NCBI GenBank assembly: GCA_900321715.1
Contig: ONXC01000011.1
Coordinates: 1 to 61,696 of the forward strand
Length of the DNA: 61,696 nucleotides
From: an uncultured Bacteroidales bacterium
Lineage (GTDB): Bacteria; Bacteroidota; Bacteroidia; Bacteroidales; UBA932
Reading direction: 5' to 3'
In this document: positions 1-61,696 of the stretch, in pieces
Numbering within the stretch: position 1 is the stretch's first letter
Layout: each line of letters begins with the position of its first letter
Translations under genes and position numbers: made by a program
Notes under the pieces: generated by a model
Seen by the model: the letters and a program-made list of their open reading frames with translations, nothing else
What the model was told of the DNA's origin: nothing
Database searches by the model: none

Positions 1-89
1 GTATTGCTACTCCACGCTGCCCCTCGACTTGCATGTGTTAAGCCTGCCGCTAGCGTTCATCCTGAGCCAGGATCAAACTCTTCATTGTA
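1..89 (-). rRNA. rrs: 16S ribosomal RNA, 5' end only (gene continues beyond the window)
   Basis: Read on the minus strand, positions 89 to 1 give the conserved start of bacterial 16S rRNA, including AGAGTTTGATCCTGGCTCAG (the 27F primer site, about 63-82) followed by the typical AACGCTAGCGGCAGGC block. The mature 5' end is placed near 88-89 by analogy with E. coli, which has a few bases before GAAGAGTTTGATC. Only about 90 of roughly 1,500 nt are inside the window. The gene is transcribed from the promoter at 235-265 and lies downstream of rpe in the same direction. Confidence 0.97.
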
Positions 90-204
90 TATTTTTTTAT
101 AAATCTAAGCTTGTCCCTGACGCTTTAGTTCCTATAAAAGAAACTGACGCTCGTTTATTGCTTGCTTGTACTTTCCTTTCAGTCTTTTCAAAGATCTTTT
201 TGCG

Positions 205-231
205 TAAAAATCCCGCTTTCATCAAGCGGGA
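205..231 (-). terminator. Terminator-like hairpin at the rRNA transcription start
   Basis: On the minus strand CCCGCTT (230-224) pairs with AAGCGGG (218-212) around a short loop, followed by a run of T (210-206). It looks like an intrinsic terminator for transcripts leaving rpe. Its 5' arm coincides with the predicted rRNA start, so transcripts initiated at the rrn promoter may lack part of that arm. Confidence 0.6.
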
Positions 232-234
232 CTG

Positions 235-265
235 CAAAGGTACGAACTATTTTTTAATTTGCAAA
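235..265 (-). promoter_or_regulatory. rRNA operon promoter (Bacteroidota -33/-7 type)
   Basis: On the minus strand TTTG (265-262) is followed after exactly 19 nt by TACCTTTG (242-235). This matches the Bacteroidota sigma-ABfr consensus TTTG-N19-TAnnTTTG. AT-rich sequence lies upstream (266-290). The start point should fall near 228-230, giving a leader of about 140 nt before mature 16S rRNA. This is the best promoter match in the window. Confidence 0.9.
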
Positions 266-292
266 CTTTTTTAAACTTTTTTTGAAAAATTT

Positions 293-940
293 TTACCCCT
301 TCATATATAATATGGCATTTTGAGGATCCGGGGCCTTGAAAACGGCGCTTCCGGCAACAAGTATGGAGGCTCCAGCCCCTACTACATGGGCCGCATTTTC
401 AGGGCCCACTCCCCCATCTACCTCAATGGGAACCTCAGGGCGGCCAATGCGCTCAAGCTCCGCCTTCACCGCGCTGATACGCTCAAGGGACTCCGGGATG
501 AACTTCTGGCCGCCAAAGCCTGCAAAGACGCTCATGATAAGGACAAAGTCTACCATGGGAAGATACGGGAAGATGGATTCCACGGGGCAGTCTGGGTTAA
601 TCACTATGCCGGCCTTTACATTATAGGAGTGGATAAGCTCTATCACGGCAGCGCTATTTTCCCTTGCCGCCTCATAGTGAAAACTGATCATGGCAGCCCC
701 GGCCTTTGCAAAGCGCTCCACGTATTTTTCCGGATTCACTATCATAAGGTGGACATCCAGGGGCTTTGTGGCCTTCTTTGCAATGGCTTCCACCACGGGG
801 AACCCAAAGGATATATTGGGCACGAAGGTGCCGTCCATTATATCCAGATGGAAGATATCGGCATACTTATTTACAAGCTCTACATCCTTTTCAAGGTGCA
901 GAAAATCTGCCGAGAGCATTGAGGGAGCTATCTGTATCAT
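293..940 (-). CDS. rpe: Ribulose-phosphate 3-epimerase
   Basis: This cytoplasmic TIM-barrel enzyme interconverts D-ribulose 5-phosphate and D-xylulose 5-phosphate in the pentose phosphate pathway. The 215-residue product has the usual family length and starts with the typical IAPSMLSADF. Visible motifs are HLDIMDG (metal-binding His and Asp), DVHLMI, GFGGQ and EVDGGV (catalytic Asp), followed by the glycine-rich phosphate-binding end GASILVAGSAVF. The ATG overlaps the pepD stop by 4 nt (937-940), so the two genes are probably translationally coupled. The sequence after its stop runs into the rRNA promoter region. Confidence 0.96.
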   Translation of the reverse strand: MIQIAPSMLSADFLHLEKDVELVNKYADIFHLDIMDGTFVPNISFGFPVVEAIAKKATKPLDVHLMIVNPEKYVERFAKAGAAMISFHYEAARENSAAVIELIHSYNVKAGIVINPDCPVESIFPYLPMVDFVLIMSVFAGFGGQKFIPESLERISAVKAELERIGRPEVPIEVDGGVGPENAAHVVGAGASILVAGSAVFKAPDPQNAILYMKG

Positions 941-2364
941 TTGAAACTGAGCACTACGTCCTGAAGATGTGCAACGAACTTATCCAGCGAAGAGAGTTCC
1001 AGTTTTTCTCCTGGAGCATGGACGCCGCGGAGGGTGGGGCCGAAGGAAATCATGTCAAGGTCCGGGAACTTCTCAAGGAAAAGACCGCACTCAAGGCCTG
1101 CGTGGATGGCTTTTACCTCAGGCTCTGTATTGAACAGCCTGCGGTAGCTCTCTACTGATACTTCCAGGATATGTGATTTGAGGTTGGGTTTCCAGCCGGG
1201 GTATTCACCGTGATGCTCTACGTCAAAGGAGCCAAGGAAGAAGGAGGCTTCCACGCGCTCTGCCATGGCATGGAGCTCACTCACAACGGAGCTTCTCTGG
1301 CTGGTTATGACCTTAAGGGTATCTCCCTCAATGTGCGCAGCAGCAAGGTTTGAGGAAGTTTCCACAAGGCCGGGGATATCTACGGACATCTGCTCTACCC
1401 CGTGAGGGACGGCAAGAAGGGTTGCAATGATATTTGCGGCATCCCCTTCCTCTATGGGTTTCTCTGAGGCCGATGCACTCTCACAGGACGCCCTTACAAG
1501 AGGGTCTGAGGAAGCGAATTCTGCCTCCAGAAGCTTGGAGAACGCCTCTACGTCCTCTTTCATCTCATCAATCTCATCAGCGGGCACGGCAATTAAGGCC
1601 TCAGCCTCACGGCAGATGGCGTTGGGTTTATTACCGCCATCAAGGCCGATAAGCTGGAAGTCATACTGCAATTCCGTGAAGAGGAAGCGCACAAGGAGGC
1701 GGAGGGCATTTGCCCTTTCCTTATTTATATCGTCTCCGCTGTGGCCTCCCTGGGCACCTGAGACGCGGATCTTAAGCACCTTGTAACCTTTTCTGAGGGG
1801 TTCCCTGTGGAAATTGAAGGTGGCGGTGGTGTCTATTCCGCCGGCGCAGCCCACAAACAGCTGGCCTTCATCCTCAGAGTCAAGGTTGATGAGGGTTTTC
1901 CCTTCAAAGAAGCCGGGCTCAAGGGCAAACGCGCCGTCCATTCCGGTTTCTTCAGAGATGGTAAAGAGGCACTCCAGCCTGCCCATGGGGAGATCTCCGT
2001 CCAGAAGGGCAAGGCAGGCGGCAATACCAATTCCGTCATCGGCCCCAAGCGTTGTATTCTTTGCTATCATCCAGCCGTCCTCTATCTCATACGGGATAGG
2101 GTCCTTGAGGAAGTCGAACTCAAAGCCGGCGTTTTTCTCACAAACCATGTCCTGATGGGCCTGGAGAACAAGGGTGGGAACATTCTCCTTGCCCTTGGAA
2201 GCGGGTTTTGTGATTACCACGTTGCCGGTTTTGTCCGTTTTGCACTTTAGACCGCGTGCTGCGGCAAAGTCCTGGAGATATTTGGTGATAGGGCCTTCAT
2301 GGCCTGATTCCCTGGGGATTGCGGTGATTTCCTTGAAGAAACCAAGAACTGAAGCGGAATTCAT
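937..2364 (-). CDS. pepD: Cytosolic aminoacyl-histidine dipeptidase (peptidase D, M20 family)
   Basis: This is a zinc metallopeptidase that hydrolyses dipeptides such as Xaa-His. The 475-residue product matches PepD length and the M20 layout. Visible motifs are the first metal-binding block LQAHQDMVCEKN, the bridging Asp in TLGADDGIG, the catalytic Glu pair in ISEETGMDG, and LDSEDEG. A lid/dimerisation domain follows (about 190-390), then a C-terminal His-containing metal site (GLECGLF region). No signal peptide is present. It is the first gene of a two-gene unit with rpe. A TAACTTTG box on the minus strand (2394-2387) lies 22 nt before the start. Confidence 0.94.
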   Translation of the reverse strand: MNSASVLGFFKEITAIPRESGHEGPITKYLQDFAAARGLKCKTDKTGNVVITKPASKGKENVPTLVLQAHQDMVCEKNAGFEFDFLKDPIPYEIEDGWMIAKNTTLGADDGIGIAACLALLDGDLPMGRLECLFTISEETGMDGAFALEPGFFEGKTLINLDSEDEGQLFVGCAGGIDTTATFNFHREPLRKGYKVLKIRVSGAQGGHSGDDINKERANALRLLVRFLFTELQYDFQLIGLDGGNKPNAICREAEALIAVPADEIDEMKEDVEAFSKLLEAEFASSDPLVRASCESASASEKPIEEGDAANIIATLLAVPHGVEQMSVDIPGLVETSSNLAAAHIEGDTLKVITSQRSSVVSELHAMAERVEASFFLGSFDVEHHGEYPGWKPNLKSHILEVSVESYRRLFNTEPEVKAIHAGLECGLFLEKFPDLDMISFGPTLRGVHAPGEKLELSSLDKFVAHLQDVVLSFK

Positions 2365-2386
2365 ATTGATTCTTGTTAGATTTTGT

Positions 2387-2394
2387 CAAAGTTA
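2387..2394 (-). promoter_or_regulatory. Probable -7 box for pepD-rpe
   Basis: The minus-strand TAACTTTG matches TAnnTTTG and lies 22 nt upstream of the pepD ATG. No clear TTTG is present at the ideal 19-nt spacing, so this is a half match. Confidence 0.45.
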
Positions 2395-2395
2395 G

Positions 2396-2403
2396 TAAAT
2401 TTG
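2396..2403 (+). promoter_or_regulatory. Probable -7 box for the ammonia-lyase gene
   Basis: TAAATTTG matches TAnnTTTG and lies 20 nt before the ATG at 2424. A weak CTTG sits about 20 nt upstream. It is nearly back to back with the divergent pepD box. Confidence 0.45.
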
Positions 2404-2423
2404 CATGACATTTTGAACAGATT

Positions 2424-3947
2424 ATGAAGTATTTTTCTACGGAGTATGTGCGCCGCGTAGTGTTTGGCGGAGAAAAACTTGTGTTGCCGGAAAAGGCTAT
2501 GCAGGAAGTTGAGCGCTGTTACCGTTTCCTCAAAGAATTCCACAAAGATAAAGTCATTTACGGTATAAATACGGGGTTCGGCCCCATGGCCCAGTGGCGC
2601 GTGGAGGATGATTACCTGAAGGATCTCCAATATAATATAATAAGGAGTCATTCAACCGGCGCCGGAAAGCCCCTTGGAGACGCTTCCGTGAGGGCCGCTA
2701 TGGTGGCCCGCATCGGCACCTTCCTCCAGGCACGCTCAGGTGTGCATCCTGATGTGATAAGGCTTCTGGCCAATTTCCTGAATAACGGCATCTACCCCTT
2801 CATCCCCCGCCACGGCAGCGTGGGGGCCAGCGGAGACCTTGTCCAGCTTGCCCACATAGCCCTTGCACTGATTGGAGAAGGAGAAGTGCATTATAAGGGA
2901 GAGTGGCGTCCCACCGGAGAGGTTCTGGCCCAGTGCGGCCTCAAACCCATGGAGATCCACATCAGGGAGGGCTTATCGGCAGTAAATGGCACCTCCGTAA
3001 TGACGGGCATATCCCTTGTGAACCAGTTCCAGGCCGATATCCTCCTGGACTGGGCCACCCTTGCAGCGGTTTGGATGAACGAGATAGCGGGTTCCTACGA
3101 CGACTTTATGGCTGAGGCCCTGAATGAGTGCCGCCGCCAGAGGGGGCAGCAGGTAATTGCCGCACGTCTCCGGAAACTTGCGGCCGATTCCAAGTGCCTG
3201 TCAAAGCGTGAGATTGAGCTCTACAACGGCGGCCATAAGGAGGAAGTTTTTGAGAAGAAGGTCCAGGCCTACTATTCCCTGAGGTGCACTCCCCAGATCC
3301 TCGGTCCAATATATGACACCTTCCAATCGGCCTCAGAAGTACTTGAGAACGAGATTAATTCCGCGTGTGACAATCCAATCGTGGACCCTGACACCAAGTA
3401 CGTGTACCACGGCGGCAACTTCCACGGAGACTACATCTCTCTGGAGGAAGACAAGGTGAAGATTGCCCTTGTGCGTCTCACTATGCTCACGGAAAGGCAG
3501 CTCAACTACCTCTTCCATGACCGCATCAACGGCATCCTGCCCCCGTTCCTGAACATGGGTAAGCTGGGCCTCAATTACGGCATGCAGGCCTGCCAGTTCA
3601 CTGCAACCTCCACTACTGCAGAGTGCCAGACCCTTGCCATGCCAAATTACGTACACAGCATCCCCAACAACAACGACAACCAGGACATAGTCTCCATGGG
3701 CACAAATACCGCCCTCCTCTGCCGTCAGGTTGTTGAGAATTCATTCCAGGTAATGGCCATCCACTACATTGCCCTTGCCCAGGCAACTGATATCCTTGGG
3801 ATAAAGGATAAGCTGTGCTCTGCATCCCGCCGTGCATATGATGCCGTGCGGGCCATCCAGCCCGTTATTCTGGAAGACACGCCTTTCTATAAGGAGATAT
3901 CGGCCGTAATCACATGGCTCAAGCGGAACCCGCTGGACCTTGCATAA
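2424..3947 (+). CDS. MIO-dependent aromatic amino acid ammonia-lyase (histidine or tyrosine ammonia-lyase)
   Basis: This enzyme deaminates an aromatic amino acid to the corresponding acrylate (urocanate or coumarate type). The 507-residue product is one full PAL/HAL family subunit. The Ala-Ser-Gly that cyclises into the MIO cofactor is visible near residue 135 (GSVGASGDLVQLAH). Other family motifs are YGINTGFGPMAQ, LQYNIIRSHSTGAG, EINSACDNPIV, YHGGNFHGDYIS and SIPNNNDNQD. An automatic pipeline would call it hutH. Several segments (GFGPMAQ, ASGDLVQL, EGEVHYKGE, YYSLRC-PQILGP) resemble, from memory, the Flavobacterium johnsoniae enzyme known as a tyrosine ammonia-lyase. No hutU, hutI or flexirubin genes are in the window. 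The family is certain; the substrate is open. Confidence 0.88.
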   Translation: MKYFSTEYVRRVVFGGEKLVLPEKAMQEVERCYRFLKEFHKDKVIYGINTGFGPMAQWRVEDDYLKDLQYNIIRSHSTGAGKPLGDASVRAAMVARIGTFLQARSGVHPDVIRLLANFLNNGIYPFIPRHGSVGASGDLVQLAHIALALIGEGEVHYKGEWRPTGEVLAQCGLKPMEIHIREGLSAVNGTSVMTGISLVNQFQADILLDWATLAAVWMNEIAGSYDDFMAEALNECRRQRGQQVIAARLRKLAADSKCLSKREIELYNGGHKEEVFEKKVQAYYSLRCTPQILGPIYDTFQSASEVLENEINSACDNPIVDPDTKYVYHGGNFHGDYISLEEDKVKIALVRLTMLTERQLNYLFHDRINGILPPFLNMGKLGLNYGMQACQFTATSTTAECQTLAMPNYVHSIPNNNDNQDIVSMGTNTALLCRQVVENSFQVMAIHYIALAQATDILGIKDKLCSASRRAYDAVRAIQPVILEDTPFYKEISAVITWLKRNPLDLA

Positions 3948-3951
3948 AAAG

Positions 3952-3985
3952 AAGTGCCGCACCAAAAAGTGCGGCACTTTGTTTT
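3952..3985. terminator. Bidirectional terminator between the ammonia-lyase and dnaA
   Basis: AAGTGCCGCAC (3952-3962) and GTGCGGCACTT (3969-3979) form an 11-bp perfect stem with a CAAAAA loop. TTTGTTTTG follows on the plus strand and CTTTTTAT on the minus strand, so it can end both convergent transcripts. Confidence 0.88.
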
Positions 3986-3989
3986 GCCC

Positions 3990-5414
3990 TTATTCTACGG
4001 GCACAACCACCATACTTTCAATATCTTCCACCCACTGACGGAACTGTTTGTCTATCTGGACAAGGTCCTGGACAGTTGTGCAGGCGTGTACCACTGTTGC
4101 GTGGTCCTTGCCGCCAAGTTCTGCGCCAATTGTGGACAGCGAACAGTTGGGAATGAGATTGCGGCATTCATACATTGCAATCTGACGTGCCTGGACTATC
4201 TGACGCTTGCGCGTAGGAGCCAGAAGCTGATCCCTGGTGATATTGAAGTATTCGCACACTGTCTTGAGGATGAGATCCGTTGTGACATCCGTGTGCTCTT
4301 CCCCTACTATGTTACCTGTTACCGTACGTGCAAGGTCCAGGGAAATATCGCTGTGACCCAGCGTAGCATACGCCACAAGTGATGTAAGGGTGCCTTCAAG
4401 TTCACGGAAGTTGGTTTTGATGCGGGAAGCAAGGTATGCAAGTACCTCTTCTTCCAGTGCCACGCCCTCACGCTCCGAGCGTGACTTCAACATCTTGACC
4501 CTGGTGGCATAATCCGGTCTTGAAAGCTCAACTGACAGTCCCCACTTGAAACGTGACAGGAGACGCTCCTCAAAGTTCTGAAGGTCTGCGGGAGCGCGGT
4601 CACTTGTGAAGATGAGCTGCTTCCCGCTGCCATGCAGATGATTGAAGACATTGAAGAAGCTGTTCTGGGCTCCCGGGGTTGCGAGGTCCTGGATATCGTC
4701 CACGATAAGGACGTCTATCCTCTGGTAAAAGGCTATGAAATCCACTATGCGGTTGCCTTTCACGGCATCCATATACTGGGTTTTGAATTCATTGCCAGTC
4801 ACGTAAAGAACCACCTGATCCGGGAAATTCTTCTTAATGTCTATGCCGATAGCCTGGGCGATGTGAGTCTTTCCAAGGCCGGGGCCTCCGAAGAGGAACA
4901 GCGGATTGAAAGGAGTCTTTCCAGGCGCCTGGGCTATGCTTTCTCCCGCGCTGACGCCCATCTTGTTGCAGTCTCCTTCTACAAGATTGCCGAAGCAGTA
5001 GGAAGGATTGAGGCGTGAATTGATGGTAACGCGCTTGATGCCGGGGAATACGAAGGGGCCGGGATTGCCAGCAGGCTGGTAAGTGGGAACGGAAATGGGA
5101 TTGTTCCCGGGTACTGAACCTTCTTCCTGAGGAAGCACCATCCCCTGCCTGTTCTGGACGGGACGCACCAGATAGTACAGCTGGGCGTCTGCGCCGATGG
5201 CGCGGCGGATAGTGAGGCGGATAAGATCCTTGTACGCACCTTCTATATATTCGCGGAAGAAATCCGAGGGCACCTCCACGGTAAGACGGGCCCCGTCCAG
5301 CGAAACCGGACGGATGGGCTTGAACCAAGTGGATACCTGCTGCGGATCAATGTTATTAGCAATGATCTGCAGACAGTTATTCCATACGGCGATATGTCTT
5401 TCCTGGTCTGCCAT
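3990..5414 (-). CDS. dnaA: Chromosomal replication initiator protein DnaA
   Basis: DnaA is the ATP-dependent initiator that binds DnaA boxes and melts oriC. The start is set at the ATG at 5414 (MADQERHIAVW), giving 474 residues; an in-frame extension to 5474 lacks family similarity. Domain I lies at about 1-85, followed by a Pro-rich linker. The AAA+ domain has Walker A GGPGLGKTH near 175 and Walker B VLIVDDIQ near 233. The C-terminal DNA-binding domain carries the signature GGKDHATVVHAC near 433. It stands alone here, without dnaN or gyrB, and no cluster of DnaA boxes was found beside it. A TACCTTTG box lies upstream at 5576-5569. Confidence 0.97.
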   Translation of the reverse strand: MADQERHIAVWNNCLQIIANNIDPQQVSTWFKPIRPVSLDGARLTVEVPSDFFREYIEGAYKDLIRLTIRRAIGADAQLYYLVRPVQNRQGMVLPQEEGSVPGNNPISVPTYQPAGNPGPFVFPGIKRVTINSRLNPSYCFGNLVEGDCNKMGVSAGESIAQAPGKTPFNPLFLFGGPGLGKTHIAQAIGIDIKKNFPDQVVLYVTGNEFKTQYMDAVKGNRIVDFIAFYQRIDVLIVDDIQDLATPGAQNSFFNVFNHLHGSGKQLIFTSDRAPADLQNFEERLLSRFKWGLSVELSRPDYATRVKMLKSRSEREGVALEEEVLAYLASRIKTNFRELEGTLTSLVAYATLGHSDISLDLARTVTGNIVGEEHTDVTTDLILKTVCEYFNITRDQLLAPTRKRQIVQARQIAMYECRNLIPNCSLSTIGAELGGKDHATVVHACTTVQDLVQIDKQFRQWVEDIESMVVVPVE

Positions 5415-5568
5415 CCGGGGATTAGTGTCAATTGGAATGCAAAGATGGTTGAAATTTTTCTGATAAAAAACCAAATTTGCTATTGTTTTTTAAAAATTTT
5501 ATGTTTAGATTAATGCTGCGAGGGTCTAAAACAACAAATTTTCTGCATCATTGATTATCAATGAGTTA

Positions 5569-5576
5569 CAAAGGTA
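5569..5576 (-). promoter_or_regulatory. Probable -7 box for dnaA
   Basis: The minus-strand TACCTTTG is identical to the rrn -7 box and lies about 155 nt upstream of the dnaA ATG. No TTTG is visible at -33. The 154 nt between it and the start are AT-rich and contain no ORF of note. Confidence 0.5.
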
Positions 5577-5655
5577 TAAATGCCCTGTTTCAGCATATCG
5601 GAAAACATCTAATTTTGAATTTTTATAAGAACCGATAGCAAATTTTAACCCCTGT

Positions 5656-5688
5656 CAGAAGCACTTCTGTGTGGGAAACGTTTCCACA
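5656..5688. repeat. Two adjacent palindromes between dnaA and the amidase gene
   Basis: CAGAAG-CA-CTTCTG (5656-5669) is followed directly by a near-perfect palindrome centred on GGAAACGTTTCC (5670-5688, one bulged G), whose half TTTCCACA loosely resembles a DnaA box (7 of 9 in GTTTCCACA). There is no T-run, so this is not a standard terminator. It lies 3 nt after the amidase stop and upstream of the dnaA promoter box, and could be an operator. Confidence 0.5.
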
Positions 5689-5691
5689 TTC

Positions 5692-6822
5692 TTACTTGAC
5701 TGGAGAAGTTGCGCCATCTTCTACTTTCACAATGTAAGAATCAGGAAATTTTTTCTGAATGGAAGGATAATTTTTCTTCACATCCTGAAGTTTTTCCGAA
5801 ACACCCACCACATACTTAACTAATTTCCCAGCAGGAAGTTTCATGGGCTTGTACCCGGCAAAGAAAGGATCCGAGTCTTTCATGTCCTTGGAAGAAACCA
5901 GGACCTGAACGCCGTAGAGGACCTTGGGCTGCCCTACTTCAGGAGACTCCCGGTCTGGGCCGGGAGTGACGGAAGGCTCTGCCGGAGTGTCATTGCCGAC
6001 TTGATCGGCAATCTCTTCCCTGTCATACCTGGCCTTGTAGATGCGGAAAGCCTTGTAGATATTCTGGGCTATCTGGTCCCTTCCAATCTCCGAGCGAAGT
6101 ACGGCAAGGTCCTGGGGGTTGGTCATGAAGCCAACCTCTATCAGGACGGCCGGCATAGCGGTGCGCCAGAGCACCCAGAAAGGGTCCTGGGATACTCCCC
6201 TGTTGGTTTTGATGGGACCTCCCTCCATGGCCTGCGCAACATCTGCGGCAAACTCAAGGCTCTGGCCGAGATGGGCATTCTGCATGAGGGAGAATATGAT
6301 GGAAGACGAAGGGTCGTCGGGGTCAAACCCCTGATAAGTAGCGGCATAGTTCTTCTCCAGCTTGATAACGGAGTTCTCCCTCTTTACAAGGTCCAGGTTC
6401 TTGGAATAAAGGTCGTTGCCCTTTTTCTTGGACTGTCCTAGGCAGTGAATGGAATAGCCGTTTGCTGCGGTTGAGCCGTCAACGGCGTTCACGTGCACGG
6501 AAATGAAAAGATCGGCCCCTGATTTATTTGCAAAGACGGCGCGGTTCTCAAGTTCTACAAAATGGTCATCGGAGCGCGTCATCTTTACGTTTACGTCCGG
6601 ATATGAGGCCGATATCTTCTGGGCCAGGCGCTTGGCGATGTCCAGGGCTATGTTTTTCTCATAGGTTTTCTGGTCACGGCTTACGCATCCGGCATCCTTG
6701 CCGCCGTGTCCGGGGTCAATGACTACGGTCCTAAGGCGCATGGCCGTCTCCTGCGCGGGTACGGGAATTGCAAGTAAGACGGCGGAAATTACGGCTATGA
6801 TATGGCTAAAACGCAGCTTCAT
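5692..6822 (-). CDS. Periplasmic N-acetylmuramoyl-L-alanine amidase (Amidase_3, AmiC-like)
   Basis: This zinc amidase cleaves the bond between MurNAc and the stem peptide of peptidoglycan, usually during cell separation. The start is set at 6822 because MKLRFSHIIAVISAVLLA...PVPAQ is a clear signal peptide; the 60 residues upstream are non-coding in character. The mature protein (376 codons in all) has the Amidase_3 zinc motifs VVIDPGHGGKDAG and a downstream Glu/His set (ISVHVNAVDGS, VLIEVGFMTNP). The C-terminal 100 residues form a separate, possibly SPOR-like region (VLYGVQVLVSSKDM). It is divergent from lptD, another envelope gene. Confidence 0.92.
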   Translation of the reverse strand: MKLRFSHIIAVISAVLLAIPVPAQETAMRLRTVVIDPGHGGKDAGCVSRDQKTYEKNIALDIAKRLAQKISASYPDVNVKMTRSDDHFVELENRAVFANKSGADLFISVHVNAVDGSTAANGYSIHCLGQSKKKGNDLYSKNLDLVKRENSVIKLEKNYAATYQGFDPDDPSSSIIFSLMQNAHLGQSLEFAADVAQAMEGGPIKTNRGVSQDPFWVLWRTAMPAVLIEVGFMTNPQDLAVLRSEIGRDQIAQNIYKAFRIYKARYDREEIADQVGNDTPAEPSVTPGPDRESPEVGQPKVLYGVQVLVSSKDMKDSDPFFAGYKPMKLPAGKLVKYVVGVSEKLQDVKKNYPSIQKKFPDSYIVKVEDGATSPVK

Positions 6823-6834
6823 CTTGGAGGCGGT

Positions 6835-6865
6835 TTTGTAAATTCTGGAAATAATAGTAATTTTG
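6835..6865 (+). promoter_or_regulatory. Promoter of lptD
   Basis: TTTG (6835-6838), exactly 19 nt, then TAATTTTG (6858-6865). This is a complete Bacteroidota promoter match 43 nt upstream of the lptD ATG. Confidence 0.78.
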
Positions 6866-6883
6866 TAAGTTTTATATATTGCA

Positions 6884-6891
6884 CAAATATA
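6884..6891 (-). promoter_or_regulatory. Probable -7 box for the amidase gene
   Basis: The minus-strand TATATTTG lies about 60 nt before the amidase ATG. The position 19 nt upstream reads TTTC, one base off TTTG. It overlaps the lptD promoter region on the other strand. Confidence 0.5.
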
Positions 6892-6908
6892 GCAAAAAAT
6901 CTGCCTGA

Positions 6909-9860
6909 ATGAAAGGGAATTTGCGGAAATATCTTCTTGCCCTGGCACTGTGTGCGGCCTTTGTGGCCCCCTGTGCCCATGCCAGAGTGTTCCGCCAGGC
7001 ACCGGATTCCGTTGCCAAGGCTTCCCTTGACAGCCTGATATCGGCCGTCAGAGATTCATCGGCCACAAGCCGTGACAGCCTTTTCCGCGCAAAGAGAGAC
7101 TCCGTTGCAAGGGCCGATTCCATCTCAAAGTTACGCGCCGATTCCCTGGACCTCCTGAGCAAGAGCTCCCTGGAAGTCCCCGCATTCTCTACCGCCAAGG
7201 ACTCCATCATCACGGATTTTTCCGGCGGCAGACGCATGATCTACTACTACGGCGGCGCAACTGTCCAGTACGAGAACATGAAGCTCACCGCAGACTACAT
7301 AGAGTATGACATGGATGCCAATACCGTGTATGCCAGGGGCCAGAAAGACACCCTCACGGGTGAGTGGAAGGGCCTCCCGGAAATGACGGAAGGCGCCCAG
7401 ACATACAAGATGGATGAGCTCCACTACAACTTCGACTCCCGCAAGGCACGCATTACAAATATGGTCACCAAGGAGGCCGAGGGCATACTCCAGGGCAAGA
7501 AGATCAAGATGATGCCGGACAAGTCCATCAACATGCGTAACGGCGTGTACACCGTCTGTGACCTTGAGCATCCGCACTATTACCTTAACCTCACCATGGC
7601 AAAGGTAATCACAAAGCCGTCCCAGAAGACGGTCTTCGGCCCGGCATGGCCGGTGATAGCGGATGTCCCCGCCTTCCCCATCATCCTCCCCTTCGGCTTT
7701 GTTCCAAAGAAGCCTTCCCGCGCTACGGGTATGCTCATGCCCACTTTCGGTGAGGAGCAGGCCCGCGGATTCTACATCAGGGATGCGGGTATGTACTTTG
7801 TGTTCGGAGACTACTTCGACCTTTCAGTCACCGGAGACTACTACACGCTGGGTTCATGGGCCATAGACCTTAACTCCAGATACAAGGTCAATTACAAGTT
7901 CAACGGATCCATCTCCCTCACCTACTCCAATGACCAGGCCGGTGAAAAGGGCAGCTCGGACTTCGTCCAGTCCCGTAACTTCGGCCTCAGATGGTCTCAC
8001 ACCCAGGATTCCAAGGCCCATCCCGGAACCACCTTCAGCGCATCCGTGAACTTCTCCAGCCCGTCCAACAGCCGCTACAACGCCCGAAGCGTGACGGACG
8101 CCCAGCAAAACCAGATCAGTTCATCCATTTCCTATTCCCATAACTGGAACGGAAAGTTCAACCTGAGCATCAACGCCCTCCATAACCAGAACTCCAGGGA
8201 CTCCAGCTACTCTTTCACCCTCCCCAACATCACCTTCAACGTAACGCGTTTCTACCCGTTCAAACGTAAGACCAGGGTTGGAAAGGAGCAGTTCTATGAG
8301 AAGATCTCGTTCGGTTATTCCACCTCTTTCCAGAACCGTATCAACTTCAAGATGAGGGAACTTCAGGACTTCGTGATGGACGAGACCGGCAATCACGTAA
8401 CCATTATCGACGAACTGAACAACAAGACATACCGTGAGAAGGCATTTGGAGATTCCCTGGCCATAAAGGCGCTTGGGAAACTCACCAACGGCATGACCCA
8501 CAACTTCCAGATCGGCCTTCCAAACTTTACGCTGTTCAAATACATCAACGTAACGCCCAGTATCTCATATGGCATGAACTGGATGTTCTCCAAGGGTGAA
8601 CAGCATCTGGAAAATGAACTGGACGCAGACGGAAACCCCATCATGGTAACGGACAAGAACGGACAGGAGGTAATAGCCCAAAAGCTTGTAAGTGACCCCG
8701 GAACGGCATTCAACGGCTTTGGAATGACGCACACGTATTCCGGAAGCATGTCCATGAGCACCCGTATATACGGTATGTTCAATTTTGGAAAGCATCGGCG
8801 TGTACAGGCAATACGCCATGTGATAACGCCCTCGATGTCCCTCAGCTTCTCTCCGGAAAAAGGTACGGCATTCAACGGCTGGCGCACTCTGGACCCGTAT
8901 TACGACAAGAGAGGCACCTTCCACGACGTAACCTGGTACAATATATACAGTATCAGCGGTAACCACAATAACGCCTCCCCTCCCGGAAGGGGTAAGAGCG
9001 CCACTATGTCCCTGTCATTCGGCAACAACCTTGAAGCCAAGGTAAGGGATGTGCGTGACACCACCGGTACTGGTTCAAAGAAGGTAAAGCTGCTGGACCA
9101 GCTGAACATCAACACCAGCTATAACTTCCTGGCCGATTCCCTGAGGATGAATAATATCGGAATATCGGCCTCTACAAGGCTTTTCAACAAAGTCAGCATC
9201 AGCGGTAACCTGAACTTTGACCCTTACGCCATCAACGAGCAGGGAAAGAAGATCAATAAGCTCAACATCGTGGCAACCGGCGTGCCTGCAAGGCTCACCA
9301 ACGCATCCCTGTCGGCCTCCTATGCCATCAACGGTAAGGGCGCAACGGACGGAGACGACGGCACCCGCTCCGGCAAGGGCGGAGGAAGCGGCAGCGGCGG
9401 TTCCGGGGCAACGGCTTCATATGAACGCATATACTACCACCCCATCACCGGAGAATATATCCCGGGCGGATACGTATATTATATGAACAGCAACGCGCCC
9501 TGGAGCGTGAATTTCAGCTATAGCTTCAACTATTCCAAGAGCTACACCTATCAGAGTACCACCAAGGAACTAATTGAGAACAAGCGCTTCACCCAAACCC
9601 TCAATGTGAGCGGAAACATCAAGCTCACGCCGCGTCTGAGCATCCAGGCCACCTCCGGCTTCGACATAATGGCCATGAGGTTCACAACCACCCAGCTCAG
9701 CGCCACCTATGACCTCCACTGCTTCAATATCGCCCTCTCCTGGGTGCCTATGGGCCAGTGGAAGAGCTACAGCTTCCGTATTGCCGCAAATGCATCGGCC
9801 CTTGCCGATCTCCTGAGATTCAAAAAATCCGACTCTTACATGGATAACATGTTGAAGTAA
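6909..9860 (+). CDS. lptD: Outer-membrane LPS-assembly protein LptD (OstA-like)
   Basis: LptD is the beta-barrel that inserts lipopolysaccharide into the outer leaflet of the outer membrane. The 983-residue product begins with a signal peptide (cleavage near CAHA). A Ser/Asp/Arg-rich linker (25-75) precedes an OstA/LptA-like jellyroll (about 107-200, with YGGATVQYEN and LTADYIEYDMD). The rest is a long barrel of alternating aromatic and polar strands. A Gly/Ser-rich loop lies near residues 817-830. The length fits Bacteroidota LptD, which is larger than the E. coli protein. No terminator is seen after it; the rho promoter follows directly. Confidence 0.9.
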   Translation: MKGNLRKYLLALALCAAFVAPCAHARVFRQAPDSVAKASLDSLISAVRDSSATSRDSLFRAKRDSVARADSISKLRADSLDLLSKSSLEVPAFSTAKDSIITDFSGGRRMIYYYGGATVQYENMKLTADYIEYDMDANTVYARGQKDTLTGEWKGLPEMTEGAQTYKMDELHYNFDSRKARITNMVTKEAEGILQGKKIKMMPDKSINMRNGVYTVCDLEHPHYYLNLTMAKVITKPSQKTVFGPAWPVIADVPAFPIILPFGFVPKKPSRATGMLMPTFGEEQARGFYIRDAGMYFVFGDYFDLSVTGDYYTLGSWAIDLNSRYKVNYKFNGSISLTYSNDQAGEKGSSDFVQSRNFGLRWSHTQDSKAHPGTTFSASVNFSSPSNSRYNARSVTDAQQNQISSSISYSHNWNGKFNLSINALHNQNSRDSSYSFTLPNITFNVTRFYPFKRKTRVGKEQFYEKISFGYSTSFQNRINFKMRELQDFVMDETGNHVTIIDELNNKTYREKAFGDSLAIKALGKLTNGMTHNFQIGLPNFTLFKYINVTPSISYGMNWMFSKGEQHLENELDADGNPIMVTDKNGQEVIAQKLVSDPGTAFNGFGMTHTYSGSMSMSTRIYGMFNFGKHRRVQAIRHVITPSMSLSFSPEKGTAFNGWRTLDPYYDKRGTFHDVTWYNIYSISGNHNNASPPGRGKSATMSLSFGNNLEAKVRDVRDTTGTGSKKVKLLDQLNINTSYNFLADSLRMNNIGISASTRLFNKVSISGNLNFDPYAINEQGKKINKLNIVATGVPARLTNASLSASYAINGKGATDGDDGTRSGKGGGSGSGGSGATASYERIYYHPITGEYIPGGYVYYMNSNAPWSVNFSYSFNYSKSYTYQSTTKELIENKRFTQTLNVSGNIKLTPRLSIQATSGFDIMAMRFTTTQLSATYDLHCFNIALSWVPMGQWKSYSFRIAANASALADLLRFKKSDSYMDNMLK

Positions 9861-9873
9861 TCGTTTTTTTTGT

Positions 9874-9881
9874 TACCTTTG
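9874..9881 (+). promoter_or_regulatory. Probable -7 box for rho-mnmE
   Basis: TACCTTTG at 9874-9881, 54 nt before the rho ATG. GTTG sits at the -33 position with 19-nt spacing, one base off TTTG. Confidence 0.6.
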
Positions 9882-9935
9882 CACTGGCTTTCCGTTCGGG
9901 ATGCCATCCTTACTTGAAATATATTCTACATTTTT

Positions 9936-11705
9936 ATGCCCCATAAACTAGCAGAATTAAACGCTATGAGCGAAGCAGAACTCAGAGCGCTTGGTGAAAA
10001 ACTTAATATTAAAGGTGCCGCAAAGATGGACCTCCCTACCCTGGGATTCGCCATTCTGGACACCGAAGCAGAGATTGAATCCAAAAAACCTGTAGAACCA
10101 AAGCCCGCTGCCAAAAAGCGTGGTAGGCCCAAGAAAGAGGCTCAAAAGGCAGAGCCCGTAAAGGCCGATCCAAAGCCGGAAGTAAAACCGGAGCCCAAAC
10201 CAGAAGCAAAACCCGCTGCTGCTAAGCCAGAGGTAAAGCCCGCCGATGATTCGGCGGCGCCCGCTCCCAAAAAGCGTGGGCGTAAGCCCAAGGCCGCTGC
10301 CGCCGCAGAGGGAGAATCGGCCCCTCCTCAGGCAGCCGCACCTGCAGCAGAAGCCCCCAAAACCTTCATCCAGAACCTTTTCGAAGACCTTAAGGAGGAC
10401 GAAGCCAATCAGGATGCGCAGCCCGCGGCTCAGGAGCCCGGCAAAAAGGGTAAGAAAGGAAAGCGCCAGGATAAGCCTGCAGTAGATAAGCAGCCTGAGC
10501 AGCAGCCCCGCCAGGAACAGAAACAGCCGGAGCAGCCCAAGCAGCCTGAAAAGCCAAAGAGAATTGAGTTTGAAGGCTCCGTAGAGGCAACTGGCGTGCT
10601 GGAGATCATGCCAGACGGTTATGGCTTCCTGCGTTCTTCAGATTACAATTATCTAAATAGCCCTGACGATATCTACGTATCCCAGCAGCAGATAAAGCAG
10701 AACGCCCTCAAGAACGGAGACACCGTCACCGGTGAAATCCGTCCTCCCCGCGAAGGAGACAAATATTTCCCTCTGGTACGCATCAAGTTCATAAACGGCC
10801 GTACCCCGGAATTTGTCCGTGACAGGGTCCCCTTCGACTTCCTTACTCCCCTCTTCCCCACAGAGAAATTCAATCTCCTTGGCCACGGTCATGAAAAAGA
10901 CCAGAGCATCCGGGTTGTGGATATGTTCACGCCCATCGGCAAGGGCCAGCGCGGCCTCATTGTGGCTCAGCCAAAAACCGGTAAGACCATGCTCCTCAAG
11001 GCTATCGCCAATGCAATTGCCGATAACCACCCTGAGGTTTATGAGATTGTGCTTCTTATTGATGAGCGCCCTGAGGAAGTTACTGACATGCAGCGCAGCG
11101 TCAAGGCAGAGGTTGTTGCTTCCACCTTCGACGAACCTGCAGAGCGCCACGTCAAGGTTGCCAATATGGTGCTGGATAAGGCCCGCAGGCTGGTTGAATG
11201 CGGCCACGACGTAGTTATCCTCCTGGATTCCATCACACGTCTTGCACGCGCCTACAACACCGTTCAGCCTGCTTCCGGCAAGGTTCTCACAGGCGGTGTG
11301 GACGCAAACGCCCTCCAGAAGCCCAAGCGTTTCTTCGGTGCTGCCCGTAACATCGAAGGCGGCGGTTCACTCACCATCCTTGCAACCGCACTTACGGAAA
11401 CCGGTTCCAAGATGGACGACGTTATCTTTGAGGAATTCAAGGGCACCGGCAATATGGAACTCCAGTTGGACCGCAACCTCTCCAACAAGCGTATCTTCCC
11501 TGCCGTCAATCTGGTTCTCTCATCCACACGTAGGGATGACCTCCTCTATGATGCTTACACCAACAACCGCATCTGGATCCTCCGTAAGCTTCTCTCCGAC
11601 ATGAACCCCGTAGAGGCCATGACCTGGATGCAGCAGCACATGGATGAATTCAAGACCAACAAGGACCTCATTGACAATATGTCCAAGTTCTCAAGGTACG
11701 ATTAA
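9936..11705 (+). CDS. rho: Transcription termination factor Rho
   Basis: Rho is the hexameric RNA helicase that ends transcription. The 589-residue product exceeds the E. coli length (419) because of an insert. A Rho-N/SAP-like domain (1-45) is followed by a disordered Lys/Pro/Ala/Glu/Gln-rich stretch (about 50-205, with two [20 protein letters not shown]-hook-like motifs). The RNA-binding cold-shock domain follows (about 220-290, MPDGYGFLR), then the RecA-like motor with Walker [11 protein letters not shown] near 344, [13 protein letters not shown] and [13 protein letters not shown]. Long inserts of this kind are known in Bacteroidota Rho. The stop overlaps the mnmE ATG by one base (TAATG), indicating an operon. 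Confidence 0.97.
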
Positions 11706-13135
11706 TGAAGAATCTGTATTCAGACACTATAGTTGCTCCGGCCACCATACCAGGTACCGGAGCAATTTCCATTATACGAGTAAGCGGTCCGGAGGCCTTC
11801 CGTGCAGCTGATGCAGTGGTTTCATTAAAATCCGGAAGTATCTCTAAGAAAGACGGTTACACTATCCATTATGGTAGTGTATACGCATCGGACAAAACTC
11901 TTCTTGACACCGTCCTTGTCTCAGTCTTCCGTGCCCCGCACAGCTACACCGGAGAGGATTCCGTAGAGATCTCAACGCACGCATCGGCATATATAGTATC
12001 TGAACTCATAAGGCTTCTGACGGAAGCCGGCTGCCGTATGGCTGAACCAGGGGAATTCACTAAACGCGCATTCCTTAACGGAAAGATGGACCTTGCTCAG
12101 GCAGAGGCAGTTGCCGATGTTATCTCATCCACTACTCAAGCTTCACATCGCGTTGCAATGAACCAGCTCAGGGGTGGCTTTTCAAAGGAATTGGAGGGTC
12201 TGAGGACTCAGCTCCTTGAGATGGCTTCCCTGCTTGAGCTGGAACTTGACTTCAGTGAGGAAGACGTGGAGTTTGCCGACAGGAAAAAGCTTATCTGCCT
12301 TGTGGAAGGAACCCTCTCCCACGTTGAGAAACTGGCCGCTTCCTTCCATCAGGGCAACATGCTTAAAAGTGGAATCCCGGTAGCAATAGTGGGTGCAGTG
12401 AACGCCGGAAAGAGTTCACTCCTTAACGCGCTTCTTGGAGACGAACGCGCAATTGTCTCCTCCGTTGAAGGCACCACCCGGGACACAATCGAGGAAATCC
12501 TCCAGATTGAAGGGCTCTCCTTCCGCTTCATAGATACTGCCGGAATCAGGGAGTCTGAAGACACCGTGGAAAAGATAGGAATTGAGAGAACTTACAGTAA
12601 AATTTCCGCTGCGGAAGTGATCCTTGGAGTGCTTGATTCAAGCAAAAAATCCGCAGATTTCCAGGCCGATCTAAGGCTTATCATGGACAAGATTTCAGGC
12701 TCCTCCGCCTCAGTATTTCTCCTTCTAAATAAGGCCGATAAATTATCGAATTGCGATATTAACAATTTTGTTACAATGACTAACAATATTGTTACATCGT
12801 TTGATATTAAGGCAAATATACTCGCGCTGTCTGCAAAGACCGGTTTGGGGCTTGAGAAGCTGAAATCGGCCCTTTTTGCCTCTGAGAAGGCGCTCCTTAC
12901 GGCAGAATCCGGCACCCTTGTCACCAACCTCCGGCACTATGAGGCGCTTACATCTTCAGCCTCCTCCCTGAGGCGCACGGCAGAAGCTCTCCGCACTGGC
13001 ATCCCAACGGATTTAGTGGCTGAGGATCTTCGCGCCGCCATCGCCTCCGTGAACCTCATCCTTGGCAAGGACCTTGGCCTCTCCCCGGAGCAAGTCCTCC
13101 ACAACATCTTCGCCCACCACTGCATCGGCAAGTGA
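11705..13135 (+). CDS. mnmE: tRNA modification GTPase MnmE
   Basis: MnmE works with MnmG to make 5-carboxymethylaminomethyluridine at the wobble base of certain tRNAs. The 476-residue product has the N-terminal folate-binding domain (1-120), a helical domain, and an inserted G domain with G1 NAGKSSLLN near 229, G3 DTAGIRE near 276 and G4 NKAD near 342. It ends in the conserved CIGK, whose Cys is typical of MnmE. The G1 motif has Val where most have Pro, a minor change. Its last 80 nt overlap the 3' end of the convergent GH2 gene. No terminator is visible between them. Confidence 0.97.
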   Translation: MKNLYSDTIVAPATIPGTGAISIIRVSGPEAFRAADAVVSLKSGSISKKDGYTIHYGSVYASDKTLLDTVLVSVFRAPHSYTGEDSVEISTHASAYIVSELIRLLTEAGCRMAEPGEFTKRAFLNGKMDLAQAEAVADVISSTTQASHRVAMNQLRGGFSKELEGLRTQLLEMASLLELELDFSEEDVEFADRKKLICLVEGTLSHVEKLAASFHQGNMLKSGIPVAIVGAVNAGKSSLLNALLGDERAIVSSVEGTTRDTIEEILQIEGLSFRFIDTAGIRESEDTVEKIGIERTYSKISAAEVILGVLDSSKKSADFQADLRLIMDKISGSSASVFLLLNKADKLSNCDINNFVTMTNNIVTSFDIKANILALSAKTGLGLEKLKSALFASEKALLTAESGTLVTNLRHYEALTSSASSLRRTAEALRTGIPTDLVAEDLRAAIASVNLILGKDLGLSPEQVLHNIFAHHCIGK

Positions 13136-14978
13136 TTACACTGCGGTTTGCAGCAGCTACGCGGGCCGGGATGAGTTTGTCCACCTTCCGGTCATAGGTC
13201 ATGAGGCCGTTGGTCTCACGCTCCACATCCGTAGTCTGGGTATAAACGGCAGCGGCGCAGCCCTCACGGACAAGAGGAATCAGCATCCGGGCGTACTCCT
13301 CGTATTTGGCGGTTGCGTCTTCAGAGGTGCCAAGTTCCACATATCCCCAGTTCTTTCCGGTTTCCCAGGTATGGTCCTCCACAATAAGGCCGATACCGCC
13401 GTATTCGCCCAGGACGTTAACCATTTCCGGATCCCAGATCCTCATCTGGGGGTGGGGATAGTGATGGCTGTCAAGGATATCTCCAACGCCGCCGGAAATC
13501 CAGTTGCCTCCGGAAGCCATGTTGACCGGACGGGTAGGATCCTCTGCCTTTGTGAAATCCACCACGGCCTTTGTGTCAAACTGTCCCCAGGCCTCGTTGA
13601 ACGGAACCCACACAACGATGCACTGGAACTTCTTGGTCTGGTCAAGGATGTCCTTCCACTCGCTTATGAAGTTTTCCCTGGCCTGGGGAGAGAGCTGGTC
13701 AGAATTGCCGGCGTCATAGACATCGGCCCCCTGAGCCCAGTCGTCCCTCTTCTTGTAGTTGCTCACGCAGGGCATATCCTGCCATACCAGCATGCCAAGC
13801 ATATCACAGTAGTAGAACCAGCGGGAAGGTTCAACCTTGATATGCTTGCGAATCATATTGAAACCGTATTCTTTGGTCCTCTCAATATCATATCTTAGGG
13901 CCTCGTCACAGGGAGCGGTGTAGAGGCCGTCGGGCCACCAGCCCTGGTCCAGCGGGCCAAACTGGAAGAGCGGCTCACCGTTGAGAGCCAGGCGGCGGTG
14001 TTCACCGCCAGCAATGGAAATCTCACGGAGCGAGGTATATCCGTTCACCTGGTCTATCACCTTGCCGTCTTTCAGGAGAGTGAGTCTGAGGCCGTACAGG
14101 TAAGGGCTGTCCGGAGACCAGAGCCTGGGTTCCGGGACTTTGAGGACGGCCGGAGAGCCATCGGCAATGACGCTTGCAAGGACCTTGCTGCCAGGCTTTT
14201 CCGGATTGTAGCCAATCCCGCCTTCTATGAGTTCAACTTTTACCTGACCCTCGCCGCACAGCTTGGGAGAAACGGTGAAACTTCCTTCCTCAACGGAACT
14301 TGTGAGCTGATAGTCTGCAATGTAGCCCTCCTTGGACACGGCCTCCATCCATACGGTCTGCCATATTCCGGAAACCGGGGTATACCAGATCTTGCCGCGT
14401 GAGGGGCTGAAGGTCTGCTTGCCCCTGGGCTGGAGGTCTCCGGTCTCCGTAGCGTCAAGCACCTTCAGGATTATCTCCTGAGAGGCCGATTTATCAAGGT
14501 AAGGAGAGATGTTGAAGTTGAAGGCCGTATATCCGCCCTGGTGAGAACCGGCATACTGCCCGTTCACCCACAGCTCGCAGGCCCAGTCAACGGCATCAAA
14601 ATGAAGCAGGACATCCTTGTTCCTCCATTTCCCGGGCAGCTTGAACTCTCTTCTGTACCAGAGGGCGTCATCGGCGGTAAGGCTGCCGGCTACGCCGGAA
14701 AGGGAAGACTCAAGGGGGAATGGCACCAGTATCTGCCCCTGTGCGCCAGGCATTGTCTCTCCGCCCTTAGGGCCGATGGCATAGTCCCACAGGCCGTTCA
14801 GGTTTACATAGGAGTTTCTGACCATCTGGGGCCTGGGATACTCCTGATGCACTTTCTGAGGGTTAATCTGCTCTGCCCATGCGGTTTTAATATGTTCTCC
14901 GGCGGGAGCCCAGTCTGTAGCTTGCTGTCCGCAGGCCGTCATCAGAACAGCCAGGACCAATACTGAGAACTGTTTCAT
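13056..14978 (-). CDS. Glycoside hydrolase family 2 lipoprotein
   Basis: GH2 enzymes are retaining exo-hydrolases (beta-galactosidase, beta-glucuronidase, beta-mannosidase). The product begins with a lipoprotein signal (LMTAC, Cys16), so it is probably anchored in an envelope membrane. A sugar-binding jellyroll (about 60-220), an Ig-like domain and a TIM barrel follow. The acid/base Glu is in FNEAWGQ near 456 and the likely nucleophile Glu in VLGEYGG near 522. Substrate is not predictable. The last 26 residues (Cys/Gly/Arg-rich) are encoded antisense to mnmE and look like an added tail after a lost stop. It is the last gene of the long locus and overlaps its upstream neighbour by 1 nt. Confidence 0.9.
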   Translation of the reverse strand: MKQFSVLVLAVLMTACGQQATDWAPAGEHIKTAWAEQINPQKVHQEYPRPQMVRNSYVNLNGLWDYAIGPKGGETMPGAQGQILVPFPLESSLSGVAGSLTADDALWYRREFKLPGKWRNKDVLLHFDAVDWACELWVNGQYAGSHQGGYTAFNFNISPYLDKSASQEIILKVLDATETGDLQPRGKQTFSPSRGKIWYTPVSGIWQTVWMEAVSKEGYIADYQLTSSVEEGSFTVSPKLCGEGQVKVELIEGGIGYNPEKPGSKVLASVIADGSPAVLKVPEPRLWSPDSPYLYGLRLTLLKDGKVIDQVNGYTSLREISIAGGEHRRLALNGEPLFQFGPLDQGWWPDGLYTAPCDEALRYDIERTKEYGFNMIRKHIKVEPSRWFYYCDMLGMLVWQDMPCVSNYKKRDDWAQGADVYDAGNSDQLSPQARENFISEWKDILDQTKKFQCIVVWVPFNEAWGQFDTKAVVDFTKAEDPTRPVNMASGGNWISGGVGDILDSHHYPHPQMRIWDPEMVNVLGEYGGIGLIVEDHTWETGKNWGYVELGTSEDATAKYEEYARMLIPLVREGCAAAVYTQTTDVERETNGLMTYDRKVDKLIPARVAAANRSVITCRCSGGRRCCGGLAPGRGQGPCQG

Positions 14979-16057
14979 TATTGATTCGTTTTAATTGTTT
15001 CTTTCAAAAAGTCAATTTCCGACTGGCTGTATGGCGTGTAGTCGTTCCACAAGATGCTGTGGAACCAGACGTCCGGCTCTCCGTCGGATGCCTTGTGGCC
15101 CCAGGGGAAGCGGTACTCGCACTTGCCTTCTGCAAGTCCCCAGTTAAGTGCGCCCACCTTTTCCTTTTTGAGAATAGGGAGGCAGTCCTGGAAGGTGGAG
15201 CCAAAATTCCTTGCAAGGTACTCCTGGCAGATCAACGGCCTGCCATAACGCCTGAGCATTGAAATGAAGGTTTCAAGTTCCTTGGGAGGATAGTAGCAGT
15301 GAAAAGAAATGATGTCTGAATTCTCGCACACGAACGAGACCATGTCAAGCTTTGTAAGCTCACCTTTCTGGCCGGGACGGATCCAGATGGGAGAAGTAAG
15401 TGGCTGTGACGGCCTCACTTCCCAGGCCCATTGATACATGTTTTTCATGAACTCAAGGCAGTCTCTCCCGTCCTTGATATTCTCCGGCTCATTGTAAAGG
15501 CACCAGTAGAGGATTCTGGAGTCGTTCCCGAAGGTTCTCAGAATATCCTGCACATAGGCCTTGAACTGAGGCCACTGGTCCCTGTCAAAGAAATACCTGT
15601 CCAAAGGGCTGTGGACCCATCGGCCTCCTCCGTGGACGCCCTCCAGGGGAGCGGGCTGGGGGCCGGTCTCACCCTCACCGCCGCCGTTGGTGCAGAAAGT
15701 GAACGTCACTTTTATGCCGTGAGAGTGCGCGAGGGTAAGGAGACTGTCTATCCTTGACTTGAAGCCTTCTGCGTCCTGAAGCCATGGCAGTTCATGCATA
15801 TATACCCTTACGGTATTGAATCCTATCTGTTCACAGATGGCAAACTCGCGGTCAAGCACCTCGGGGTTGAAGGTATCGGCCTGCCACATTTCCAGCTGGT
15901 TTACCGCATACGTGGGAACATAGCAGCAGCCAACCGGCCACGGCGTCCGGTCCCACCACTGCCCGGCCTGCTCCACTGTCCACTGGGCATGCTTTCCTGT
16001 CACCGAGCAGCTTATCAAGGATGCGGCAAACGCCGCCAAAAACAATAATCGCTTCAT
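14978..16057 (-). CDS. Clan GH-A glycoside hydrolase (GH5-like) lipoprotein
   Basis: This is a predicted retaining endo- or exo-glycosidase with a TIM barrel. The 359-residue product has a lipoprotein signal (SLISC). Clan GH-A hallmarks are visible: LYNEPEN with the acid/base Glu near 188, and CQEYLAR with the candidate nucleophile Glu near 276. HGIKVTFTF and SFHCYY fit barrel strands. Some databases label relatives as cellulase-family or 1,4-beta-xylanase; I would not assign a substrate. It overlaps the BNR hydrolase by 4 nt and GH2 by 1 nt, so the three are probably co-translated. Confidence 0.82.
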   Translation of the reverse strand: MKRLLFLAAFAASLISCSVTGKHAQWTVEQAGQWWDRTPWPVGCCYVPTYAVNQLEMWQADTFNPEVLDREFAICEQIGFNTVRVYMHELPWLQDAEGFKSRIDSLLTLAHSHGIKVTFTFCTNGGGEGETGPQPAPLEGVHGGGRWVHSPLDRYFFDRDQWPQFKAYVQDILRTFGNDSRILYWCLYNEPENIKDGRDCLEFMKNMYQWAWEVRPSQPLTSPIWIRPGQKGELTKLDMVSFVCENSDIISFHCYYPPKELETFISMLRRYGRPLICQEYLARNFGSTFQDCLPILKKEKVGALNWGLAEGKCEYRFPWGHKASDGEPDVWFHSILWNDYTPYSQSEIDFLKETIKTNQ

Positions 16058-17235
16058 TTCTTCTGTATTTTGCCTTTTACCGTGACAATTGTACCCCTGT
16101 ACTGGGTGACAAGCAAGATGCAGTCGTCACCAAGGTCACAGAGGGAGTTCCAGAGTCCGCTGTACTTGGTCTGGTCTATATCTACCGCTATAGGTGCTTC
16201 CGTCATGGGGCCAAATATGGGAGAGGCCGATGACGGGATGGGGATCACGAACACCGCGGGGATGCAGTGGTCGTCTTTCAAGGGCTCGTCTGCGCCCTCG
16301 GAAGACTGGCAGCTTACTACAAAGTAATTGTCTGTGTGGATGATGTAAGGAGCGCCACAGTATATTCCGTCCTTAGGCTTGAAGGGGTAGAAACGTCTGG
16401 CGTCGCCAAGCTTGATTTCCTCCGGCCAGTTCTCATCCAGAGTGCAGGACATGCCCTGTATTTCCATGGCGTACTTGGAGCCTCTCTCATTCTTGTGCTC
16501 CACAACAAGGTACATGTATCCGTCCTGGATGGTCACCACGGGCATACCGTCCCATCCGCCCTGGGTGTGACAGACTATCCTTTCAGGGCCCCAACTGTCT
16601 CCGCCGTCAGAAGATTCCACAACGGAGATATTGTTGCTCCGGTTGTCACCTACGGCATAGTAGGGAGTGTTGTCTGTGAAATACACCTGCACCCTTCCGT
16701 CCGGGAGTTCCAGTACAAAGGGTTCCCATGCCCCCTTGGAGGCATCAACATCCCATGTTCTGGAAGCATAGACCGTACGTTTTTCGCTCCATGTCTTCCC
16801 GCCGTCATCTGAAACGGAGCACACTATGGAAAGCGGATGGATAGATGTCCTGTAATCTACCGGCCTGAGGTTGGACGCATAGATGATTCTTCCCGGATGA
16901 TAGGGATTGGAGTCTGACAGCTGGGCGAATTCCGCATTGGAGCAGCGTACCAATACGCTTCCCTTTTCGTTGCTTGCGGTGAAGCTCTCCATTGCCATTA
17001 CAGGCTCGCTCCAGGTGACAGCATTGTCACTGCTGAACATGGCGTAGGCATTGCCCGATGCGGAATAGACCAGCATCAGGCGCCCGTCGTTAAGCCTGTG
17101 GACACGCGCATAACCGCCGCTTACCACGGGGATGGGAGTTGACCAGGACACCGTGTATCTGGCAGGTTTGACGGTCTTTGTGCATGCCGGGATTGCCACC
17201 ATCAGCAATGCCAGCGACAATAAGAGCTGTCTCAT
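16054..17235 (-). CDS. BNR/Asp-box (sialidase-fold) hydrolase lipoprotein
   Basis: The 393-residue product has a signal ending in the lipobox-like AIPAC and a beta-propeller pattern. Asp boxes (S-x-D-x-G-x-T-W) appear as SSDNAVTWS, SDDGGKTWSE and SSDGGDSWG. Proteins of this type include GH33 sialidases and GH93 exo-arabinanases. I cannot see a clear arginine triad, so the choice between these is open. It sits between an FAD oxidoreductase and a GH-A enzyme, with 4-nt overlaps on both sides. It may act on an end sugar of the locus substrate. Confidence 0.78.
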   Translation of the reverse strand: MRQLLLSLALLMVAIPACTKTVKPARYTVSWSTPIPVVSGGYARVHRLNDGRLMLVYSASGNAYAMFSSDNAVTWSEPVMAMESFTASNEKGSVLVRCSNAEFAQLSDSNPYHPGRIIYASNLRPVDYRTSIHPLSIVCSVSDDGGKTWSEKRTVYASRTWDVDASKGAWEPFVLELPDGRVQVYFTDNTPYYAVGDNRSNNISVVESSDGGDSWGPERIVCHTQGGWDGMPVVTIQDGYMYLVVEHKNERGSKYAMEIQGMSCTLDENWPEEIKLGDARRFYPFKPKDGIYCGAPYIIHTDNYFVVSCQSSEGADEPLKDDHCIPAVFVIPIPSSASPIFGPMTEAPIAVDIDQTKYSGLWNSLCDLGDDCILLVTQYRGTIVTVKGKIQKK

Positions 17236-18539
17236 ATCTCAAGAAGTGTATTTTGCTTTTTCAGTATTTCCTGAAGGGCGGCAATATCCATGTCCTGCGC
17301 CTTATTGGACCTTGTCACAGTAAGCGCCGCGGCATCTCCCGCCGCCTGGCCGGTCACAAAGCATGTTGCAATCTCACGGGCATCCCAGGTAAGGCCCTCA
17401 TCGAAGCCGAAGCATCGGCCCGCAACCAGAAGGTTGGGAGTCTTCTGGGGAACAATGGCCCCGTAAGGGATTTGCCAGATGGGCCTTTCTTTCTTTGTAA
17501 TCTTCCTGCCCTTATACGGTATGGTGGCCGATCCTCCGCTGAAGCCAATGGCGTCGTCATACCTGACGCCGGTCATCGATTCTTCCAGCGTGACGGTGCG
17601 CATTGCCTCAAGCACACGGGTTGTCCTCACGCCTATCTGGCCCGGGGTCTCAAGGAGGAAGGCGTTCCTGCATCCTTCACGCGAACGGAGTTCCTGGGTG
17701 CGCTCCCACATAACCTTGCGGTGCTTCTGCTGAAGTCTTGAAATGTTGAATACGTCCAGGCCATCCTGGTCTGTCTCTCCCTTCATGTGAAGAAGTCTCA
17801 CGCCCTTGCCGGGTAGTTTGGTCCCAAGCTTCACGGATTCTTCTATGCCGCCAACTCTCCACATTGCGCCGATGTCGTTCTTCTGCACGCGGAAGGGGTC
17901 TCCCGTCCGGGAGAATATGTCTCCGTCTCCGCTGGCATCTACAACGGCCTTTGCCCTTACGGCCACTCTTCCGCTCTTGCATTCAAGGATGACACAGTCT
18001 ATCCTGTCTCCGGACATGACTACCTGGGATGCGGTGCAGTTATAGAGCACCTGGACTCCGTTCTCATCCATCATCAGGTCCATCACATACTTGGCGGCCT
18101 CGGGATCTACAGACGGGTCCTTGGGATTGAAGGCCATGCCCAGGTCAAAGAGCCTGCCGCATATCTCGTTGGAGAAGCCGTACACGCACTTTGTCCAGCT
18201 CCCGTTTTTGTGAAGACCGTGAGTGGAAAGGACCGGTGTAACAATTCCGCCTGTCCACAGGCCTCCAAGGCATGCGTATCTTTCAAGCAGCATCACGGAT
18301 ACGCCGCAACGGGCAGCGCTCACCGCAGCAGCCACGCCTGCAGGCCCTCCACCAACAACGAGCACATCCACAGAGCCAATGACAGGAATCTGCCGGGCGG
18401 GTTCATTTACCCAACCCTGACTGGGCACGTGAGATCTCTCTCTCTGGACGGCACAAGACTGCGCAACGCTACCAAGACCAAGAAGGGACAATGCTCCGGT
18501 GCCGATGGCGGTATTTTTCAAAAACTTTCTTCTGTCCAT
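17232..18539 (-). CDS. Exported FAD-dependent oxidoreductase (FAD_oxidored family)
   Basis: The 435-residue product starts with a Tat-like signal (MDRRKFLKNTAIGTGALSLL) and has a possible lipobox at AQSC. An FAD-binding Rossmann motif follows (VLVVGGGPAGVAAA, near 57-70), then GLWTGGIVTPV, VVDASGDGD and a C-terminal LVAGRCFGFDEG FAD contact. Members of this family (PF12831) occur in polysaccharide loci, but their substrates are largely unknown. The setting between SusCD-type genes and glycosidases suggests oxidation or reduction of a sugar in the periplasm. The gene follows the DUF5689 gene by 2 nt and overlaps the BNR gene by 4 nt. Confidence 0.85.
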   Translation of the reverse strand: MDRRKFLKNTAIGTGALSLLGLGSVAQSCAVQRERSHVPSQGWVNEPARQIPVIGSVDVLVVGGGPAGVAAAVSAARCGVSVMLLERYACLGGLWTGGIVTPVLSTHGLHKNGSWTKCVYGFSNEICGRLFDLGMAFNPKDPSVDPEAAKYVMDLMMDENGVQVLYNCTASQVVMSGDRIDCVILECKSGRVAVRAKAVVDASGDGDIFSRTGDPFRVQKNDIGAMWRVGGIEESVKLGTKLPGKGVRLLHMKGETDQDGLDVFNISRLQQKHRKVMWERTQELRSREGCRNAFLLETPGQIGVRTTRVLEAMRTVTLEESMTGVRYDDAIGFSGGSATIPYKGRKITKKERPIWQIPYGAIVPQKTPNLLVAGRCFGFDEGLTWDAREIATCFVTGQAAGDAAALTVTRSNKAQDMDIAALQEILKKQNTLLEI

Positions 18540-18541
18540 TA

Positions 18542-20620
18542 CTACTTGTTATATCTAACAGATAAATAATTCAATGAGTTGTCGCATTTACTCGACTGGT
18601 CTTCAACGCTGTCAATACTGCCACCGTCGTAAGAGTTGCCGGTACCTGCAGCTTTGGAGATTGGAATCAGTCTCACGCAGACTTTTGCCTTATCCCAAAT
18701 CTCGGCATCATCAGGGAGAGTGATGCTGATGTATTTGTGTCCTGCGGTCTGCCAGTTCCTGCGGCCAGAAGTGAGAGCGAAATCCGGAACGGTAAACGTT
18801 CCTGCAGAAATCCAGTCGGAGTCATCCACGGAATAATCCATTCTCCAGTATCTTGGCGCACCGCATCTCATACCGTATCCATTAACAATGCCAAACTGGA
18901 CAGACATGGGACTGTGGGTTTGATCTATACCTTCGGTAGAGAACTCTACGCACCAGTATTTTGACGTAGTCCATGCCGAGCAGCTCCATGCCTGGTTTTC
19001 TGTGATGGACCACATTCCATAGTTGGAGGTATCCAATCGGCTCCAGTCCCTTTTTGGAATTATCCTTCCATTAGCGGAGCCCTTCCTGGCAGTAAGGTTG
19101 CCGTTGCTTGAGTATGTTGGCAGGACGGCGGTGGAATCGGCATTTGCAATGAATCTGGTGTATTCACAGAGAAGTTGCGAGAAGCTGTTGTCCCGTTCAT
19201 TGGCAAGCCGGACATCTTCCCTGTGGACCGGCCGGATCTGGTAATAGCCGATGTCCCCGATATCTGTGATGTAATCCAGGGCCAGACCTTCTGAGAGCAT
19301 CCTGTTCTGAGCATCTTTATCCCATTCAAAGTTGTCGCAATGCTCATGGACTATGACTCCGGTTACAGACCCGCTTCCAAGCGGCATGGCCTCCCCGTTT
19401 CTACCCCAAGAACATGTTGTGTTCACGCACATGTAGATATTGTCTCCATTATTGTCAAGCAGCACCATGGGATACTTGTTCATTATGGAAACCTGTCTGG
19501 TGTCAAGGGGAAGGAAAGGACCTTTGCCAATTGGAATCTCCACATCGTCAATGCGAACAAGAGTGTAGATGTCGTCTTCGGCAAGATCGCCGATGTGTTT
19601 TGACTTGGCGGTGAATCCTACCATTTCCGAGGATGCCATTATTGCATCTGTGGACACATTGGAAAGGACATATCTGAGCGGCTTCTGATATCTGGTCAGA
19701 GTTGCCCCATACAGGTCAATGGCCACATGGTCAAAGCGGGAAACCTTCTGATAGACGGCCGACGAGAAATCTACCCTGATTCCGGACGTGTTGTCATCGT
19801 TGGCAAGATAGAGGGCAGAGGATGAACCGGACAAATCCTGAATAACTGACGATACATTTCTGTTTTCAGCGCCATTACCTTCACTGTCGTCATTCAGGAC
19901 AACGCCTTCCAGAAGAATATGAGAGTTTATGACAAGCTCTCCGGCAGAAGTCTTGAGAGTCTTTACTTCATTCACCCCGGCGTATGTCCAGACAGACTTT
20001 TCCGAAGCCTGGCTTACACATACCTGGCCGCTCAGACTGGCGCTGCTTATCATAATTGTTGCCGTCCTCAGAGAGTCCTGATAGTTTGCATCAACGTCAA
20101 AGCGGACGTCGTTGTTTTCTATACGGAGATGCCTGATCCAGGGTTCCGTGGATTCAATCAGGAAAAGGTCCGGATTCATAAGAGTGCGTATCCTTGCAGA
20201 GTATTCTCCGCCGGAAGCGGGCACAAGAACATTCTTCTGTACAATGTCAAGAGCCAGAGGGAGCAGACCCTTTTGCTTCAGGATCAGTTCAACGCGGATA
20301 TCTCCGCCTGTAAGAATGATGACGCTCTCGCGGCTGACGCCCCTGTCTGCTTGGTAAGAGACGCAAAGCGACACGTCTCCTGAAAGCACAATCTCTTTAG
20401 AAGACGGATTGTCAGTGAACCATAGCCATGAATCGTCGGAAGAGATTGTGGCAGTCCATTCGTTGTCTGAAAGAACCTCAAAGACGGCCTTTCCGGCCTC
20501 GCTGCCAACCTCTTTAACCGGGTATTCACATCCAAGTCCATACAGAGTTGCCTTGTATGTTTCCTTCTCACAGGAAAGCGCAAGCAGGGCAATGAGAGAT
20601 ATGATTATGTACTTTTTCAT
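18542..20620 (-). CDS. BACON/DUF5689 surface lipoprotein (SusE-position protein)
   Basis: The 692-residue product has a lipoprotein signal (LLALSC). Two BACON-type beta-sandwich repeats can be seen (about 30-115 and 120-205, with EWTATISSDDSWLWF and PASGGEYSARIR). A DUF5689-like segment follows (about 215-470, with SSVIQDLSGSSSALYL) and then a Trp-rich C-terminal domain (about 500-670) that looks like a carbohydrate-binding jellyroll. BACON domains are known from Bacteroidota glycan-utilization proteins. Its position directly after susD suggests a surface glycan-binding protein. It overlaps susD by 4 nt. Confidence 0.82.
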   Translation of the reverse strand: MKKYIIISLIALLALSCEKETYKATLYGLGCEYPVKEVGSEAGKAVFEVLSDNEWTATISSDDSWLWFTDNPSSKEIVLSGDVSLCVSYQADRGVSRESVIILTGGDIRVELILKQKGLLPLALDIVQKNVLVPASGGEYSARIRTLMNPDLFLIESTEPWIRHLRIENNDVRFDVDANYQDSLRTATIMISSASLSGQVCVSQASEKSVWTYAGVNEVKTLKTSAGELVINSHILLEGVVLNDDSEGNGAENRNVSSVIQDLSGSSSALYLANDDNTSGIRVDFSSAVYQKVSRFDHVAIDLYGATLTRYQKPLRYVLSNVSTDAIMASSEMVGFTAKSKHIGDLAEDDIYTLVRIDDVEIPIGKGPFLPLDTRQVSIMNKYPMVLLDNNGDNIYMCVNTTCSWGRNGEAMPLGSGSVTGVIVHEHCDNFEWDKDAQNRMLSEGLALDYITDIGDIGYYQIRPVHREDVRLANERDNSFSQLLCEYTRFIANADSTAVLPTYSSNGNLTARKGSANGRIIPKRDWSRLDTSNYGMWSITENQAWSCSAWTTSKYWCVEFSTEGIDQTHSPMSVQFGIVNGYGMRCGAPRYWRMDYSVDDSDWISAGTFTVPDFALTSGRRNWQTAGHKYISITLPDDAEIWDKAKVCVRLIPISKAAGTGNSYDGGSIDSVEDQSSKCDNSLNYLSVRYNK

Positions 20621-22290
20621 TGCAGATACTCCTTATTGTCAAGGGCATAGCCCGAATATGTAACCTGGTCGGAAGGAATTGGCCAATACCTGTGGCATGG
20701 ACGGATAAACTCCTGTATGTAGGTTCCGTCATTGTACAGCTGTGTCCTTTCGTACCAAATACCCCATCTTACAAGATCGAACTTTCTTTGGAACTCTCCA
20801 AAAAGCTCTCTTGCGCATTCCATCCTGATTTCCTCCATCAGGGCGCTGGCATTGTTTCCTACGGCCGACGGGGTGAGCTTGTCCAACCCGGCCCTGGTGC
20901 GGGTAATGTTCAAATAGTCGCAGGCCCCATCCATGTCGCCGAGCATAAGCAGAGCCTCCGCCTTGCCAAGCAATGCGCCTGCAAAACGGAACAGTTTGTA
21001 ATTGTTGCTGTCCTTATAGTTGTACATACCGTAGCACCAGAATTTGTTTCCCAGCCAAGGGCGGTTGTTGCCGTTGGAGCTGACGGTGGTGAACCAAAGC
21101 ACCGATGCTTTTTCCCTTGTATTGTCGGAAGGTGAATACCCCATCCATCTCCATGCAAGGTTTCCGGAACCGCCACGGGCAATATTGGCTCCTGCGGAAT
21201 ACTCTCCGCTGCGGAGGTCCTTTCCGCCATACGGCATCAGCCGCTGGTAATAATATGCGGTAGGGCGGGCCGATACAGATGTCCTGGCAAAGCTGCCAAG
21301 TTCCGGGATTGCAATACCGTTGTAAATGTCAGAAACAGGTACGGCGGCTTCAGGATCTTCCGTGTTGCCTGTTGTTCTGAGAGGCATGCACATACTGGCA
21401 ATTTTACCGGAAAACTGAACGCCGTAGGCCTCCACAATATTACCCATCTCAAGAATTGACTCTGCTGTCCATTTCCTGGAGAAAGGAATATCGGTCAAAG
21501 GATAGGCTTCGCCAAACCCCGAGGGATTTGCCCGAAAGTCTCCGTAAATCTGTTCCAGCACGGTGAAGACGGTTACAGCGTCTTCCCATCGTTTGTTCCA
21601 GAGGCACATCTTTCCGGCCAGCATCAAACCAACTGCAGCCCCCATCCGGTAGTTGCTGTCTCCTTCATAAGAGCGGACAAGTTGCAGAGCTTCCTTTTTA
21701 CCCATTTCTGCAGGAAGAAGGTATTCCATCAGCTGGTCAATCAGATAGTCTCTGGTGTTGTCTGCGCTCATGCGTGGGAGTTTGGCTACAGTGGCGCGGT
21801 TTTCTTCCGTAACAGGGTATGTGTAGAACGGGACATCTCCAAACGTACAGGTAAGGAGGTAATAGTACATTGCCCGGAGGATATAAGTCTCTGCGAGAAG
21901 CTTCTCTGACTGTTTGGCGGTGATGTGGCCTTCATCTACTGCAGATTTTATCACATCGGCCATCTCATTGCAGAGCATCACTCCGTTATAGCCGTTCTTC
22001 CATACAGTGCTGCCAATGCCAGGCCTGTCTGGAGAGATATTGCAGTTGGAGTTATAGTCGGTGGAGACGTTGTACATCATCAAGTCTGCGGCACATTCCG
22101 TCATCTGGAAGAACTGATTGCCGATAATACCCCTCAGCGGAGAATAACAACCGTTGAGGCCGGTGATTATCTGGGCCTCGGACTTGTAATATGTCTCACG
22201 TGTGGAGTATGAGTCCACCTTCTCTTTTAGAGAACAGGCGCTCACTGCAAGGGCGGCAGTAGCAGCGTATAACAATATCTTCGCCTTCAT
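20617..22290 (-). CDS. SusD/RagB family nutrient-binding outer-membrane lipoprotein
   Basis: SusD-like proteins form the lid of a SusC transporter and capture glycan at the cell surface. The 557-residue product has a lipoprotein signal (AVSAC) and the helical TPR-like N-terminal region (YYKSEAQIITGLNGCY, followed by helices to about 250). The conserved C-terminal segment ECARELFGEFQRKFDLVRWG and an end rich in Trp/Pro (HRYWPIPSDQ) are typical of the family. It follows susC by 2 nt and overlaps the DUF5689 gene by 4 nt. The substrate is unknown. Confidence 0.95.
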   Translation of the reverse strand: MKAKILLYAATAALAVSACSLKEKVDSYSTRETYYKSEAQIITGLNGCYSPLRGIIGNQFFQMTECAADLMMYNVSTDYNSNCNISPDRPGIGSTVWKNGYNGVMLCNEMADVIKSAVDEGHITAKQSEKLLAETYILRAMYYYLLTCTFGDVPFYTYPVTEENRATVAKLPRMSADNTRDYLIDQLMEYLLPAEMGKKEALQLVRSYEGDSNYRMGAAVGLMLAGKMCLWNKRWEDAVTVFTVLEQIYGDFRANPSGFGEAYPLTDIPFSRKWTAESILEMGNIVEAYGVQFSGKIASMCMPLRTTGNTEDPEAAVPVSDIYNGIAIPELGSFARTSVSARPTAYYYQRLMPYGGKDLRSGEYSAGANIARGGSGNLAWRWMGYSPSDNTREKASVLWFTTVSSNGNNRPWLGNKFWCYGMYNYKDSNNYKLFRFAGALLGKAEALLMLGDMDGACDYLNITRTRAGLDKLTPSAVGNNASALMEEIRMECARELFGEFQRKFDLVRWGIWYERTQLYNDGTYIQEFIRPCHRYWPIPSDQVTYSGYALDNKEYLQ

Positions 22291-22292
22291 AA

Positions 22293-25200
22293 TCAGAACT
22301 TTATCATAACGTTAACAACGGCAGTCATAGGACGCGGATATGATCCGTTGTCCAGTCGGTAAATGTTGGAAGAGGAATTCACGTCCGGATCAAATCCGTT
22401 ATAGTTTTTGAAAAGCAGCAGGTTCTCGCCGCAGATTCCCACATTCAAGGCCTTTATTAAGCTGCGCTTTTTAACGGGGAAGTCGTAGCTTATTGACAAG
22501 GTCTTGAGTCTTAGGTAAGAAGCATCATGGACAATGCGGTCACTGGCCATAGTGTCATTGAATGTGGGGCGGGATATGTCTGAATCCGGTCTCAAGTCCG
22601 GATCCCATGCCTGGAGCATATACCTGTACTTGTTGTAAGCAGAAATTCCGGATCCCATCCATAGCTCGGAGAGGTTATAAATCTTGCCGCCTATGGAATA
22701 CACCCAGTATATGCCGATATTGAGTCTTCTTCCTATCTTGAAGTCATTCTGCACGCCGCCGTAGACAACGGCATCGGCACTGCCAATGTATACGTAGTCG
22801 TTCTCGTCAAGAATTCCGTCGTGATTGAGGTCTGCATACTTGGTGCGGCCAACGTTGCTTCCCTTGGTGCCCGGCCTGATTGAAGACGCCCATTTGTGGG
22901 TGATCTCATTCCTGGCAACCTCTTCTTCGCTGTGCCACACACCCTCGTACTGATAGCCCCAAAGAGCGTTTGCGGGATAACCCTCCTTATAGGCGTACAT
23001 GTACTGAGTAGGATTGCGTGGATTCAGGTACAGAGGCACGGCTTCTCCGCCGTTGCCGGCATCGACAACCATCTGACGGTTGTGGGAAACTGTCAGTGTA
23101 GTGCTCCAGGTAAATGAACGCGCTCTTACGTTTACGGTATTCAGGGTAAACTCCACACCGGCATTGGATGTTGCGCCGGCATTTGTGAAGTAGGTGGTGA
23201 AACCGGTGGTCTGCGTAGTCCTCATGGCAAGAAGCAGATCGGATGTTCTGGAGAGATATCCTTCGGCCTCCAGATTAATCCTGCCTCCTAATACAGAGAT
23301 GTTCATTCCCACATTCAAAGCGTCTGTCTTTTCCCAGGTAAGATTGCTGTTTGGCAGTTTGGAAGGAGTCTGTGCAAGGTTTACCCCGTTGCCAAACACC
23401 CAGTCTCCAGGAGCAGCATACAGAGTGGGAATGGTCATATAAGGTGATACGGCATCATTACCAGAGCGGCCGGCACTTAGTCTAAGCGACAGGTCGTTTA
23501 CCCAGTAAACTTCACTCATGAATGGCTCGTTGGAAATGGACCACCTCAAAGCCAGGGCAGGGAACAGTCCCCATTTCCTTCCTTCGGAGAAGTTGGAAGC
23601 CCCGTCGGCACGGAATGTCGCCGTTACATAGTATCTGCGACGGTAAGACCAGTTGGCCCTTCCAAGGACAGATAATTTTGTCTTATAAGTGTCATAGCTG
23701 GTCACACGAAGGTTGGCGGGATCCTGAAGACCGGCCATGTTGTGCCAGGTAAGACCGTCATCCAGATAACCGGTTCCGCGGTTGGAAGCATAGTCAACAT
23801 TCTGCTGTTCTGCAGTGAAGCCGGCAAGCATGTCAAGGTCGTGTCCCTTTTTCTTCAGCTTGTACTCAACCGTTGTCTCGGACAGAAGCTTAATCTGTTT
23901 CACGTCTGTCCTGCTGGCCGATCCTCCTGTCTGGTCTGCTGCCGCAACAGGAAGGAACGAGGGATAATATGTTCCTGTTAAAGCATCATTGAATGTATAT
24001 GACAGGCGAGTCTGAATGGTAAAGCGTTTCACTTTTGCCCTTAGCCAGGGTGCCAGCGAGAACACAGTCTTCTGCGATTCATTGGTGGCGTATTTCTGAG
24101 TCAGGTAAGGATTGTTGAATACGGATCCTCCGATGCTTTCAGAGTCTCCATACCTGTTCCAGATGTCTTCTGTTGTCAGAAGAGGACTCAGGAAAATAGC
24201 TGCGGAGGTGTTGGTTCCTCCGATGGCCGCCGTTGTGCGGTTTGTCCATTGACCGGTGTAACTTGCCCTCAGACCCCATCTTACGGCAGAGGTCAGCTTG
24301 GCATCGTTCCAGAACAGGCCGGACAGTCTCTTGTGTCCTGCGCCTTTCACAACACCTTTGGTGTCATTCCAGCCAACGGAAATAGAGTATCGGTTGTCTT
24401 TGCTGCCACCCTTGAGAGCCAGATAGTAGTCCTGATACATACCAGTCTGTGACAAGGCATCTATCCAGTCTGTACCACTGCCTAAAGATTCAGGATCCGG
24501 GAAAGGAGCTTTCCACGTAATTGGATCCGGCCTTCCGGCTGTCTGGTATGCGCACATGTTTCTCCACTGGGCGTATTCAGATGCATTCATGATGTCCAGT
24601 TTCCCTGCAATTTTTGACAGACCCACGCTGGACTTGAATGTCACGTTGATGGGGGATGCCGGAGAAACACCGTTGTCAGTAGTGACAAGTATAACTCCGT
24701 TTGCTCCCCGGGAACCATAAATGGCAGTGGAAGAAACATCCTTCAGGATGGAAATGGAGACAATGTCAGAATGGTTGATTTCGCCAAGGTCCTGTACGGC
24801 ATCAACAATTCCGTCAACTACTATCAGCGGCTGATTGCCTGCCGAAATTGACCTTGAACCACGTATCTGGATGGTTCCGGCTTCACCGGGCTCACCATTC
24901 TGAGACATAAACTCGGCTCCGGCAACCCTGCCCTGAAGAGCCTGGCTCACAGAGGACACCGGCGTACCGGAAAGGCTTTCCACATCTACTACGGAAACCG
25001 ATCCTGTAAGGTCGCTCTTCTTGGATGTTCCGTAGGCAATGACAACAACCTTGTCCAGCACCTCGGATGCAGCCTTGAGAGTGATGTTCAGTTCTGTCCT
25101 GCCGTCAACATGCTCCACAACGGTGTTGTAACCAATGCAGGAGAACTCCAGAAAAGCGTCCGGAGTTGTCAGAATGGAATAACGGCCGTCCGTGTCGGTC

Positions 25201-25358
25201 ATTGTTGCGCGACTCGGAGCATTTTTGTCCACGACGCCGACACCGGGTACGGTTTCACCAAGTTCATCCGTTACGATGCCGCTCACCTGTATCTGCTGGG
25301 CATGCAATACCGCAGCAGCAAACAGTAATATCAATATTAGCGCTGTTCTTCTCATCAC
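22293..25358 (-). CDS. SusC/RagA family TonB-linked outer-membrane transporter
   Basis: SusC proteins are TonB-dependent channels that import oligosaccharides. The 1,021-residue product has a signal peptide ending near LHAQ and an N-terminal carboxypeptidase-regulatory-like domain (about 22-100, VSGIVTDELGETVPGVGV). A TonB-box-like VVVIAYGTSKKSDLTGS is followed by the plug domain (LQGRVAGAEF, IRGSRSISAGNQPLIVVDG, AIYGSRGANGVILVTT). A long barrel ends in an aromatic terminal residue (VVNVMIKF). Either of the first two Met could start. It sits in the middle of the long locus with 4-nt and 2-nt gaps, and no promoter of its own is evident. Confidence 0.96.
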   Translation of the reverse strand: MMRRTALILILLFAAAVLHAQQIQVSGIVTDELGETVPGVGVVDKNAPSRATMTDTDGRYSILTTPDAFLEFSCIGYNTVVEHVDGRTELNITLKAASEVLDKVVVIAYGTSKKSDLTGSVSVVDVESLSGTPVSSVSQALQGRVAGAEFMSQNGEPGEAGTIQIRGSRSISAGNQPLIVVDGIVDAVQDLGEINHSDIVSISILKDVSSTAIYGSRGANGVILVTTDNGVSPASPINVTFKSSVGLSKIAGKLDIMNASEYAQWRNMCAYQTAGRPDPITWKAPFPDPESLGSGTDWIDALSQTGMYQDYYLALKGGSKDNRYSISVGWNDTKGVVKGAGHKRLSGLFWNDAKLTSAVRWGLRASYTGQWTNRTTAAIGGTNTSAAIFLSPLLTTEDIWNRYGDSESIGGSVFNNPYLTQKYATNESQKTVFSLAPWLRAKVKRFTIQTRLSYTFNDALTGTYYPSFLPVAAADQTGGSASRTDVKQIKLLSETTVEYKLKKKGHDLDMLAGFTAEQQNVDYASNRGTGYLDDGLTWHNMAGLQDPANLRVTSYDTYKTKLSVLGRANWSYRRRYYVTATFRADGASNFSEGRKWGLFPALALRWSISNEPFMSEVYWVNDLSLRLSAGRSGNDAVSPYMTIPTLYAAPGDWVFGNGVNLAQTPSKLPNSNLTWEKTDALNVGMNISVLGGRINLEAEGYLSRTSDLLLAMRTTQTTGFTTYFTNAGATSNAGVEFTLNTVNVRARSFTWSTTLTVSHNRQMVVDAGNGGEAVPLYLNPRNPTQYMYAYKEGYPANALWGYQYEGVWHSEEEVARNEITHKWASSIRPGTKGSNVGRTKYADLNHDGILDENDYVYIGSADAVVYGGVQNDFKIGRRLNIGIYWVYSIGGKIYNLSELWMGSGISAYNKYRYMLQAWDPDLRPDSDISRPTFNDTMASDRIVHDASYLRLKTLSISYDFPVKKRSLIKALNVGICGENLLLFKNYNGFDPDVNSSSNIYRLDNGSYPRPMTAVVNVMIKF

Positions 25359-25362
25359 CCGT

Positions 25363-26382
25363 TCAATATTCCAATGTTAACACAATAGGCCGATGTTCCA
25401 TTGCTGAAACAGGTTTGTCTGCCAGTTTCACTCCCACTACCTTGGAGAGTATGGTTCTGGACACATAAGCGTAATCGGCCTGATATGAATGGCCGCTTTC
25501 CGCATCTGTCCAGGTGCTGATATAATTCTGCTCAGAGAGCCACAGACAATCATACATGTTGTTGGTCCATGCATATTTGTCCGACTCAAAAGCAGCATCA
25601 GAGCTGTCCTTAGGATACCATGCGGGAGTTTTGGAATATCCGGACTGCATCATGGACAGGTGGAAGAACTGTCCTCCAACCACCCAGTCGGCGCCTGCGC
25701 CGGCGGTGTTGATAGTCTGTTCAAGCAGTTCGCGGAACATGGCGTCCTTATTCTCGCTTGATGAGAAATCGGCAGCCACAAAGTTGATTCCGCCAAAAGT
25801 TATTACAGAGGCATCTGCCCCGGGGATTGGCGTCCCGGCCTCCGGCTCCAGGAAATGATCTCCACAGGCCACGACATCAAAGGATGAAGCCCACTGGGCA
25901 AGGGCGCTTTCCGCTTCAAGTCCAGCTGCACTGCAATATGCAATTTCCATTGTCCGCAAAGCGGGGACCTGGAATTCAATCTTCACCCCGGGAGCATCAG
26001 ACACCTTGCAGGATGGCAGATTTGAGCCAAAACCACGTTGTGACAGAAGCAATGTGTCGCACCTGCTCTGCTCCTCTGTAATGAGCAGTATCCTTGCCCG
26101 GCGTGAGGGACGGATATCCGACATGTCGGATGTGTTTGAATCATAGTTTAAGGTAAATGCGCCGTTGTCTTTGCCACAGATGACGTCTGTCCCTACCCAG
26201 CCGGCGGTGCCGTCCACGCACACTTTCCATCGGCCGGTAGTCTCAACACTCACGGAAACAGAACCGGGCTGGGCTCCGACGCGGATTTCTCCAATCAATA
26301 ATCCGGGAGCAATGGGGGAACTCTCTTTTGTGCATGCGCCCACTACCAGGGCGACAGCCGTGATTAATACTATTCTCCTCAT
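25363..26382 (-). CDS. Lipoprotein with BACON-like domain and a degenerate EEP-like C-terminal domain
   Basis: The 339-residue product has a lipoprotein signal (LVVGAC). Residues 30-115 look like a beta-sandwich ending in LLLSQRGFG, as in BACON/DUF4984-type repeats. The C-terminal 200 residues resemble an endonuclease/exonuclease/phosphatase fold: a VVGGQFFHLS strand where GDFN is expected, and a final block DYAYVSRTIL...MEHRPIVLTLEY where these enzymes have DY-(hydrophobic)-S...SDHxPV. Key catalytic residues (Asp of GDFN, Asp of SDH) seem replaced. It is therefore probably a binding protein or altered enzyme. This is an inference from pattern only. It lies between a fimbrillin-like gene and susC. 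Confidence 0.6.
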   Translation of the reverse strand: MRRIVLITAVALVVGACTKESSPIAPGLLIGEIRVGAQPGSVSVSVETTGRWKVCVDGTAGWVGTDVICGKDNGAFTLNYDSNTSDMSDIRPSRRARILLITEEQSRCDTLLLSQRGFGSNLPSCKVSDAPGVKIEFQVPALRTMEIAYCSAAGLEAESALAQWASSFDVVACGDHFLEPEAGTPIPGADASVITFGGINFVAADFSSSENKDAMFRELLEQTINTAGAGADWVVGGQFFHLSMMQSGYSKTPAWYPKDSSDAAFESDKYAWTNNMYDCLWLSEQNYISTWTDAESGHSYQADYAYVSRTILSKVVGVKLADKPVSAMEHRPIVLTLEY

Positions 26383-26384
26383 AA

Positions 26385-27305
26385 TCAGTCCTCCTCCAGA
26401 TATCCGTCTTCCCTGCCAAAAGCAGACAGGTTGCCGGTGTCAATTTTTGCATATCCTTCCAGGAAGCCGTCCTCCGTGTGGAATCCGGAGAGACCATCGG
26501 CCGAAATAGTAAGGGAGGAGACAGGAAAACCGGTTTCAGAGATTCTCTTTATCTCCACCTGTGGCAGGTGGAAAACGGCATTTCCTTCGTCCTCAATGTA
26601 AACGCTTAGAGTAAGGTCTTCATAAACGGCAGGAGGAAGAACAAACAGGAAGAAATGGTCCTGGGAGCCGATACCCTCTCCGCAGTTAAGAACTATTGAA
26701 TCTGACGCCCACTGGTCCATTGTAACCTTTCCGTCTGTTGAAACCGTTCCGTTCCCGGAAATGGCCTTGCTGGAAGATTGTATTGCCATGGAATTCACAA
26801 CAATGAGATTGTCAAGGACAAAGCTGACAGCCAGCATTCCAAGCGGATAATGGAAGCGGAGTACGCCTGCGTCAAGAAAAGCATACGCGTCGCTGCAGAT
26901 GGAGAGGAAATGCTCTGCCATGCTGCGTTCAACATTCAGATACTGTGTATGCTGAATGACGGTGGGAATAGCCCATGCCGATGCCGTAAATCCCTCGGAG
27001 TAGGGATAGACGGCCGACACTTCTGCGCCAGAAACCAGCGGGCCGTAGAACTCTGACTCGTTCTTGCCGGCTCCGGCCTTCTTGAGAATATACATGGCGT
27101 TGTTGCCGGATGTACTCCCAAAAACGCCAATCTTGGCGCCGCTTTCCCAGTTTGCGGGGGTGGTTGAGGTGCCCAGGCCGATTGCTTCGGTCTGAGCGCG
27201 GAGAAGCGTGTATCCGTCGGGAGGCTCGGGGAAATCCACCTTTCCTCCCTGGCTGCACGACAATGCCAGCATTATCGCCGCGGGTATTATAATGTGACGT
27301 CTCAT
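26385..27305 (-). CDS. Fimbrillin-like lipoprotein
   Basis: The 306-residue product has a lipoprotein signal (LALSC). The mature part resembles the fimbrillin/FimB-Mfa2-type beta-sandwich family of Bacteroidota: WESGAKIGVFGSTSG near the start, then VSAVYPYSEGF, a LRFHYPLGMLAVSF strand and FLFVLPPAVYEDLTLSVY. The C terminus carries two related segments (LSGFHTEDGFLEGY and LSAFGREDGYLEED). Exact function is unknown; relatives are pilus subunits or surface adhesins. It overlaps the upstream beta-helix lipoprotein gene by 4 nt and is followed 2 nt later by the next lipoprotein. Confidence 0.7.
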   Translation of the reverse strand: MRRHIIIPAAIMLALSCSQGGKVDFPEPPDGYTLLRAQTEAIGLGTSTTPANWESGAKIGVFGSTSGNNAMYILKKAGAGKNESEFYGPLVSGAEVSAVYPYSEGFTASAWAIPTVIQHTQYLNVERSMAEHFLSICSDAYAFLDAGVLRFHYPLGMLAVSFVLDNLIVVNSMAIQSSSKAISGNGTVSTDGKVTMDQWASDSIVLNCGEGIGSQDHFFLFVLPPAVYEDLTLSVYIEDEGNAVFHLPQVEIKRISETGFPVSSLTISADGLSGFHTEDGFLEGYAKIDTGNLSAFGREDGYLEED

Positions 27306-29605
27306 AATCCGCTCCAGTATTCGTTGTCAGACAAAGTGATGTCGCTGCCGGTATATGTCTCGCTGACCAGAGCCGAAGAGAAAGTCTCGGAAGTATATGT
27401 GGTGAGCGTTGGCGCCGGCACGTCTGCGTTGGTGTATTTGGAAACTCTCGCAAGGGAGATAGAACCGCCGAAAGAGCATCCTGAAATAACCGAGCCGCCA
27501 AGGGAAATGTATGATGCCATGTTACGGGCAACATTACAAGTCACGCCAAGTGCATAATTGCCAATGGTGTATGTGGCACTTTCCACGAAAGCCAGATTGG
27601 AATAGACCTTGGTGTTTTTGACAGAGAATGTGGTCATGACATTGCCAATGATACCGGCAACGGCAAAGGACTGCCTAAGGTCTGTGCCAAGTTTGGCATT
27701 TACCGTGCAGGAGTCAATGTCCAGCCATCCGCCGTATCCTACAAGTCCGCCGATGACTCCGCCGAAAGCATTTCGGCCGAAGAAGTTGGTGTTGGGAGTA
27801 ATCTCTCCCACGGAAGTGCAGTTTTTGAGGCTGGCGGCAACCGTTGAGGAGCCAAACAGGGTTCCTGCGATACCTCCGCTGCACACTCTGCCGCCAGACT
27901 GGTTGGAGGCCGAGCTGCATACGCCATAGTTCCTGATTATTCCGCTGTTGGAGCAGTTCTCAAAGCTTACACTTGCAGGATTGGCGTCAACGGGATTGGC
28001 CGTGACATCACCTGATGCTTCAAATATTGCGCACACGCCAAGGATACCGCCTACGCTATACTGTCTTACAGGATTTTGTGACGGGTTCTCAACAGTGGTC
28101 AGGGAAATCATACCATCATTTGAACAGTCGGTGAAAGTGGCCGTACCGGACTGTGCCAGGCCAACCAATCCGCCAAAACTTGAGTGTATATAACCGGTGG
28201 TAAGACTGACGGGGTTAATGCTGATTGTGATTGCGGCTTTGTTTGAGCAGCGCTCAATGATGACGGAACCGTCCACCGTTGCAGCCAGGCCGCCAATGAT
28301 GCTGTCAAATTTTCCGGTTTCACCTTTGGCATTGATGGTAATTGCACCCTCGTTTACGCAGTCAGAAACAACTCCGGTCTGGATGCTTTGAACAAGACCG
28401 CCAACACGCACGTCCTGGTTGTCAAGCACGGAATCATAGGTCATCCGGTTGATGACACCAGAGATCTTTCCTCCGGAAAGAGTGGCGGCAAGAGGAGCGG
28501 TATTTCCCGTGAAGGAGCCAACAAGTACAAGGTCTTTTACAGTCCCGCTAAGGGTTCCAAACAATGGATTCTCAGCGCTGGCTCTGGTGATGCTGTGCCC
28601 CTGGGCGTCCAGAATATACTTGAAAGAATCAATGGTAAGATCCTCTTCCAGGGTAATATCGGCCCCAAGCCTGATGGTTGTCCCGTCAAAGAGGAACTGT
28701 TTCTCCCATGCGGTTTGTCCCTGCGCGATGGATTCAACAATGGTTTTCCAATCTTCTGCAGAAATAACCTCACGGCCTTCAGGCATAAACTCAACAGTGC
28801 CAAAGTCTGTCAGCATTCCGGCGGTAACGGTTACTCCGGGCTGGGCAGTTTTGTTCATCCTGAGCCAGTTGCATGTCATGGGGCGGCCCTCGGAATTGGT
28901 GAAGAGAATCTGGAAACCGTCTGGATACTCACCTGCCGGAACGGCAAAATAGAAGGGAACGGGCTTTGCCGTTGACAATGTCTGAGTTCCAGAAAGCAGG
29001 TTGATCACATTGCCACCTTCAATAACTTCCAGCGAGCCATCGGCGGGGTCAAGCTTAAAGGCCCCGGTGATTGGTTTGCCGCTACTGATGAGTGAGGCCT
29101 GGACAATATCCGTATCCTCTCCTATCAGGGAAATGAGCAGTGCTCCGCACAGATTCTTGAGCTGGACGTGCTCATTCTCAGAATAGCCATACAGTATGGC
29201 CGATCCATTGCCAAAGGAAGAGGAAGAGTATTCCTGCGTCTTGGGGATGGTAATGGTGACGGGACCGTTTCCCTCCCAGTCCGCCGCACAGATATCTGCG
29301 GGATAGACTACGGAATACGGAGCCTGTGCTCCTCTTACCGTGAAATCGGCATGAGAAATGGCTTCGCCTTCCGGTACAATGACAGGCAGGGACTTATGCC
29401 CGTTTACATTGATTCTGTCGCCGTCGGACCAGTATACCGGGAGCGAGTCTCCTTCGTTGTTACCGTCCAGCCAGGTCTTTGTGCTGACAGTTCCGGTACT
29501 TACGCCCAATGTGACAGACGGCTGGTCCGGAAGACCAGTTTCTGTCAATGAGCACCCTGAGAGAAACAGCAGGGTGAGAAACAGGGGATACAGATTCTTT
29601 TTCAT
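27302..29605 (-). CDS. Fimbrillin-like N-domain plus GLUG-type beta-helix lipoprotein
   Basis: The start is set at 29605, giving a lipoprotein signal (MKKNLYPLFLTLLFLSGC) and 767 residues. The N-terminal 270 residues resemble fimbrillin-like domains (PVYWSDGDRINVNG, APYSVVYPADI, PFYFAVPAGEYPDGFQI). The rest is a chain of short repeats of the form GGLVG...A.I.DCSN.G.I, typical of GLUG/right-handed beta-helix surface proteins. It is likely exposed on the cell surface as an adhesin or glycan-binding protein. Its start overlaps the regulator stop by one base, so it is the first gene after the regulator in the operon. Confidence 0.75.
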   Translation of the reverse strand: MKKNLYPLFLTLLFLSGCSLTETGLPDQPSVTLGVSTGTVSTKTWLDGNNEGDSLPVYWSDGDRINVNGHKSLPVIVPEGEAISHADFTVRGAQAPYSVVYPADICAADWEGNGPVTITIPKTQEYSSSSFGNGSAILYGYSENEHVQLKNLCGALLISLIGEDTDIVQASLISSGKPITGAFKLDPADGSLEVIEGGNVINLLSGTQTLSTAKPVPFYFAVPAGEYPDGFQILFTNSEGRPMTCNWLRMNKTAQPGVTVTAGMLTDFGTVEFMPEGREVISAEDWKTIVESIAQGQTAWEKQFLFDGTTIRLGADITLEEDLTIDSFKYILDAQGHSITRASAENPLFGTLSGTVKDLVLVGSFTGNTAPLAATLSGGKISGVINRMTYDSVLDNQDVRVGGLVQSIQTGVVSDCVNEGAITINAKGETGKFDSIIGGLAATVDGSVIIERCSNKAAITISINPVSLTTGYIHSSFGGLVGLAQSGTATFTDCSNDGMISLTTVENPSQNPVRQYSVGGILGVCAIFEASGDVTANPVDANPASVSFENCSNSGIIRNYGVCSSASNQSGGRVCSGGIAGTLFGSSTVAASLKNCTSVGEITPNTNFFGRNAFGGVIGGLVGYGGWLDIDSCTVNAKLGTDLRQSFAVAGIIGNVMTTFSVKNTKVYSNLAFVESATYTIGNYALGVTCNVARNMASYISLGGSVISGCSFGGSISLARVSKYTNADVPAPTLTTYTSETFSSALVSETYTGSDITLSDNEYWSGL

Positions 29606-32600
29606 TATTCTTGGGGTTTTGATTGTCGTGCATACTCCTGAGGGAGCATTCCATATATGGATTTGAAACATTTGGCAAAATAGGAAGGGGAGTTGAAGCC
29701 CACGGCATAACATACTTCATAGGACTTTACGTTTCCCTTTGCCAGTAATTCGGCGGCCACCGTAAGCCTCCTCATATTGATAAAATCATTTGGTGTAGTG
29801 CCAAGCAGGGCCCTGACTTTCCTGTTAAGTGTACTGTGGCTGACAAATAGGATTTCTTCCAGGTTCTTTGCCTGGAACTGTGAGTCATCAAGATTCTCGC
29901 GTACGGCTTTTTCCAGCTTTTTCAGGAACTCTTCATCCTGGTTTGGCAGATTGTATTTTGAGATGTCCATTCCGGCCTCCGGCATCAAATAGTCTGCTCT
30001 GAGTTGTGACCGTTTTTCAAAGATGCCTTTTATGCATGCCTCCAGATAATCCATGCTGAAGGGCTTTTCAATATACAGGAGCGCTCCGTTTTCAATGCAT
30101 CGTATCTTTGTGTCAACAGATGAGATGGCCGACAGTACAATAATGGGAATATGTGACAGGCTGAAGTTGCCGCTCACTTTCTTGCACAGTTCAACTCCGC
30201 TTATACCATGCAAGGCCACGTCGGTTATTATCATGTCAACTTTCTTCTGCTCAAGTACTTGGAGGGCAATCTCTGCTGACGGGACACCCACTACGCTGTA
30301 ATGCTCGCTCAATTTGCTGTTCAGGTAAGAAAGGAGCGACGCGTTGTCTTCTACAAGAAGGATAACATGACGGTGGGCTTCCTTTGAAACCCCGGATGTC
30401 TGCACGGAATTGTCCGGCTCGGCCACCTGTTCTTCCTTTCGGGGAAGGGTGATGACGAATTCGGTTACAGGAGCATCTTCGTTCAAAGTGAGACTGCCGT
30501 TATGCAACTTTGCAAGGCTCTGTGCAAACGAAAGGCCTATCCCAAAACTCTGGCCGTATGGCTGATGTTCGGAACTGTACTGGACAAAAGGCTCAAAAAT
30601 CACTTTCCTCCTTTCCGGCGGAATCAGGGCACCGTCATTTCTTACCCGCACAACTACTGAATCGGCATAGCCCTCAACAGCCACTTCTACTTTAGATTCG
30701 GCAAACTTCACGGCATTGTGAATAAGGTTTGACAACATCTTGGAAACGGCGTTCTTGTCGGCTTCAATGATAATCTTTTCCTGCGAGAAAGATTGTACCA
30801 GAGAGAGGTTCTTGTCGCGGACAGTATCTGAAAAATTGAAGCAGAGGAAGCGGGCCAGTTCAACAATATCAAAGCGTGTGGGGGAAAGAACATATCCGTG
30901 TTCTTCAACCCTTACGTAATCCAGCAGTTCCCGGACAAGTTGATCAAGGCTGTCTGCGGAGTTGCTTATTATTGTGGCTTCTTCTTTCAGAGACGGGTCA
31001 AGTTTGTCCGATGCCATCATCTTGTTGATGGGGGTATGTATCAGGGTGAGGGGGGTCTTGATTTCGTGGATGACGTTAGTGAAGAAGGTCATCTTATCCT
31101 TGAGCATTGCACGGTTTTGTCTGTCCACAAACGCGTCCATGCGTTTTCGCTCGTTTTCTTTCCTTATCCGGAGTATGATTGCTATTACACCGCTAATCAG
31201 CAGGAGGAGAGTTATCACTTCCAGCATTATTCCAGGGAAAGACGCCAGGAAATATGGTCTCACAATGACTGTGACATCTTTATGTCCGGGGCGCTCAGTT
31301 CCGTCAAGCCCAACGGTTTTTATTTTAAGAGTATAAGTGCCACGCGGGACATTGTACCACATTATTGTTCTGCCGTTGGTGGCATCAGTCCAGACCTCAT
31401 CATATCCGTCAAGGCGGCACAGTATTCTGGTAGATGCAGGGAACGGTGCCGTTGGAGAGGCGAATGAGAAACCAAATGTGTTTTCACTTGGCCCAAGAGA
31501 GATCTTGTCCACCACATCGGGATTCTCTTTGCAAACGGAATGCTCTCCCGGACGAACGGTTTCGCCAAGCAGAACCATTTCTGATATGACAACATTGCCA
31601 GGCAGAACCCCGTCACGAAAGCTGTCCGAGCGGAAACGTATAAAACCGTTGGCGCTTCCAAACACCATGGATCCGTCGGAAAGTTTCAGGGCGCTTTTGG
31701 TAAAGTCATTGTCCAGCAGACCGTCTTCTACGGTAAAAGTCCTGGCCCAGTAGTTGTCCGGATTCAGCATCATAAGGCCTTTGTCGGAAGATATCCAGAG
31801 AACTCCGGACTTGTCTGGAATGGCGCGTCTGAGAAGGTCGCTCGGCATTGACGGGAGTTTGGCGCGATTGAATTCTTCAAATCCGCCACTCTCCTTCACA
31901 TGGCGGAAACAACCGGAAGTGAAGCCAATCACCCATGCCTGCCCTCTTGAGTCCATTGTCACAGATGAGACCATTCCGGGTATCACGCTCCCGGTCTGCG
32001 GGCAGAAATGATCCGTGATAACATCCTTGGAGGGATCAAAAGTGTAAACGCCGTCAAAGTATGTTGCAATCCACATTGTCCCCTTGGAATCTTCGGCCAT
32101 GCTCTCCACTATGAAATTGGACAGTGACTCAACAGGGATGAACGAATCTGAGGCGGAATGGTACCGTGAAACGCCAAGCGAGTAGCAGGCATATACCTGC
32201 CCGTCATTTGACTTATAGAAGGAAACCAGTCGTTGGTCTCCGGTTTTTTTGCCGGAATAATCCTTGATCCTGAATGTGCGCGGATCAAGTCTAATTACTC
32301 CCTTTTGCGTTCCCAGCCATACATAGCCATCTGCGGCACATACGCCAGTAATATCAATGGGCATTTCCGGGTTCTTGTCCCACCAGGACTCAAGAACTCC
32401 TCCGTCAAGCATCAGCAGTCCTTGTTTTTCTGTTGATATCCAGAGTCTGCCTTTTTCGTCTTCTGAGAAGCCTGTAACAATGCTTCCGCTCAGAGAGACG
32501 CCTTTGTTTGTCTGATAATAACGGCTGAAATTGTTGCTGAAGGTTGATGCGTGGTTGACTCCTTCGTATAGAGTTCCAACCCAGAGGCCTCCCCATTTGT

Positions 32601-33543
32601 CGGGAATGGCGTCGGTTACATAACTGCTGGACAGGGAAAAAGGATTGGAGGACTCATACTGCATAAGGCTTGTGGCCCCGCTTGCCGGGTCGCATCTAAG
32701 CAGACCGCAGGTGGTTGACATCCAAAGAGTCCCGGAAGCATCAGCCGTAAGGGCTGTTGGACGGTGCTCTTCGGGTTGAGTCCAAAGCGTGCGGATTGTA
32801 GATGTCCTCAGGTTCAGTTCCGACAGCCCGGACCGGTTGCCGGCGACGTAGAGTATTTCGTCAGAGCTAGGTGATACAGTAAGACCCTCTATGTCATCCC
32901 CGGAGTAAACAGAGCTGCCTTCAACCGGACGCAGAGAAGTGGCGTTTTCATCGGCATAATAGATATTATCATACAGGACCGCCAGGTACATTCCGTCAAG
33001 ACGGTCAATGGCAATTCTGAAAATATTGGTCACCGGAGCTCTGTCGGGACTTGCCATCGGATGCTTTCTGAGTACTCTTTCTGAGGGATTCCAGGAGAAG
33101 AGGCCTTTGTCTCTGCTGGAAATCCACATCACGCCCTTGGAATTACAGGCAATTGCAAAAATTCTGTCATCAATGCTTCCTGCCATGGGGTCCAGCTGTG
33201 ACAGGGTGCAGAAGCTGTCATTGTCATAACTGTAGATGACAACTCCGTGGTCTGTGCCAATCCAGAGATTTCCTTCGCGGTCTTCCTGCATTACATTGAT
33301 GAAATCGGACGGTGAGCCGAAATCATTTCTGTCATATACCGTAATCCTTTTCCCGTCATATCTGTTCAGGCCCTTGTGCGTTCCAATCCATACAAACCCT
33401 CGTGAGTCCTTGTACAGTTTGCGTACGGCATTGTTGGACAGTGTGCTGTTGTTGCTGTCCATATGGGAAAACTGATATTCTCCGCCGTATAATGGGGCGG
33501 ACAGTATCAGCAACAAGGGTATGAGCAGTGAGCGAAGTGTCAT
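29605..33543 (-). CDS. Hybrid two-component system sensor/regulator (HTCS)
   Basis: This is a one-protein sensor and transcription factor that normally senses a glycan fragment in the periplasm and activates its locus. The 1,312-residue product has a signal peptide and a double propeller of reg_prop repeats (GFVWIGTHKGLNRYDG, GNLWIGTDHGV). A Y_Y_Y domain (about 690-760) and a transmembrane helix near 768-795 follow. The HisKA H-box HEIKTPLTLI lies near 826, the HATPase N-box NLIHNAVKF near 936, and the receiver domain has its Asp in IITDVALHG near 1103. An AraC-type HTH closes the protein (VCYAVGFNSPSYFAKCF, near 1275). All catalytic residues look intact. It lies inside the operon, 4 nt overlapped with the epimerase gene. 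Confidence 0.96.
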   Translation of the reverse strand: MTLRSLLIPLLLILSAPLYGGEYQFSHMDSNNSTLSNNAVRKLYKDSRGFVWIGTHKGLNRYDGKRITVYDRNDFGSPSDFINVMQEDREGNLWIGTDHGVVIYSYDNDSFCTLSQLDPMAGSIDDRIFAIACNSKGVMWISSRDKGLFSWNPSERVLRKHPMASPDRAPVTNIFRIAIDRLDGMYLAVLYDNIYYADENATSLRPVEGSSVYSGDDIEGLTVSPSSDEILYVAGNRSGLSELNLRTSTIRTLWTQPEEHRPTALTADASGTLWMSTTCGLLRCDPASGATSLMQYESSNPFSLSSSYVTDAIPDKWGGLWVGTLYEGVNHASTFSNNFSRYYQTNKGVSLSGSIVTGFSEDEKGRLWISTEKQGLLMLDGGVLESWWDKNPEMPIDITGVCAADGYVWLGTQKGVIRLDPRTFRIKDYSGKKTGDQRLVSFYKSNDGQVYACYSLGVSRYHSASDSFIPVESLSNFIVESMAEDSKGTMWIATYFDGVYTFDPSKDVITDHFCPQTGSVIPGMVSSVTMDSRGQAWVIGFTSGCFRHVKESGGFEEFNRAKLPSMPSDLLRRAIPDKSGVLWISSDKGLMMLNPDNYWARTFTVEDGLLDNDFTKSALKLSDGSMVFGSANGFIRFRSDSFRDGVLPGNVVISEMVLLGETVRPGEHSVCKENPDVVDKISLGPSENTFGFSFASPTAPFPASTRILCRLDGYDEVWTDATNGRTIMWYNVPRGTYTLKIKTVGLDGTERPGHKDVTVIVRPYFLASFPGIMLEVITLLLLISGVIAIILRIRKENERKRMDAFVDRQNRAMLKDKMTFFTNVIHEIKTPLTLIHTPINKMMASDKLDPSLKEEATIISNSADSLDQLVRELLDYVRVEEHGYVLSPTRFDIVELARFLCFNFSDTVRDKNLSLVQSFSQEKIIIEADKNAVSKMLSNLIHNAVKFAESKVEVAVEGYADSVVVRVRNDGALIPPERRKVIFEPFVQYSSEHQPYGQSFGIGLSFAQSLAKLHNGSLTLNEDAPVTEFVITLPRKEEQVAEPDNSVQTSGVSKEAHRHVILLVEDNASLLSYLNSKLSEHYSVVGVPSAEIALQVLEQKKVDMIITDVALHGISGVELCKKVSGNFSLSHIPIIVLSAISSVDTKIRCIENGALLYIEKPFSMDYLEACIKGIFEKRSQLRADYLMPEAGMDISKYNLPNQDEEFLKKLEKAVRENLDDSQFQAKNLEEILFVSHSTLNRKVRALLGTTPNDFINMRRLTVAAELLAKGNVKSYEVCYAVGFNSPSYFAKCFKSIYGMLPQEYARQSKPQE

Positions 33544-34646
33544 TGGGCAAAGAATCTGAATTGTGTCGTGGACGTGAAGCTCTCTCCAGGGCGAAGCAGT
33601 GTTCCGGGGAAGCGCTCCTGATGGGGAGAATCAGCAGCATGAATTGTCTCCAGAAGCATTCCGGCAAATTTGTCAATGGGACCGGTCTTGCCCATCATGG
33701 ATCCGTTGAATCCGCGCCCGGTGTACGTGAGAAGGCAAGGCTCCGTTGTCCTTACCTCAACTCCACGTCCGCTCACGGGGTCGTACAGGACGACGGCCTT
33801 TTTTAACGTCCCGTCCCAGTCACGGATGATCCAGCAGGCAGACATGCCATGCATAAGCGCAAGATGTGGATCCGGCATGTCTATCCTGTAATCTACCCTG
33901 TGGGGAGTACGGAAGTCAAAGGGCGTTCCCTCTACGCTGACTACGGAGTCCGGGCAATAGCGGCTGTTGTTGCGGATGCAGCTGTCGGCCTCCACTTCCA
34001 GCACTTGTTCCATGACATAACAACTGCTTCCTCTCATATTGAAGTAGCTGTGGTTGGACAGGTTGACAAATGTTGGCTTGTCTGTTGTGGCCTCGTACTC
34101 TACAATGCAGACGTTGTCACCGGTGAGAGTGAAGCTGACACAGATATTGCAGTTTCCGGGGAAGCCGCCTTCTCCGTCAGGGCTTGTCCTGGTAAACCTG
34201 ACACAACTGTCAGAGACAGCCTTGCCGTCCCACACAAAGCGGTCAATTCCATTGACCCCGCTGTGACACTGTACGGGAACTCCGTCCAGGGTCTCATTGG
34301 TTTCAAGTTGATAATCCACCCCGTCAATTGTGACGGTGGGGCCCTCGATACGGTTTGCGTAACGCCCTATTGTGCAGCCCATGAAACGGTCTGCATTCTC
34401 AAAGGTGCCAATATCCACGGGGCCCACAATCACGTCACCCATCAAACCGTTGCGGTCCGGCACCCGGATGGAAACTATCCGGGCACCGTAGTCGCACAGA
34501 GACATGCTTGCTCCTGAAGAATTGCTGATTGTGAAAAGATGTGTCTGCTGTCCGTCACTCAACTGACCAAAGCCTTCTACGCGAACGTCCGGCCCGCGCA
34601 TACATGATGCTGTCAGCATAAATATGACAAGCAGACAGTTCTTCAT
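33540..34646 (-). CDS. Exported aldose 1-epimerase (galactose mutarotase family)
   Basis: This family interconverts alpha and beta anomers of free sugars such as galactose or glucose. The start is at 34646, where MKNCLLVIFMLTASC gives a lipoprotein signal; a longer in-frame ORF to 34676 lacks it. The 368-residue product shows DYGARIVSIRVPDR, the family motif GRYANRI, QCHSGVNGIDRFVWDG, the catalytic-type His in NLSNHSYFNM and a Glu late in the protein (GMLLETIHAADSP). Overlaps of 4 nt on both sides place it firmly in the operon. It may process sugars released outside the cytoplasm. Confidence 0.92.
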   Translation of the reverse strand: MKNCLLVIFMLTASCMRGPDVRVEGFGQLSDGQQTHLFTISNSSGASMSLCDYGARIVSIRVPDRNGLMGDVIVGPVDIGTFENADRFMGCTIGRYANRIEGPTVTIDGVDYQLETNETLDGVPVQCHSGVNGIDRFVWDGKAVSDSCVRFTRTSPDGEGGFPGNCNICVSFTLTGDNVCIVEYEATTDKPTFVNLSNHSYFNMRGSSCYVMEQVLEVEADSCIRNNSRYCPDSVVSVEGTPFDFRTPHRVDYRIDMPDPHLALMHGMSACWIIRDWDGTLKKAVVLYDPVSGRGVEVRTTEPCLLTYTGRGFNGSMMGKTGPIDKFAGMLLETIHAADSPHQERFPGTLLRPGESFTSTTQFRFFAQ

Positions 34647-37600
34647 TTCAAGATACCAAGATAGTAATTTGCCCACAAATTATCGTTACGTTCGGCCAAA
34701 GATTTTTTGAAACAACGCTTAGCTTTTCCGTTCCTTCCAAGGGCTTTCCAGCCAAGGCCCTGCTCATACCAGGCGGCAGAATTCACATCCTGCTCATAGG
34801 GCCCTCTGTCAAAGCTCTCAAAAAAGCGCTGGACATAATCCGTAACAGAAGCTTTGCCATGTGAGACCATTTCCCTGTACAGTCCCTTTACCTTGGCTTT
34901 GCTGTCAAGTTTCTTCATGGAAAGGGCCTTCTCATAGTTATAGACCGCATCCTTGGGCTTTATCTCCACGCCTGCAGACATCTCATAGTACTGCCTTGCC
35001 ATCTGGGCATTGCCAACCTTCTCATAGGCAAGCCCAATGTTGTACCAGACCTGGGCGTCGCGGGGGCTGTATTCAAGATGTGCATAACCGTGATTCTCCG
35101 GATACTCGTCACTCATGAGCATAAAGTGAAGGGCCTTCTGGTTGTCTCCGTCCTTCCAGGCCTTGAAGCCGGAAAGCAGGCAGGCATCTACATAAATGTC
35201 GTGAAGGTCTTCAATGTGCTCCCTCCTGCTGTAGAAACGGGACAGAAGCGGTTCAAGCACCTGCTCATACTCTCCATGGAGGATTCTCTGACGAATGGCC
35301 CTGGTCTCGGAATCGTAACGCTTCTGGTACAGGTCCCTGCGGGATGCAAAGAGTTGGTAACGCTGTTCCAGAGGTGCATTTGCAAGTTCCATCACCTCGT
35401 CGCACTCGGTGAGGAAGATGGCGTTTCCGTCCTTATCGGCCTCAATTGCCTTCAGGTAGTATTCTATAGACTTTGAAAGGTCTTCCTTGCAGAACCTGTA
35501 TCCCCAGGCAATGTTCCTGAGGGCCATTGCAAATCCCGGGTCTGCCTCAACGGCCTTTTCCCAGCAGGCCATCGCCTCTTCAGGCTGCTTCTGGTAAAGG
35601 AGGCTGCCAAGGTAGCACCAGCTGTTTGCCGACGAAGGAAGGTACTCGAGGGCTGTCCTCAGGACGGGGATGGTTTCCAGACGGAACATGAACACCCTGT
35701 CGGGGTTAAGGCTCTCTGCCTTAGTGAACCATTCGCGCGCGGCCTGGGAATCACCGTCAAGGTGCGCAAGCCAGCCAAGGTAATACTCGGCAGTCGGATA
35801 AGCGCCATGCTTCTCGCTCTCAAGGAGAACATTGCGGCAGTCATCCTCAAAACCGTTGTTCAGGTATTCCACGGCAAGGTCCATCATGCTTTCTGGCCTG
35901 TGCTGGAGTATTCCGTCCAGATCCTTCACAGACAGGCTGCCCATCTTCACAAGTTCGCTGCAGGCATAGTAGTCCAGAGGATGGAGTTCCTGCACGCTTC
36001 TTGCCATCAGGATGGCATCGGCCTTGCGGCCTTCCTTCCTCAGGAGGGTGGCATACAGATTCCTGGCGTCAATATTCATCCCGTTGTAGCGGACAGCCAT
36101 ATCGGCCTCATGCAGCGCCTTTTCCCGGTTCCCCTGGATGGAGGAAATCCTTGCCAGCTGCAGGTAGGAGGCCGATGCATACTCGTAATCCCAGGCCGCA
36201 CGGTACAGGGTATCAATGGCGTCGGCATACTTTCCCTGGGCTTTGAGGACAAGGCCAAGGTTGTACATGGCCTCACCGTCGGCCACCCTGGTATAATTGG
36301 CGGTCTGCCTTTCCAGTGCCTTCCTCAGGTACTTTGCCGCAAGTTCGTACTCTCCGTTCTTGCGGTGGAAAATGCCCATCTGGGTGTTGGAACGCACGTC
36401 GCCGGGATCACGCCTCAGCACCTCCAGGAAATAGTCGTTGGGGTTGACGTGTGCCTGGTGGAACTGAAGGTTGCGCATGCCTATGTAGTAGAGTTCCTCC
36501 TGGTTCTTTACGCTTGAGGGCACGGGGTTCACCGGCTTCAGGCCTTCGGGAACAGGCTTTGTAAGGTCATGCACATAGGGATGATAGCTGATAAGTTCCT
36601 CTCCTTCAGAAGAGAGCAGTGTCATCGTAACCCCGGAAGGGTCCTCAAGTTCTGAGGGCTCTGTAATGAAGTCATCCCTATAGGGTTTGTCCGGAGCAAT
36701 GGAAACCTTCTTTTCATACAGCAGCTTTCCGTCATGCGTAACGCGCACCACGGCGTCGTTTCTCACGGAGGTCACATTGGCTGCAAGGTGGACTTTCCCT
36801 TCGGGGCCCAGGTCCATGTTTACGGTTGCCTCCCTGTTTCCGCGGTTTACGTTCTCAAGGTCACGTATTCCATACCACCATGCGGTAAACTCCTTGGTCT
36901 CCCCGGGATTGATCCAGCAATAATCCGGCTGGTTGTCGGAGTAGGCCGATGTCATCAGCTCCACGTAGGGGCCGTCCTCGTCGGTAAGGGTGACGCAGTC
37001 CCAGGCATGGCCATAGTTCAGATGGCCCCAGGTCCAGAATTTTCCACCCTTGTTGATGTTGTGGTCTCCCACAAGCATGGTTCCGGCCTTCACTCCATGG
37101 TCATAACCTCCCACAAAATCGTCCTGCAGGTCGCAGATGAAAACGGAGTCTCCGGTAAGGGAAGGAAGGTTCTTCCACCAGCTTACATCCCGGCCGATAA
37201 AATCAGGATTACCCTTGTATGGTTCCTGAGGCACCGGCCAGTGAATAAAGCTGGATTTGTGGTGGAACATTCCAAACTCTGTGTTTTCCGGGAAGATAAT
37301 CTGGTAGTTCTCGTTGGCATGGGTTGCCACGTTGTTCCAGTGGAGCATGGAGTTGCGGTCGGCCGTAGTGTTGAAGAACCGGCCCGTCACCTGGATGTAA
37401 GACTTGTCCGGGAAAAGGGTGAGGCCCACTTCCCAGCTCATGCCGTGACGGTTTTCAACTTCTCCCACCCAGATGGTCTTGGAGCCGTCGCTGTTGTGGG
37501 AAAGACGGTAATCCACCGGATACTGGCTGGTTGCCCTGTGGTGATGGAAGGCATTCCACTCCACACCTCCGCTTATCCATGCGCCAAGCATGCCCACATT

Positions 37601-37969
37601 TGCGGGCTTTATCACGTGCTGGCGGTAGAAGATCTCATAGCCATTGGTCTTGTCCGTGGCATAGAAAAGCCTGCCGCCAAGGTCTGGCAGGACGCAAACC
37701 TTAAGGTAGTCGTTCTCCAGGTAAAGGGCGCGGTGGACAGAATCCACTTTCTCTATAGTGGGGTTGTCGTTCATCGCGTAGGGATACACGGAACGCTTTG
37801 CCCTCTGATATGCAAAGTCTCTTTCAAATAGCGGCGCCTTCTCCGGGGGATTGACCCGGTATGTGGGCAGTTCTATGGTTCCTTCCCACACTTTTACTGG
37901 GCCGCTTTTGGCAGAGATGTGGCCGCCGCAAAGCATAGCTGCGGCCACAATAACCAAAAGCTTTCGCAT
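34643..37969 (-). CDS. DUF5107-domain protein with long TPR array, exported
   Basis: The 1,108-residue product has a signal peptide (MRKLLVIVAAAMLCGGHISAK). Residues about 30-330 form the DUF5107 domain, with LENDYLKVCVLPDLGGRLFY, GGVEWNAFHHHRATSQ and WGHLNYGHAWDCVTLTDEDG; this beta-rich module resembles mutarotase/GH-like sandwiches. From about 500 to the end come tetratricopeptide repeats (ELAAKYLRKALERQ, YADAIDTLYRAAWDYE and others). Such proteins are common in Bacteroidota polysaccharide loci. A hydrolase role is possible but unproven. The gene overlaps the epimerase gene by 4 nt, and its N-domain may be functionally related to that enzyme. Confidence 0.82.
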   Translation of the reverse strand: MRKLLVIVAAAMLCGGHISAKSGPVKVWEGTIELPTYRVNPPEKAPLFERDFAYQRAKRSVYPYAMNDNPTIEKVDSVHRALYLENDYLKVCVLPDLGGRLFYATDKTNGYEIFYRQHVIKPANVGMLGAWISGGVEWNAFHHHRATSQYPVDYRLSHNSDGSKTIWVGEVENRHGMSWEVGLTLFPDKSYIQVTGRFFNTTADRNSMLHWNNVATHANENYQIIFPENTEFGMFHHKSSFIHWPVPQEPYKGNPDFIGRDVSWWKNLPSLTGDSVFICDLQDDFVGGYDHGVKAGTMLVGDHNINKGGKFWTWGHLNYGHAWDCVTLTDEDGPYVELMTSAYSDNQPDYCWINPGETKEFTAWWYGIRDLENVNRGNREATVNMDLGPEGKVHLAANVTSVRNDAVVRVTHDGKLLYEKKVSIAPDKPYRDDFITEPSELEDPSGVTMTLLSSEGEELISYHPYVHDLTKPVPEGLKPVNPVPSSVKNQEELYYIGMRNLQFHQAHVNPNDYFLEVLRRDPGDVRSNTQMGIFHRKNGEYELAAKYLRKALERQTANYTRVADGEAMYNLGLVLKAQGKYADAIDTLYRAAWDYEYASASYLQLARISSIQGNREKALHEADMAVRYNGMNIDARNLYATLLRKEGRKADAILMARSVQELHPLDYYACSELVKMGSLSVKDLDGILQHRPESMMDLAVEYLNNGFEDDCRNVLLESEKHGAYPTAEYYLGWLAHLDGDSQAAREWFTKAESLNPDRVFMFRLETIPVLRTALEYLPSSANSWCYLGSLLYQKQPEEAMACWEKAVEADPGFAMALRNIAWGYRFCKEDLSKSIEYYLKAIEADKDGNAIFLTECDEVMELANAPLEQRYQLFASRRDLYQKRYDSETRAIRQRILHGEYEQVLEPLLSRFYSRREHIEDLHDIYVDACLLSGFKAWKDGDNQKALHFMLMSDEYPENHGYAHLEYSPRDAQVWYNIGLAYEKVGNAQMARQYYEMSAGVEIKPKDAVYNYEKALSMKKLDSKAKVKGLYREMVSHGKASVTDYVQRFFESFDRGPYEQDVNSAAWYEQGLGWKALGRNGKAKRCFKKSLAERNDNLWANYYLGILK

Positions 37970-37977
37970 TTTATTCC

Positions 37978-40065
37978 TTATTTGCCCTCATATGCACCGG
38001 GCCAGCAACCTTCCGTCTTCCTGGTGGTGCCAAGAGCGTCTTTCAGATAAGCTCCGTTCAGCCAAGTCGCAACGCCGGCACTAGGATTTGCCGTGTCAAA
38101 TGCCTGGATTGCCTCCAGCACCCTGGCAGGAGTACCTCTTGTAAATCCAGCGGGGAGAGTGTTATTTGACTTCCAGAGTATGTGTTCAGAATCATTCCAC
38201 CCAAGCAGGTAACTTGAAGCCGTATTGAAATCCGGATGACTTGTACTACTCTCTACGGTATAATTAATGGCGGGCATTGCATTGAAAAAAGCATTATGCC
38301 CGTAAGATGTGACGGAACCAGAAGGAGCGGCAACTGCCGGTTTAGGGTCCACTTTATATCTGTTAAGAATGAAATTGTTGGCAATGTACAAGGATGCGCT
38401 GGCTCCTGTGTTGTATACAACACCGTTTGCCGAGTTAATCGGGCCCTGAAGGGAACTGTTCACAATCAGAGTATTTGCAGAGTTATAAACACTCGGGAAT
38501 TGCATCGTTGCTGAATGGTAGAAACTACAGTTATTTACGGCAAGCAATCCTTTTGTTACAAGAATATCAGTACAAACAGAAGAAGAAGTATTGTCTATAA
38601 AGGCGCTGTTGTTAATGAACACTTTGCTTGAATTGGAAGCCAATCTGATAACTCCCCTGGATTTGGATTTATTACCGTTAAAATAACAGCCATCTATTTT
38701 AACCGTACCACCGGCCACGTAAATAGCACTGGCTACACCATTTTCCACATCATTCCCAGAGAATACGCATTTGTTAATTGCGATATTACCGTCTGCCAAG
38801 TATACAATACCACCATTATCCGTTCCACCACAAGTGTTCTTGTTGTTTTCAAAAACGCAGGAATTAATAGTTGCAGAGGCAATTTGTGTAAATATCAGGG
38901 CGCTGCCACCTGTACTATTTGTTGCATTTTGGAAAGACACACCATCAAATACCGCATTTATGGATGACGAATTGGTGCTGAAAATAGAATATGTGCCAGC
39001 GCCGTCAAAGATGGTCTTGTTAACGGAAATATCTCTGCCCGCGAGGGATGTTCCTGTTGCGGAGCTTGGATAACCGCCAAAGATTGAGAAGGATGTATTT
39101 GTTATGGTAAGGGATTCGGTAGAAGTGTAGGTACCGGCAGCCATATAGATATTCTTTCCATTAACGGTGTCCTGTTTAAGATGGGTTACCAGTGCGGCGT
39201 AATCAGCGGCATTATCCCAACTGGAGCCATCTTTTGTGCCATTTCCTGCAACGGTTACAAAGAACTTTTTTGTGATAGGAGTGACGGACAATGTGTTCAG
39301 GTTGCGGATCTGGCGGCGTGCAACCGCAAGAGTTTTCCCGGTCATTGTTTCTCCAATCACAGCGTCAGAGCTGTTCTGGAACTCAATGTAAATACCGGCT
39401 TTCTGCTGGCAGGGAAGAACGGCCACATAGTAGGTGCCGGCTCCAGATACGTTGACGGTTATTGTGGTTGAACCGTTCTCTACAGCGGCCACGGTGGGAA
39501 TTCCGGCAGAGAAAGTGACTGTGGCGTTGCCGGCGAGAGGGGTGCCGTCATTGGATGAGAAGATAACCTTGCTCACAGCTGCGTCAGTAATTTCAAATTT
39601 CAGAAGGCCTCCAAGATTCTTGAAGGATAAGGAGGCTCCTGACACAGGTGCAACTTCAATTGCGGCATTTGCAAATGTTCCGTCCTGTGCCGATGGTACC
39701 GTCACTTTGAAATCTGTACCGTCATAGGTGCTGACAATAGATGAGGGATAGACTGCAAATGCGGCGTCTCCGCCCATGCCGTTCACAATGAACTGTTTGT
39801 TTCCGGCGCCACCTTCGGTCAAGGCTTCGGATGCTTTGCTGCCACCGTTCCATACGGCAAGAATCTTGTCTCCCACAGACCAGTTGACGGACTTGTCAGA
39901 CTGAATTTCCGTCTTTGTTACATCATCGTCTTTTTCAAGTGTTGCGGTGAATACCTTTGAGATGCTCTTTCCGGTGTTGTCCTGATTTACATCCATTTCT
40001 TTTGCACACGACAAGGCCAGCACACCCAGTGCGGCAATTGTCAAAACAGAGATATACTTTTTCAT
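37978..40065 (-). CDS. Fimbrillin-like N-domain plus right-handed beta-helix lipoprotein
   Basis: The start is at 40065 (MKKYISVLTIAALGVLALSC, lipoprotein signal), giving 695 residues. A longer in-frame ORF to 40206 overlaps the small gene upstream in another frame and is rejected. Residues about 25-290 are fimbrillin-like (WSVGDKILAVWNGG, DAAFAVYPSSIV, GTYYVAVLPCQQKAGIYIEF). Residues about 300-600 are parallel beta-helix repeats with many Asn ladders (INSCVFENNKN, INKCVFSGNDV, IDGCYFNGNKS). The end is GCWPGAYEG. The architecture matches the lipoprotein at 27302-29605. Likely role is surface binding or adhesion. Confidence 0.75.
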   Translation of the reverse strand: MKKYISVLTIAALGVLALSCAKEMDVNQDNTGKSISKVFTATLEKDDDVTKTEIQSDKSVNWSVGDKILAVWNGGSKASEALTEGGAGNKQFIVNGMGGDAAFAVYPSSIVSTYDGTDFKVTVPSAQDGTFANAAIEVAPVSGASLSFKNLGGLLKFEITDAAVSKVIFSSNDGTPLAGNATVTFSAGIPTVAAVENGSTTITVNVSGAGTYYVAVLPCQQKAGIYIEFQNSSDAVIGETMTGKTLAVARRQIRNLNTLSVTPITKKFFVTVAGNGTKDGSSWDNAADYAALVTHLKQDTVNGKNIYMAAGTYTSTESLTITNTSFSIFGGYPSSATGTSLAGRDISVNKTIFDGAGTYSIFSTNSSSINAVFDGVSFQNATNSTGGSALIFTQIASATINSCVFENNKNTCGGTDNGGIVYLADGNIAINKCVFSGNDVENGVASAIYVAGGTVKIDGCYFNGNKSKSRGVIRLASNSSKVFINNSAFIDNTSSSVCTDILVTKGLLAVNNCSFYHSATMQFPSVYNSANTLIVNSSLQGPINSANGVVYNTGASASLYIANNFILNRYKVDPKPAVAAPSGSVTSYGHNAFFNAMPAINYTVESSTSHPDFNTASSYLLGWNDSEHILWKSNNTLPAGFTRGTPARVLEAIQAFDTANPSAGVATWLNGAYLKDALGTTRKTEGCWPGAYEGK

Positions 40066-40078
40066 GGTGCCGAAAGGA

Positions 40079-40255
40079 TTATAATACAAAAGGTTCTTCA
40101 TCCCAACCTTCGTTTTGGGCTTCAGCGTTAAATAAGCCAATGAGAATTGACTCCTCACTGCCAATGAGAATTGACTCCTCACTGCCAAGGGAAAGCACCT
40201 CTGCAAGTGGAGATGTATAAGCGGCCCTTGATTCCGCGTCAGTTAGTGGTTTCAT
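40079..40255 (-). CDS. Small protein of 58 residues with an internal duplication, before a surface lipoprotein
   Basis: ATG at 40255 to TAA at 40079-40081 encodes 58 residues beginning MKPLTDAESRAAYTSPLAEV and ending EGWDEEPFVL. It has no signal peptide and is acidic. It resembles, in style, the short 'Y-x-x-P-x-x-E-V-L-x-L' peptides often found ahead of surface lipoprotein genes in Bacteroidales, whose role is unknown. The octapeptide GSEESILI occurs twice in tandem because of a 24-bp DNA duplication. It starts 16 nt after the esterase stop and ends 13 nt before the lipoprotein ATG, which fits the dense operon. The in-frame duplication supports real coding. I do not know its function. Confidence 0.65.
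   Translation of the reverse strand: MKPLTDAESRAAYTSPLAEVLSLGSEESILIGSEESILIGLFNAEAQNEGWDEEPFVL
40137..40184. repeat. Tandem 24-bp direct repeat (two copies)
   Basis: CCAATGAGAATTGACTCCTC plus ACTG is present at 40137-40160 and again at 40161-40184, followed by CCAA as a partial third start. Copies are identical. The unit is eight codons, so the reading frame of the 58-residue gene is kept. It looks like recent slippage and could vary between strains. Confidence 0.93.
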
Positions 40256-40271
40256 ATTGTTGCGTTATTGA

Positions 40272-41261
40272 TTATTTCTTGAAAATGTATGTCTTGATGA
40301 ACCTGACGGATTTTTTCCAGACTTCGGCATTCTTGTCGGAGAACCGGGCAAAGCCGTGGGTGTAATAAGGATAGTATTCCAACTGGACAGTTTGCCCCGC
40401 CTCTTCAAGTGCTGCAGCGAAAGTGCGCGGCTGGTCCTGAAGGACAACATTGTCTCCGCTTCCGAAGAACAGGATGCAGGGAATCTGCCTGTCCGTGGGG
40501 ACAAGCTTTACCGGGAGGTAGGGGGCCAGCTTTTCCTGGTCTCCGTTGTAAAAGTACTCACGGAGGTTGTGTTTGTCTGCACCGGGCCAGTACTCCAGCA
40601 TGCGGTCCGGCATGTATGCTCCAACCCATCCCACAAGGACTTTCGCTTCAGGCTCTGTCATGGCCAGGACAGCGGCAAGGTGCCCGCCGGCCGACGACCC
40701 TGAGAATCCCATCCTTCCGGGATCGATATTGTACTCGGCCGCATGGTCCCTGATAAACTGGACGGCGTCACGGCAGTCCTGCACGGCCGCCGCAATGTCT
40801 ATCCCCTTCTGGCCGCACAGTGAGTACTGGATGCTCACGCCTGCCATTCCGGAATTCTGCGCAACATACTTTGCCTGCGGCAACATGGATTCAGGTCTTC
40901 CGCCATACCATCCTCCGCCGTGAATGAAAAACATTACCGGCGTGGGTTTCTTGGTAATGGCCGACTTGTGAATGAAGAGTTTAAGGTCATGGTCCGGATA
41001 TGACTTATAGACCACCTCTATGGTTTCTGCTTCCGTGGTGAACTTTGCCGGAATGGCCGGGCCTATCTTGCACGGGACCAGCAGGTCGTCCGGGATATCA
41101 TCACCAAGGATTTCCATCATGGGCTTGCTTACCTTGTAAGAGCCATCCTTTTTCTCGTAAAGAGGCATACCGTAGCGGTTCCTGGTTTTCTGCTCCTGAG
41201 CATAGCCGGAGAAGGAGAGAAAAAGGGCAATAGTTGAAATGATTATTAGTGTGTTTTTCAT
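40272..41261 (-). CDS. Secreted alpha/beta-hydrolase esterase (BD-FAE/CE10-like)
   Basis: The start is at 41261 (MKNTLIIISTIALFLSFSGYAQ, signal peptide); the longer ORF to 41342 adds unrelated residues. The 329-residue product has the oxyanion motif HGGGWYGG, the nucleophile elbow GFSGSSAGGH, a late Asp (FFGSGDN) and His (YTHGFA). These are hallmarks of carboxylesterases that remove acetyl or feruloyl groups from plant glycans or other esters. It is the first gene of the long minus-strand locus. A TAAATTTG box lies 5 nt before its ATG. Confidence 0.85.
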   Translation of the reverse strand: MKNTLIIISTIALFLSFSGYAQEQKTRNRYGMPLYEKKDGSYKVSKPMMEILGDDIPDDLLVPCKIGPAIPAKFTTEAETIEVVYKSYPDHDLKLFIHKSAITKKPTPVMFFIHGGGWYGGRPESMLPQAKYVAQNSGMAGVSIQYSLCGQKGIDIAAAVQDCRDAVQFIRDHAAEYNIDPGRMGFSGSSAGGHLAAVLAMTEPEAKVLVGWVGAYMPDRMLEYWPGADKHNLREYFYNGDQEKLAPYLPVKLVPTDRQIPCILFFGSGDNVVLQDQPRTFAAALEEAGQTVQLEYYPYYTHGFARFSDKNAEVWKKSVRFIKTYIFKK

Positions 41262-41266
41262 AGCTA

Positions 41267-41274
41267 CAAATTTA
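41267..41274 (-). promoter_or_regulatory. Possible -7 box of the polysaccharide operon
   Basis: The minus-strand TAAATTTG matches TAnnTTTG. It is only 5 nt before the esterase ATG at 41261, which would give a leaderless or nearly leaderless mRNA. No TTTG is found at -33. It could be a chance match in AT-rich sequence. Confidence 0.3.
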
Positions 41275-41450
41275 TTCCCCTCCGATTTCACTTTTGAGAA
41301 TAAAAATCCCAAAACATGCAACAAAAATCTCTTCACACACAATTTTTCCCCATTTTACCTACAAAAGCGTGGAACCGCAGGAAAGCCCCGGGGTTCAGGA
41401 AAGGGATGGACAGATAGAAAAGTTTTGCCCTGATCTATAGCATAAAGTGT

Positions 41451-41795
41451 TATATTTGTGTGTTATCCAGTGGAATAGTTCTTTGTCATTCTGGTGGCAC
41501 TAATGCCAAATTGAAAAGTAGTTATTCTCCCCGCAAGGGGAACAATATAGAAGCCGGAGTCTCCTCACGTGGGAGGCTCGAACCGAGTGTTTAACTGATT
41601 TTATTAAACATTATGATTATTAACAATACTTCGGTGAATTTTAATGTTTAGGAGCCGCATCTAAACCAAAACAAGAAGTAAACAACCCAAAATAACCGGG
41701 ACAAGGAGGAACCTCCCGGGAACGCTGAAGCGCATACCGCGGGCCATCAAAAATGCGAGGGCAGCCCCTATCTTGGAGCCGCCCTCTCTTTCATA
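41451..41795 (+). ncRNA. Candidate structured non-coding RNA of unknown family
   Basis: A TATATTTG box (41451-41458) is followed by about 330 nt without an ORF but with many hairpins: TGGCA-CTAA-TGCCA (41495-41508), CCCC-GCAA-GGGG with a GNRA loop (41529-41540), an 8-bp stem GAGTCTCC/GGAGGCTC (41557-41564/41572-41579), GTTTAA/TTAAAC (41589-41594/41604-41609), a TTCG-capped arm near 41630, a GC-rich imperfect hairpin (41696-41720), and a terminal hairpin (41757-41786). A-rich single-stranded linkers on the plus strand favour that strand. It is not recognisably tmRNA, RNase P RNA or a tRNA. A 6S-like RNA or an orphan family is possible. The promoter has no well-spaced -33 element. Confidence 0.45.
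41757..41786. terminator. GC-rich terminator hairpin
   Basis: GAGGGC (41757-41762) pairs with GCCCTC (41781-41786). TCTTTC follows on the plus strand and GCATTTTTG on the minus strand. On the minus strand it can end the threonine aldolase transcript; on the plus strand it could end the candidate RNA. Confidence 0.65.
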
Positions 41796-41979
41796 TCCGG
41801 AGATTTTTTGCGATATTTGCGATGCGGAAAGTAACGGTAAAGTTAGTCCGTTTTAGTGACAAGTGTTACCTGTTTTTTCTGAACCATATTTGAACCACAC
41901 TGCCACTAACTCACTGATTATCAATATTTATCACTTTCTGCATCGGGAAGTAATTAGCAGAACAACACATGTTTGACGC

Positions 41980-43011
41980 TCACCGGTTCATAATGGCATC
42001 TAATTCCTGCAGCCACACATCAGTTGTGCACCAGCTGGTGCAGAAGCGGGTGACGTATCGGCCATCCGGGAGTTTGGCCCAGATTTCAAAAAGGGCCTTC
42101 CCTTCCAGGGCATCCATCTGCTCCTTGGTAAGGATTGGGAACTGCTGGTTGGTGGGAGAATCGATATAGAAAGGGATACCTCTGGAAGCAAAGATGTCTT
42201 TCAGCCGACGGGCCATTTCAATGGCGTGGCGGCTGATTTGCATATAAAGACCGTCAGTGAAGAGAGTCTGGAACTGGATACCCAGGAGCCTTCCCTTGGC
42301 AAGAAGGGCGCCGTGCTGCTTGACTATGGTGGAAAAGTGCTCCGGGGCATCACCGCCGGGGAAAACCACGGCTTCTCCGCAGAGGGCACCAACCTTGGTT
42401 CCGCCGATATAGAAGACGTCGCAGAGGCCGGCAAGTTCCTTAAGGGTTACATCGGCCTGAGGACTGGCAAGGCCATATCCAAGGCGGGCACCATCTATGA
42501 AGAACTTCATCTGATAATCACGGCAAACCGCCTGCAGTTCAGACAGTTCCGCCTTGGAATAGATGGTACCGTACTCAGTAGGGAAAGAGATATACACCAT
42601 ATCCGGATGGGCCATATGAGGCCAGGCGGCATCCTCATAAAAAGACTCAAGATAGGAGCGGAGCTCCCCGGCCTTCATCTTTCCGTTATGGGACGGAAGG
42701 GTTATTACTTTGTGACCGCTCAGTTCCACAGCCCCGGACTCGTGCACGGCAATATGGCCGGTATCGGCCGCAATGACAGCACCGTAATGAGGGATCACGG
42801 CATCAATTACCGTGGAATTGGTCTGCGTGCCTCCTACAAGGAAGAAAACAGACGCTTCTTCATGGCCGATTGCCTCACGGATGAGCCTTTTGGCTTCTTC
42901 AGAGAAAGAATCCTCCCCGTAGCCTGGTTCCTGGATAAAATTTGTCTTTGAGAGGCGCTCCAGAATAGCTGGATGCGCGCCTTCATTATAGTCACAAGTA
43001 AACGAAATCAT
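41980..43011 (-). CDS. ltaE: Low-specificity L-threonine aldolase
   Basis: This is a PLP enzyme that splits L-threonine or L-allo-threonine into glycine and acetaldehyde. The start is set at 43011 (MISFTCDYNEGAHP), giving 343 residues; upstream in-frame Met codons are not family-like. Visible features are FFLVGGTQTNSTV, the Asp in FIDGARLGYGLA that contacts PLP, and the Schiff-base Lys in YIGGTKVGALCGEA. The C terminus has TRFCTSWCTTDVWLQEL. It is divergent from the deformylase gene, with TATATTTG boxes 4 nt from each start codon. Confidence 0.93.
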   Translation of the reverse strand: MISFTCDYNEGAHPAILERLSKTNFIQEPGYGEDSFSEEAKRLIREAIGHEEASVFFLVGGTQTNSTVIDAVIPHYGAVIAADTGHIAVHESGAVELSGHKVITLPSHNGKMKAGELRSYLESFYEDAAWPHMAHPDMVYISFPTEYGTIYSKAELSELQAVCRDYQMKFFIDGARLGYGLASPQADVTLKELAGLCDVFYIGGTKVGALCGEAVVFPGGDAPEHFSTIVKQHGALLAKGRLLGIQFQTLFTDGLYMQISRHAIEMARRLKDIFASRGIPFYIDSPTNQQFPILTKEQMDALEGKALFEIWAKLPDGRYVTRFCTSWCTTDVWLQELDAIMNR

Positions 43012-43015
43012 ACCA

Positions 43016-43023
43016 CAAATATA
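43016..43023 (-). promoter_or_regulatory. -7 box of the threonine aldolase gene, 4 nt from the start codon
   Basis: The minus-strand TATATTTG is followed by TGGT and then the ATG at 43011. The start of transcription would fall at or next to the ATG, implying a leaderless mRNA. No TTTG lies at -33. Confidence 0.5.
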
Positions 43024-43035
43024 CTTGAATTTCAT

Positions 43036-43043
43036 TATATTTG
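43036..43043 (+). promoter_or_regulatory. -7 box of the peptide deformylase gene, 4 nt from the start codon
   Basis: TATATTTG is followed by CCAT and then the ATG at 43048. This mirrors the opposite promoter and also implies a leaderless mRNA. Confidence 0.5.
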
Positions 43044-43047
43044 CCAT

Positions 43048-43641
43048 ATGAAAACAAAACTTGCAATAGTATTTGCCCTGTGTATCGGCCTCATTGGCTG
43101 CAACTCTGCCTGGACCTCCAGGGAACGGGAGATCATCCGCACATCAGACTCCCTCATGTACGTTACAACAATTCCGGCCGATACAGCCATCCTCCGTGCG
43201 CAGTCAGTGGACCTTGGGCCCAGGGAGCTTGAATCCCCGGAACTTCAGACACTCCTTACCAAGATGCTCCGTACGGTCACCGACCCTTCCCAGGACGGCG
43301 TTGGCATTGCCGCACCGCAGGTTGGCATTAACCGCCGCATTATCCTTGTACAGCGCTTCGATAAGCCCGGAGAGCCCTTTGAGGCCTATGTCAACGTAAA
43401 GGTGGACTCCCTTGCCGGAGAGATTGTATCGGGCCCGGAAGGATGCCTTTCCGTTCCAGGCCTTCGCGGCATTGTGAAGCGCCACAGCAAAATCGGCATA
43501 AGTTACACGGACATTTCCACCCTTGAGCGTGTGGATGAGGAAGTTGAGGGCTTCACCGCCGTCATCTTCCAGCACGAATGCGACCACCTTGACGGCATAC
43601 TGTACATAGACAGGGCCGATTCCGTTTTCGTTTCTGACTAA
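43048..43641 (+). CDS. Peptide deformylase with lipoprotein signal peptide
   Basis: Deformylase removes the formyl group from the first methionine of new proteins, normally in the cytosol. The start at 43048 gives MKTKLAIVFALCIGLIGC, a clear lipoprotein signal with lipobox LIGC; the in-frame extension upstream crosses the divergent gene start. All three metal-site motifs are present: GVGIAAPQVG, EGCLSVPG and HECDHLDG. The product has 197 residues, about 40 of them before the catalytic core. The predicted export is odd for this enzyme. It may act on formylated peptides outside the cytosol, or be a second paralogue beside a cytosolic one elsewhere. Confidence 0.88.
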   Translation: MKTKLAIVFALCIGLIGCNSAWTSREREIIRTSDSLMYVTTIPADTAILRAQSVDLGPRELESPELQTLLTKMLRTVTDPSQDGVGIAAPQVGINRRIILVQRFDKPGEPFEAYVNVKVDSLAGEIVSGPEGCLSVPGLRGIVKRHSKIGISYTDISTLERVDEEVEGFTAVIFQHECDHLDGILYIDRADSVFVSD

Positions 43642-43718
43642 TCATCAAATGAAACCAAACGAAATGTTTTTAATGCCAAAATGTGAAACACATCCGTAAC
43701 AACGAAACGTTTTTTTTC

Positions 43719-43726
43719 TATTTTTG
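43719..43726 (+). promoter_or_regulatory. Probable -7 box of the tyrosine phosphatase gene
   Basis: TATTTTTG matches TAnnTTTG and lies 29 nt before the ATG at 43756. No good -33 element is present. Confidence 0.4.
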
Positions 43727-43755
43727 CAAAAAGTAAAACACCACATATCTGACTT

Positions 43756-45087
43756 ATGAATATTCGTCATTTTTTTATTTCGCTCCTGTTCCCTGTGATG
43801 GTTATGTGCACACCCGTGCAGCCGCAGGACCAGAACAATGAAAACAATCAGGGTAATAATAATCCTGAGATCATCGATGCCGATGCCGCTGTTGCTCCTG
43901 AAGTAAAAGACGGAGACAGAATCCTTGTCACAAACGAGATAGTTCAGAAGTTCTTGTCGGAGATAACCTATCCTGAGAGGGACTATACTTATTCGGCCAT
44001 GAAAAAAGGAGAAGAAGTGGATTTCCTGAAGTACCAGTATGTAGATGAAGATGACGGTGAGACCAAGACCAGGCTCTATATCTCTCCCGGCCAATGCGAC
44101 ATCCCTCCTAAATATACCGTAAGGTGGCCCAAAGACACCAAGAGCGACAAATACACTGGAAAGCTCTGGGAAGGAGACTGGAGTGCAGAATATGATCTTA
44201 CCCCAGACCCCGATAGTGAAGTATCTTTCGGATACTGGGAAATTCGCAATCTCCGCCCCAACGCCCACTATAATTTCGAGGTAAAAAACGGCAGTGAAAC
44301 TGTCACAAGCGGACAATTCGATACTTACGGACTCCTTCACCAGCTCATCTTCAAACCCGGATCAGGCTCAGGTGTCAGAAACGTCCGAGACCTTGGCGGC
44401 TGGAAGACCAAAGATGGCAGCAAAACTGTGAAGTATCGTAAGATCTACCGTGGCGGAAGGCCTGAAGCCATCAATAAAGCCGGTGTTCAGGAAGCAAAGG
44501 CAGAGGGGATCAAGGCAGAACTTGACCTCCGTGGCTGGAGCTATGAGAAGAATTCCGATGGATCATATAAAAAGGATGATAATGGCAACAAAATCAAAAA
44601 GGGCCACGACTTCCTTTCTGAGAGTCCTTTTGAAGGCGCCATATTCCTTGCTCCTGAAATTGACGAAGGATATGCCCAGATGCTCCGCGACGACAAAGAG
44701 AAGACCAGGATGGTCATGCAGTTCATCATGGATTGTGTAAAGCAGGACAAACCCGTATACTTCCACTGCTCACTTGGCCGTGACCGTACCGGCACCACCG
44801 CCATGCTTGTTCTGGGTATCCTTGGCGTGAATGAAGGAGATATCTCCAAGGAGTATGAACTCACCCAGTTCGCTCCTTCCGGATACAGCATCTCCACCGG
44901 AGAAAAGACCAGGATGACACGTCTCAATGGTGTAGACTACGACGGCGCTGCAAAGTTCATCTGGAACTATGCAAAGAAGGATGACGGCAGCTACGGAGAA
45001 TTCAAGGAAGGCGTTGAAAAATACCTGCTTGAGATTGGCATCAGCCAGCAGGATATCAATGATTTCCGCAGCAACATGCTTCAGTAG
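43756..45087 (+). CDS. Exported tyrosine/dual-specificity phosphatase (Y_phosphatase3 family)
   Basis: The 443-residue product has a signal with a possible lipobox (MVMC, Cys18) and an acidic Asn/Gln-rich linker. A beta-sandwich region follows (about 50-190, ending in HYNFEVKNGSETV, fibronectin-III-like). The phosphatase domain begins with the typical VRDLGG and GGRPEAI motifs. The P-loop HCSLGRDRTG near 336 carries the catalytic Cys and Arg (C-x5-R). The family contains bacterial LipA-like tyrosine and phosphoinositide phosphatases. The natural substrate cannot be told. A strong terminator follows, so it is probably monocistronic. Confidence 0.88.
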   Translation: MNIRHFFISLLFPVMVMCTPVQPQDQNNENNQGNNNPEIIDADAAVAPEVKDGDRILVTNEIVQKFLSEITYPERDYTYSAMKKGEEVDFLKYQYVDEDDGETKTRLYISPGQCDIPPKYTVRWPKDTKSDKYTGKLWEGDWSAEYDLTPDPDSEVSFGYWEIRNLRPNAHYNFEVKNGSETVTSGQFDTYGLLHQLIFKPGSGSGVRNVRDLGGWKTKDGSKTVKYRKIYRGGRPEAINKAGVQEAKAEGIKAELDLRGWSYEKNSDGSYKKDDNGNKIKKGHDFLSESPFEGAIFLAPEIDEGYAQMLRDDKEKTRMVMQFIMDCVKQDKPVYFHCSLGRDRTGTTAMLVLGILGVNEGDISKEYELTQFAPSGYSISTGEKTRMTRLNGVDYDGAAKFIWNYAKKDDGSYGEFKEGVEKYLLEIGISQQDINDFRSNMLQ

Positions 45088-45116
45088 ATACTCTCAACCT
45101 TATTTAATATACCGGA

Positions 45117-45149
45117 ACTGCCGCGAGCTTTTGCTCCGGCAGTTTTTTT
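45117..45149 (+). terminator. Intrinsic terminator after the phosphatase gene
   Basis: CTGCCG-c-GAGC, loop TTTT, GCTC-c-GGCAG (about 45118-45142) followed by seven T residues. Confidence 0.9.
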
Positions 45150-45169
45150 GTTTTTTCACCTCTGTTTTT

Positions 45170-45201
45170 TTTGCGTATTTGAGGTGAAAGGATTAATTTT
45201 G
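45170..45201 (+). promoter_or_regulatory. Promoter of the DUF1846 gene
   Basis: TTTG (45170-45173), 20 nt, TAATTTTG (45194-45201). The ATG at 45232 is 30 nt downstream. Confidence 0.65.
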
Positions 45202-45231
45202 TATCCCGTATTGAAAAAAGCAATCGGCATT

Positions 45232-46704
45232 ATGAAATACGGGTTCGACAACAACAAATACCTTAAAATCCAGTCAGAGCACATCAAGGAGCGCATCCAG
45301 CACTTCGGGGACAAACTGTATATGGAGTTTGGCGGCAAACTCTTTGACGACTACCATGCAAGCCGCGTCCTCCCTGGCTTTGAGCCCGATTCCAAGCTTC
45401 AGATGCTCATGCAGCTGAAGGACGACCTAGAGATCATCATCGTAATATCGGCCGTAGACATAGAGAAAAACAAGATCCGCACGGACCTTGGCATCACCTA
45501 TGATATGGATGTGCTGCGCCTGAGGGACGAATTCCTGGCCCGTGACCTCAGCGTAAACAGCGTTGTCATCACCCACTTTAACGGCCAGGCCAGCGCCGAA
45601 GCCTACCGCAAGCGCCTGGAGAACATGGACATCCGCGTGTATTACCACCACACCATTGAAGGATATCCCAACAACGTCGCCCTCATAGACTCAGATGAAG
45701 GCTTTGGCAAGAACGATTACGTTGAAACCTCCAAGCCCCTTGTGGTTGTGACGGCCCCCGGCCCCGGCAGCGGCAAGATGGCCGTATGCCTGAGCCAGCT
45801 CTACCAGGAGAACAAGCGCGGCATCAAGGCAGGATACGCAAAGTTTGAGACCTTCCCGGTCTGGAATCTTCCCCTGAGCCACCCCGTAAACATGGCCTAC
45901 GAAAGCGCCACCGCAGATCTGGACGATGTAAATATGATTGACCCCTATCACCTGGAAGCCTACGGTGAAACAGCCGTAAACTACAACAGGGATATAGAGA
46001 TCTTCCCCGTCATGAACACCCTCTTCGAGGACATCTACGGAGAATCCCCCTACAAGTCTCCCACGGACATGGGTGTGAACATGATAGGCTACTGTATCAG
46101 TGACGACGAAGTGTGCCAGGAGGCCTCCAAACAGGAGATCATCCGGCGCTACTACACCGCCCTATGTAATTTTGCCGATGGCAAGGCCACGGAAGCGGAG
46201 GTGAACAAGAACAGCCTTGTAATGAAGAAGGCAAAGCTCACCACGGCCGATAGAAAAACAACCGTGGCGGCCCACGAGCGCCTTGAAAAGGCCGGAGTTG
46301 CCACAGCAGCCATAGAGCTTGAAGACGGCACCATCCTCACCGGTGAGACCTCTCCCCTGCTGGGTCCCTGCAGCGCACTCCTTCTTAACGCCATCAAGCA
46401 TCTGGCAGGGATAGCCCACAACGTGAAGCTCATCCCCCAGCAGATGATTGCACCTATCCAGAAAACAAAGGTAACTTACCTCCACGGCCATAATCCCCGT
46501 CTCCACACGGACGAAGTCCTTGTAGCCATCTCCATGATGAGCCTCATCGATGAGAACTGCAAACTGGCCCTGGACCAGCTTCCGGGCCTCAAGGGTGCCC
46601 AGGTCCACTCCACGGTAATGCTCTCTGAGGTAGACCGTAAAACCTTCAACAAACTCGGTATCGGCCTTACATGCGACCCTATCCGCAAAATCAAAAAACG
46701 CTAG
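45232..46704 (+). CDS. DUF1846 (UPF0371) family protein
   Basis: The 490-residue product starts at 45232 (MKYGFDNNKYLK), which fits the family start and the promoter; the longer ORF from 45148 runs through the upstream terminator. It is a soluble, apparently cytosolic protein. A glycine-rich loop TAPGPGSGKMAVCLSQLY resembles a nucleotide-binding P-loop. Other conserved-looking blocks are LDLDD-like ADLDDVNMIDPYHLEAYG and GETSPLLGPCSALLLNAIK. The family is widespread and its function is not established to my knowledge. The gene has its own promoter and terminator. Confidence 0.88.
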   Translation: MKYGFDNNKYLKIQSEHIKERIQHFGDKLYMEFGGKLFDDYHASRVLPGFEPDSKLQMLMQLKDDLEIIIVISAVDIEKNKIRTDLGITYDMDVLRLRDEFLARDLSVNSVVITHFNGQASAEAYRKRLENMDIRVYYHHTIEGYPNNVALIDSDEGFGKNDYVETSKPLVVVTAPGPGSGKMAVCLSQLYQENKRGIKAGYAKFETFPVWNLPLSHPVNMAYESATADLDDVNMIDPYHLEAYGETAVNYNRDIEIFPVMNTLFEDIYGESPYKSPTDMGVNMIGYCISDDEVCQEASKQEIIRRYYTALCNFADGKATEAEVNKNSLVMKKAKLTTADRKTTVAAHERLEKAGVATAAIELEDGTILTGETSPLLGPCSALLLNAIKHLAGIAHNVKLIPQQMIAPIQKTKVTYLHGHNPRLHTDEVLVAISMMSLIDENCKLALDQLPGLKGAQVHSTVMLSEVDRKTFNKLGIGLTCDPIRKIKKR

Positions 46705-46744
46705 CCGCTGGCCAGGAACGCCCTGACCCTCAGCCACTTACAAG

Positions 46745-46776
46745 AAGTCGGGTGCACCTCACGGTGCACCCGACTT
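46745..46776 (+). terminator. Terminator after the DUF1846 gene (14-bp perfect stem)
   Basis: AAGTCGGGTGCACC (46745-46758), loop TCAC, GGTGCACCCGACTT (46763-46776), then TTC. The minus side has a weaker CTTCTTG run, so it may also help to end the convergent DUF5692 transcript. Confidence 0.9.
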
Positions 46777-46802
46777 TTCATAAGTGACTAACTATCAGAC
46801 AA

Positions 46803-47900
46803 TTAGTCCACAACGGCACGGGCCATTGCATCCTTGTAGTACTTCTGATCCACGAAGACATCTTCCTTGTAAGGATTGATGTGACGCTTCTTGGACTGTA
46901 CAAAGATGTAACCAAGAGCAACTGCGTTGGTAAGGAGAGCAAGGGCGCTGATCACAATCATCATTGTGGGATTTGCAGCCACAACTGAAGGATCTACGGT
47001 TGTGCCAACCACTGCGGCCTCACCGCCGGCTGCTGCATAGAGCTGCTCGATGGTAGCGGTGCCCTGAGGATAAAGCACGGGAAGGGTTGCCCAGCTGAAC
47101 CACTGCTGACCATTCTTGAAGGTCTCCTGGAACAGAGGGAATACCTGTGCGAACATGCACCAGATTGCAAGGGTGTTTGCACGGTTCTGGATCCAGCCGC
47201 CACGGTTCCACAGCAGAGCTGCGATGGTGGGAGCAAGAAGCAGTGCGATACCGCAGTACCAGCTGTGAGTAGGCAGGCAGTTGTAGGTGTATGCAAAGTT
47301 CCAGATGTCATATACAAGGATGTAAACCCAGGTCATATCGGCCCAGATCATGTCCTTCTTGTCCTTGGAAGGATAAACATTCCACCATGCGGTCATACAG
47401 AAGATGTTCAGAAGACCGGCAACGCCGTTCATGACATTGTGCCAGCCGCCATACTGCCATACGCCCTCGGAGGTGAGCCACCACTTGTTCCAGCCCATCA
47501 CTGCGCTCTCGAAGTCGGAGACACAGGCAATGAGGATATTGATGGCAACGATGATGAACGGGAAGGGCTTGAACCAGTGCTTTGCACCGATACCCCATTT
47601 GTACTTGATCATCATGAAGCCGATACACCCGGCCGTTGCAGCATACAGTTTGGCATAGTGGAACCAGCCCTGCATGTAGACGTGGGTCTGGTTTTCAAGG
47701 GCCCACTGTGCGCCGGTCTTTACACCAACCCAGATAGCCAGGAAATAGGCTGTGAGGGCCAGAGGAATGGCCAGGAAGGTGATGATGCCACCAAGTTTTG
47801 TCCTGCGGGCAAACTCATTGAAGAGGATAAGGCCCAGAAGGACCACGATCAGCATTCCCCACTGTGAAAGGGCATGCTCTCCATAAACTTGAAAAAACAT
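46803..47900 (-). CDS. DUF5692 family multi-pass membrane protein
   Basis: The 365-residue product has about nine hydrophobic segments, starting with WGMLIVVLLGLILFNEF and LGGIITFLAIPLALTAYFLA and ending with MMIVISALALLTNAVALGYI. It is rich in Trp and Tyr between helices (WNKWWLTSEGVWQYGGWHNV, AYTYNCLPTHSWYCGI). No cofactor motif is clear. The name DUF5692 is from memory of related sequences; the function is unknown. It lies 35 nt downstream of hypA on the same strand and may belong to that transcript. Confidence 0.7.
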   Translation of the reverse strand: MFFQVYGEHALSQWGMLIVVLLGLILFNEFARRTKLGGIITFLAIPLALTAYFLAIWVGVKTGAQWALENQTHVYMQGWFHYAKLYAATAGCIGFMMIKYKWGIGAKHWFKPFPFIIVAINILIACVSDFESAVMGWNKWWLTSEGVWQYGGWHNVMNGVAGLLNIFCMTAWWNVYPSKDKKDMIWADMTWVYILVYDIWNFAYTYNCLPTHSWYCGIALLLAPTIAALLWNRGGWIQNRANTLAIWCMFAQVFPLFQETFKNGQQWFSWATLPVLYPQGTATIEQLYAAAGGEAAVVGTTVDPSVVAANPTMMIVISALALLTNAVALGYIFVQSKKRHINPYKEDVFVDQKYYKDAMARAVVD

Positions 47901-47935
47901 AATTAAAGGTTTAAGTTAAAAATAAATAAAGGTTT

Positions 47936-48283
47936 TTAGTTTGGAACTTCAATTTCTTTGATCTCAACTTCATTTCCACGCAGAAGATATGTCTTCTCAC
48001 TCCCGCAGTGCGGACAGGTTTTACCAAACCGCACCGTCTCATACTCCATCCCGCAATCCTCGCAGTAGGACACCGCCGGAAGCGTATTGATCTTCAGTTC
48101 AGCGCCCCTCAGAAGGTCCTCTTTATCGGCCGCCCATCTCCAGCAGTCCATGATGTACTCCGGAACGATGGTACTCACCTCCCCTATGTTCATCACCACG
48201 GCCGATACCTTCTGAACGCCATTCTCCTGAGCCGCCTTCTTGACGTCCCTGATAATGTAGAAGACTATACCTAATTCGTGCAT
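47936..48283 (-). CDS. hypA: Nickel metallochaperone HypA
   Basis: HypA delivers nickel to [NiFe]-hydrogenase (and in some bacteria urease) together with HypB. The true start is 48283, because mature HypA always begins MHE, here MHELGIV, with His2 and Glu3 binding nickel. The 115-residue product has the zinc site with two CxxC pairs, CEDC and CPHC, near residues 74-92. The gene begins 7 nt from the palindromic element at 48291-48422. No hydrogenase structural genes or hypCDEF are in the window. Confidence 0.95.
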   Translation of the reverse strand: MHELGIVFYIIRDVKKAAQENGVQKVSAVVMNIGEVSTIVPEYIMDCWRWAADKEDLLRGAELKINTLPAVSYCEDCGMEYETVRFGKTCPHCGSEKTYLLRGNEVEIKEIEVPN

Positions 48284-48290
48284 AACTATC

Positions 48291-48422
48291 ACAAATGAGA
48301 TTGCTGCATTCCCAAAACTACGGACCTTCGGTCCTATCCCTCCCACGGCCTACGGCCGCGGGCCCCTCCCGCTCACGAAGCCGCGGGCGGCTACGGTTTT
48401 GGGAATGCACAATCTCATTTGT
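48291..48422. repeat. 132-bp palindromic element with 27-bp inverted repeats between hypA and the flavoprotein gene
   Basis: The left arm (48291-48318) ACAAATGAGATTG-c-TGCATTC... and the right arm (48396-48422) are reverse complements except for one extra C at 48304. Inside are smaller GC-rich hairpins, such as GGACC-TTC-GGTCC near 48322-48334, and alternating GGCC/GCGGG blocks. It fills the whole intergenic gap, from the stop codon of the flavoprotein gene to 7 nt before the hypA ATG. There is no T-run in the direction of transcription. It looks like a small mobile palindrome (MITE/REP-like) or a structured mRNA spacer. Confidence 0.75.
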
Positions 48423-51257
48423 TTATTTTTGCTTCTTACTGAAAAGTATTCTACCGGTTCGTTTGATCATGTAAGGAAGGATGCCGCCGAATTTGTCCTC
48501 TGAAGTACGCATGCGGGATGCCTCGGGATGGACACGGTGCAGGTGGATGGCATCAAAGCCGCACTTTGTGGTGCAGATGCCGCATCCGATGCACTTGTTC
48601 TCATCCACGACGGAAGCGCCGCACTTCAGGCAGCGGGCGGTTTCCTTGCGGACCTGCTCCTCAGTGAGAGTGCCGTGATATTCTGCAAACTTGGACTTCA
48701 CGGGCACAACGCCGGGATCCTGACGGGAAGAATTGTCGTAGGACTCTACTACAATATTATCCTTGTCAAGCTCTATGAAATCCCTGCGGTTACGGCCGAT
48801 AGTCATATGGCCGTGCTGCACAAAGCGGTGCAGGGACTCTGCAGCCTCCTTGCCGGCAGCGATGGCGTCAATGGCGAACTTGGGACCGGTGAAGCAGTCA
48901 CCGCCAACAAAGATGTCGGGCTCTGCGGTCTGATACGTGAGTTTATCGGCAATGGGATAGACGCCACGGAAGAATTCCACCTTGGTGTCCTTCAGGAGGT
49001 CCTTCAGGATAACGGTCTGGCCGATAGCGAAGATGACCATATCTGCATCAAGAGTAATGAGCTCAGACTCATCGTAGGTGGGATTGAAGCGGTGATCCTT
49101 GTCAAATACGGAGGTGCACTTCTTGAAAACGATGCCCGTGACCTTGCCGTCTCCAAGGACTTCCTTGGGGCCCCAGCCGGGATTGAGCACAACGCCGTCC
49201 TCGCGGGCCTCTGTGCGTTCCTCAAGGGATGCGGGCATTATATCCTCAGTCTCAAGGGAGAGCATGGTAACCTCCGATGCGCCGCTACGCATTGCTACGC
49301 GGGCTGCGTCAATGGCAACGTTTCCGCCGCCAACCACGACCACCTTGCCGGAGACCTTCTTCTTGCCGCAATTTGCGTCATGGAGGAATTCAATGGCAGT
49401 AGTGGTGCCGGGAAGGGTTTCTCCGGGGATGCCGGGAAGACGGCCGCCCTGGCAGCCAATTGCTACGTAGAAGCCCTTGTAGCCCTGATCGCGGAGCTGC
49501 TGGATGTTAACGTCCTTACCAACCTCTACGCCGGTGCGCACTTCCACGCCGATCTCCTTCATGATGTCAATTTCGGCCTTTATGACGTCCTTGTCCAACT
49601 TGTATGAAGGAATGCCGTAGCGGAGCATACCGCCGGGTTCCTCATTCTTTTCAAATACTGTGGGCCTGTAGCCCATTGTGGCAAGGTAGTTGGCGCAGGA
49701 CATACCTGCAGGGCCGCCGCCGATGATTGCTATCTTCTCCTCCCAGTGGTCCTGGACATTGGAGCAGCAGTTCACCTCAGGAACAAAACGGGTATCGGCC
49801 TTGAGGTCTAGTTCTGCAAGGAACTTCTTGACGGCGTCAATTGCAACGGGCTGGTCTATGGTACCGCGGGTGCAGGCGTCCTCGCAGCGGCGGTTACATA
49901 CACGGCCGCAGACTGCCGGGAACGGATTCTCCCTCTTGATAAGCTCCAGTGCCTCCTTGTACTCTCCAAGGGCTGCCTTGCGGAGATATCCCTGAACGGC
50001 AATGTGTGCAGGGCAGGCAGTCTTACAGGGAGAAGTACCTGTATCGTAGCAGTTGATGCGGTTTTTGTCACGGTAATCCTCCGTCCAGTCCTTGGGACCC
50101 CAAGGCAGGGCATCCGGAAGCGGGTGCTTGGGATATTTCACGGGGCCGTCCTTGGTGCAGAGTTTCTGGCCAAGTTTCACGGCGCCTGCGGGGCAGTATT
50201 CAACGCAGCGGCCGCAGGCGACACACTTTTCAGGCTCTACCTCCGCCACATAGGCGCTACGGCTCATGTTGGGCGTATTGAAGAGCTGTGATGTACGCAG
50301 GGCGTTGCAGATCTTGACGTTACAGTTACAGATAGCGAAGATCTTTCCCTCACCGTCAATGTTTGTCACCTGGTGCACGAAGCCGTGGTCCTCGGCTTTC
50401 TTGAGGATAGCCATGGCTTCATCGTAGGTAATGTCATGGCCGCGGCCTGTTTCACGGAGGTAATCGGCCATATCTCCTACGCCGATACACCAGTCACGGT
50501 AGTCATCCGCGCAGCCTTCGTCCAGTTTCTTACGGCCGTAACGGCAGGAGCATATGCCCACGCCAAGGTGACCTTCATATTTCTTGAGCCAGTATGAGAT
50601 GTGCTCTATGTCTATGGACTGGTTCTCCATGGAGATAGCCTTCTCCACGGGTATTACATGCATGCCGATACCGCTGCCGCCCATGGGAACGAACGGAGTC
50701 ACTTTCTCCAGCGGGAGGAAGGTCATACGCTCGAAGAACATGGCGAGTTCAGGGTGCTTGTCCATAAGCGTTACGCTCATGTTGGTGTACTCTGCGCTGC
50801 CGGGAACAAACATGGGAACCCAGTAAACGCGGTCTTCACGGTTGAACGTGGTGCCTGGATCCGGGCCCTGGCCGTTTGTGTAATGGTCTCCGTAGTCGTA
50901 CTCCAGCATACCGAAGACGGCAAGTTTATCCAGGAGCTCATCCAGGGATTTGTCGTCAGGGGTGAAGTGCTTTTTGGCGTTAAGCTCATGAAGCTGGGCA
51001 TAGCTCCAGTGCTTCCTTACCTTGAAGGTGCTGCCGGGAAGCATTGCAAGGAGAAGGTCCAGCGAGGCTTCACGGGTTACGGCATCCATCTCATCCTCGA
51101 AGATGCAGGCAAGGCCCCAGTATTCCGGGGCTTCCGTAGTCATCTTGATCTTTCCGGGAATCCTGTCCGTGACGTGACGGACGAATTTAATGAGCTTGGG
51201 ATTGGGGTTTTTGTCGCCAAAGTGCTTGGGGACAAACTTTTTTGACATCTCAGGCAT
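48423..51257 (-). CDS. Iron-sulfur flavoprotein: GltD-like NAD(P)H oxidoreductase with ferredoxin domains
   Basis: The 944-residue product combines several modules. The N-terminal 330 residues contain a Cys-rich segment (GICSCRYGRKK, FAICNCNVKICNA). A 4Fe-4S ferredoxin site follows near 341 (CVACGRCVEYCP). A glutamate-synthase-small-subunit-like part (about 385-830) has PCKTACPAHIAVQGYL and VCGRVCNRRCEDAC, an FAD motif IIGGGPAGMS near 509 and a NAD(P) motif VVVGGGNVAIDAARVA. A C-terminal ferredoxin-type site (CIGCGICTTKCGF, near 885) completes it. It is a soluble electron-transfer enzyme that probably links NAD(P)H to ferredoxin or another partner. It lies between hypB and hypA on one strand, 15 nt after hypB. 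Confidence 0.88.
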   Translation of the reverse strand: MPEMSKKFVPKHFGDKNPNPKLIKFVRHVTDRIPGKIKMTTEAPEYWGLACIFEDEMDAVTREASLDLLLAMLPGSTFKVRKHWSYAQLHELNAKKHFTPDDKSLDELLDKLAVFGMLEYDYGDHYTNGQGPDPGTTFNREDRVYWVPMFVPGSAEYTNMSVTLMDKHPELAMFFERMTFLPLEKVTPFVPMGGSGIGMHVIPVEKAISMENQSIDIEHISYWLKKYEGHLGVGICSCRYGRKKLDEGCADDYRDWCIGVGDMADYLRETGRGHDITYDEAMAILKKAEDHGFVHQVTNIDGEGKIFAICNCNVKICNALRTSQLFNTPNMSRSAYVAEVEPEKCVACGRCVEYCPAGAVKLGQKLCTKDGPVKYPKHPLPDALPWGPKDWTEDYRDKNRINCYDTGTSPCKTACPAHIAVQGYLRKAALGEYKEALELIKRENPFPAVCGRVCNRRCEDACTRGTIDQPVAIDAVKKFLAELDLKADTRFVPEVNCCSNVQDHWEEKIAIIGGGPAGMSCANYLATMGYRPTVFEKNEEPGGMLRYGIPSYKLDKDVIKAEIDIMKEIGVEVRTGVEVGKDVNIQQLRDQGYKGFYVAIGCQGGRLPGIPGETLPGTTTAIEFLHDANCGKKKVSGKVVVVGGGNVAIDAARVAMRSGASEVTMLSLETEDIMPASLEERTEAREDGVVLNPGWGPKEVLGDGKVTGIVFKKCTSVFDKDHRFNPTYDESELITLDADMVIFAIGQTVILKDLLKDTKVEFFRGVYPIADKLTYQTAEPDIFVGGDCFTGPKFAIDAIAAGKEAAESLHRFVQHGHMTIGRNRRDFIELDKDNIVVESYDNSSRQDPGVVPVKSKFAEYHGTLTEEQVRKETARCLKCGASVVDENKCIGCGICTTKCGFDAIHLHRVHPEASRMRTSEDKFGGILPYMIKRTGRILFSKKQK

Positions 51258-51272
51258 ATAGTAGTGTAAGTT

Positions 51273-51947
51273 TTAGTGTTTTTTCCAGTTTATTACGGCA
51301 TCCAGAAGCCAGGAGGCGAATTCATCCACGCCCTCTCCGGTTTTGGCCGATATGGGAATGACGCGCGCCTTGGGATTACGCATATGGACGTATTCACGGC
51401 ACTTTTCCATATCAAAGTCAAAGTAAGGAAGGACATCAACCTTATTGACCACAACTACGTCGCAGATGGAGAACATCAGGGGGTATTTGAGGGGTTTGTC
51501 ATGGCCTTCCGGGACAGAGAGGATCATGGCGTTGCAGGAACTGCCGGTGTCAAACTCTGCGGGACACACAAGGTTTCCAACGTTCTCAAGGATAACCAGG
51601 TCCACATCCTCCATGGGCATATTGTCAAGGCCCTGGCGCGTCATTTCAGCGTCCAGGTGGCACATGCCTCCAGTGTGTAGCTGGATGGAAGGGATTCCGG
51701 TGGCTTCCTTGATCTTGACGGCATCTACATCAGAGTCTATATCGGCCTCCATCACCGCAACACGGATTTTGTCCTTGATGCGGTTTATGGTCTGGATAAG
51801 GGTGGTGGTTTTGCCGCTGCCGGGCGAAGACATCAGATTGAGGAGGAAAACGCCTTTGGCTTTCAACTCTTTACGCAGGGCATCTGCGTCCAGGTTGTTA
51901 TCCTCAAAGACACTCTTTTTAATTTCGATAATCTTTACCGAATCCAT
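51273..51947 (-). CDS. hypB: Nickel-insertion GTPase HypB
   Basis: HypB hydrolyses GTP to drive nickel delivery with HypA. The start is 51947 (MDSVKIIEIKKSVF), giving 224 residues; the longer ORF reads into the divergent promoter region. The P-loop SSPGSGKTT lies near 38, the metal site GGMCHLDAEM and LENVGNLVCPAEFD follow, and NKVD gives guanine specificity. The His-rich or CxxCGC N-terminal nickel-binding motif seen in some HypB proteins is absent. It is the first gene of the minus-strand group hypB - flavoprotein - hypA. Confidence 0.95.
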   Translation of the reverse strand: MDSVKIIEIKKSVFEDNNLDADALRKELKAKGVFLLNLMSSPGSGKTTTLIQTINRIKDKIRVAVMEADIDSDVDAVKIKEATGIPSIQLHTGGMCHLDAEMTRQGLDNMPMEDVDLVILENVGNLVCPAEFDTGSSCNAMILSVPEGHDKPLKYPLMFSICDVVVVNKVDVLPYFDFDMEKCREYVHMRNPKARVIPISAKTGEGVDEFASWLLDAVINWKKH

Positions 51948-52043
51948 TATTATGCGGTTAGCTTCAAAATAATGTGTAAATATACGCAAAACTGCGTGAT
52001 TTGCCAAATTTCATTATAATTTCCTTTTCCGGCATTTTTTGAT

Positions 52044-52051
52044 TAAATTTG
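52044..52051 (+). promoter_or_regulatory. Probable -7 box of the glpABC-glpQ-glpT operon
   Basis: TAAATTTG, 21 nt before the glpA ATG at 52073. The -33 position is poor. The region is shared with the divergent hypB gene. Confidence 0.45.
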
Positions 52052-52072
52052 TTTCCCAGTAACACTGAGACT

Positions 52073-53665
52073 ATGAATCCAAACGAATTTGACGTAATTA
52101 TCATAGGCGGTGGTATCACCGGGGCCGGAACGCAGAGAGACTGCGCCATGAGAGGCCTCAGGACCCTGCTTATTGAGCGTTCAGACATTGCAACAGGCGC
52201 TACGGGCCGTAATCACGGCCTCCTTCACAGCGGCGCGCGGTATGCAGTCAACGATTCAGAATCGGCCCGGGAATGTATTGAGGAGAATATGATCCTGAGG
52301 CGCATCGCATCCCACTGCATAGATGAGACCGACGGCCTTTTCATCACCCTCCCGGAAGATGACCTTGCATACCAGCAAACCTTTGTCCAGGCATGCCAGA
52401 ACGCGGGTATCAACGCAGAAATAATTGACCCTGACCTTGCCAGAAGGCTTGAGCCTTCCGTGAATCCTGCCCTCATAGGCGCAGTTCGCGTCCCTGACGG
52501 CAGCGTGGATCCCTTCCGCCTCTGCGCCGCCAACATGCTGGATGCAAAGCTCCACGGCGGCCAGGTGCGCCTCCAGACAGAGGTCACGGGCTTTATCCGT
52601 GAGGGAGACGCCATCATCGGCGTCCATACCCGTAACATTGCCGGTGAGGAGGCCGATTATTACGCCCCCGTCACCGTGAACGCCTGCGGAATCTGGGGCC
52701 ACGGCATTGCATCCCTTGCGGGCGTGAACGTTGGGATGTACCCCGCAAAGGGCGCGCTCCTCATCTTTGCCCACAGGGTGAACAACATGGTGATAAACCG
52801 CTGCAGAAAGCCTTCAAATGCCGATATCCTGGTGCCCGGAGACACCGTCTGCGTCATAGGAACAACCTCTACCCGCATCCCGTTCGAGGAATGCGACCAC
52901 GTTGCAGTAACGCCGGATGAAGTAACCCTCCTCATCACGGAAGGCGCAAAGCTTGCCCCTTCACTATCATCCACCAGGATCCTTCGCGCATATGCCGGTG
53001 TCCGTCCGCTTGTATCGGCCGATGACGACCCTACCGGCCGAAACATCTCCCGCGGCATTGTATGCCTTGACCATGAGGTGCGCGACGGCCTTAAGGGATT
53101 CATCACAATCACTGGCGGTAAGCTCATGACTTACAGGCTTATGGCAGAGATTGCAACCAATGCCGTCTGCCAGAAGCTGGGCATTGACAAGCCCTGCGAA
53201 ACCGCTACCACTCCCCTTCCCGGAAGTGAGGAGAAATCCTATGAGGCGGTGGCCCAGAAAATATGGGAAGCCCCTTCATCGGCCCAGAAGGCTGCTGCAT
53301 CCAGGATGGGCACAAGGGCGTCACGCCTCCGCACCGGAGACCGCCGCGACGACGCCCTCATCTGCGAATGCGAGGAAGTGTCCGTGGGTGAGATCAACGC
53401 CGCAATAGACCGCCTTGAGGTAAGCACCCTTACCGATCTTCGCCGGCGCACGCGCGTTGGCATGGGCACCTGCCAGGGAGAGTTCTGCGCCTGCCGCGCA
53501 GCCGGTCTCCTGGCCAAGGCCCACGGCTGCATAGAGCGGGAAAGGAAAGATCTGGCCAATTTCCTCCAGGAGCGCTGGAAGGGCAACTTCCCCATCGGCT
53601 GGGGAGACACTCTCCGTGAAGCGGAATACACTCAGTGGGTTTATAAACACGTGTTAGGCCTATGA
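52073..53665 (+). CDS. glpA: Anaerobic glycerol-3-phosphate dehydrogenase, subunit A
   Basis: GlpA is the FAD subunit of the GlpABC complex, which oxidises sn-glycerol 3-phosphate to dihydroxyacetone phosphate at the membrane. The ATG at 52073 is preferred over a TTG extension at 52049. The 530-residue product has the FAD motif IIIGGGITGAG, the family block GRNHGLLHSGARY and TITGGKLMTYRLMAE. A C-terminal BFD-like [2Fe-2S] domain carries the Cys residues in ICECEEVSVGE and GTCQGEFCACR. It overlaps glpB by 4 nt. Confidence 0.95.
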   Translation: MNPNEFDVIIIGGGITGAGTQRDCAMRGLRTLLIERSDIATGATGRNHGLLHSGARYAVNDSESARECIEENMILRRIASHCIDETDGLFITLPEDDLAYQQTFVQACQNAGINAEIIDPDLARRLEPSVNPALIGAVRVPDGSVDPFRLCAANMLDAKLHGGQVRLQTEVTGFIREGDAIIGVHTRNIAGEEADYYAPVTVNACGIWGHGIASLAGVNVGMYPAKGALLIFAHRVNNMVINRCRKPSNADILVPGDTVCVIGTTSTRIPFEECDHVAVTPDEVTLLITEGAKLAPSLSSTRILRAYAGVRPLVSADDDPTGRNISRGIVCLDHEVRDGLKGFITITGGKLMTYRLMAEIATNAVCQKLGIDKPCETATTPLPGSEEKSYEAVAQKIWEAPSSAQKAAASRMGTRASRLRTGDRRDDALICECEEVSVGEINAAIDRLEVSTLTDLRRRTRVGMGTCQGEFCACRAAGLLAKAHGCIERERKDLANFLQERWKGNFPIGWGDTLREAEYTQWVYKHVLGL

Positions 53666-54783
53666 AGTTCGATGTTGTTATAGTAGGTGGCGGCCTTGCC
53701 GGAATGGTGGCGGGCATAAGCCTCCAGAAAGCCGGTCTTTCAACGGCCATAATATCGGGCGGCCAGAACGCCCTGCACTTCTTCTCCGGAACGTTTGAAT
53801 CCCTTACGGTCCCGGAGCCCCGCCTCTCCACCCTTTTCCAGGAAGCGGGGATTCATGTCCACTATAAGGAAGGCGTACGCCTCATGCCTCTTGGCACCTT
53901 CCGTCCCAGTGCACTTTCACTTGAAGACATAAGCATTTTCGACTCTCCAAAAATCGGCCGTAAAGCCCTTGTGGTCAATTTCCTTGGCTATCACGACTTC
54001 TTCTCCTCCTTCCTTGCCGACGGCCTTGAAAAAGAGGGTATGGAGTGCCGCATACGCTTTATCTCGCTGCCGGAACTGGAACAGCTCCAGCTCTCGCCCT
54101 CGGAGATGCGCTCAGTCCAGATTGCCCGCAAGATGGACCGCGTGTGGGAGAAGGTTGTGCAGGAGGTACGCGTGCTCCTGAAGGATGAGGACACAGTGGT
54201 CCTCCCCCAGGTTTTCGGCCTTCTGGACCCTTCCGTTCCCAGCCGTATCCGCCAGGGCATCCCCGCCCAGGTGGTGTTTGCCGGAACCATGCCCCCGTCC
54301 GTCCCGGGAATCCGCACACAGATGCTCCTAAAACGCCGTTTTGAGGTGCTGGGAGGCACTTTCCTGGCCGGCGACGAAGCCATTGAGGCTCACATCCATG
54401 AGGGTGTGGTGCATAGCGTCGTGACGCGTAACCTTGACTCCCATTACATAGAGGGTAAATGGTTTATCCTTGCAACCGGCGGATATTTCTCAAAGGGCCT
54501 GAGGAGTAATCCCTTTGAGGTGTCGGAGCCCGTATTCGGCCTTGACGTAGAAAGCGCCCCAGACCGCAATGAGTGGTACAATCCTTCCTTTGCGGGAGAC
54601 CAGCCTTATATGGGATACGGCGTGAAGACGGATCCTTCCCTCCACGGCTACCGTGAGGGCTCTCCCCTTCAGAACCTCTTTGCCATAGGCTCCGTCCTTG
54701 GCACCACACGTCCGGAATTCGGTTCAGCAGCCGGAATGGCAATCAATTCCGCCTTTGCGGCCGTAGATCAAATCTTGAAATAG
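53662..54783 (+). CDS. glpB: Anaerobic glycerol-3-phosphate dehydrogenase, subunit B
   Basis: GlpB is the second flavin-binding subunit and probably passes electrons from GlpA to GlpC. The 373-residue product begins with a Rossmann FMN/FAD motif (VVIVGGGLAGMVAGISL). It has GQNALHFFSGTFESL and FILATGGYFSKGL, and ends with RPEFGSAAGMAINSAF, all typical of GlpB. The length is slightly below that of E. coli GlpB (419). It overlaps glpA by 4 nt and is 2 nt from glpC, so the three subunits are probably made in step. Confidence 0.94.
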   Translation: MKFDVVIVGGGLAGMVAGISLQKAGLSTAIISGGQNALHFFSGTFESLTVPEPRLSTLFQEAGIHVHYKEGVRLMPLGTFRPSALSLEDISIFDSPKIGRKALVVNFLGYHDFFSSFLADGLEKEGMECRIRFISLPELEQLQLSPSEMRSVQIARKMDRVWEKVVQEVRVLLKDEDTVVLPQVFGLLDPSVPSRIRQGIPAQVVFAGTMPPSVPGIRTQMLLKRRFEVLGGTFLAGDEAIEAHIHEGVVHSVVTRNLDSHYIEGKWFILATGGYFSKGLRSNPFEVSEPVFGLDVESAPDRNEWYNPSFAGDQPYMGYGVKTDPSLHGYREGSPLQNLFAIGSVLGTTRPEFGSAAGMAINSAFAAVDQILK

Positions 54784-54785
54784 AC

Positions 54786-56003
54786 ATGGCAAAGCTTCAG
54801 GAATATACTTCCAGTTCCCACAACTTTGAGGAATGCATGAAGTGCACGGTGTGCACCGCATACTGTCCAGTACTGCAGGTGAATCCCCTCTACCCCGGTC
54901 CCAAGCAGGCCGGCCCTGACGGAGAGCGCCTGCGCCTCAAGGACCCTTACTTTTTCAACTATGCGCTCAAGTACTGCCTCAATTGCAAGCGCTGCGAGGT
55001 AGCCTGCCCGTCCGGGGTGGATGTGGCCGATCTAATCCAGAGCGCCCGCATAAAGTACGAGAAACAACCCCCCAAGCTCCGTGACGTGATGCTGGCCAAT
55101 ACCGATTTCATGGGCACAATGGCGCGTCCGTTTGCCCCTATCGTTAACGGCGTCACGGGACTTGGAGTCACCAAGCAGGCCCTTGACTGGACGCTTGCAA
55201 TTGACCGTCACCGTACCTTCCCCAAATACAGCGCCCGCAGCTTCGAGGGCTGGCTCAAGCGCCGCCGCAAGGAGCAGGCCGCTTTTCCTGAGCAGGTGGC
55301 ATATTTCCACGGCTGCTACGTGAACTACAACTATCCCCAGCTTGGCAAGGACCTTGTGAAGGTTCTCAATGCCCTTGGCGTTGGCGTTCAGCTCCTTGAA
55401 AAGGAAAAGTGCTGCGGAATTGCCCTCATCACAAACGGGCTTTCAAAGCAGGCAACAAAGCAGGCAACCCATAATGTCGAGGTACTCAAAAAGGCAGTTG
55501 TTGATGCCGGGCTAAAGGTGATAACCACATCTTCAACCTGCACGCTCACCCTCCGTGATGAATACCCCAACCTCCTTGGAGTGGACAATTCCGAGGTAAG
55601 GGATGCCATCCAGATGGCCGTGCGCTTCATCTTTGAGAAGCTTGAAAAAGGCGCCACGCTTAAGTTTAAGGCCGATTACCACAAGAAGGTAGCCTACCAC
55701 GTCCCCTGCCATATGGAAAAGCTTGGATGGGGCGTTTTCACGGAGAAACTCCTGAGGATGATTCCGGGGGTGGAGTTCACGCTCCTTGAATCGGCCTGCT
55801 GCGGAATTGCCGGCACCTACGGCTTCAAGAAAGAGAACTATGAGTCCTCCCAGGCCATAGGCGCCGCCCTCTTTGAGCAGATAAAGAACGTCAATCCTGA
55901 CGTTGTTGCCTGCGACTGCGAAACCTGCAAATGGCAGATAGAGATGAGCACAGGCTACACGGTTATGAATCCAATATCAATTTTAGCAGAAGCTATTGAG
56001 TAA
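54786..56003 (+). CDS. glpC: Anaerobic glycerol-3-phosphate dehydrogenase, subunit C
   Basis: GlpC is the iron-sulfur subunit that anchors the complex and hands electrons to the quinone pool. The 405-residue product has two 4Fe-4S sites, CMKCTVCTAYCP and CLNCKRCEVACP, in the first 80 residues. Two CCG domains follow (YFHGCYVNYNYP...KEKCCG, and YHVPCHMEKLG...SACCGIAGTYG). No transmembrane helix is seen, as in other GlpC. The glycerophosphodiesterase gene starts 1 nt after its stop. Confidence 0.95.
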   Translation: MAKLQEYTSSSHNFEECMKCTVCTAYCPVLQVNPLYPGPKQAGPDGERLRLKDPYFFNYALKYCLNCKRCEVACPSGVDVADLIQSARIKYEKQPPKLRDVMLANTDFMGTMARPFAPIVNGVTGLGVTKQALDWTLAIDRHRTFPKYSARSFEGWLKRRRKEQAAFPEQVAYFHGCYVNYNYPQLGKDLVKVLNALGVGVQLLEKEKCCGIALITNGLSKQATKQATHNVEVLKKAVVDAGLKVITTSSTCTLTLRDEYPNLLGVDNSEVRDAIQMAVRFIFEKLEKGATLKFKADYHKKVAYHVPCHMEKLGWGVFTEKLLRMIPGVEFTLLESACCGIAGTYGFKKENYESSQAIGAALFEQIKNVNPDVVACDCETCKWQIEMSTGYTVMNPISILAEAIE

Positions 56004-56004
56004 T

Positions 56005-56886
56005 ATGAAAAAACTTCTTCTTCCCCTTGTTGTAATGGCTGCAGTATCATGCGGCACATCGGCCCCTCACGGTCCCATTGACGTACAGGCCCACCGCGGA
56101 GGCGCCGGACTGTATCCGGAGAACACCATCCCCGCAATGAAAAACGCCCTGGACATGGACGTGAATACCCTGGAGTTTGACCTCCATCTGTCATCAGACC
56201 TTCAGGTGGTGGTTTCCCATGACCCCTATTTCCATGAGCGCTATTCCACACGCCCGGACGGCTCACTTGTAAAGAAGGGAGATCCCAAGGAATACCTCTT
56301 CACAATGCCCTACGACAGCATAGCAAGGTATGATGTAGGCCTGAGGCACGTAGACCGCTGGCCTGACCAGGTGAAGGTTGCCGTGGCAAAGCCCCTGGCA
56401 TCGGAGCTCATAGATTTCACGGAAAGCTACGCCAAGAGCCCCGTGAACTACAACATTGAGATAAAGTCCGTAGATGATGAAGGCGAAGGCACTCTGTGGC
56501 CGGATTACAAGACTTTCTGCGACGTCTGCATTCCCCTCCTCCTTTCAAAGAATCTTGGGGATAGACTCATTGTCCAGAGCTTTGACACCCGCGCACTCAA
56601 TTACATCCATGAGAAATGGCCTGAGGTAACCCTTTCATATCTTACCGAACCCTTCGACGGCGGAAACATCGAAAAACTCCTTGGGAATCTTGACTTTGTC
56701 CCTCAGTGGTGGAGTCCGGAATCCCATGTAGTCACAAAGAAAAACGTGGCCTGGTGCCATGCTCACGGCATTGGAGTAGTGCCCTGGACCGTAGACAGCA
56801 AGGCCGAGATGCGCCGTATGGTAAAGTGCGGCGTGGAAGCCATCATCTCCAACTATCCTGACCGTCTGATTGAAGTAGTAAGATAA
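56005..56886 (+). CDS. glpQ: Glycerophosphodiester phosphodiesterase lipoprotein
   Basis: This enzyme splits glycerophosphodiesters (deacylated phospholipids) into G3P and an alcohol. The start at 56005 gives a lipoprotein signal (MAAVSC), so it acts in the periplasm or at the outer membrane. The 293-residue product shows the GDPD motifs: HRGGAGLYPENT with catalytic His, the Glu in LEFDLHLS, VVSHDPYF with the second His, and the metal-binding Glu in NIEIKSV. It is placed just before glpT, which would import the released G3P. Confidence 0.93.
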   Translation: MKKLLLPLVVMAAVSCGTSAPHGPIDVQAHRGGAGLYPENTIPAMKNALDMDVNTLEFDLHLSSDLQVVVSHDPYFHERYSTRPDGSLVKKGDPKEYLFTMPYDSIARYDVGLRHVDRWPDQVKVAVAKPLASELIDFTESYAKSPVNYNIEIKSVDDEGEGTLWPDYKTFCDVCIPLLLSKNLGDRLIVQSFDTRALNYIHEKWPEVTLSYLTEPFDGGNIEKLLGNLDFVPQWWSPESHVVTKKNVAWCHAHGIGVVPWTVDSKAEMRRMVKCGVEAIISNYPDRLIEVVR

Positions 56887-58259
56887 TGCTCAGTTTCCTT
56901 CGTCAACCCGCTTACCTCCCCGCCCAGACCGGCCCGGAGGCCGATGCAAAATACAAACGCATGCGCCTGCAGGTATTCCTTGGCGCATTCATCGGCTATG
57001 CCGGCTTCTACCTTGTGCGTAAGAACCTCTCGCTGGCCATTCCCTTCATGGCACCCCTCGGGTTCCAGAAGGCGGAACTTGGCTTTGTGCTTGGTATCAA
57101 CGCCGCCGCGTACGCCCTTTCAAAATTCCTGATGGGAAGCGTCTCCGACCGCTCAAACGCCCGTGTTTTCCTTCCCCTGGGGCTTATCCTCAGCGCCCTG
57201 TCAATGGCGTTTATGATAGTTCCCATCAAGTATTTAGGGGCCGATAACAAGGCCCTTGCAATAGTTGTGATGGGTATCCTGAATGCCTGCGTGGGCTGGT
57301 TCAACGGCATGGGCTGGCCTCCATGCGGCCGAGTCATGACGCACTGGTTCTCTCCCGGGGAACGCGGCACCATGATGAGCATCTGGAACTGCGCCCATAA
57401 CGTGGGCGGTGGCCTTGTGGGCCTTATGGCCACATACGGAGCCATCTGGTTCGGAAGCTGGTTCTACGGTGCCCACACGGAACTTTACTTCCTAATCGGC
57501 ACATTTGCTTTCCCCGCGGCGGTTGCGCTTATGGTGGCCGTGCTGGCTTTTGTGCTTCTGCGCGATACGCCCCAGTCCTGCGGCCTGCAGTCCGTGGAGG
57601 CATGGCGCAATGACTACCCCAAGAACTATTCAGAAAAGCATGAAGAGACGTTATCGGCCAAAGATATCTTCTTCAAGTACGTCCTTAACAACAAGTTCCT
57701 GTGGTTCATAGCCCTTGCCAACGCGTTTGTGTATATGGTGCGTTACGGCTGCCTTGACTGGGCCCCTACCCTCCTTACGGAAAAGGGCATAGACATCAAG
57801 TCAATGGGCTGGGCATATTCGGCCTATGAATTTGCCGCCATTCCCGGCACCATCATCTGCGGATGGCTTTCAGATAAGGTTTTCCACGGCCGCCGCGCCC
57901 TTCCCACCATCATCTTCATGGCCCTTGTGCTGGTGTTCGTGGTGCTCTACTGGCAGTTCATGGACAACATCACCGTGGTTATGATCTGCCTTATCGGCAT
58001 TGGATTCTTCATCTACGGTCCTGTGATGCTCATCGGCGTACAGGCACTGGACTTGGCTCCAAAGAACGCCGCAGGCACCGCCGCCGGCCTTACGGGCTTC
58101 TTCGGCTACTTCTTCGGGACCTTCCTCCTTGCCAACTGGATCCTTGGCCTTGTGGCTCAGTCCATGGGCTGGAACTCCACGTTTGTGCTTCTCATCGCCG
58201 CCTGCATCCTCTCCATGCTCTTCATGGGCCTCACCCTAAAGGAGGAACGAAAAGGCTGA
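56886..58259 (+). CDS. glpT: Glycerol-3-phosphate transporter (MFS, organophosphate:Pi antiporter)
   Basis: GlpT exchanges external G3P for internal phosphate across the inner membrane. The 457-residue product has about 12 membrane helices and the family hallmark FIGYAGFYLVRKNLSLAIP. The conserved block GWFNGMGWPPCGRVMTHWF carries one substrate-binding Arg, as in GlpT/UhpT. An MFS motif KFLMGSVSDRSNARVF is also present. The first base of its ATG is the last base of the glpQ stop (TAATG). A strong terminator follows. Confidence 0.94.
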   Translation: MLSFLRQPAYLPAQTGPEADAKYKRMRLQVFLGAFIGYAGFYLVRKNLSLAIPFMAPLGFQKAELGFVLGINAAAYALSKFLMGSVSDRSNARVFLPLGLILSALSMAFMIVPIKYLGADNKALAIVVMGILNACVGWFNGMGWPPCGRVMTHWFSPGERGTMMSIWNCAHNVGGGLVGLMATYGAIWFGSWFYGAHTELYFLIGTFAFPAAVALMVAVLAFVLLRDTPQSCGLQSVEAWRNDYPKNYSEKHEETLSAKDIFFKYVLNNKFLWFIALANAFVYMVRYGCLDWAPTLLTEKGIDIKSMGWAYSAYEFAAIPGTIICGWLSDKVFHGRRALPTIIFMALVLVFVVLYWQFMDNITVVMICLIGIGFFIYGPVMLIGVQALDLAPKNAAGTAAGLTGFFGYFFGTFLLANWILGLVAQSMGWNSTFVLLIAACILSMLFMGLTLKEERKG

Positions 58260-58299
58260 GTTGTACCGTAGAATACAACTGACTGGTTTATAGCCAGTT

Positions 58300-58341
58300 A
58301 TACAAAAATCCCTATGTGAAAACACATAGGGATTTTTGTAT
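58300..58341. terminator. Bidirectional terminator between glpT and glpF (19-bp perfect stem)
   Basis: 58300-58318 and 58323-58341 are perfect reverse complements with an AAAA loop. The flanks provide an A/T tract in both directions (ATACAAAAATCCC... GGGATTTTTGTAT). It separates the convergent glp operons. Confidence 0.96.
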
Positions 58342-58374
58342 AAACAACAGTGTATCAGTAACTTACATTCTACA

Positions 58375-59115
58375 CTAGAAAACCAGCAGGAACAGGCCTG
58401 CAGCCAGGGCGGCGCCTGTCATAGGGCCGCAGACGGGAACCCAGCTGTACCACCAGCCGCTTTCGCCTTTACCCTCGATGGGAAGGATAGCGTGAGCGCA
58501 GCGGGGACTGAGGTCACGGGCGGGATTCAGGGCATAACCTGTTGTTGCGCCAAGGGACATACCCAGGGACATGATGAGGCAGGTTACGGGCCAAGAGCCG
58601 ATAGCGCCAGTTGAAGCGCACACGGGACCAACCTGGAAGGCATTGCCCTGGGTGCCGATTGCAAGGATCACGAATACAAGCACGCAGGTTGCAATTACCT
58701 CAGAGAGGAAGTTCCTCCAGGGATTTGCAATGGCAGGCATGGTGCAGAATGTGCCAAGCATGGTGTCGGGTTCAGAAGCAGTTGCCTTGTAGTGGTCCTT
58801 GTAGAACAGCCACACAAGCACTGCACCCACAAAACCGCCCAGCATCTGGGCCACAATATAACCAAGCACAAGGTCCCAGCCAAACTTGCCGGCAATGGCA
58901 AGGCCAAGGGTTACGGCGGGGTTGAGGTGAGCGCCGGAAGAGGGACCTGCAATGAGGACACCCATCATGACGGCAAGGCCCCAGCCAAGTGTAATCACCA
59001 CCCAGCCTGCACCTTTTGCCTTACTCTTATTGAGAGAACATGCCGCGCAGACACCGTCGCCCAGCAGCACCAGCACCAGAGTGCCGATAAATTCAAATAT
59101 AAAAGCGGGATTCAT
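58375..59115 (-). CDS. glpF: Glycerol uptake facilitator (MIP/aquaporin family)
   Basis: GlpF is an inner-membrane channel for glycerol. The 246-residue product has six membrane helices plus the two half-helix signatures, HLNPAVTLGLA near 63 and LNPARDLSPR near 200. The Asp after the second NPAR is the residue that distinguishes glycerol facilitators from water-only aquaporins. The gene follows glpK by 2 nt, so the pair forms an operon in the order glpK-glpF. Confidence 0.95.
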   Translation of the reverse strand: MNPAFIFEFIGTLVLVLLGDGVCAACSLNKSKAKGAGWVVITLGWGLAVMMGVLIAGPSSGAHLNPAVTLGLAIAGKFGWDLVLGYIVAQMLGGFVGAVLVWLFYKDHYKATASEPDTMLGTFCTMPAIANPWRNFLSEVIATCVLVFVILAIGTQGNAFQVGPVCASTGAIGSWPVTCLIMSLGMSLGATTGYALNPARDLSPRCAHAILPIEGKGESGWWYSWVPVCGPMTGAALAAGLFLLVF

Positions 59116-59117
59116 AG

Positions 59118-60602
59118 TTATTTTTTAGTTATCGTTCTTGAAATTGCATCGGCCCAGCCTTCACGTGCGGCGGTCATGTCAGCGCCGGTGGGAGTGAATG
59201 TGCGGTCGGCCTGCCACTGCTGCTTGATCTCCTCCAGGGAGCCCCAGAAGCCCACTGCAAGGCCTGCAAGGTACGCTGCGCCCATGGCTGTGGTCTCAAC
59301 TACACGGGGACGCACTACGGTGGTGTCAAGGACATCGGCCTGGAACTGCATCATGAGGTTATTGGCCGATGCTCCGCCGTCTACCTTCAGCTCTGCCAGC
59401 TTCACGCCTGCGTCACGCTCCATTGCACGGACGATGTCCATGGTCTGGAAGGCGATGCCTTCAAGGGCTGCACGGGCAATGTGAGCCGCAGTTGTGCCGC
59501 GGGTGATGCCGCAGATGACGCCGTGGGCGTACTGGTCCCAGTAAGGGGCCCCCATGCCGGTGAGGGCTGGCACAAAGTACACGCCGCCGTTGTCAGGGAC
59601 AGATGCTGCAAGTGCCTCTACCTCAGAGGAGCTCTTGATTACGCCAAGGCCGTCACGGAGCCACTGCACTACGCTTCCGCCCACGAAGATGGAGCCTTCA
59701 AGCGCGTAATTCACGGTGTCCCCTATCTTCCAGGCAACCGTAGTGAGGAGGTTGTTCATGGAAAGGATGGGCTCCTTGCCGGTATTCATAAGGAGGAAGC
59801 AGCCGGTACCATAGGTGTTCTTTACAGAACCCGGAGCGGTGCACATCTGGCCGAAGAGAGCGGCCTGCTGGTCACCGGCAATACCGGAAATTGGGACCTC
59901 ATGGGCAAAGATGGTGGTTTTGGTGTAACCGTAAACCTCTGACGACGAGCACACCCTGGGCATCATGGAAAGCGGAACGTCCAGAAGGTCAAGAAGCTCC
60001 GGATCCCACTCAAGGGTGTTGATGTTGAAGAGCATGGTACGGGAGGCATTGGACACATCAGTGATGTGCACCTCTCCCCTTGTGAGCTGCCATACAAGCC
60101 AGGAATCTACGGTACCGAAGCGAAGCTTGCCGGCACTTGCCTTCTCACGTGCACCTGGAACGTTGTCAAGAATCCATTTGATCTTGGTGCCGGAGAAATA
60201 GGCATCTATGATAAGGCCAGTCTTACGGCGGATCTTCTCCACAAGGCCCTGTGCCTTCAGGGTGTCGCAGAACTCAGATGTGCGGCGGTCCTGCCACACT
60301 ATGGCGTTATAGACGGGAAGGCCGGTCTCTGCGTCCCACACAATTGTGGTTTCCCTCTGGTTTGTAATGCCGATACCTGCAATGTCAAGGCCGTTGATTC
60401 CTATCTTGGAGATGGCCTGGGCAATGACTGCGGCCTCTGACGACCATATTTCCATGGGGTCATGCTCCACCCAGCCGGGTTTGGGGAAATGCTGGGTGAA
60501 CTCCTGCTGGGCGCTGGAGCAGATGTTGCCGTTGTGGTCAAAGACGATGGCCCTGGAGGAACTGGTTCCCTGGTCAAGGGCAAGGACGTATTTCTTACTC
60601 AT
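59118..60602 (-). CDS. glpK: Glycerol kinase
   Basis: GlpK phosphorylates glycerol to sn-glycerol 3-phosphate with ATP, trapping it in the cytosol. The 494-residue product is full length for the FGGY kinase family. Visible motifs are [16 protein letters not shown] (phosphate loop), [13 protein letters not shown], the catalytic Asp in [26 protein letters not shown] and [14 protein letters not shown]. The ATG lies 17 nt after a terminator-like hairpin (60620-60636), with little room for a promoter between. Confidence 0.97.
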
Positions 60603-60607
60603 AATGC

Positions 60608-60636
60608 AAAAAACAGAGACCCCTCTGGCAGAGGGG
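60608..60636 (-). terminator. Terminator or attenuator hairpin just before glpK
   Basis: On the minus strand CCCCTCT (60636-60630) pairs with AGAGGGG (60626-60620) around GCC, followed by TCTCTG and six T residues (60613-60608). The T-run ends 5 nt before the glpK ATG. It can terminate transcripts coming from the hydrolase gene and may also control glpK. Confidence 0.78.
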
Positions 60637-60647
60637 CCTCAGTAGAA

Positions 60648-61658
60648 CTATTTGTTAACGATATAACCTCTGTTTGTGCCGTCCGGATAGATTCCAAGGG
60701 AAATCATGTTCCTGACGGTCTTGAGGAAGTTCAGTACCCTTGCCTTGTAAGCGGCAGGATCCTTCTGGAAGGAGTTAGCGTGAACTGCGCCGGGGCACAC
60801 GTACATTTCCTTGTAACCGTGCTTCTTTGCGTCATAGTTCTTCTGGAGGTGGCTGAACGGGACAAAGTCGTCGGCGTCACCGTGGATGAAGAGCATGGGG
60901 ACGGTGCTCTTTTTGAGCTGCTCAACTGAAGAAGCCTCCCAGAAGCCCCAGTTGTATTTCTTCTTGGCCACGAGGGATGCGCTCTGGAGTACATCCGGAG
61001 GGATGAAACCGAAGCTGTCCTTACGGTTCTTGTTGAACTGGGATACCACGGAAGTGTAGCCGCAGTCTTCAACAATTGCCTTCACATACTCAGGGAGCTC
61101 ATCTCCGGAAGCCATCATGACGGTTGCACCGCCCATGGATACGCCGTGGAACACCATGAAGTCGTCGTTGAAGATCTTGTGGGCTTCCTTTGCCCAGATT
61201 TCAAGGTCAAGGCGGTCGAACCAGCCCATCTGGATTTCATCACCCTCTGAATAACCGTGATACTGAAGATCCGGGAACAGGACATTGTAGTTGAATTCAT
61301 CCCTGTACATGCGTACAAGATAGAGGAACACGAAGTGGTTGTCTCCGTAGCCATGGACTACGATTGCGGTGCCCTGGGCGTTGTCCGGGTCCTTTGCAGG
61401 TACGTAGCAGGCGTGGATGTTCTTGTTGTCCCAGCTGGTAGTCCAAACGTCCTTAAGGATGCCCTGGGCCTTGAGGCCGTCGTACCAGGCCGTTGAGCCG
61501 GGAAGGAGGGAATCCGCCTTTTCGCGGGTGCGGTCTATATCGGCCACGCCGTGCACTGAAGGTGTAAGCGCATAGCTGGACATGAACTTACCGGCAAGGC
61601 AGCCGCTGAGGGAAAGGGCCATCAGGCCGATGGCCATCACATTGAAAATCCTTTTCAT
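60648..61658 (-). CDS. Alpha/beta-hydrolase lipoprotein
   Basis: The 336-residue product has a lipoprotein signal (LSLSGC) and an alpha/beta-hydrolase fold. HGYGDN is the likely oxyanion region, HGVSMGGAT the nucleophile elbow (Ser), HGDADDFVP the Asp region and GAVHANS the His. Relatives are labelled esterase, acylglycerol lipase or BAAT-like hydrolase; the substrate is unknown. It follows the partial outer-membrane protein gene by 5 nt and ends before the hairpin upstream of glpK. A lipase role would fit the nearby glycerol genes, but this is conjecture. Confidence 0.82.
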   Translation of the reverse strand: MKRIFNVMAIGLMALSLSGCLAGKFMSSYALTPSVHGVADIDRTREKADSLLPGSTAWYDGLKAQGILKDVWTTSWDNKNIHACYVPAKDPDNAQGTAIVVHGYGDNHFVFLYLVRMYRDEFNYNVLFPDLQYHGYSEGDEIQMGWFDRLDLEIWAKEAHKIFNDDFMVFHGVSMGGATVMMASGDELPEYVKAIVEDCGYTSVVSQFNKNRKDSFGFIPPDVLQSASLVAKKKYNWGFWEASSVEQLKKSTVPMLFIHGDADDFVPFSHLQKNYDAKKHGYKEMYVCPGAVHANSFQKDPAAYKARVLNFLKTVRNMISLGIYPDGTNRGYIVNK

Positions 61659-61663
61659 ATGGC

Positions 61664-61696
61664 TTAGAACTGATAGTTAATGCCGATACCGATCCA
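61664..61696 (-). CDS. C-terminal end of a probable outer-membrane beta-barrel protein (partial)
   Basis: The last 33 nt of the window read on the minus strand as WIGIGINYQF and a TAA stop, in line with the hydrolase operon. Alternating hydrophobic residues and a terminal Phe are the usual signature for barrel proteins recognised by BamA. Only ten codons are visible; the rest lies beyond the window. Confidence 0.6.
   Translation of the reverse strand, partial: WIGIGINYQF

Follow-up and report, generated by a model that had tools for sequence, protein, structure and literature searches.

The window, i.e., the whole stretch of DNA analyzed here (61,696 nucleotides), contains 83 exact copies of the heptamer GGCCGAT, the first starting at position 1468 and the last ending at position 61631 (Table 1). 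The initial annotation had reported about 83 copies at near ten times chance in balanced orientations (39 and 44), and our recount bore this out, with 39 copies on the forward strand and 44 on the reverse. Dinucleotide shuffles of the window yielded 8.84 ± 2.94 copies (maximum of 16 in 100 shuffles), and a third-order Markov model gave an expectation of 13.8. Among all 7-mers in the window, GGCCGAT is the commonest. Its expectation rises to 77.7 with the highest-order Markov model, which takes in the enrichment of its inner 6-mers, so that the core of the signal is approximately GCCGAT (141 copies versus a third-order expectation of 41.8) preceded by G.

Table 1. Exact copies of GGCCGAT in the window, from an exact-copy count over its whole length
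Positions	Strand	Overlap
1468..1474	+	
1644..1650	+	
2038..2044	-	
3032..3038	+	
3182..3188	+	
3326..3332	-	
3899..3905	-	
6511..6517	-	
6607..6613	+	
7040..7046	-	
7058..7064	-	
7112..7118	+	
8511..8517	-	
9131..9137	+	
9164..9170	-	
9794..9800	-	
10163..10169	+	
10316..10322	-	
12664..12670	+	
12733..12739	+	
12865..12871	-	
13388..13394	+	
13722..13728	-	
14484..14490	+	
14771..14777	+	
15619..15625	-	
15875..15881	-	
16225..16231	+	
17414..17420	-	
17526..17532	+	
21268..21274	+	
21955..21961	-	
23916..23922	+	
25388..25394	+	
25474..25480	-	
26229..26235	-	
26496..26502	-	
27176..27182	+	
28658..28664	-	
29198..29204	+	
35435..35441	-	
36017..36023	-	
36101..36107	-	
36170..36176	+	
36944..36950	+	
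37192..37198	+	
42057..42063	-	
42451..42457	-	
42763..42769	-	
42864..42870	+	
43084..43090	-	
43176..43182	+	
43614..43620	+	
45447..45453	-	
46245..46251	+	
46660..46666	-	
47337..47343	-	
48125..48131	-	
48200..48206	+	
48794..48800	+	
49019..49025	+	
49794..49800	-	
50463..50469	-	
51345..51351	+	
51741..51747	-	
52261..52267	-	
52651..52657	+	
53014..53020	-	with 53017..53023
53017..53023	+	with 53014..53020
53278..53284	-	
53953..53959	-	
55025..55031	+	
55670..55676	+	
55790..55796	-	
56058..56064	-	
56939..56945	+	
57239..57245	+	
57653..57659	-	
59148..59154	-	
59334..59340	-	
59364..59370	+	
61539..61545	-	
61625..61631	+	

The excess extends to the rest of the genome, which the initial annotation had named as a test of the signal: the 2.04-Mb genome carries 3,279 copies (1662 forward and 1617 reverse; 1.6 per kb), versus 226 (100 and 126) of a control word with the same letters reversed. 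Spacing is near random (CV, 1.12). Two copies overlap in palindromic form at 30 places, among 1468 copies; the overlapping pair in the window forms a 10-base palindrome.

Codon or codon-pair bias (GCC-GAT, TCG-GCC) had been put forward as the simple rival explanation of the excess, and the strong phase preference in genes, where 289 of 684 genic copies read G.GCC.GAT, speaks in its favor. However, genes contain 646 copies versus 83.5 ± 10 in a shuffle that preserves the protein, codon use, and junction dinucleotides. As had been noted at the outset, the word appears in several codon frames and on both strands, and every frame exceeds this shuffle, although two frames hold only 4 and 6 copies; under a simpler within-gene shuffle, one of these sparse frames shows no excess (4 versus 4.1). 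For codon pairs, the bias of the seventh base, which lies outside the pair, was used in place of a full codon-pair-preserving shuffle: of 506 TCG-GCC pairs, 426 are preceded by A, where 103 would be expected. TCG itself is used in 602 of 1527 Ser-Ala dipeptides but makes up 8% of serines overall, and intergenic DNA also shows an excess (63 copies versus 5.3 expected). Given the synonymous shuffles, the biased seventh base, and the intergenic copies, we regard codon and codon-pair bias as refuted, its probability being negligible.

The statement that changing the first or last base gives far rarer words held only in part. Within genes, TGCCGAT is enriched (216 versus 59 expected) and GGCCGAA mildly so (129 versus 77), while the remaining 19 one-letter neighbors stand at 0.26 to 1.39 of expectation; summed, the neighbors show no group excess (1165 versus about 1186 expected). 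Immediately 3′ of the word, C is avoided (0.06 versus 0.13 in shuffled copies) and A is preferred (0.39 versus 0.24).

Of the contexts in which synonymous choice permits the word, 54% of the Ala-Asp, 79% of the Ile-Gly, and 35% of the Ser-Ala ones carry it, compared with 3 to 6%, 11 to 22%, and 0 to 4%, respectively, in four low-motif congeners. In the tenth of genes with the lowest GC3, use falls to 0.43 of expected, although low GC3 alone reduces the use of GCC and GGC. Among dipeptides, Ala-Asp, Ser-Ala, and Ile-Gly stand at 1.09, 1.10, and 1.02 of expectation in four high-motif genomes versus 0.94, 0.96, and 0.94 in six low-motif genomes, with Gly-Arg running in the opposite direction (1.02 versus 1.15).

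Between species, synonymous change within GGCCGAT is suppressed. Synonymous codons within the word were retained in 277 of 288 cases in the G411 comparison (249.8 expected), 164 of 173 in that with G370 (123.6 expected), and 124 of 136 in that with G328 (103.0 expected); the conservation at synonymous sites that the initial annotation had proposed to look for in relatives is thus found. In the same order, conservation of aligned GGCCGAT sites is 137 of 159, 78 of 96, and 57 of 77, versus 73, 51, and 54% for all 7-mers. GGCCGAT is nevertheless not the best conserved of all words, a point against the uptake reading discussed below: it ranks 74th of 536, 8th of 324, and 39th of 211 among G+C-matched CpG words, many of which have few sites. 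Differences between genomes are spread over many positions of the word. At sites where only one genome has it, at least two letters differ in 18 of 38, 18 of 33, and 18 of 29 cases versus 31 to 36% for control words (P = 0.026, 0.022, and 0.0006), all three comparisons sharing G000; multiletter differences are likewise described for newly arisen DUS in PMC2397512. The flanks of these sites are more diverged than those of controls, clearly so in two of the three comparisons (P = 0.027, 0.13, and 0.003), a pattern that selection and regional differences in divergence could equally produce. Around conserved copies of GGCCGAT, the flanking sequence is slightly more diverged than around conserved control words.

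The word reaches at least 1 per kb in 28 of 300 sampled species of one uncultured Bacteroidales genus, and most high-motif genomes placed on trees form a single clade. In the AddB tree, 13 of 14 high-motif genomes fall in one clade (support, 100/99), and the first branch of the clade, G332, carries the word at 1.03 per kb. GGCCGAT is a lineage-specific, highly iterated word found mainly in one clade of this genus, and it is actively maintained at the DNA level, as is evident from an excess independent of codon use, the filling of synonymous positions, conservation at synonymous sites, genome-wide spread, and restriction to part of the genus.

The reading that fits best, to which we give a probability of roughly 0.4, is a self-marking word similar to those used in DNA uptake. 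GGCCGAT would mark the bacterium's own DNA, such that conspecific fragments are likelier to be taken up or recombined; motif-bearing alleles would spread through biased gene conversion (molecular drive), and this drive would fix the word at any near-miss site that the protein tolerates. Reading might occur on one strand, e.g., while DNA enters the cell in single-stranded form or as a helicase translocates along it, as suggested by redundancy that is weak on the same strand and absent on the opposite strand. Use drops by 8 to 24% next to a same-strand copy no more than 240 bases away; this depletion, which spares opposite-strand neighbors, is clear in G000 but confined to a single distance band in the pool of the four other genomes. 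The size of the drop is smaller than fragment-scale redundancy would suggest, which counts against the uptake reading. The absence of a group excess among one-letter neighbors also counts against it, in that such neighbors are overrepresented for the uptake words of H. influenzae and N. gonorrhoeae (PMC1939737, under a different null).

Of the uptake machinery, the search covered ComEC, which occurs in all 30 genus genomes examined, and DprA, which occurs in 29 of the 30. Both are equally present in the 15 low-motif genomes and so do not explain the difference between high and low. Type IV pili are not something for which Bacteroidales are known. Natural competence is known in another member of the order, Porphyromonas gingivalis (PMC11532111), and our literature search found no uptake sequence described for this phylum. 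DUS often form terminator hairpins, according to PMC2397512; here, 45 of 48 opposite-orientation neighbor pairs (4 to 59 bases apart) lie inside genes and 3 are intergenic. A more specific scheme, which we hold to be possible but doubtful, is that natural transformation or recombination relies on GGCCGAT as a word of self-recognition read on one strand. Incoming short single strands with GGCCGAT would be preferred, and drive would have filled most Ala-Asp and Ile-Gly synonymous positions, mildly shifting the proteome; other members of the genus might use dialects of their own, e.g., GGCAAT-R in G030.

Depletion of same-strand but not opposite-strand neighbors within 240 bases is also what a strand-specific reader such as AddAB predicts. 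As a Chi-like hotspot, which we consider unlikely, GGCCGAT would be read by AddAB on the translocating strand and would switch it to recombination, with selection for repair keeping the word dense. An AddB-like nuclease occurs in 29 of 30 genomes, and in G000 an AddB-like protein (PDDEXK_1) is accompanied by a UvrD-type helicase that resembles AddA. Moreover, the two nuclease-domain matches lie apart in 12 of 15 high-motif genomes (about 20 kb in five, on different contigs in seven) and are adjacent in 14 of 15 low-motif genomes. However, G332 has the word, branches first, and keeps the pair adjacent, and the split is therefore not the cause of the word. Nor was polarity seen, with 445 copies on the G-rich strand versus 415, as judged by GC skew, a proxy used in place of a mapped replication origin and one that follows gene strand here (r = -0.66). 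Consecutive copies in G000 lie on opposite strands more often (450 versus 370), the reverse of the polarization criterion given for Chi in PMC8022716; in the other six genomes this alternation is not significant, and two of them show the opposite tendency. The same source places E. coli Chi at about one per 5 kb, versus 1.6 per kb for GGCCGAT.

A by-product similar to HIP1, in which a modification or mismatch-repair system rewrites near-miss sites as GGCCGAT without benefit to the cell, would account for how much of the protein-permitted space is filled and for the weak dependence on spacing, as if every near miss within reach had been changed. HIP1, too, is dense, with 7402 copies in S. elongatus, and is scarce in genes taken as foreign (both from PMC3025956). 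Against this, none of the four methyltransferase families searched follows the word: among 15 high- and 15 low-motif genomes, all of them incomplete MAGs, those with matches above the cutoff number 2 and 7, respectively, for PF01555, 6 and 8 for PF00145, 5 and 9 for PF02384, and 5 and 5 for PF02086. G365, G019, G296, and G270 (also incomplete MAGs) match none of these four families. The word is not palindromic, overlapping in palindromic form at the 30 places given above, and many of its positions are involved in between-genome differences. We judge this origin quite unlikely. The early comparison with DUS and HIP1 holds as to kind, given the all-frame, intergenic, and genome-wide excess and the synonymous conservation, whereas a link to a methyltransferase such as HIP1 has is not seen in these four families. 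Finally, the word might be bound by a protein with a housekeeping role in the clade, such as chromosome organization or segregation. Its occurrence throughout the genome on either strand and its retention in the sampled clade are consistent with this, but no anatomy indicates it, the spacing is near random, and the density is higher than that of known segregation words, which makes such a role improbable.

The highly iterated words studied so far come from few lineages, namely, Neisseria, Pasteurellaceae, and cyanobacteria. A dense word in a gut Bacteroidales clade, together with related species that lack it, offers a natural comparison for the origin and the reader of such words. It is also relevant to the question of DNA exchange via transformation in these uncultured bacteria, in several of which the search found no restriction-modification methyltransferase of the four families. 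In metagenomes, GGCCGAT could flag members of the clade, and, should the uptake reading be true, it would be needed on DNA for transforming these bacteria.

With Chi sites (RecBCD/AddAB), GGCCGAT shares a short, nonpalindromic form, a suggestive strand-specific local redundancy, and the presence of AddB-like and AddA-like genes; it differs in that no polarity was seen and in a density roughly eight times that of E. coli Chi. Like the HIP1 of cyanobacteria, it is dense, highly iterated, and apparently low in genes of atypical composition, but it is no palindrome and has no conserved methyltransferase in the families searched. Unlike the DUS/USS of Neisseriaceae and Pasteurellaceae, it occurs in a different phylum, has close inverted pairs that are intragenic and not terminators, fills synonymous sites heavily, shows weak strand-specific redundancy, and is known here from sequence. 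With these it nevertheless shares a short, nonpalindromic form, a density of about 1 to 2 per kb on both strands with no polarity seen, conservation above its surroundings, apparently low use in atypical genes, and confinement to part of one genus.

GGCCGAT was found 83 times in the window, compared with 8.84 ± 2.94 copies in dinucleotide shuffles and 13.8 expected under a third-order Markov model, which bears out the initial annotation's estimate of about 83 copies at near ten times chance. The excess also extends beyond the window, a point that had been set as a check: the genome to which the window belongs (G000; 2.04 Mb in 29 contigs, 81% complete) contains 3,279 copies versus 226 of the word read backwards. 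Intergenic DNA holds 63 copies in 55.8 kb, where 5.3 are expected. As a highly iterated word, GGCCGAT is real; it is actively maintained and centred on a clade.

Codon-pair bias (GCC-GAT, TCG-GCC) had been put forward as the simple rival explanation. Together with plain codon bias, it is refuted by the intergenic excess, by synonymous shuffling and by the bases that neighbour these pairs. Genes were called by a simple procedure of our own, as longest open frames, with a codon-use filter in most tests. The 309 genes in a 422-kb sample hold 646 copies, versus 83.5 ± 10 in a shuffle that fixes the protein, the genome codon use and the codon-border dinucleotides; a simple within-gene synonymous shuffle agreed in total (89.1 ± 9.1). 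The word was rightly said to occur in several codon frames: under the junction-preserving shuffle all six exceeded expectation by a factor of 4.7 to 19.5, with only 4 and 6 copies in two of them, and the simple shuffle leaves one rare frame at 4 versus 4.1 and another, main frame at 118 versus 36. In the genes of a 902-kb sample, A precedes 426 of 506 TCG-GCC pairs (103 expected), G precedes GCC-GAT in 560 of 846 (323 expected) and T follows GGC-CGA in 52 of 80 (42.7 expected), with a slight excess of C after ATC-GGC (259 of 598; 245.6 expected). The control pairs GCC-GAC (48/155 versus 43.9) and TCC-GCC (6/86 versus 9.0) showed no such excess. One third of TCG codons (426 of 1,253) lie within the word.

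Viewed as synonymous opportunities, the contexts of G000 able to hold GGCCGAT do so in 560 of 1,035 cases for Ala-Asp, 259 of 328 for Ile-Gly, 426 of 1,217 for Ser-Ala and 52 of 280 for Gly-Arg; for the two three-codon frames the counts are 6 of 94 and 13 of 64; where Ala-Asp is preceded by Lys, Glu or Trp, use is 80 to 82%. Four low-motif members of the genus (G419, G061, G016 and G030) use it in 3 to 6% of Ala-Asp, 11 to 22% of Ile-Gly and 0 to 4% of Ser-Ala contexts.

Conservation was examined in three relatives (G411, G370 and G328, at 94, 89 and 90% aligned nucleotide identity), each compared with G000, which makes the three comparisons non-independent. The word was kept at 137 of 159, 78 of 96 and 57 of 77 aligned sites, respectively, versus 73, 51 and 54% for all 7-mers, and ranked 74th of 536, 8th of 324 and 39th of 211 among G+C-matched CpG words. 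The proposed check at synonymous sites came out in its favor in all three relatives: codons within the word had changed synonymously in 11 of 288, 9 of 173 and 12 of 136 cases, where the same codons outside it predict 38, 49 and 33. ATC was the exception in two comparisons (G411, 27/30 versus 89% outside; G328, 9/12 versus 84%).

Within the genus, 28 of 300 genomes (G000 included) carry at least 1 copy per kb, in a tally read by eye off a table with rounded genome sizes, and the densities of the others fall gradually to background level; for the reversed word, densities do not rise above about 0.2 per kb. Outside the genus, none of 147 genomes (one from the family and 146 from the order) exceeded about 0.4 per kb. 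G003, which has only small contigs (12 kb) and unusable GC, was dropped from the comparisons, and G005 (69 kb) entered three analyses only. By MnmE, the nearest relatives with a name belong to uncultured Bacteroidales and Bacteroidia, many of them of rumen or gut origin, and the genus is therefore placed in Bacteroidales and no finer. Trees were built for 15 high and 15 low genomes. The AddB tree covers 29 of them, all but G368, and groups 13 of the 14 high genomes in one clade (support 100/99), with G332 as its first branch and the low genome G419 as its sister (93/83). G221 (0.63 per kb) lies apart, possibly reflecting a second origin of the word's use. The ComEC tree (30 genomes) agrees, except that G419 falls inside the high clade.

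Other words stand out in congeners. G030 shows a weaker GGCAAT excess (230 versus 98) in all six frames, best before A or G, which is possibly a dialect, and its CATG is strongly depleted. G033 has an excess of GAATAT/ATATTC (105 versus 52). Samples of G005, G019 and G028 are depleted of GATC-containing words (e.g., GAGATC, 4 versus 39 in G019), as restriction avoidance would produce.

Inter-copy distances are close to random (CV, 1.12). Measured against synonymous opportunity and added up across four bands and five genomes, occupancy is reduced where a same-strand copy lies at most 240 bases away (592 versus 671.6), and not where an opposite-strand copy does (852 versus 791.9). The z-values of both are inflated, since each pair enters from its two ends and a site can recur in several bands. 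Outside G000, the other four genomes show the same-strand depletion clearly in one band only, and we regard it as suggestive. Pairs overlapping by 3 bases are in excess (29 versus 15.6), trivially so, since Ser-Ala-Asp codons serve both orientations. A terminator-hairpin role was rejected because close opposite-orientation pairs sit within genes. Three genes of the long copy-free gaps are among the poorest in the word for their opportunities (GC3, 0.46 to 0.54).

Copy-free gaps of the window and candidate-reader genes on contig C12 of G000
Feature	Location	Content
GGCCGAT-free gap	window 17526-21268	FAD-oxidoreductase/DUF5689/SusD run
GGCCGAT-free gap	window 29198-35435	hybrid two-component regulator and aldose epimerase
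GGCCGAT-free gap	window 37192-42057	unassigned 742-aa gene and hydrolase
AddB-like and AddA-like genes	G000:C12 14037-36787	about 17 kb apart; XerD, ComEC and FtsK between
ComEC	G000:C12 27282-28352	357 aa

All 30 genomes chosen for the trees have ComEC, and 29 each have DprA (absent in G370) and an AddB-like nuclease (absent in G368). The ComEC of G000 is short, matching little outside the Competence domain; most copies of the genus, in our own frames, are about 350 to 390 aa. A second nuclease-domain match was verified as a UvrD-type, AddA-like helicase in G000 and is presumably AddA-like elsewhere. The two matches adjoin in every low genome but one, 14 of 15, the exception being G401 with a single match; among the high genomes, 5 have them separated by about 20 kb, 7 have them on different contigs and G332 has them adjoining, with a single match in G221 and none in G368. 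A split of AddA from AddB was rejected as the cause of the word, since G332 has the word and an unsplit pair.

The best fit, at a probability of roughly 0.4, is that GGCCGAT serves in uptake-like or recombination-linked self-marking. A Chi-like role, as a hotspot word for AddAB recombination, seems rather unlikely, given that no strand polarity was seen, either in the orientation of consecutive copies or by strand: the G-rich strand of a stretch carries 445 copies and the other strand 415, a comparison that gives replication direction by proxy only, because GC skew tracks gene strand (r, -0.66). That the word is a by-product of repair is unlikely, and a methyltransferase-driven cause of the type considered for the cyanobacterial HIP was rejected, as none of four methyltransferase families tracks the word among the 15 high and 15 low genomes. 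Four high-motif genomes (G365, G019, G296 and G270; 87 to 91% complete) match none of these families and are perhaps poor in restriction-modification. A chromosome-binding role is improbable.

In the open-access papers available, searches turned up no Bacteroidetes or Bacteroidales report of an uptake sequence, an iterated word or a Chi site. As to self-marking by uptake or recombination, at sites where one genome alone has the word, mismatches of at least two letters are commoner than for control words in each of the three comparisons, and the flanks are more divergent, significantly so in two. This pattern fits the replacement of tracts by recombination, which one study reports for DNA uptake sequences (PMC2397512), but selection could yield it as well.
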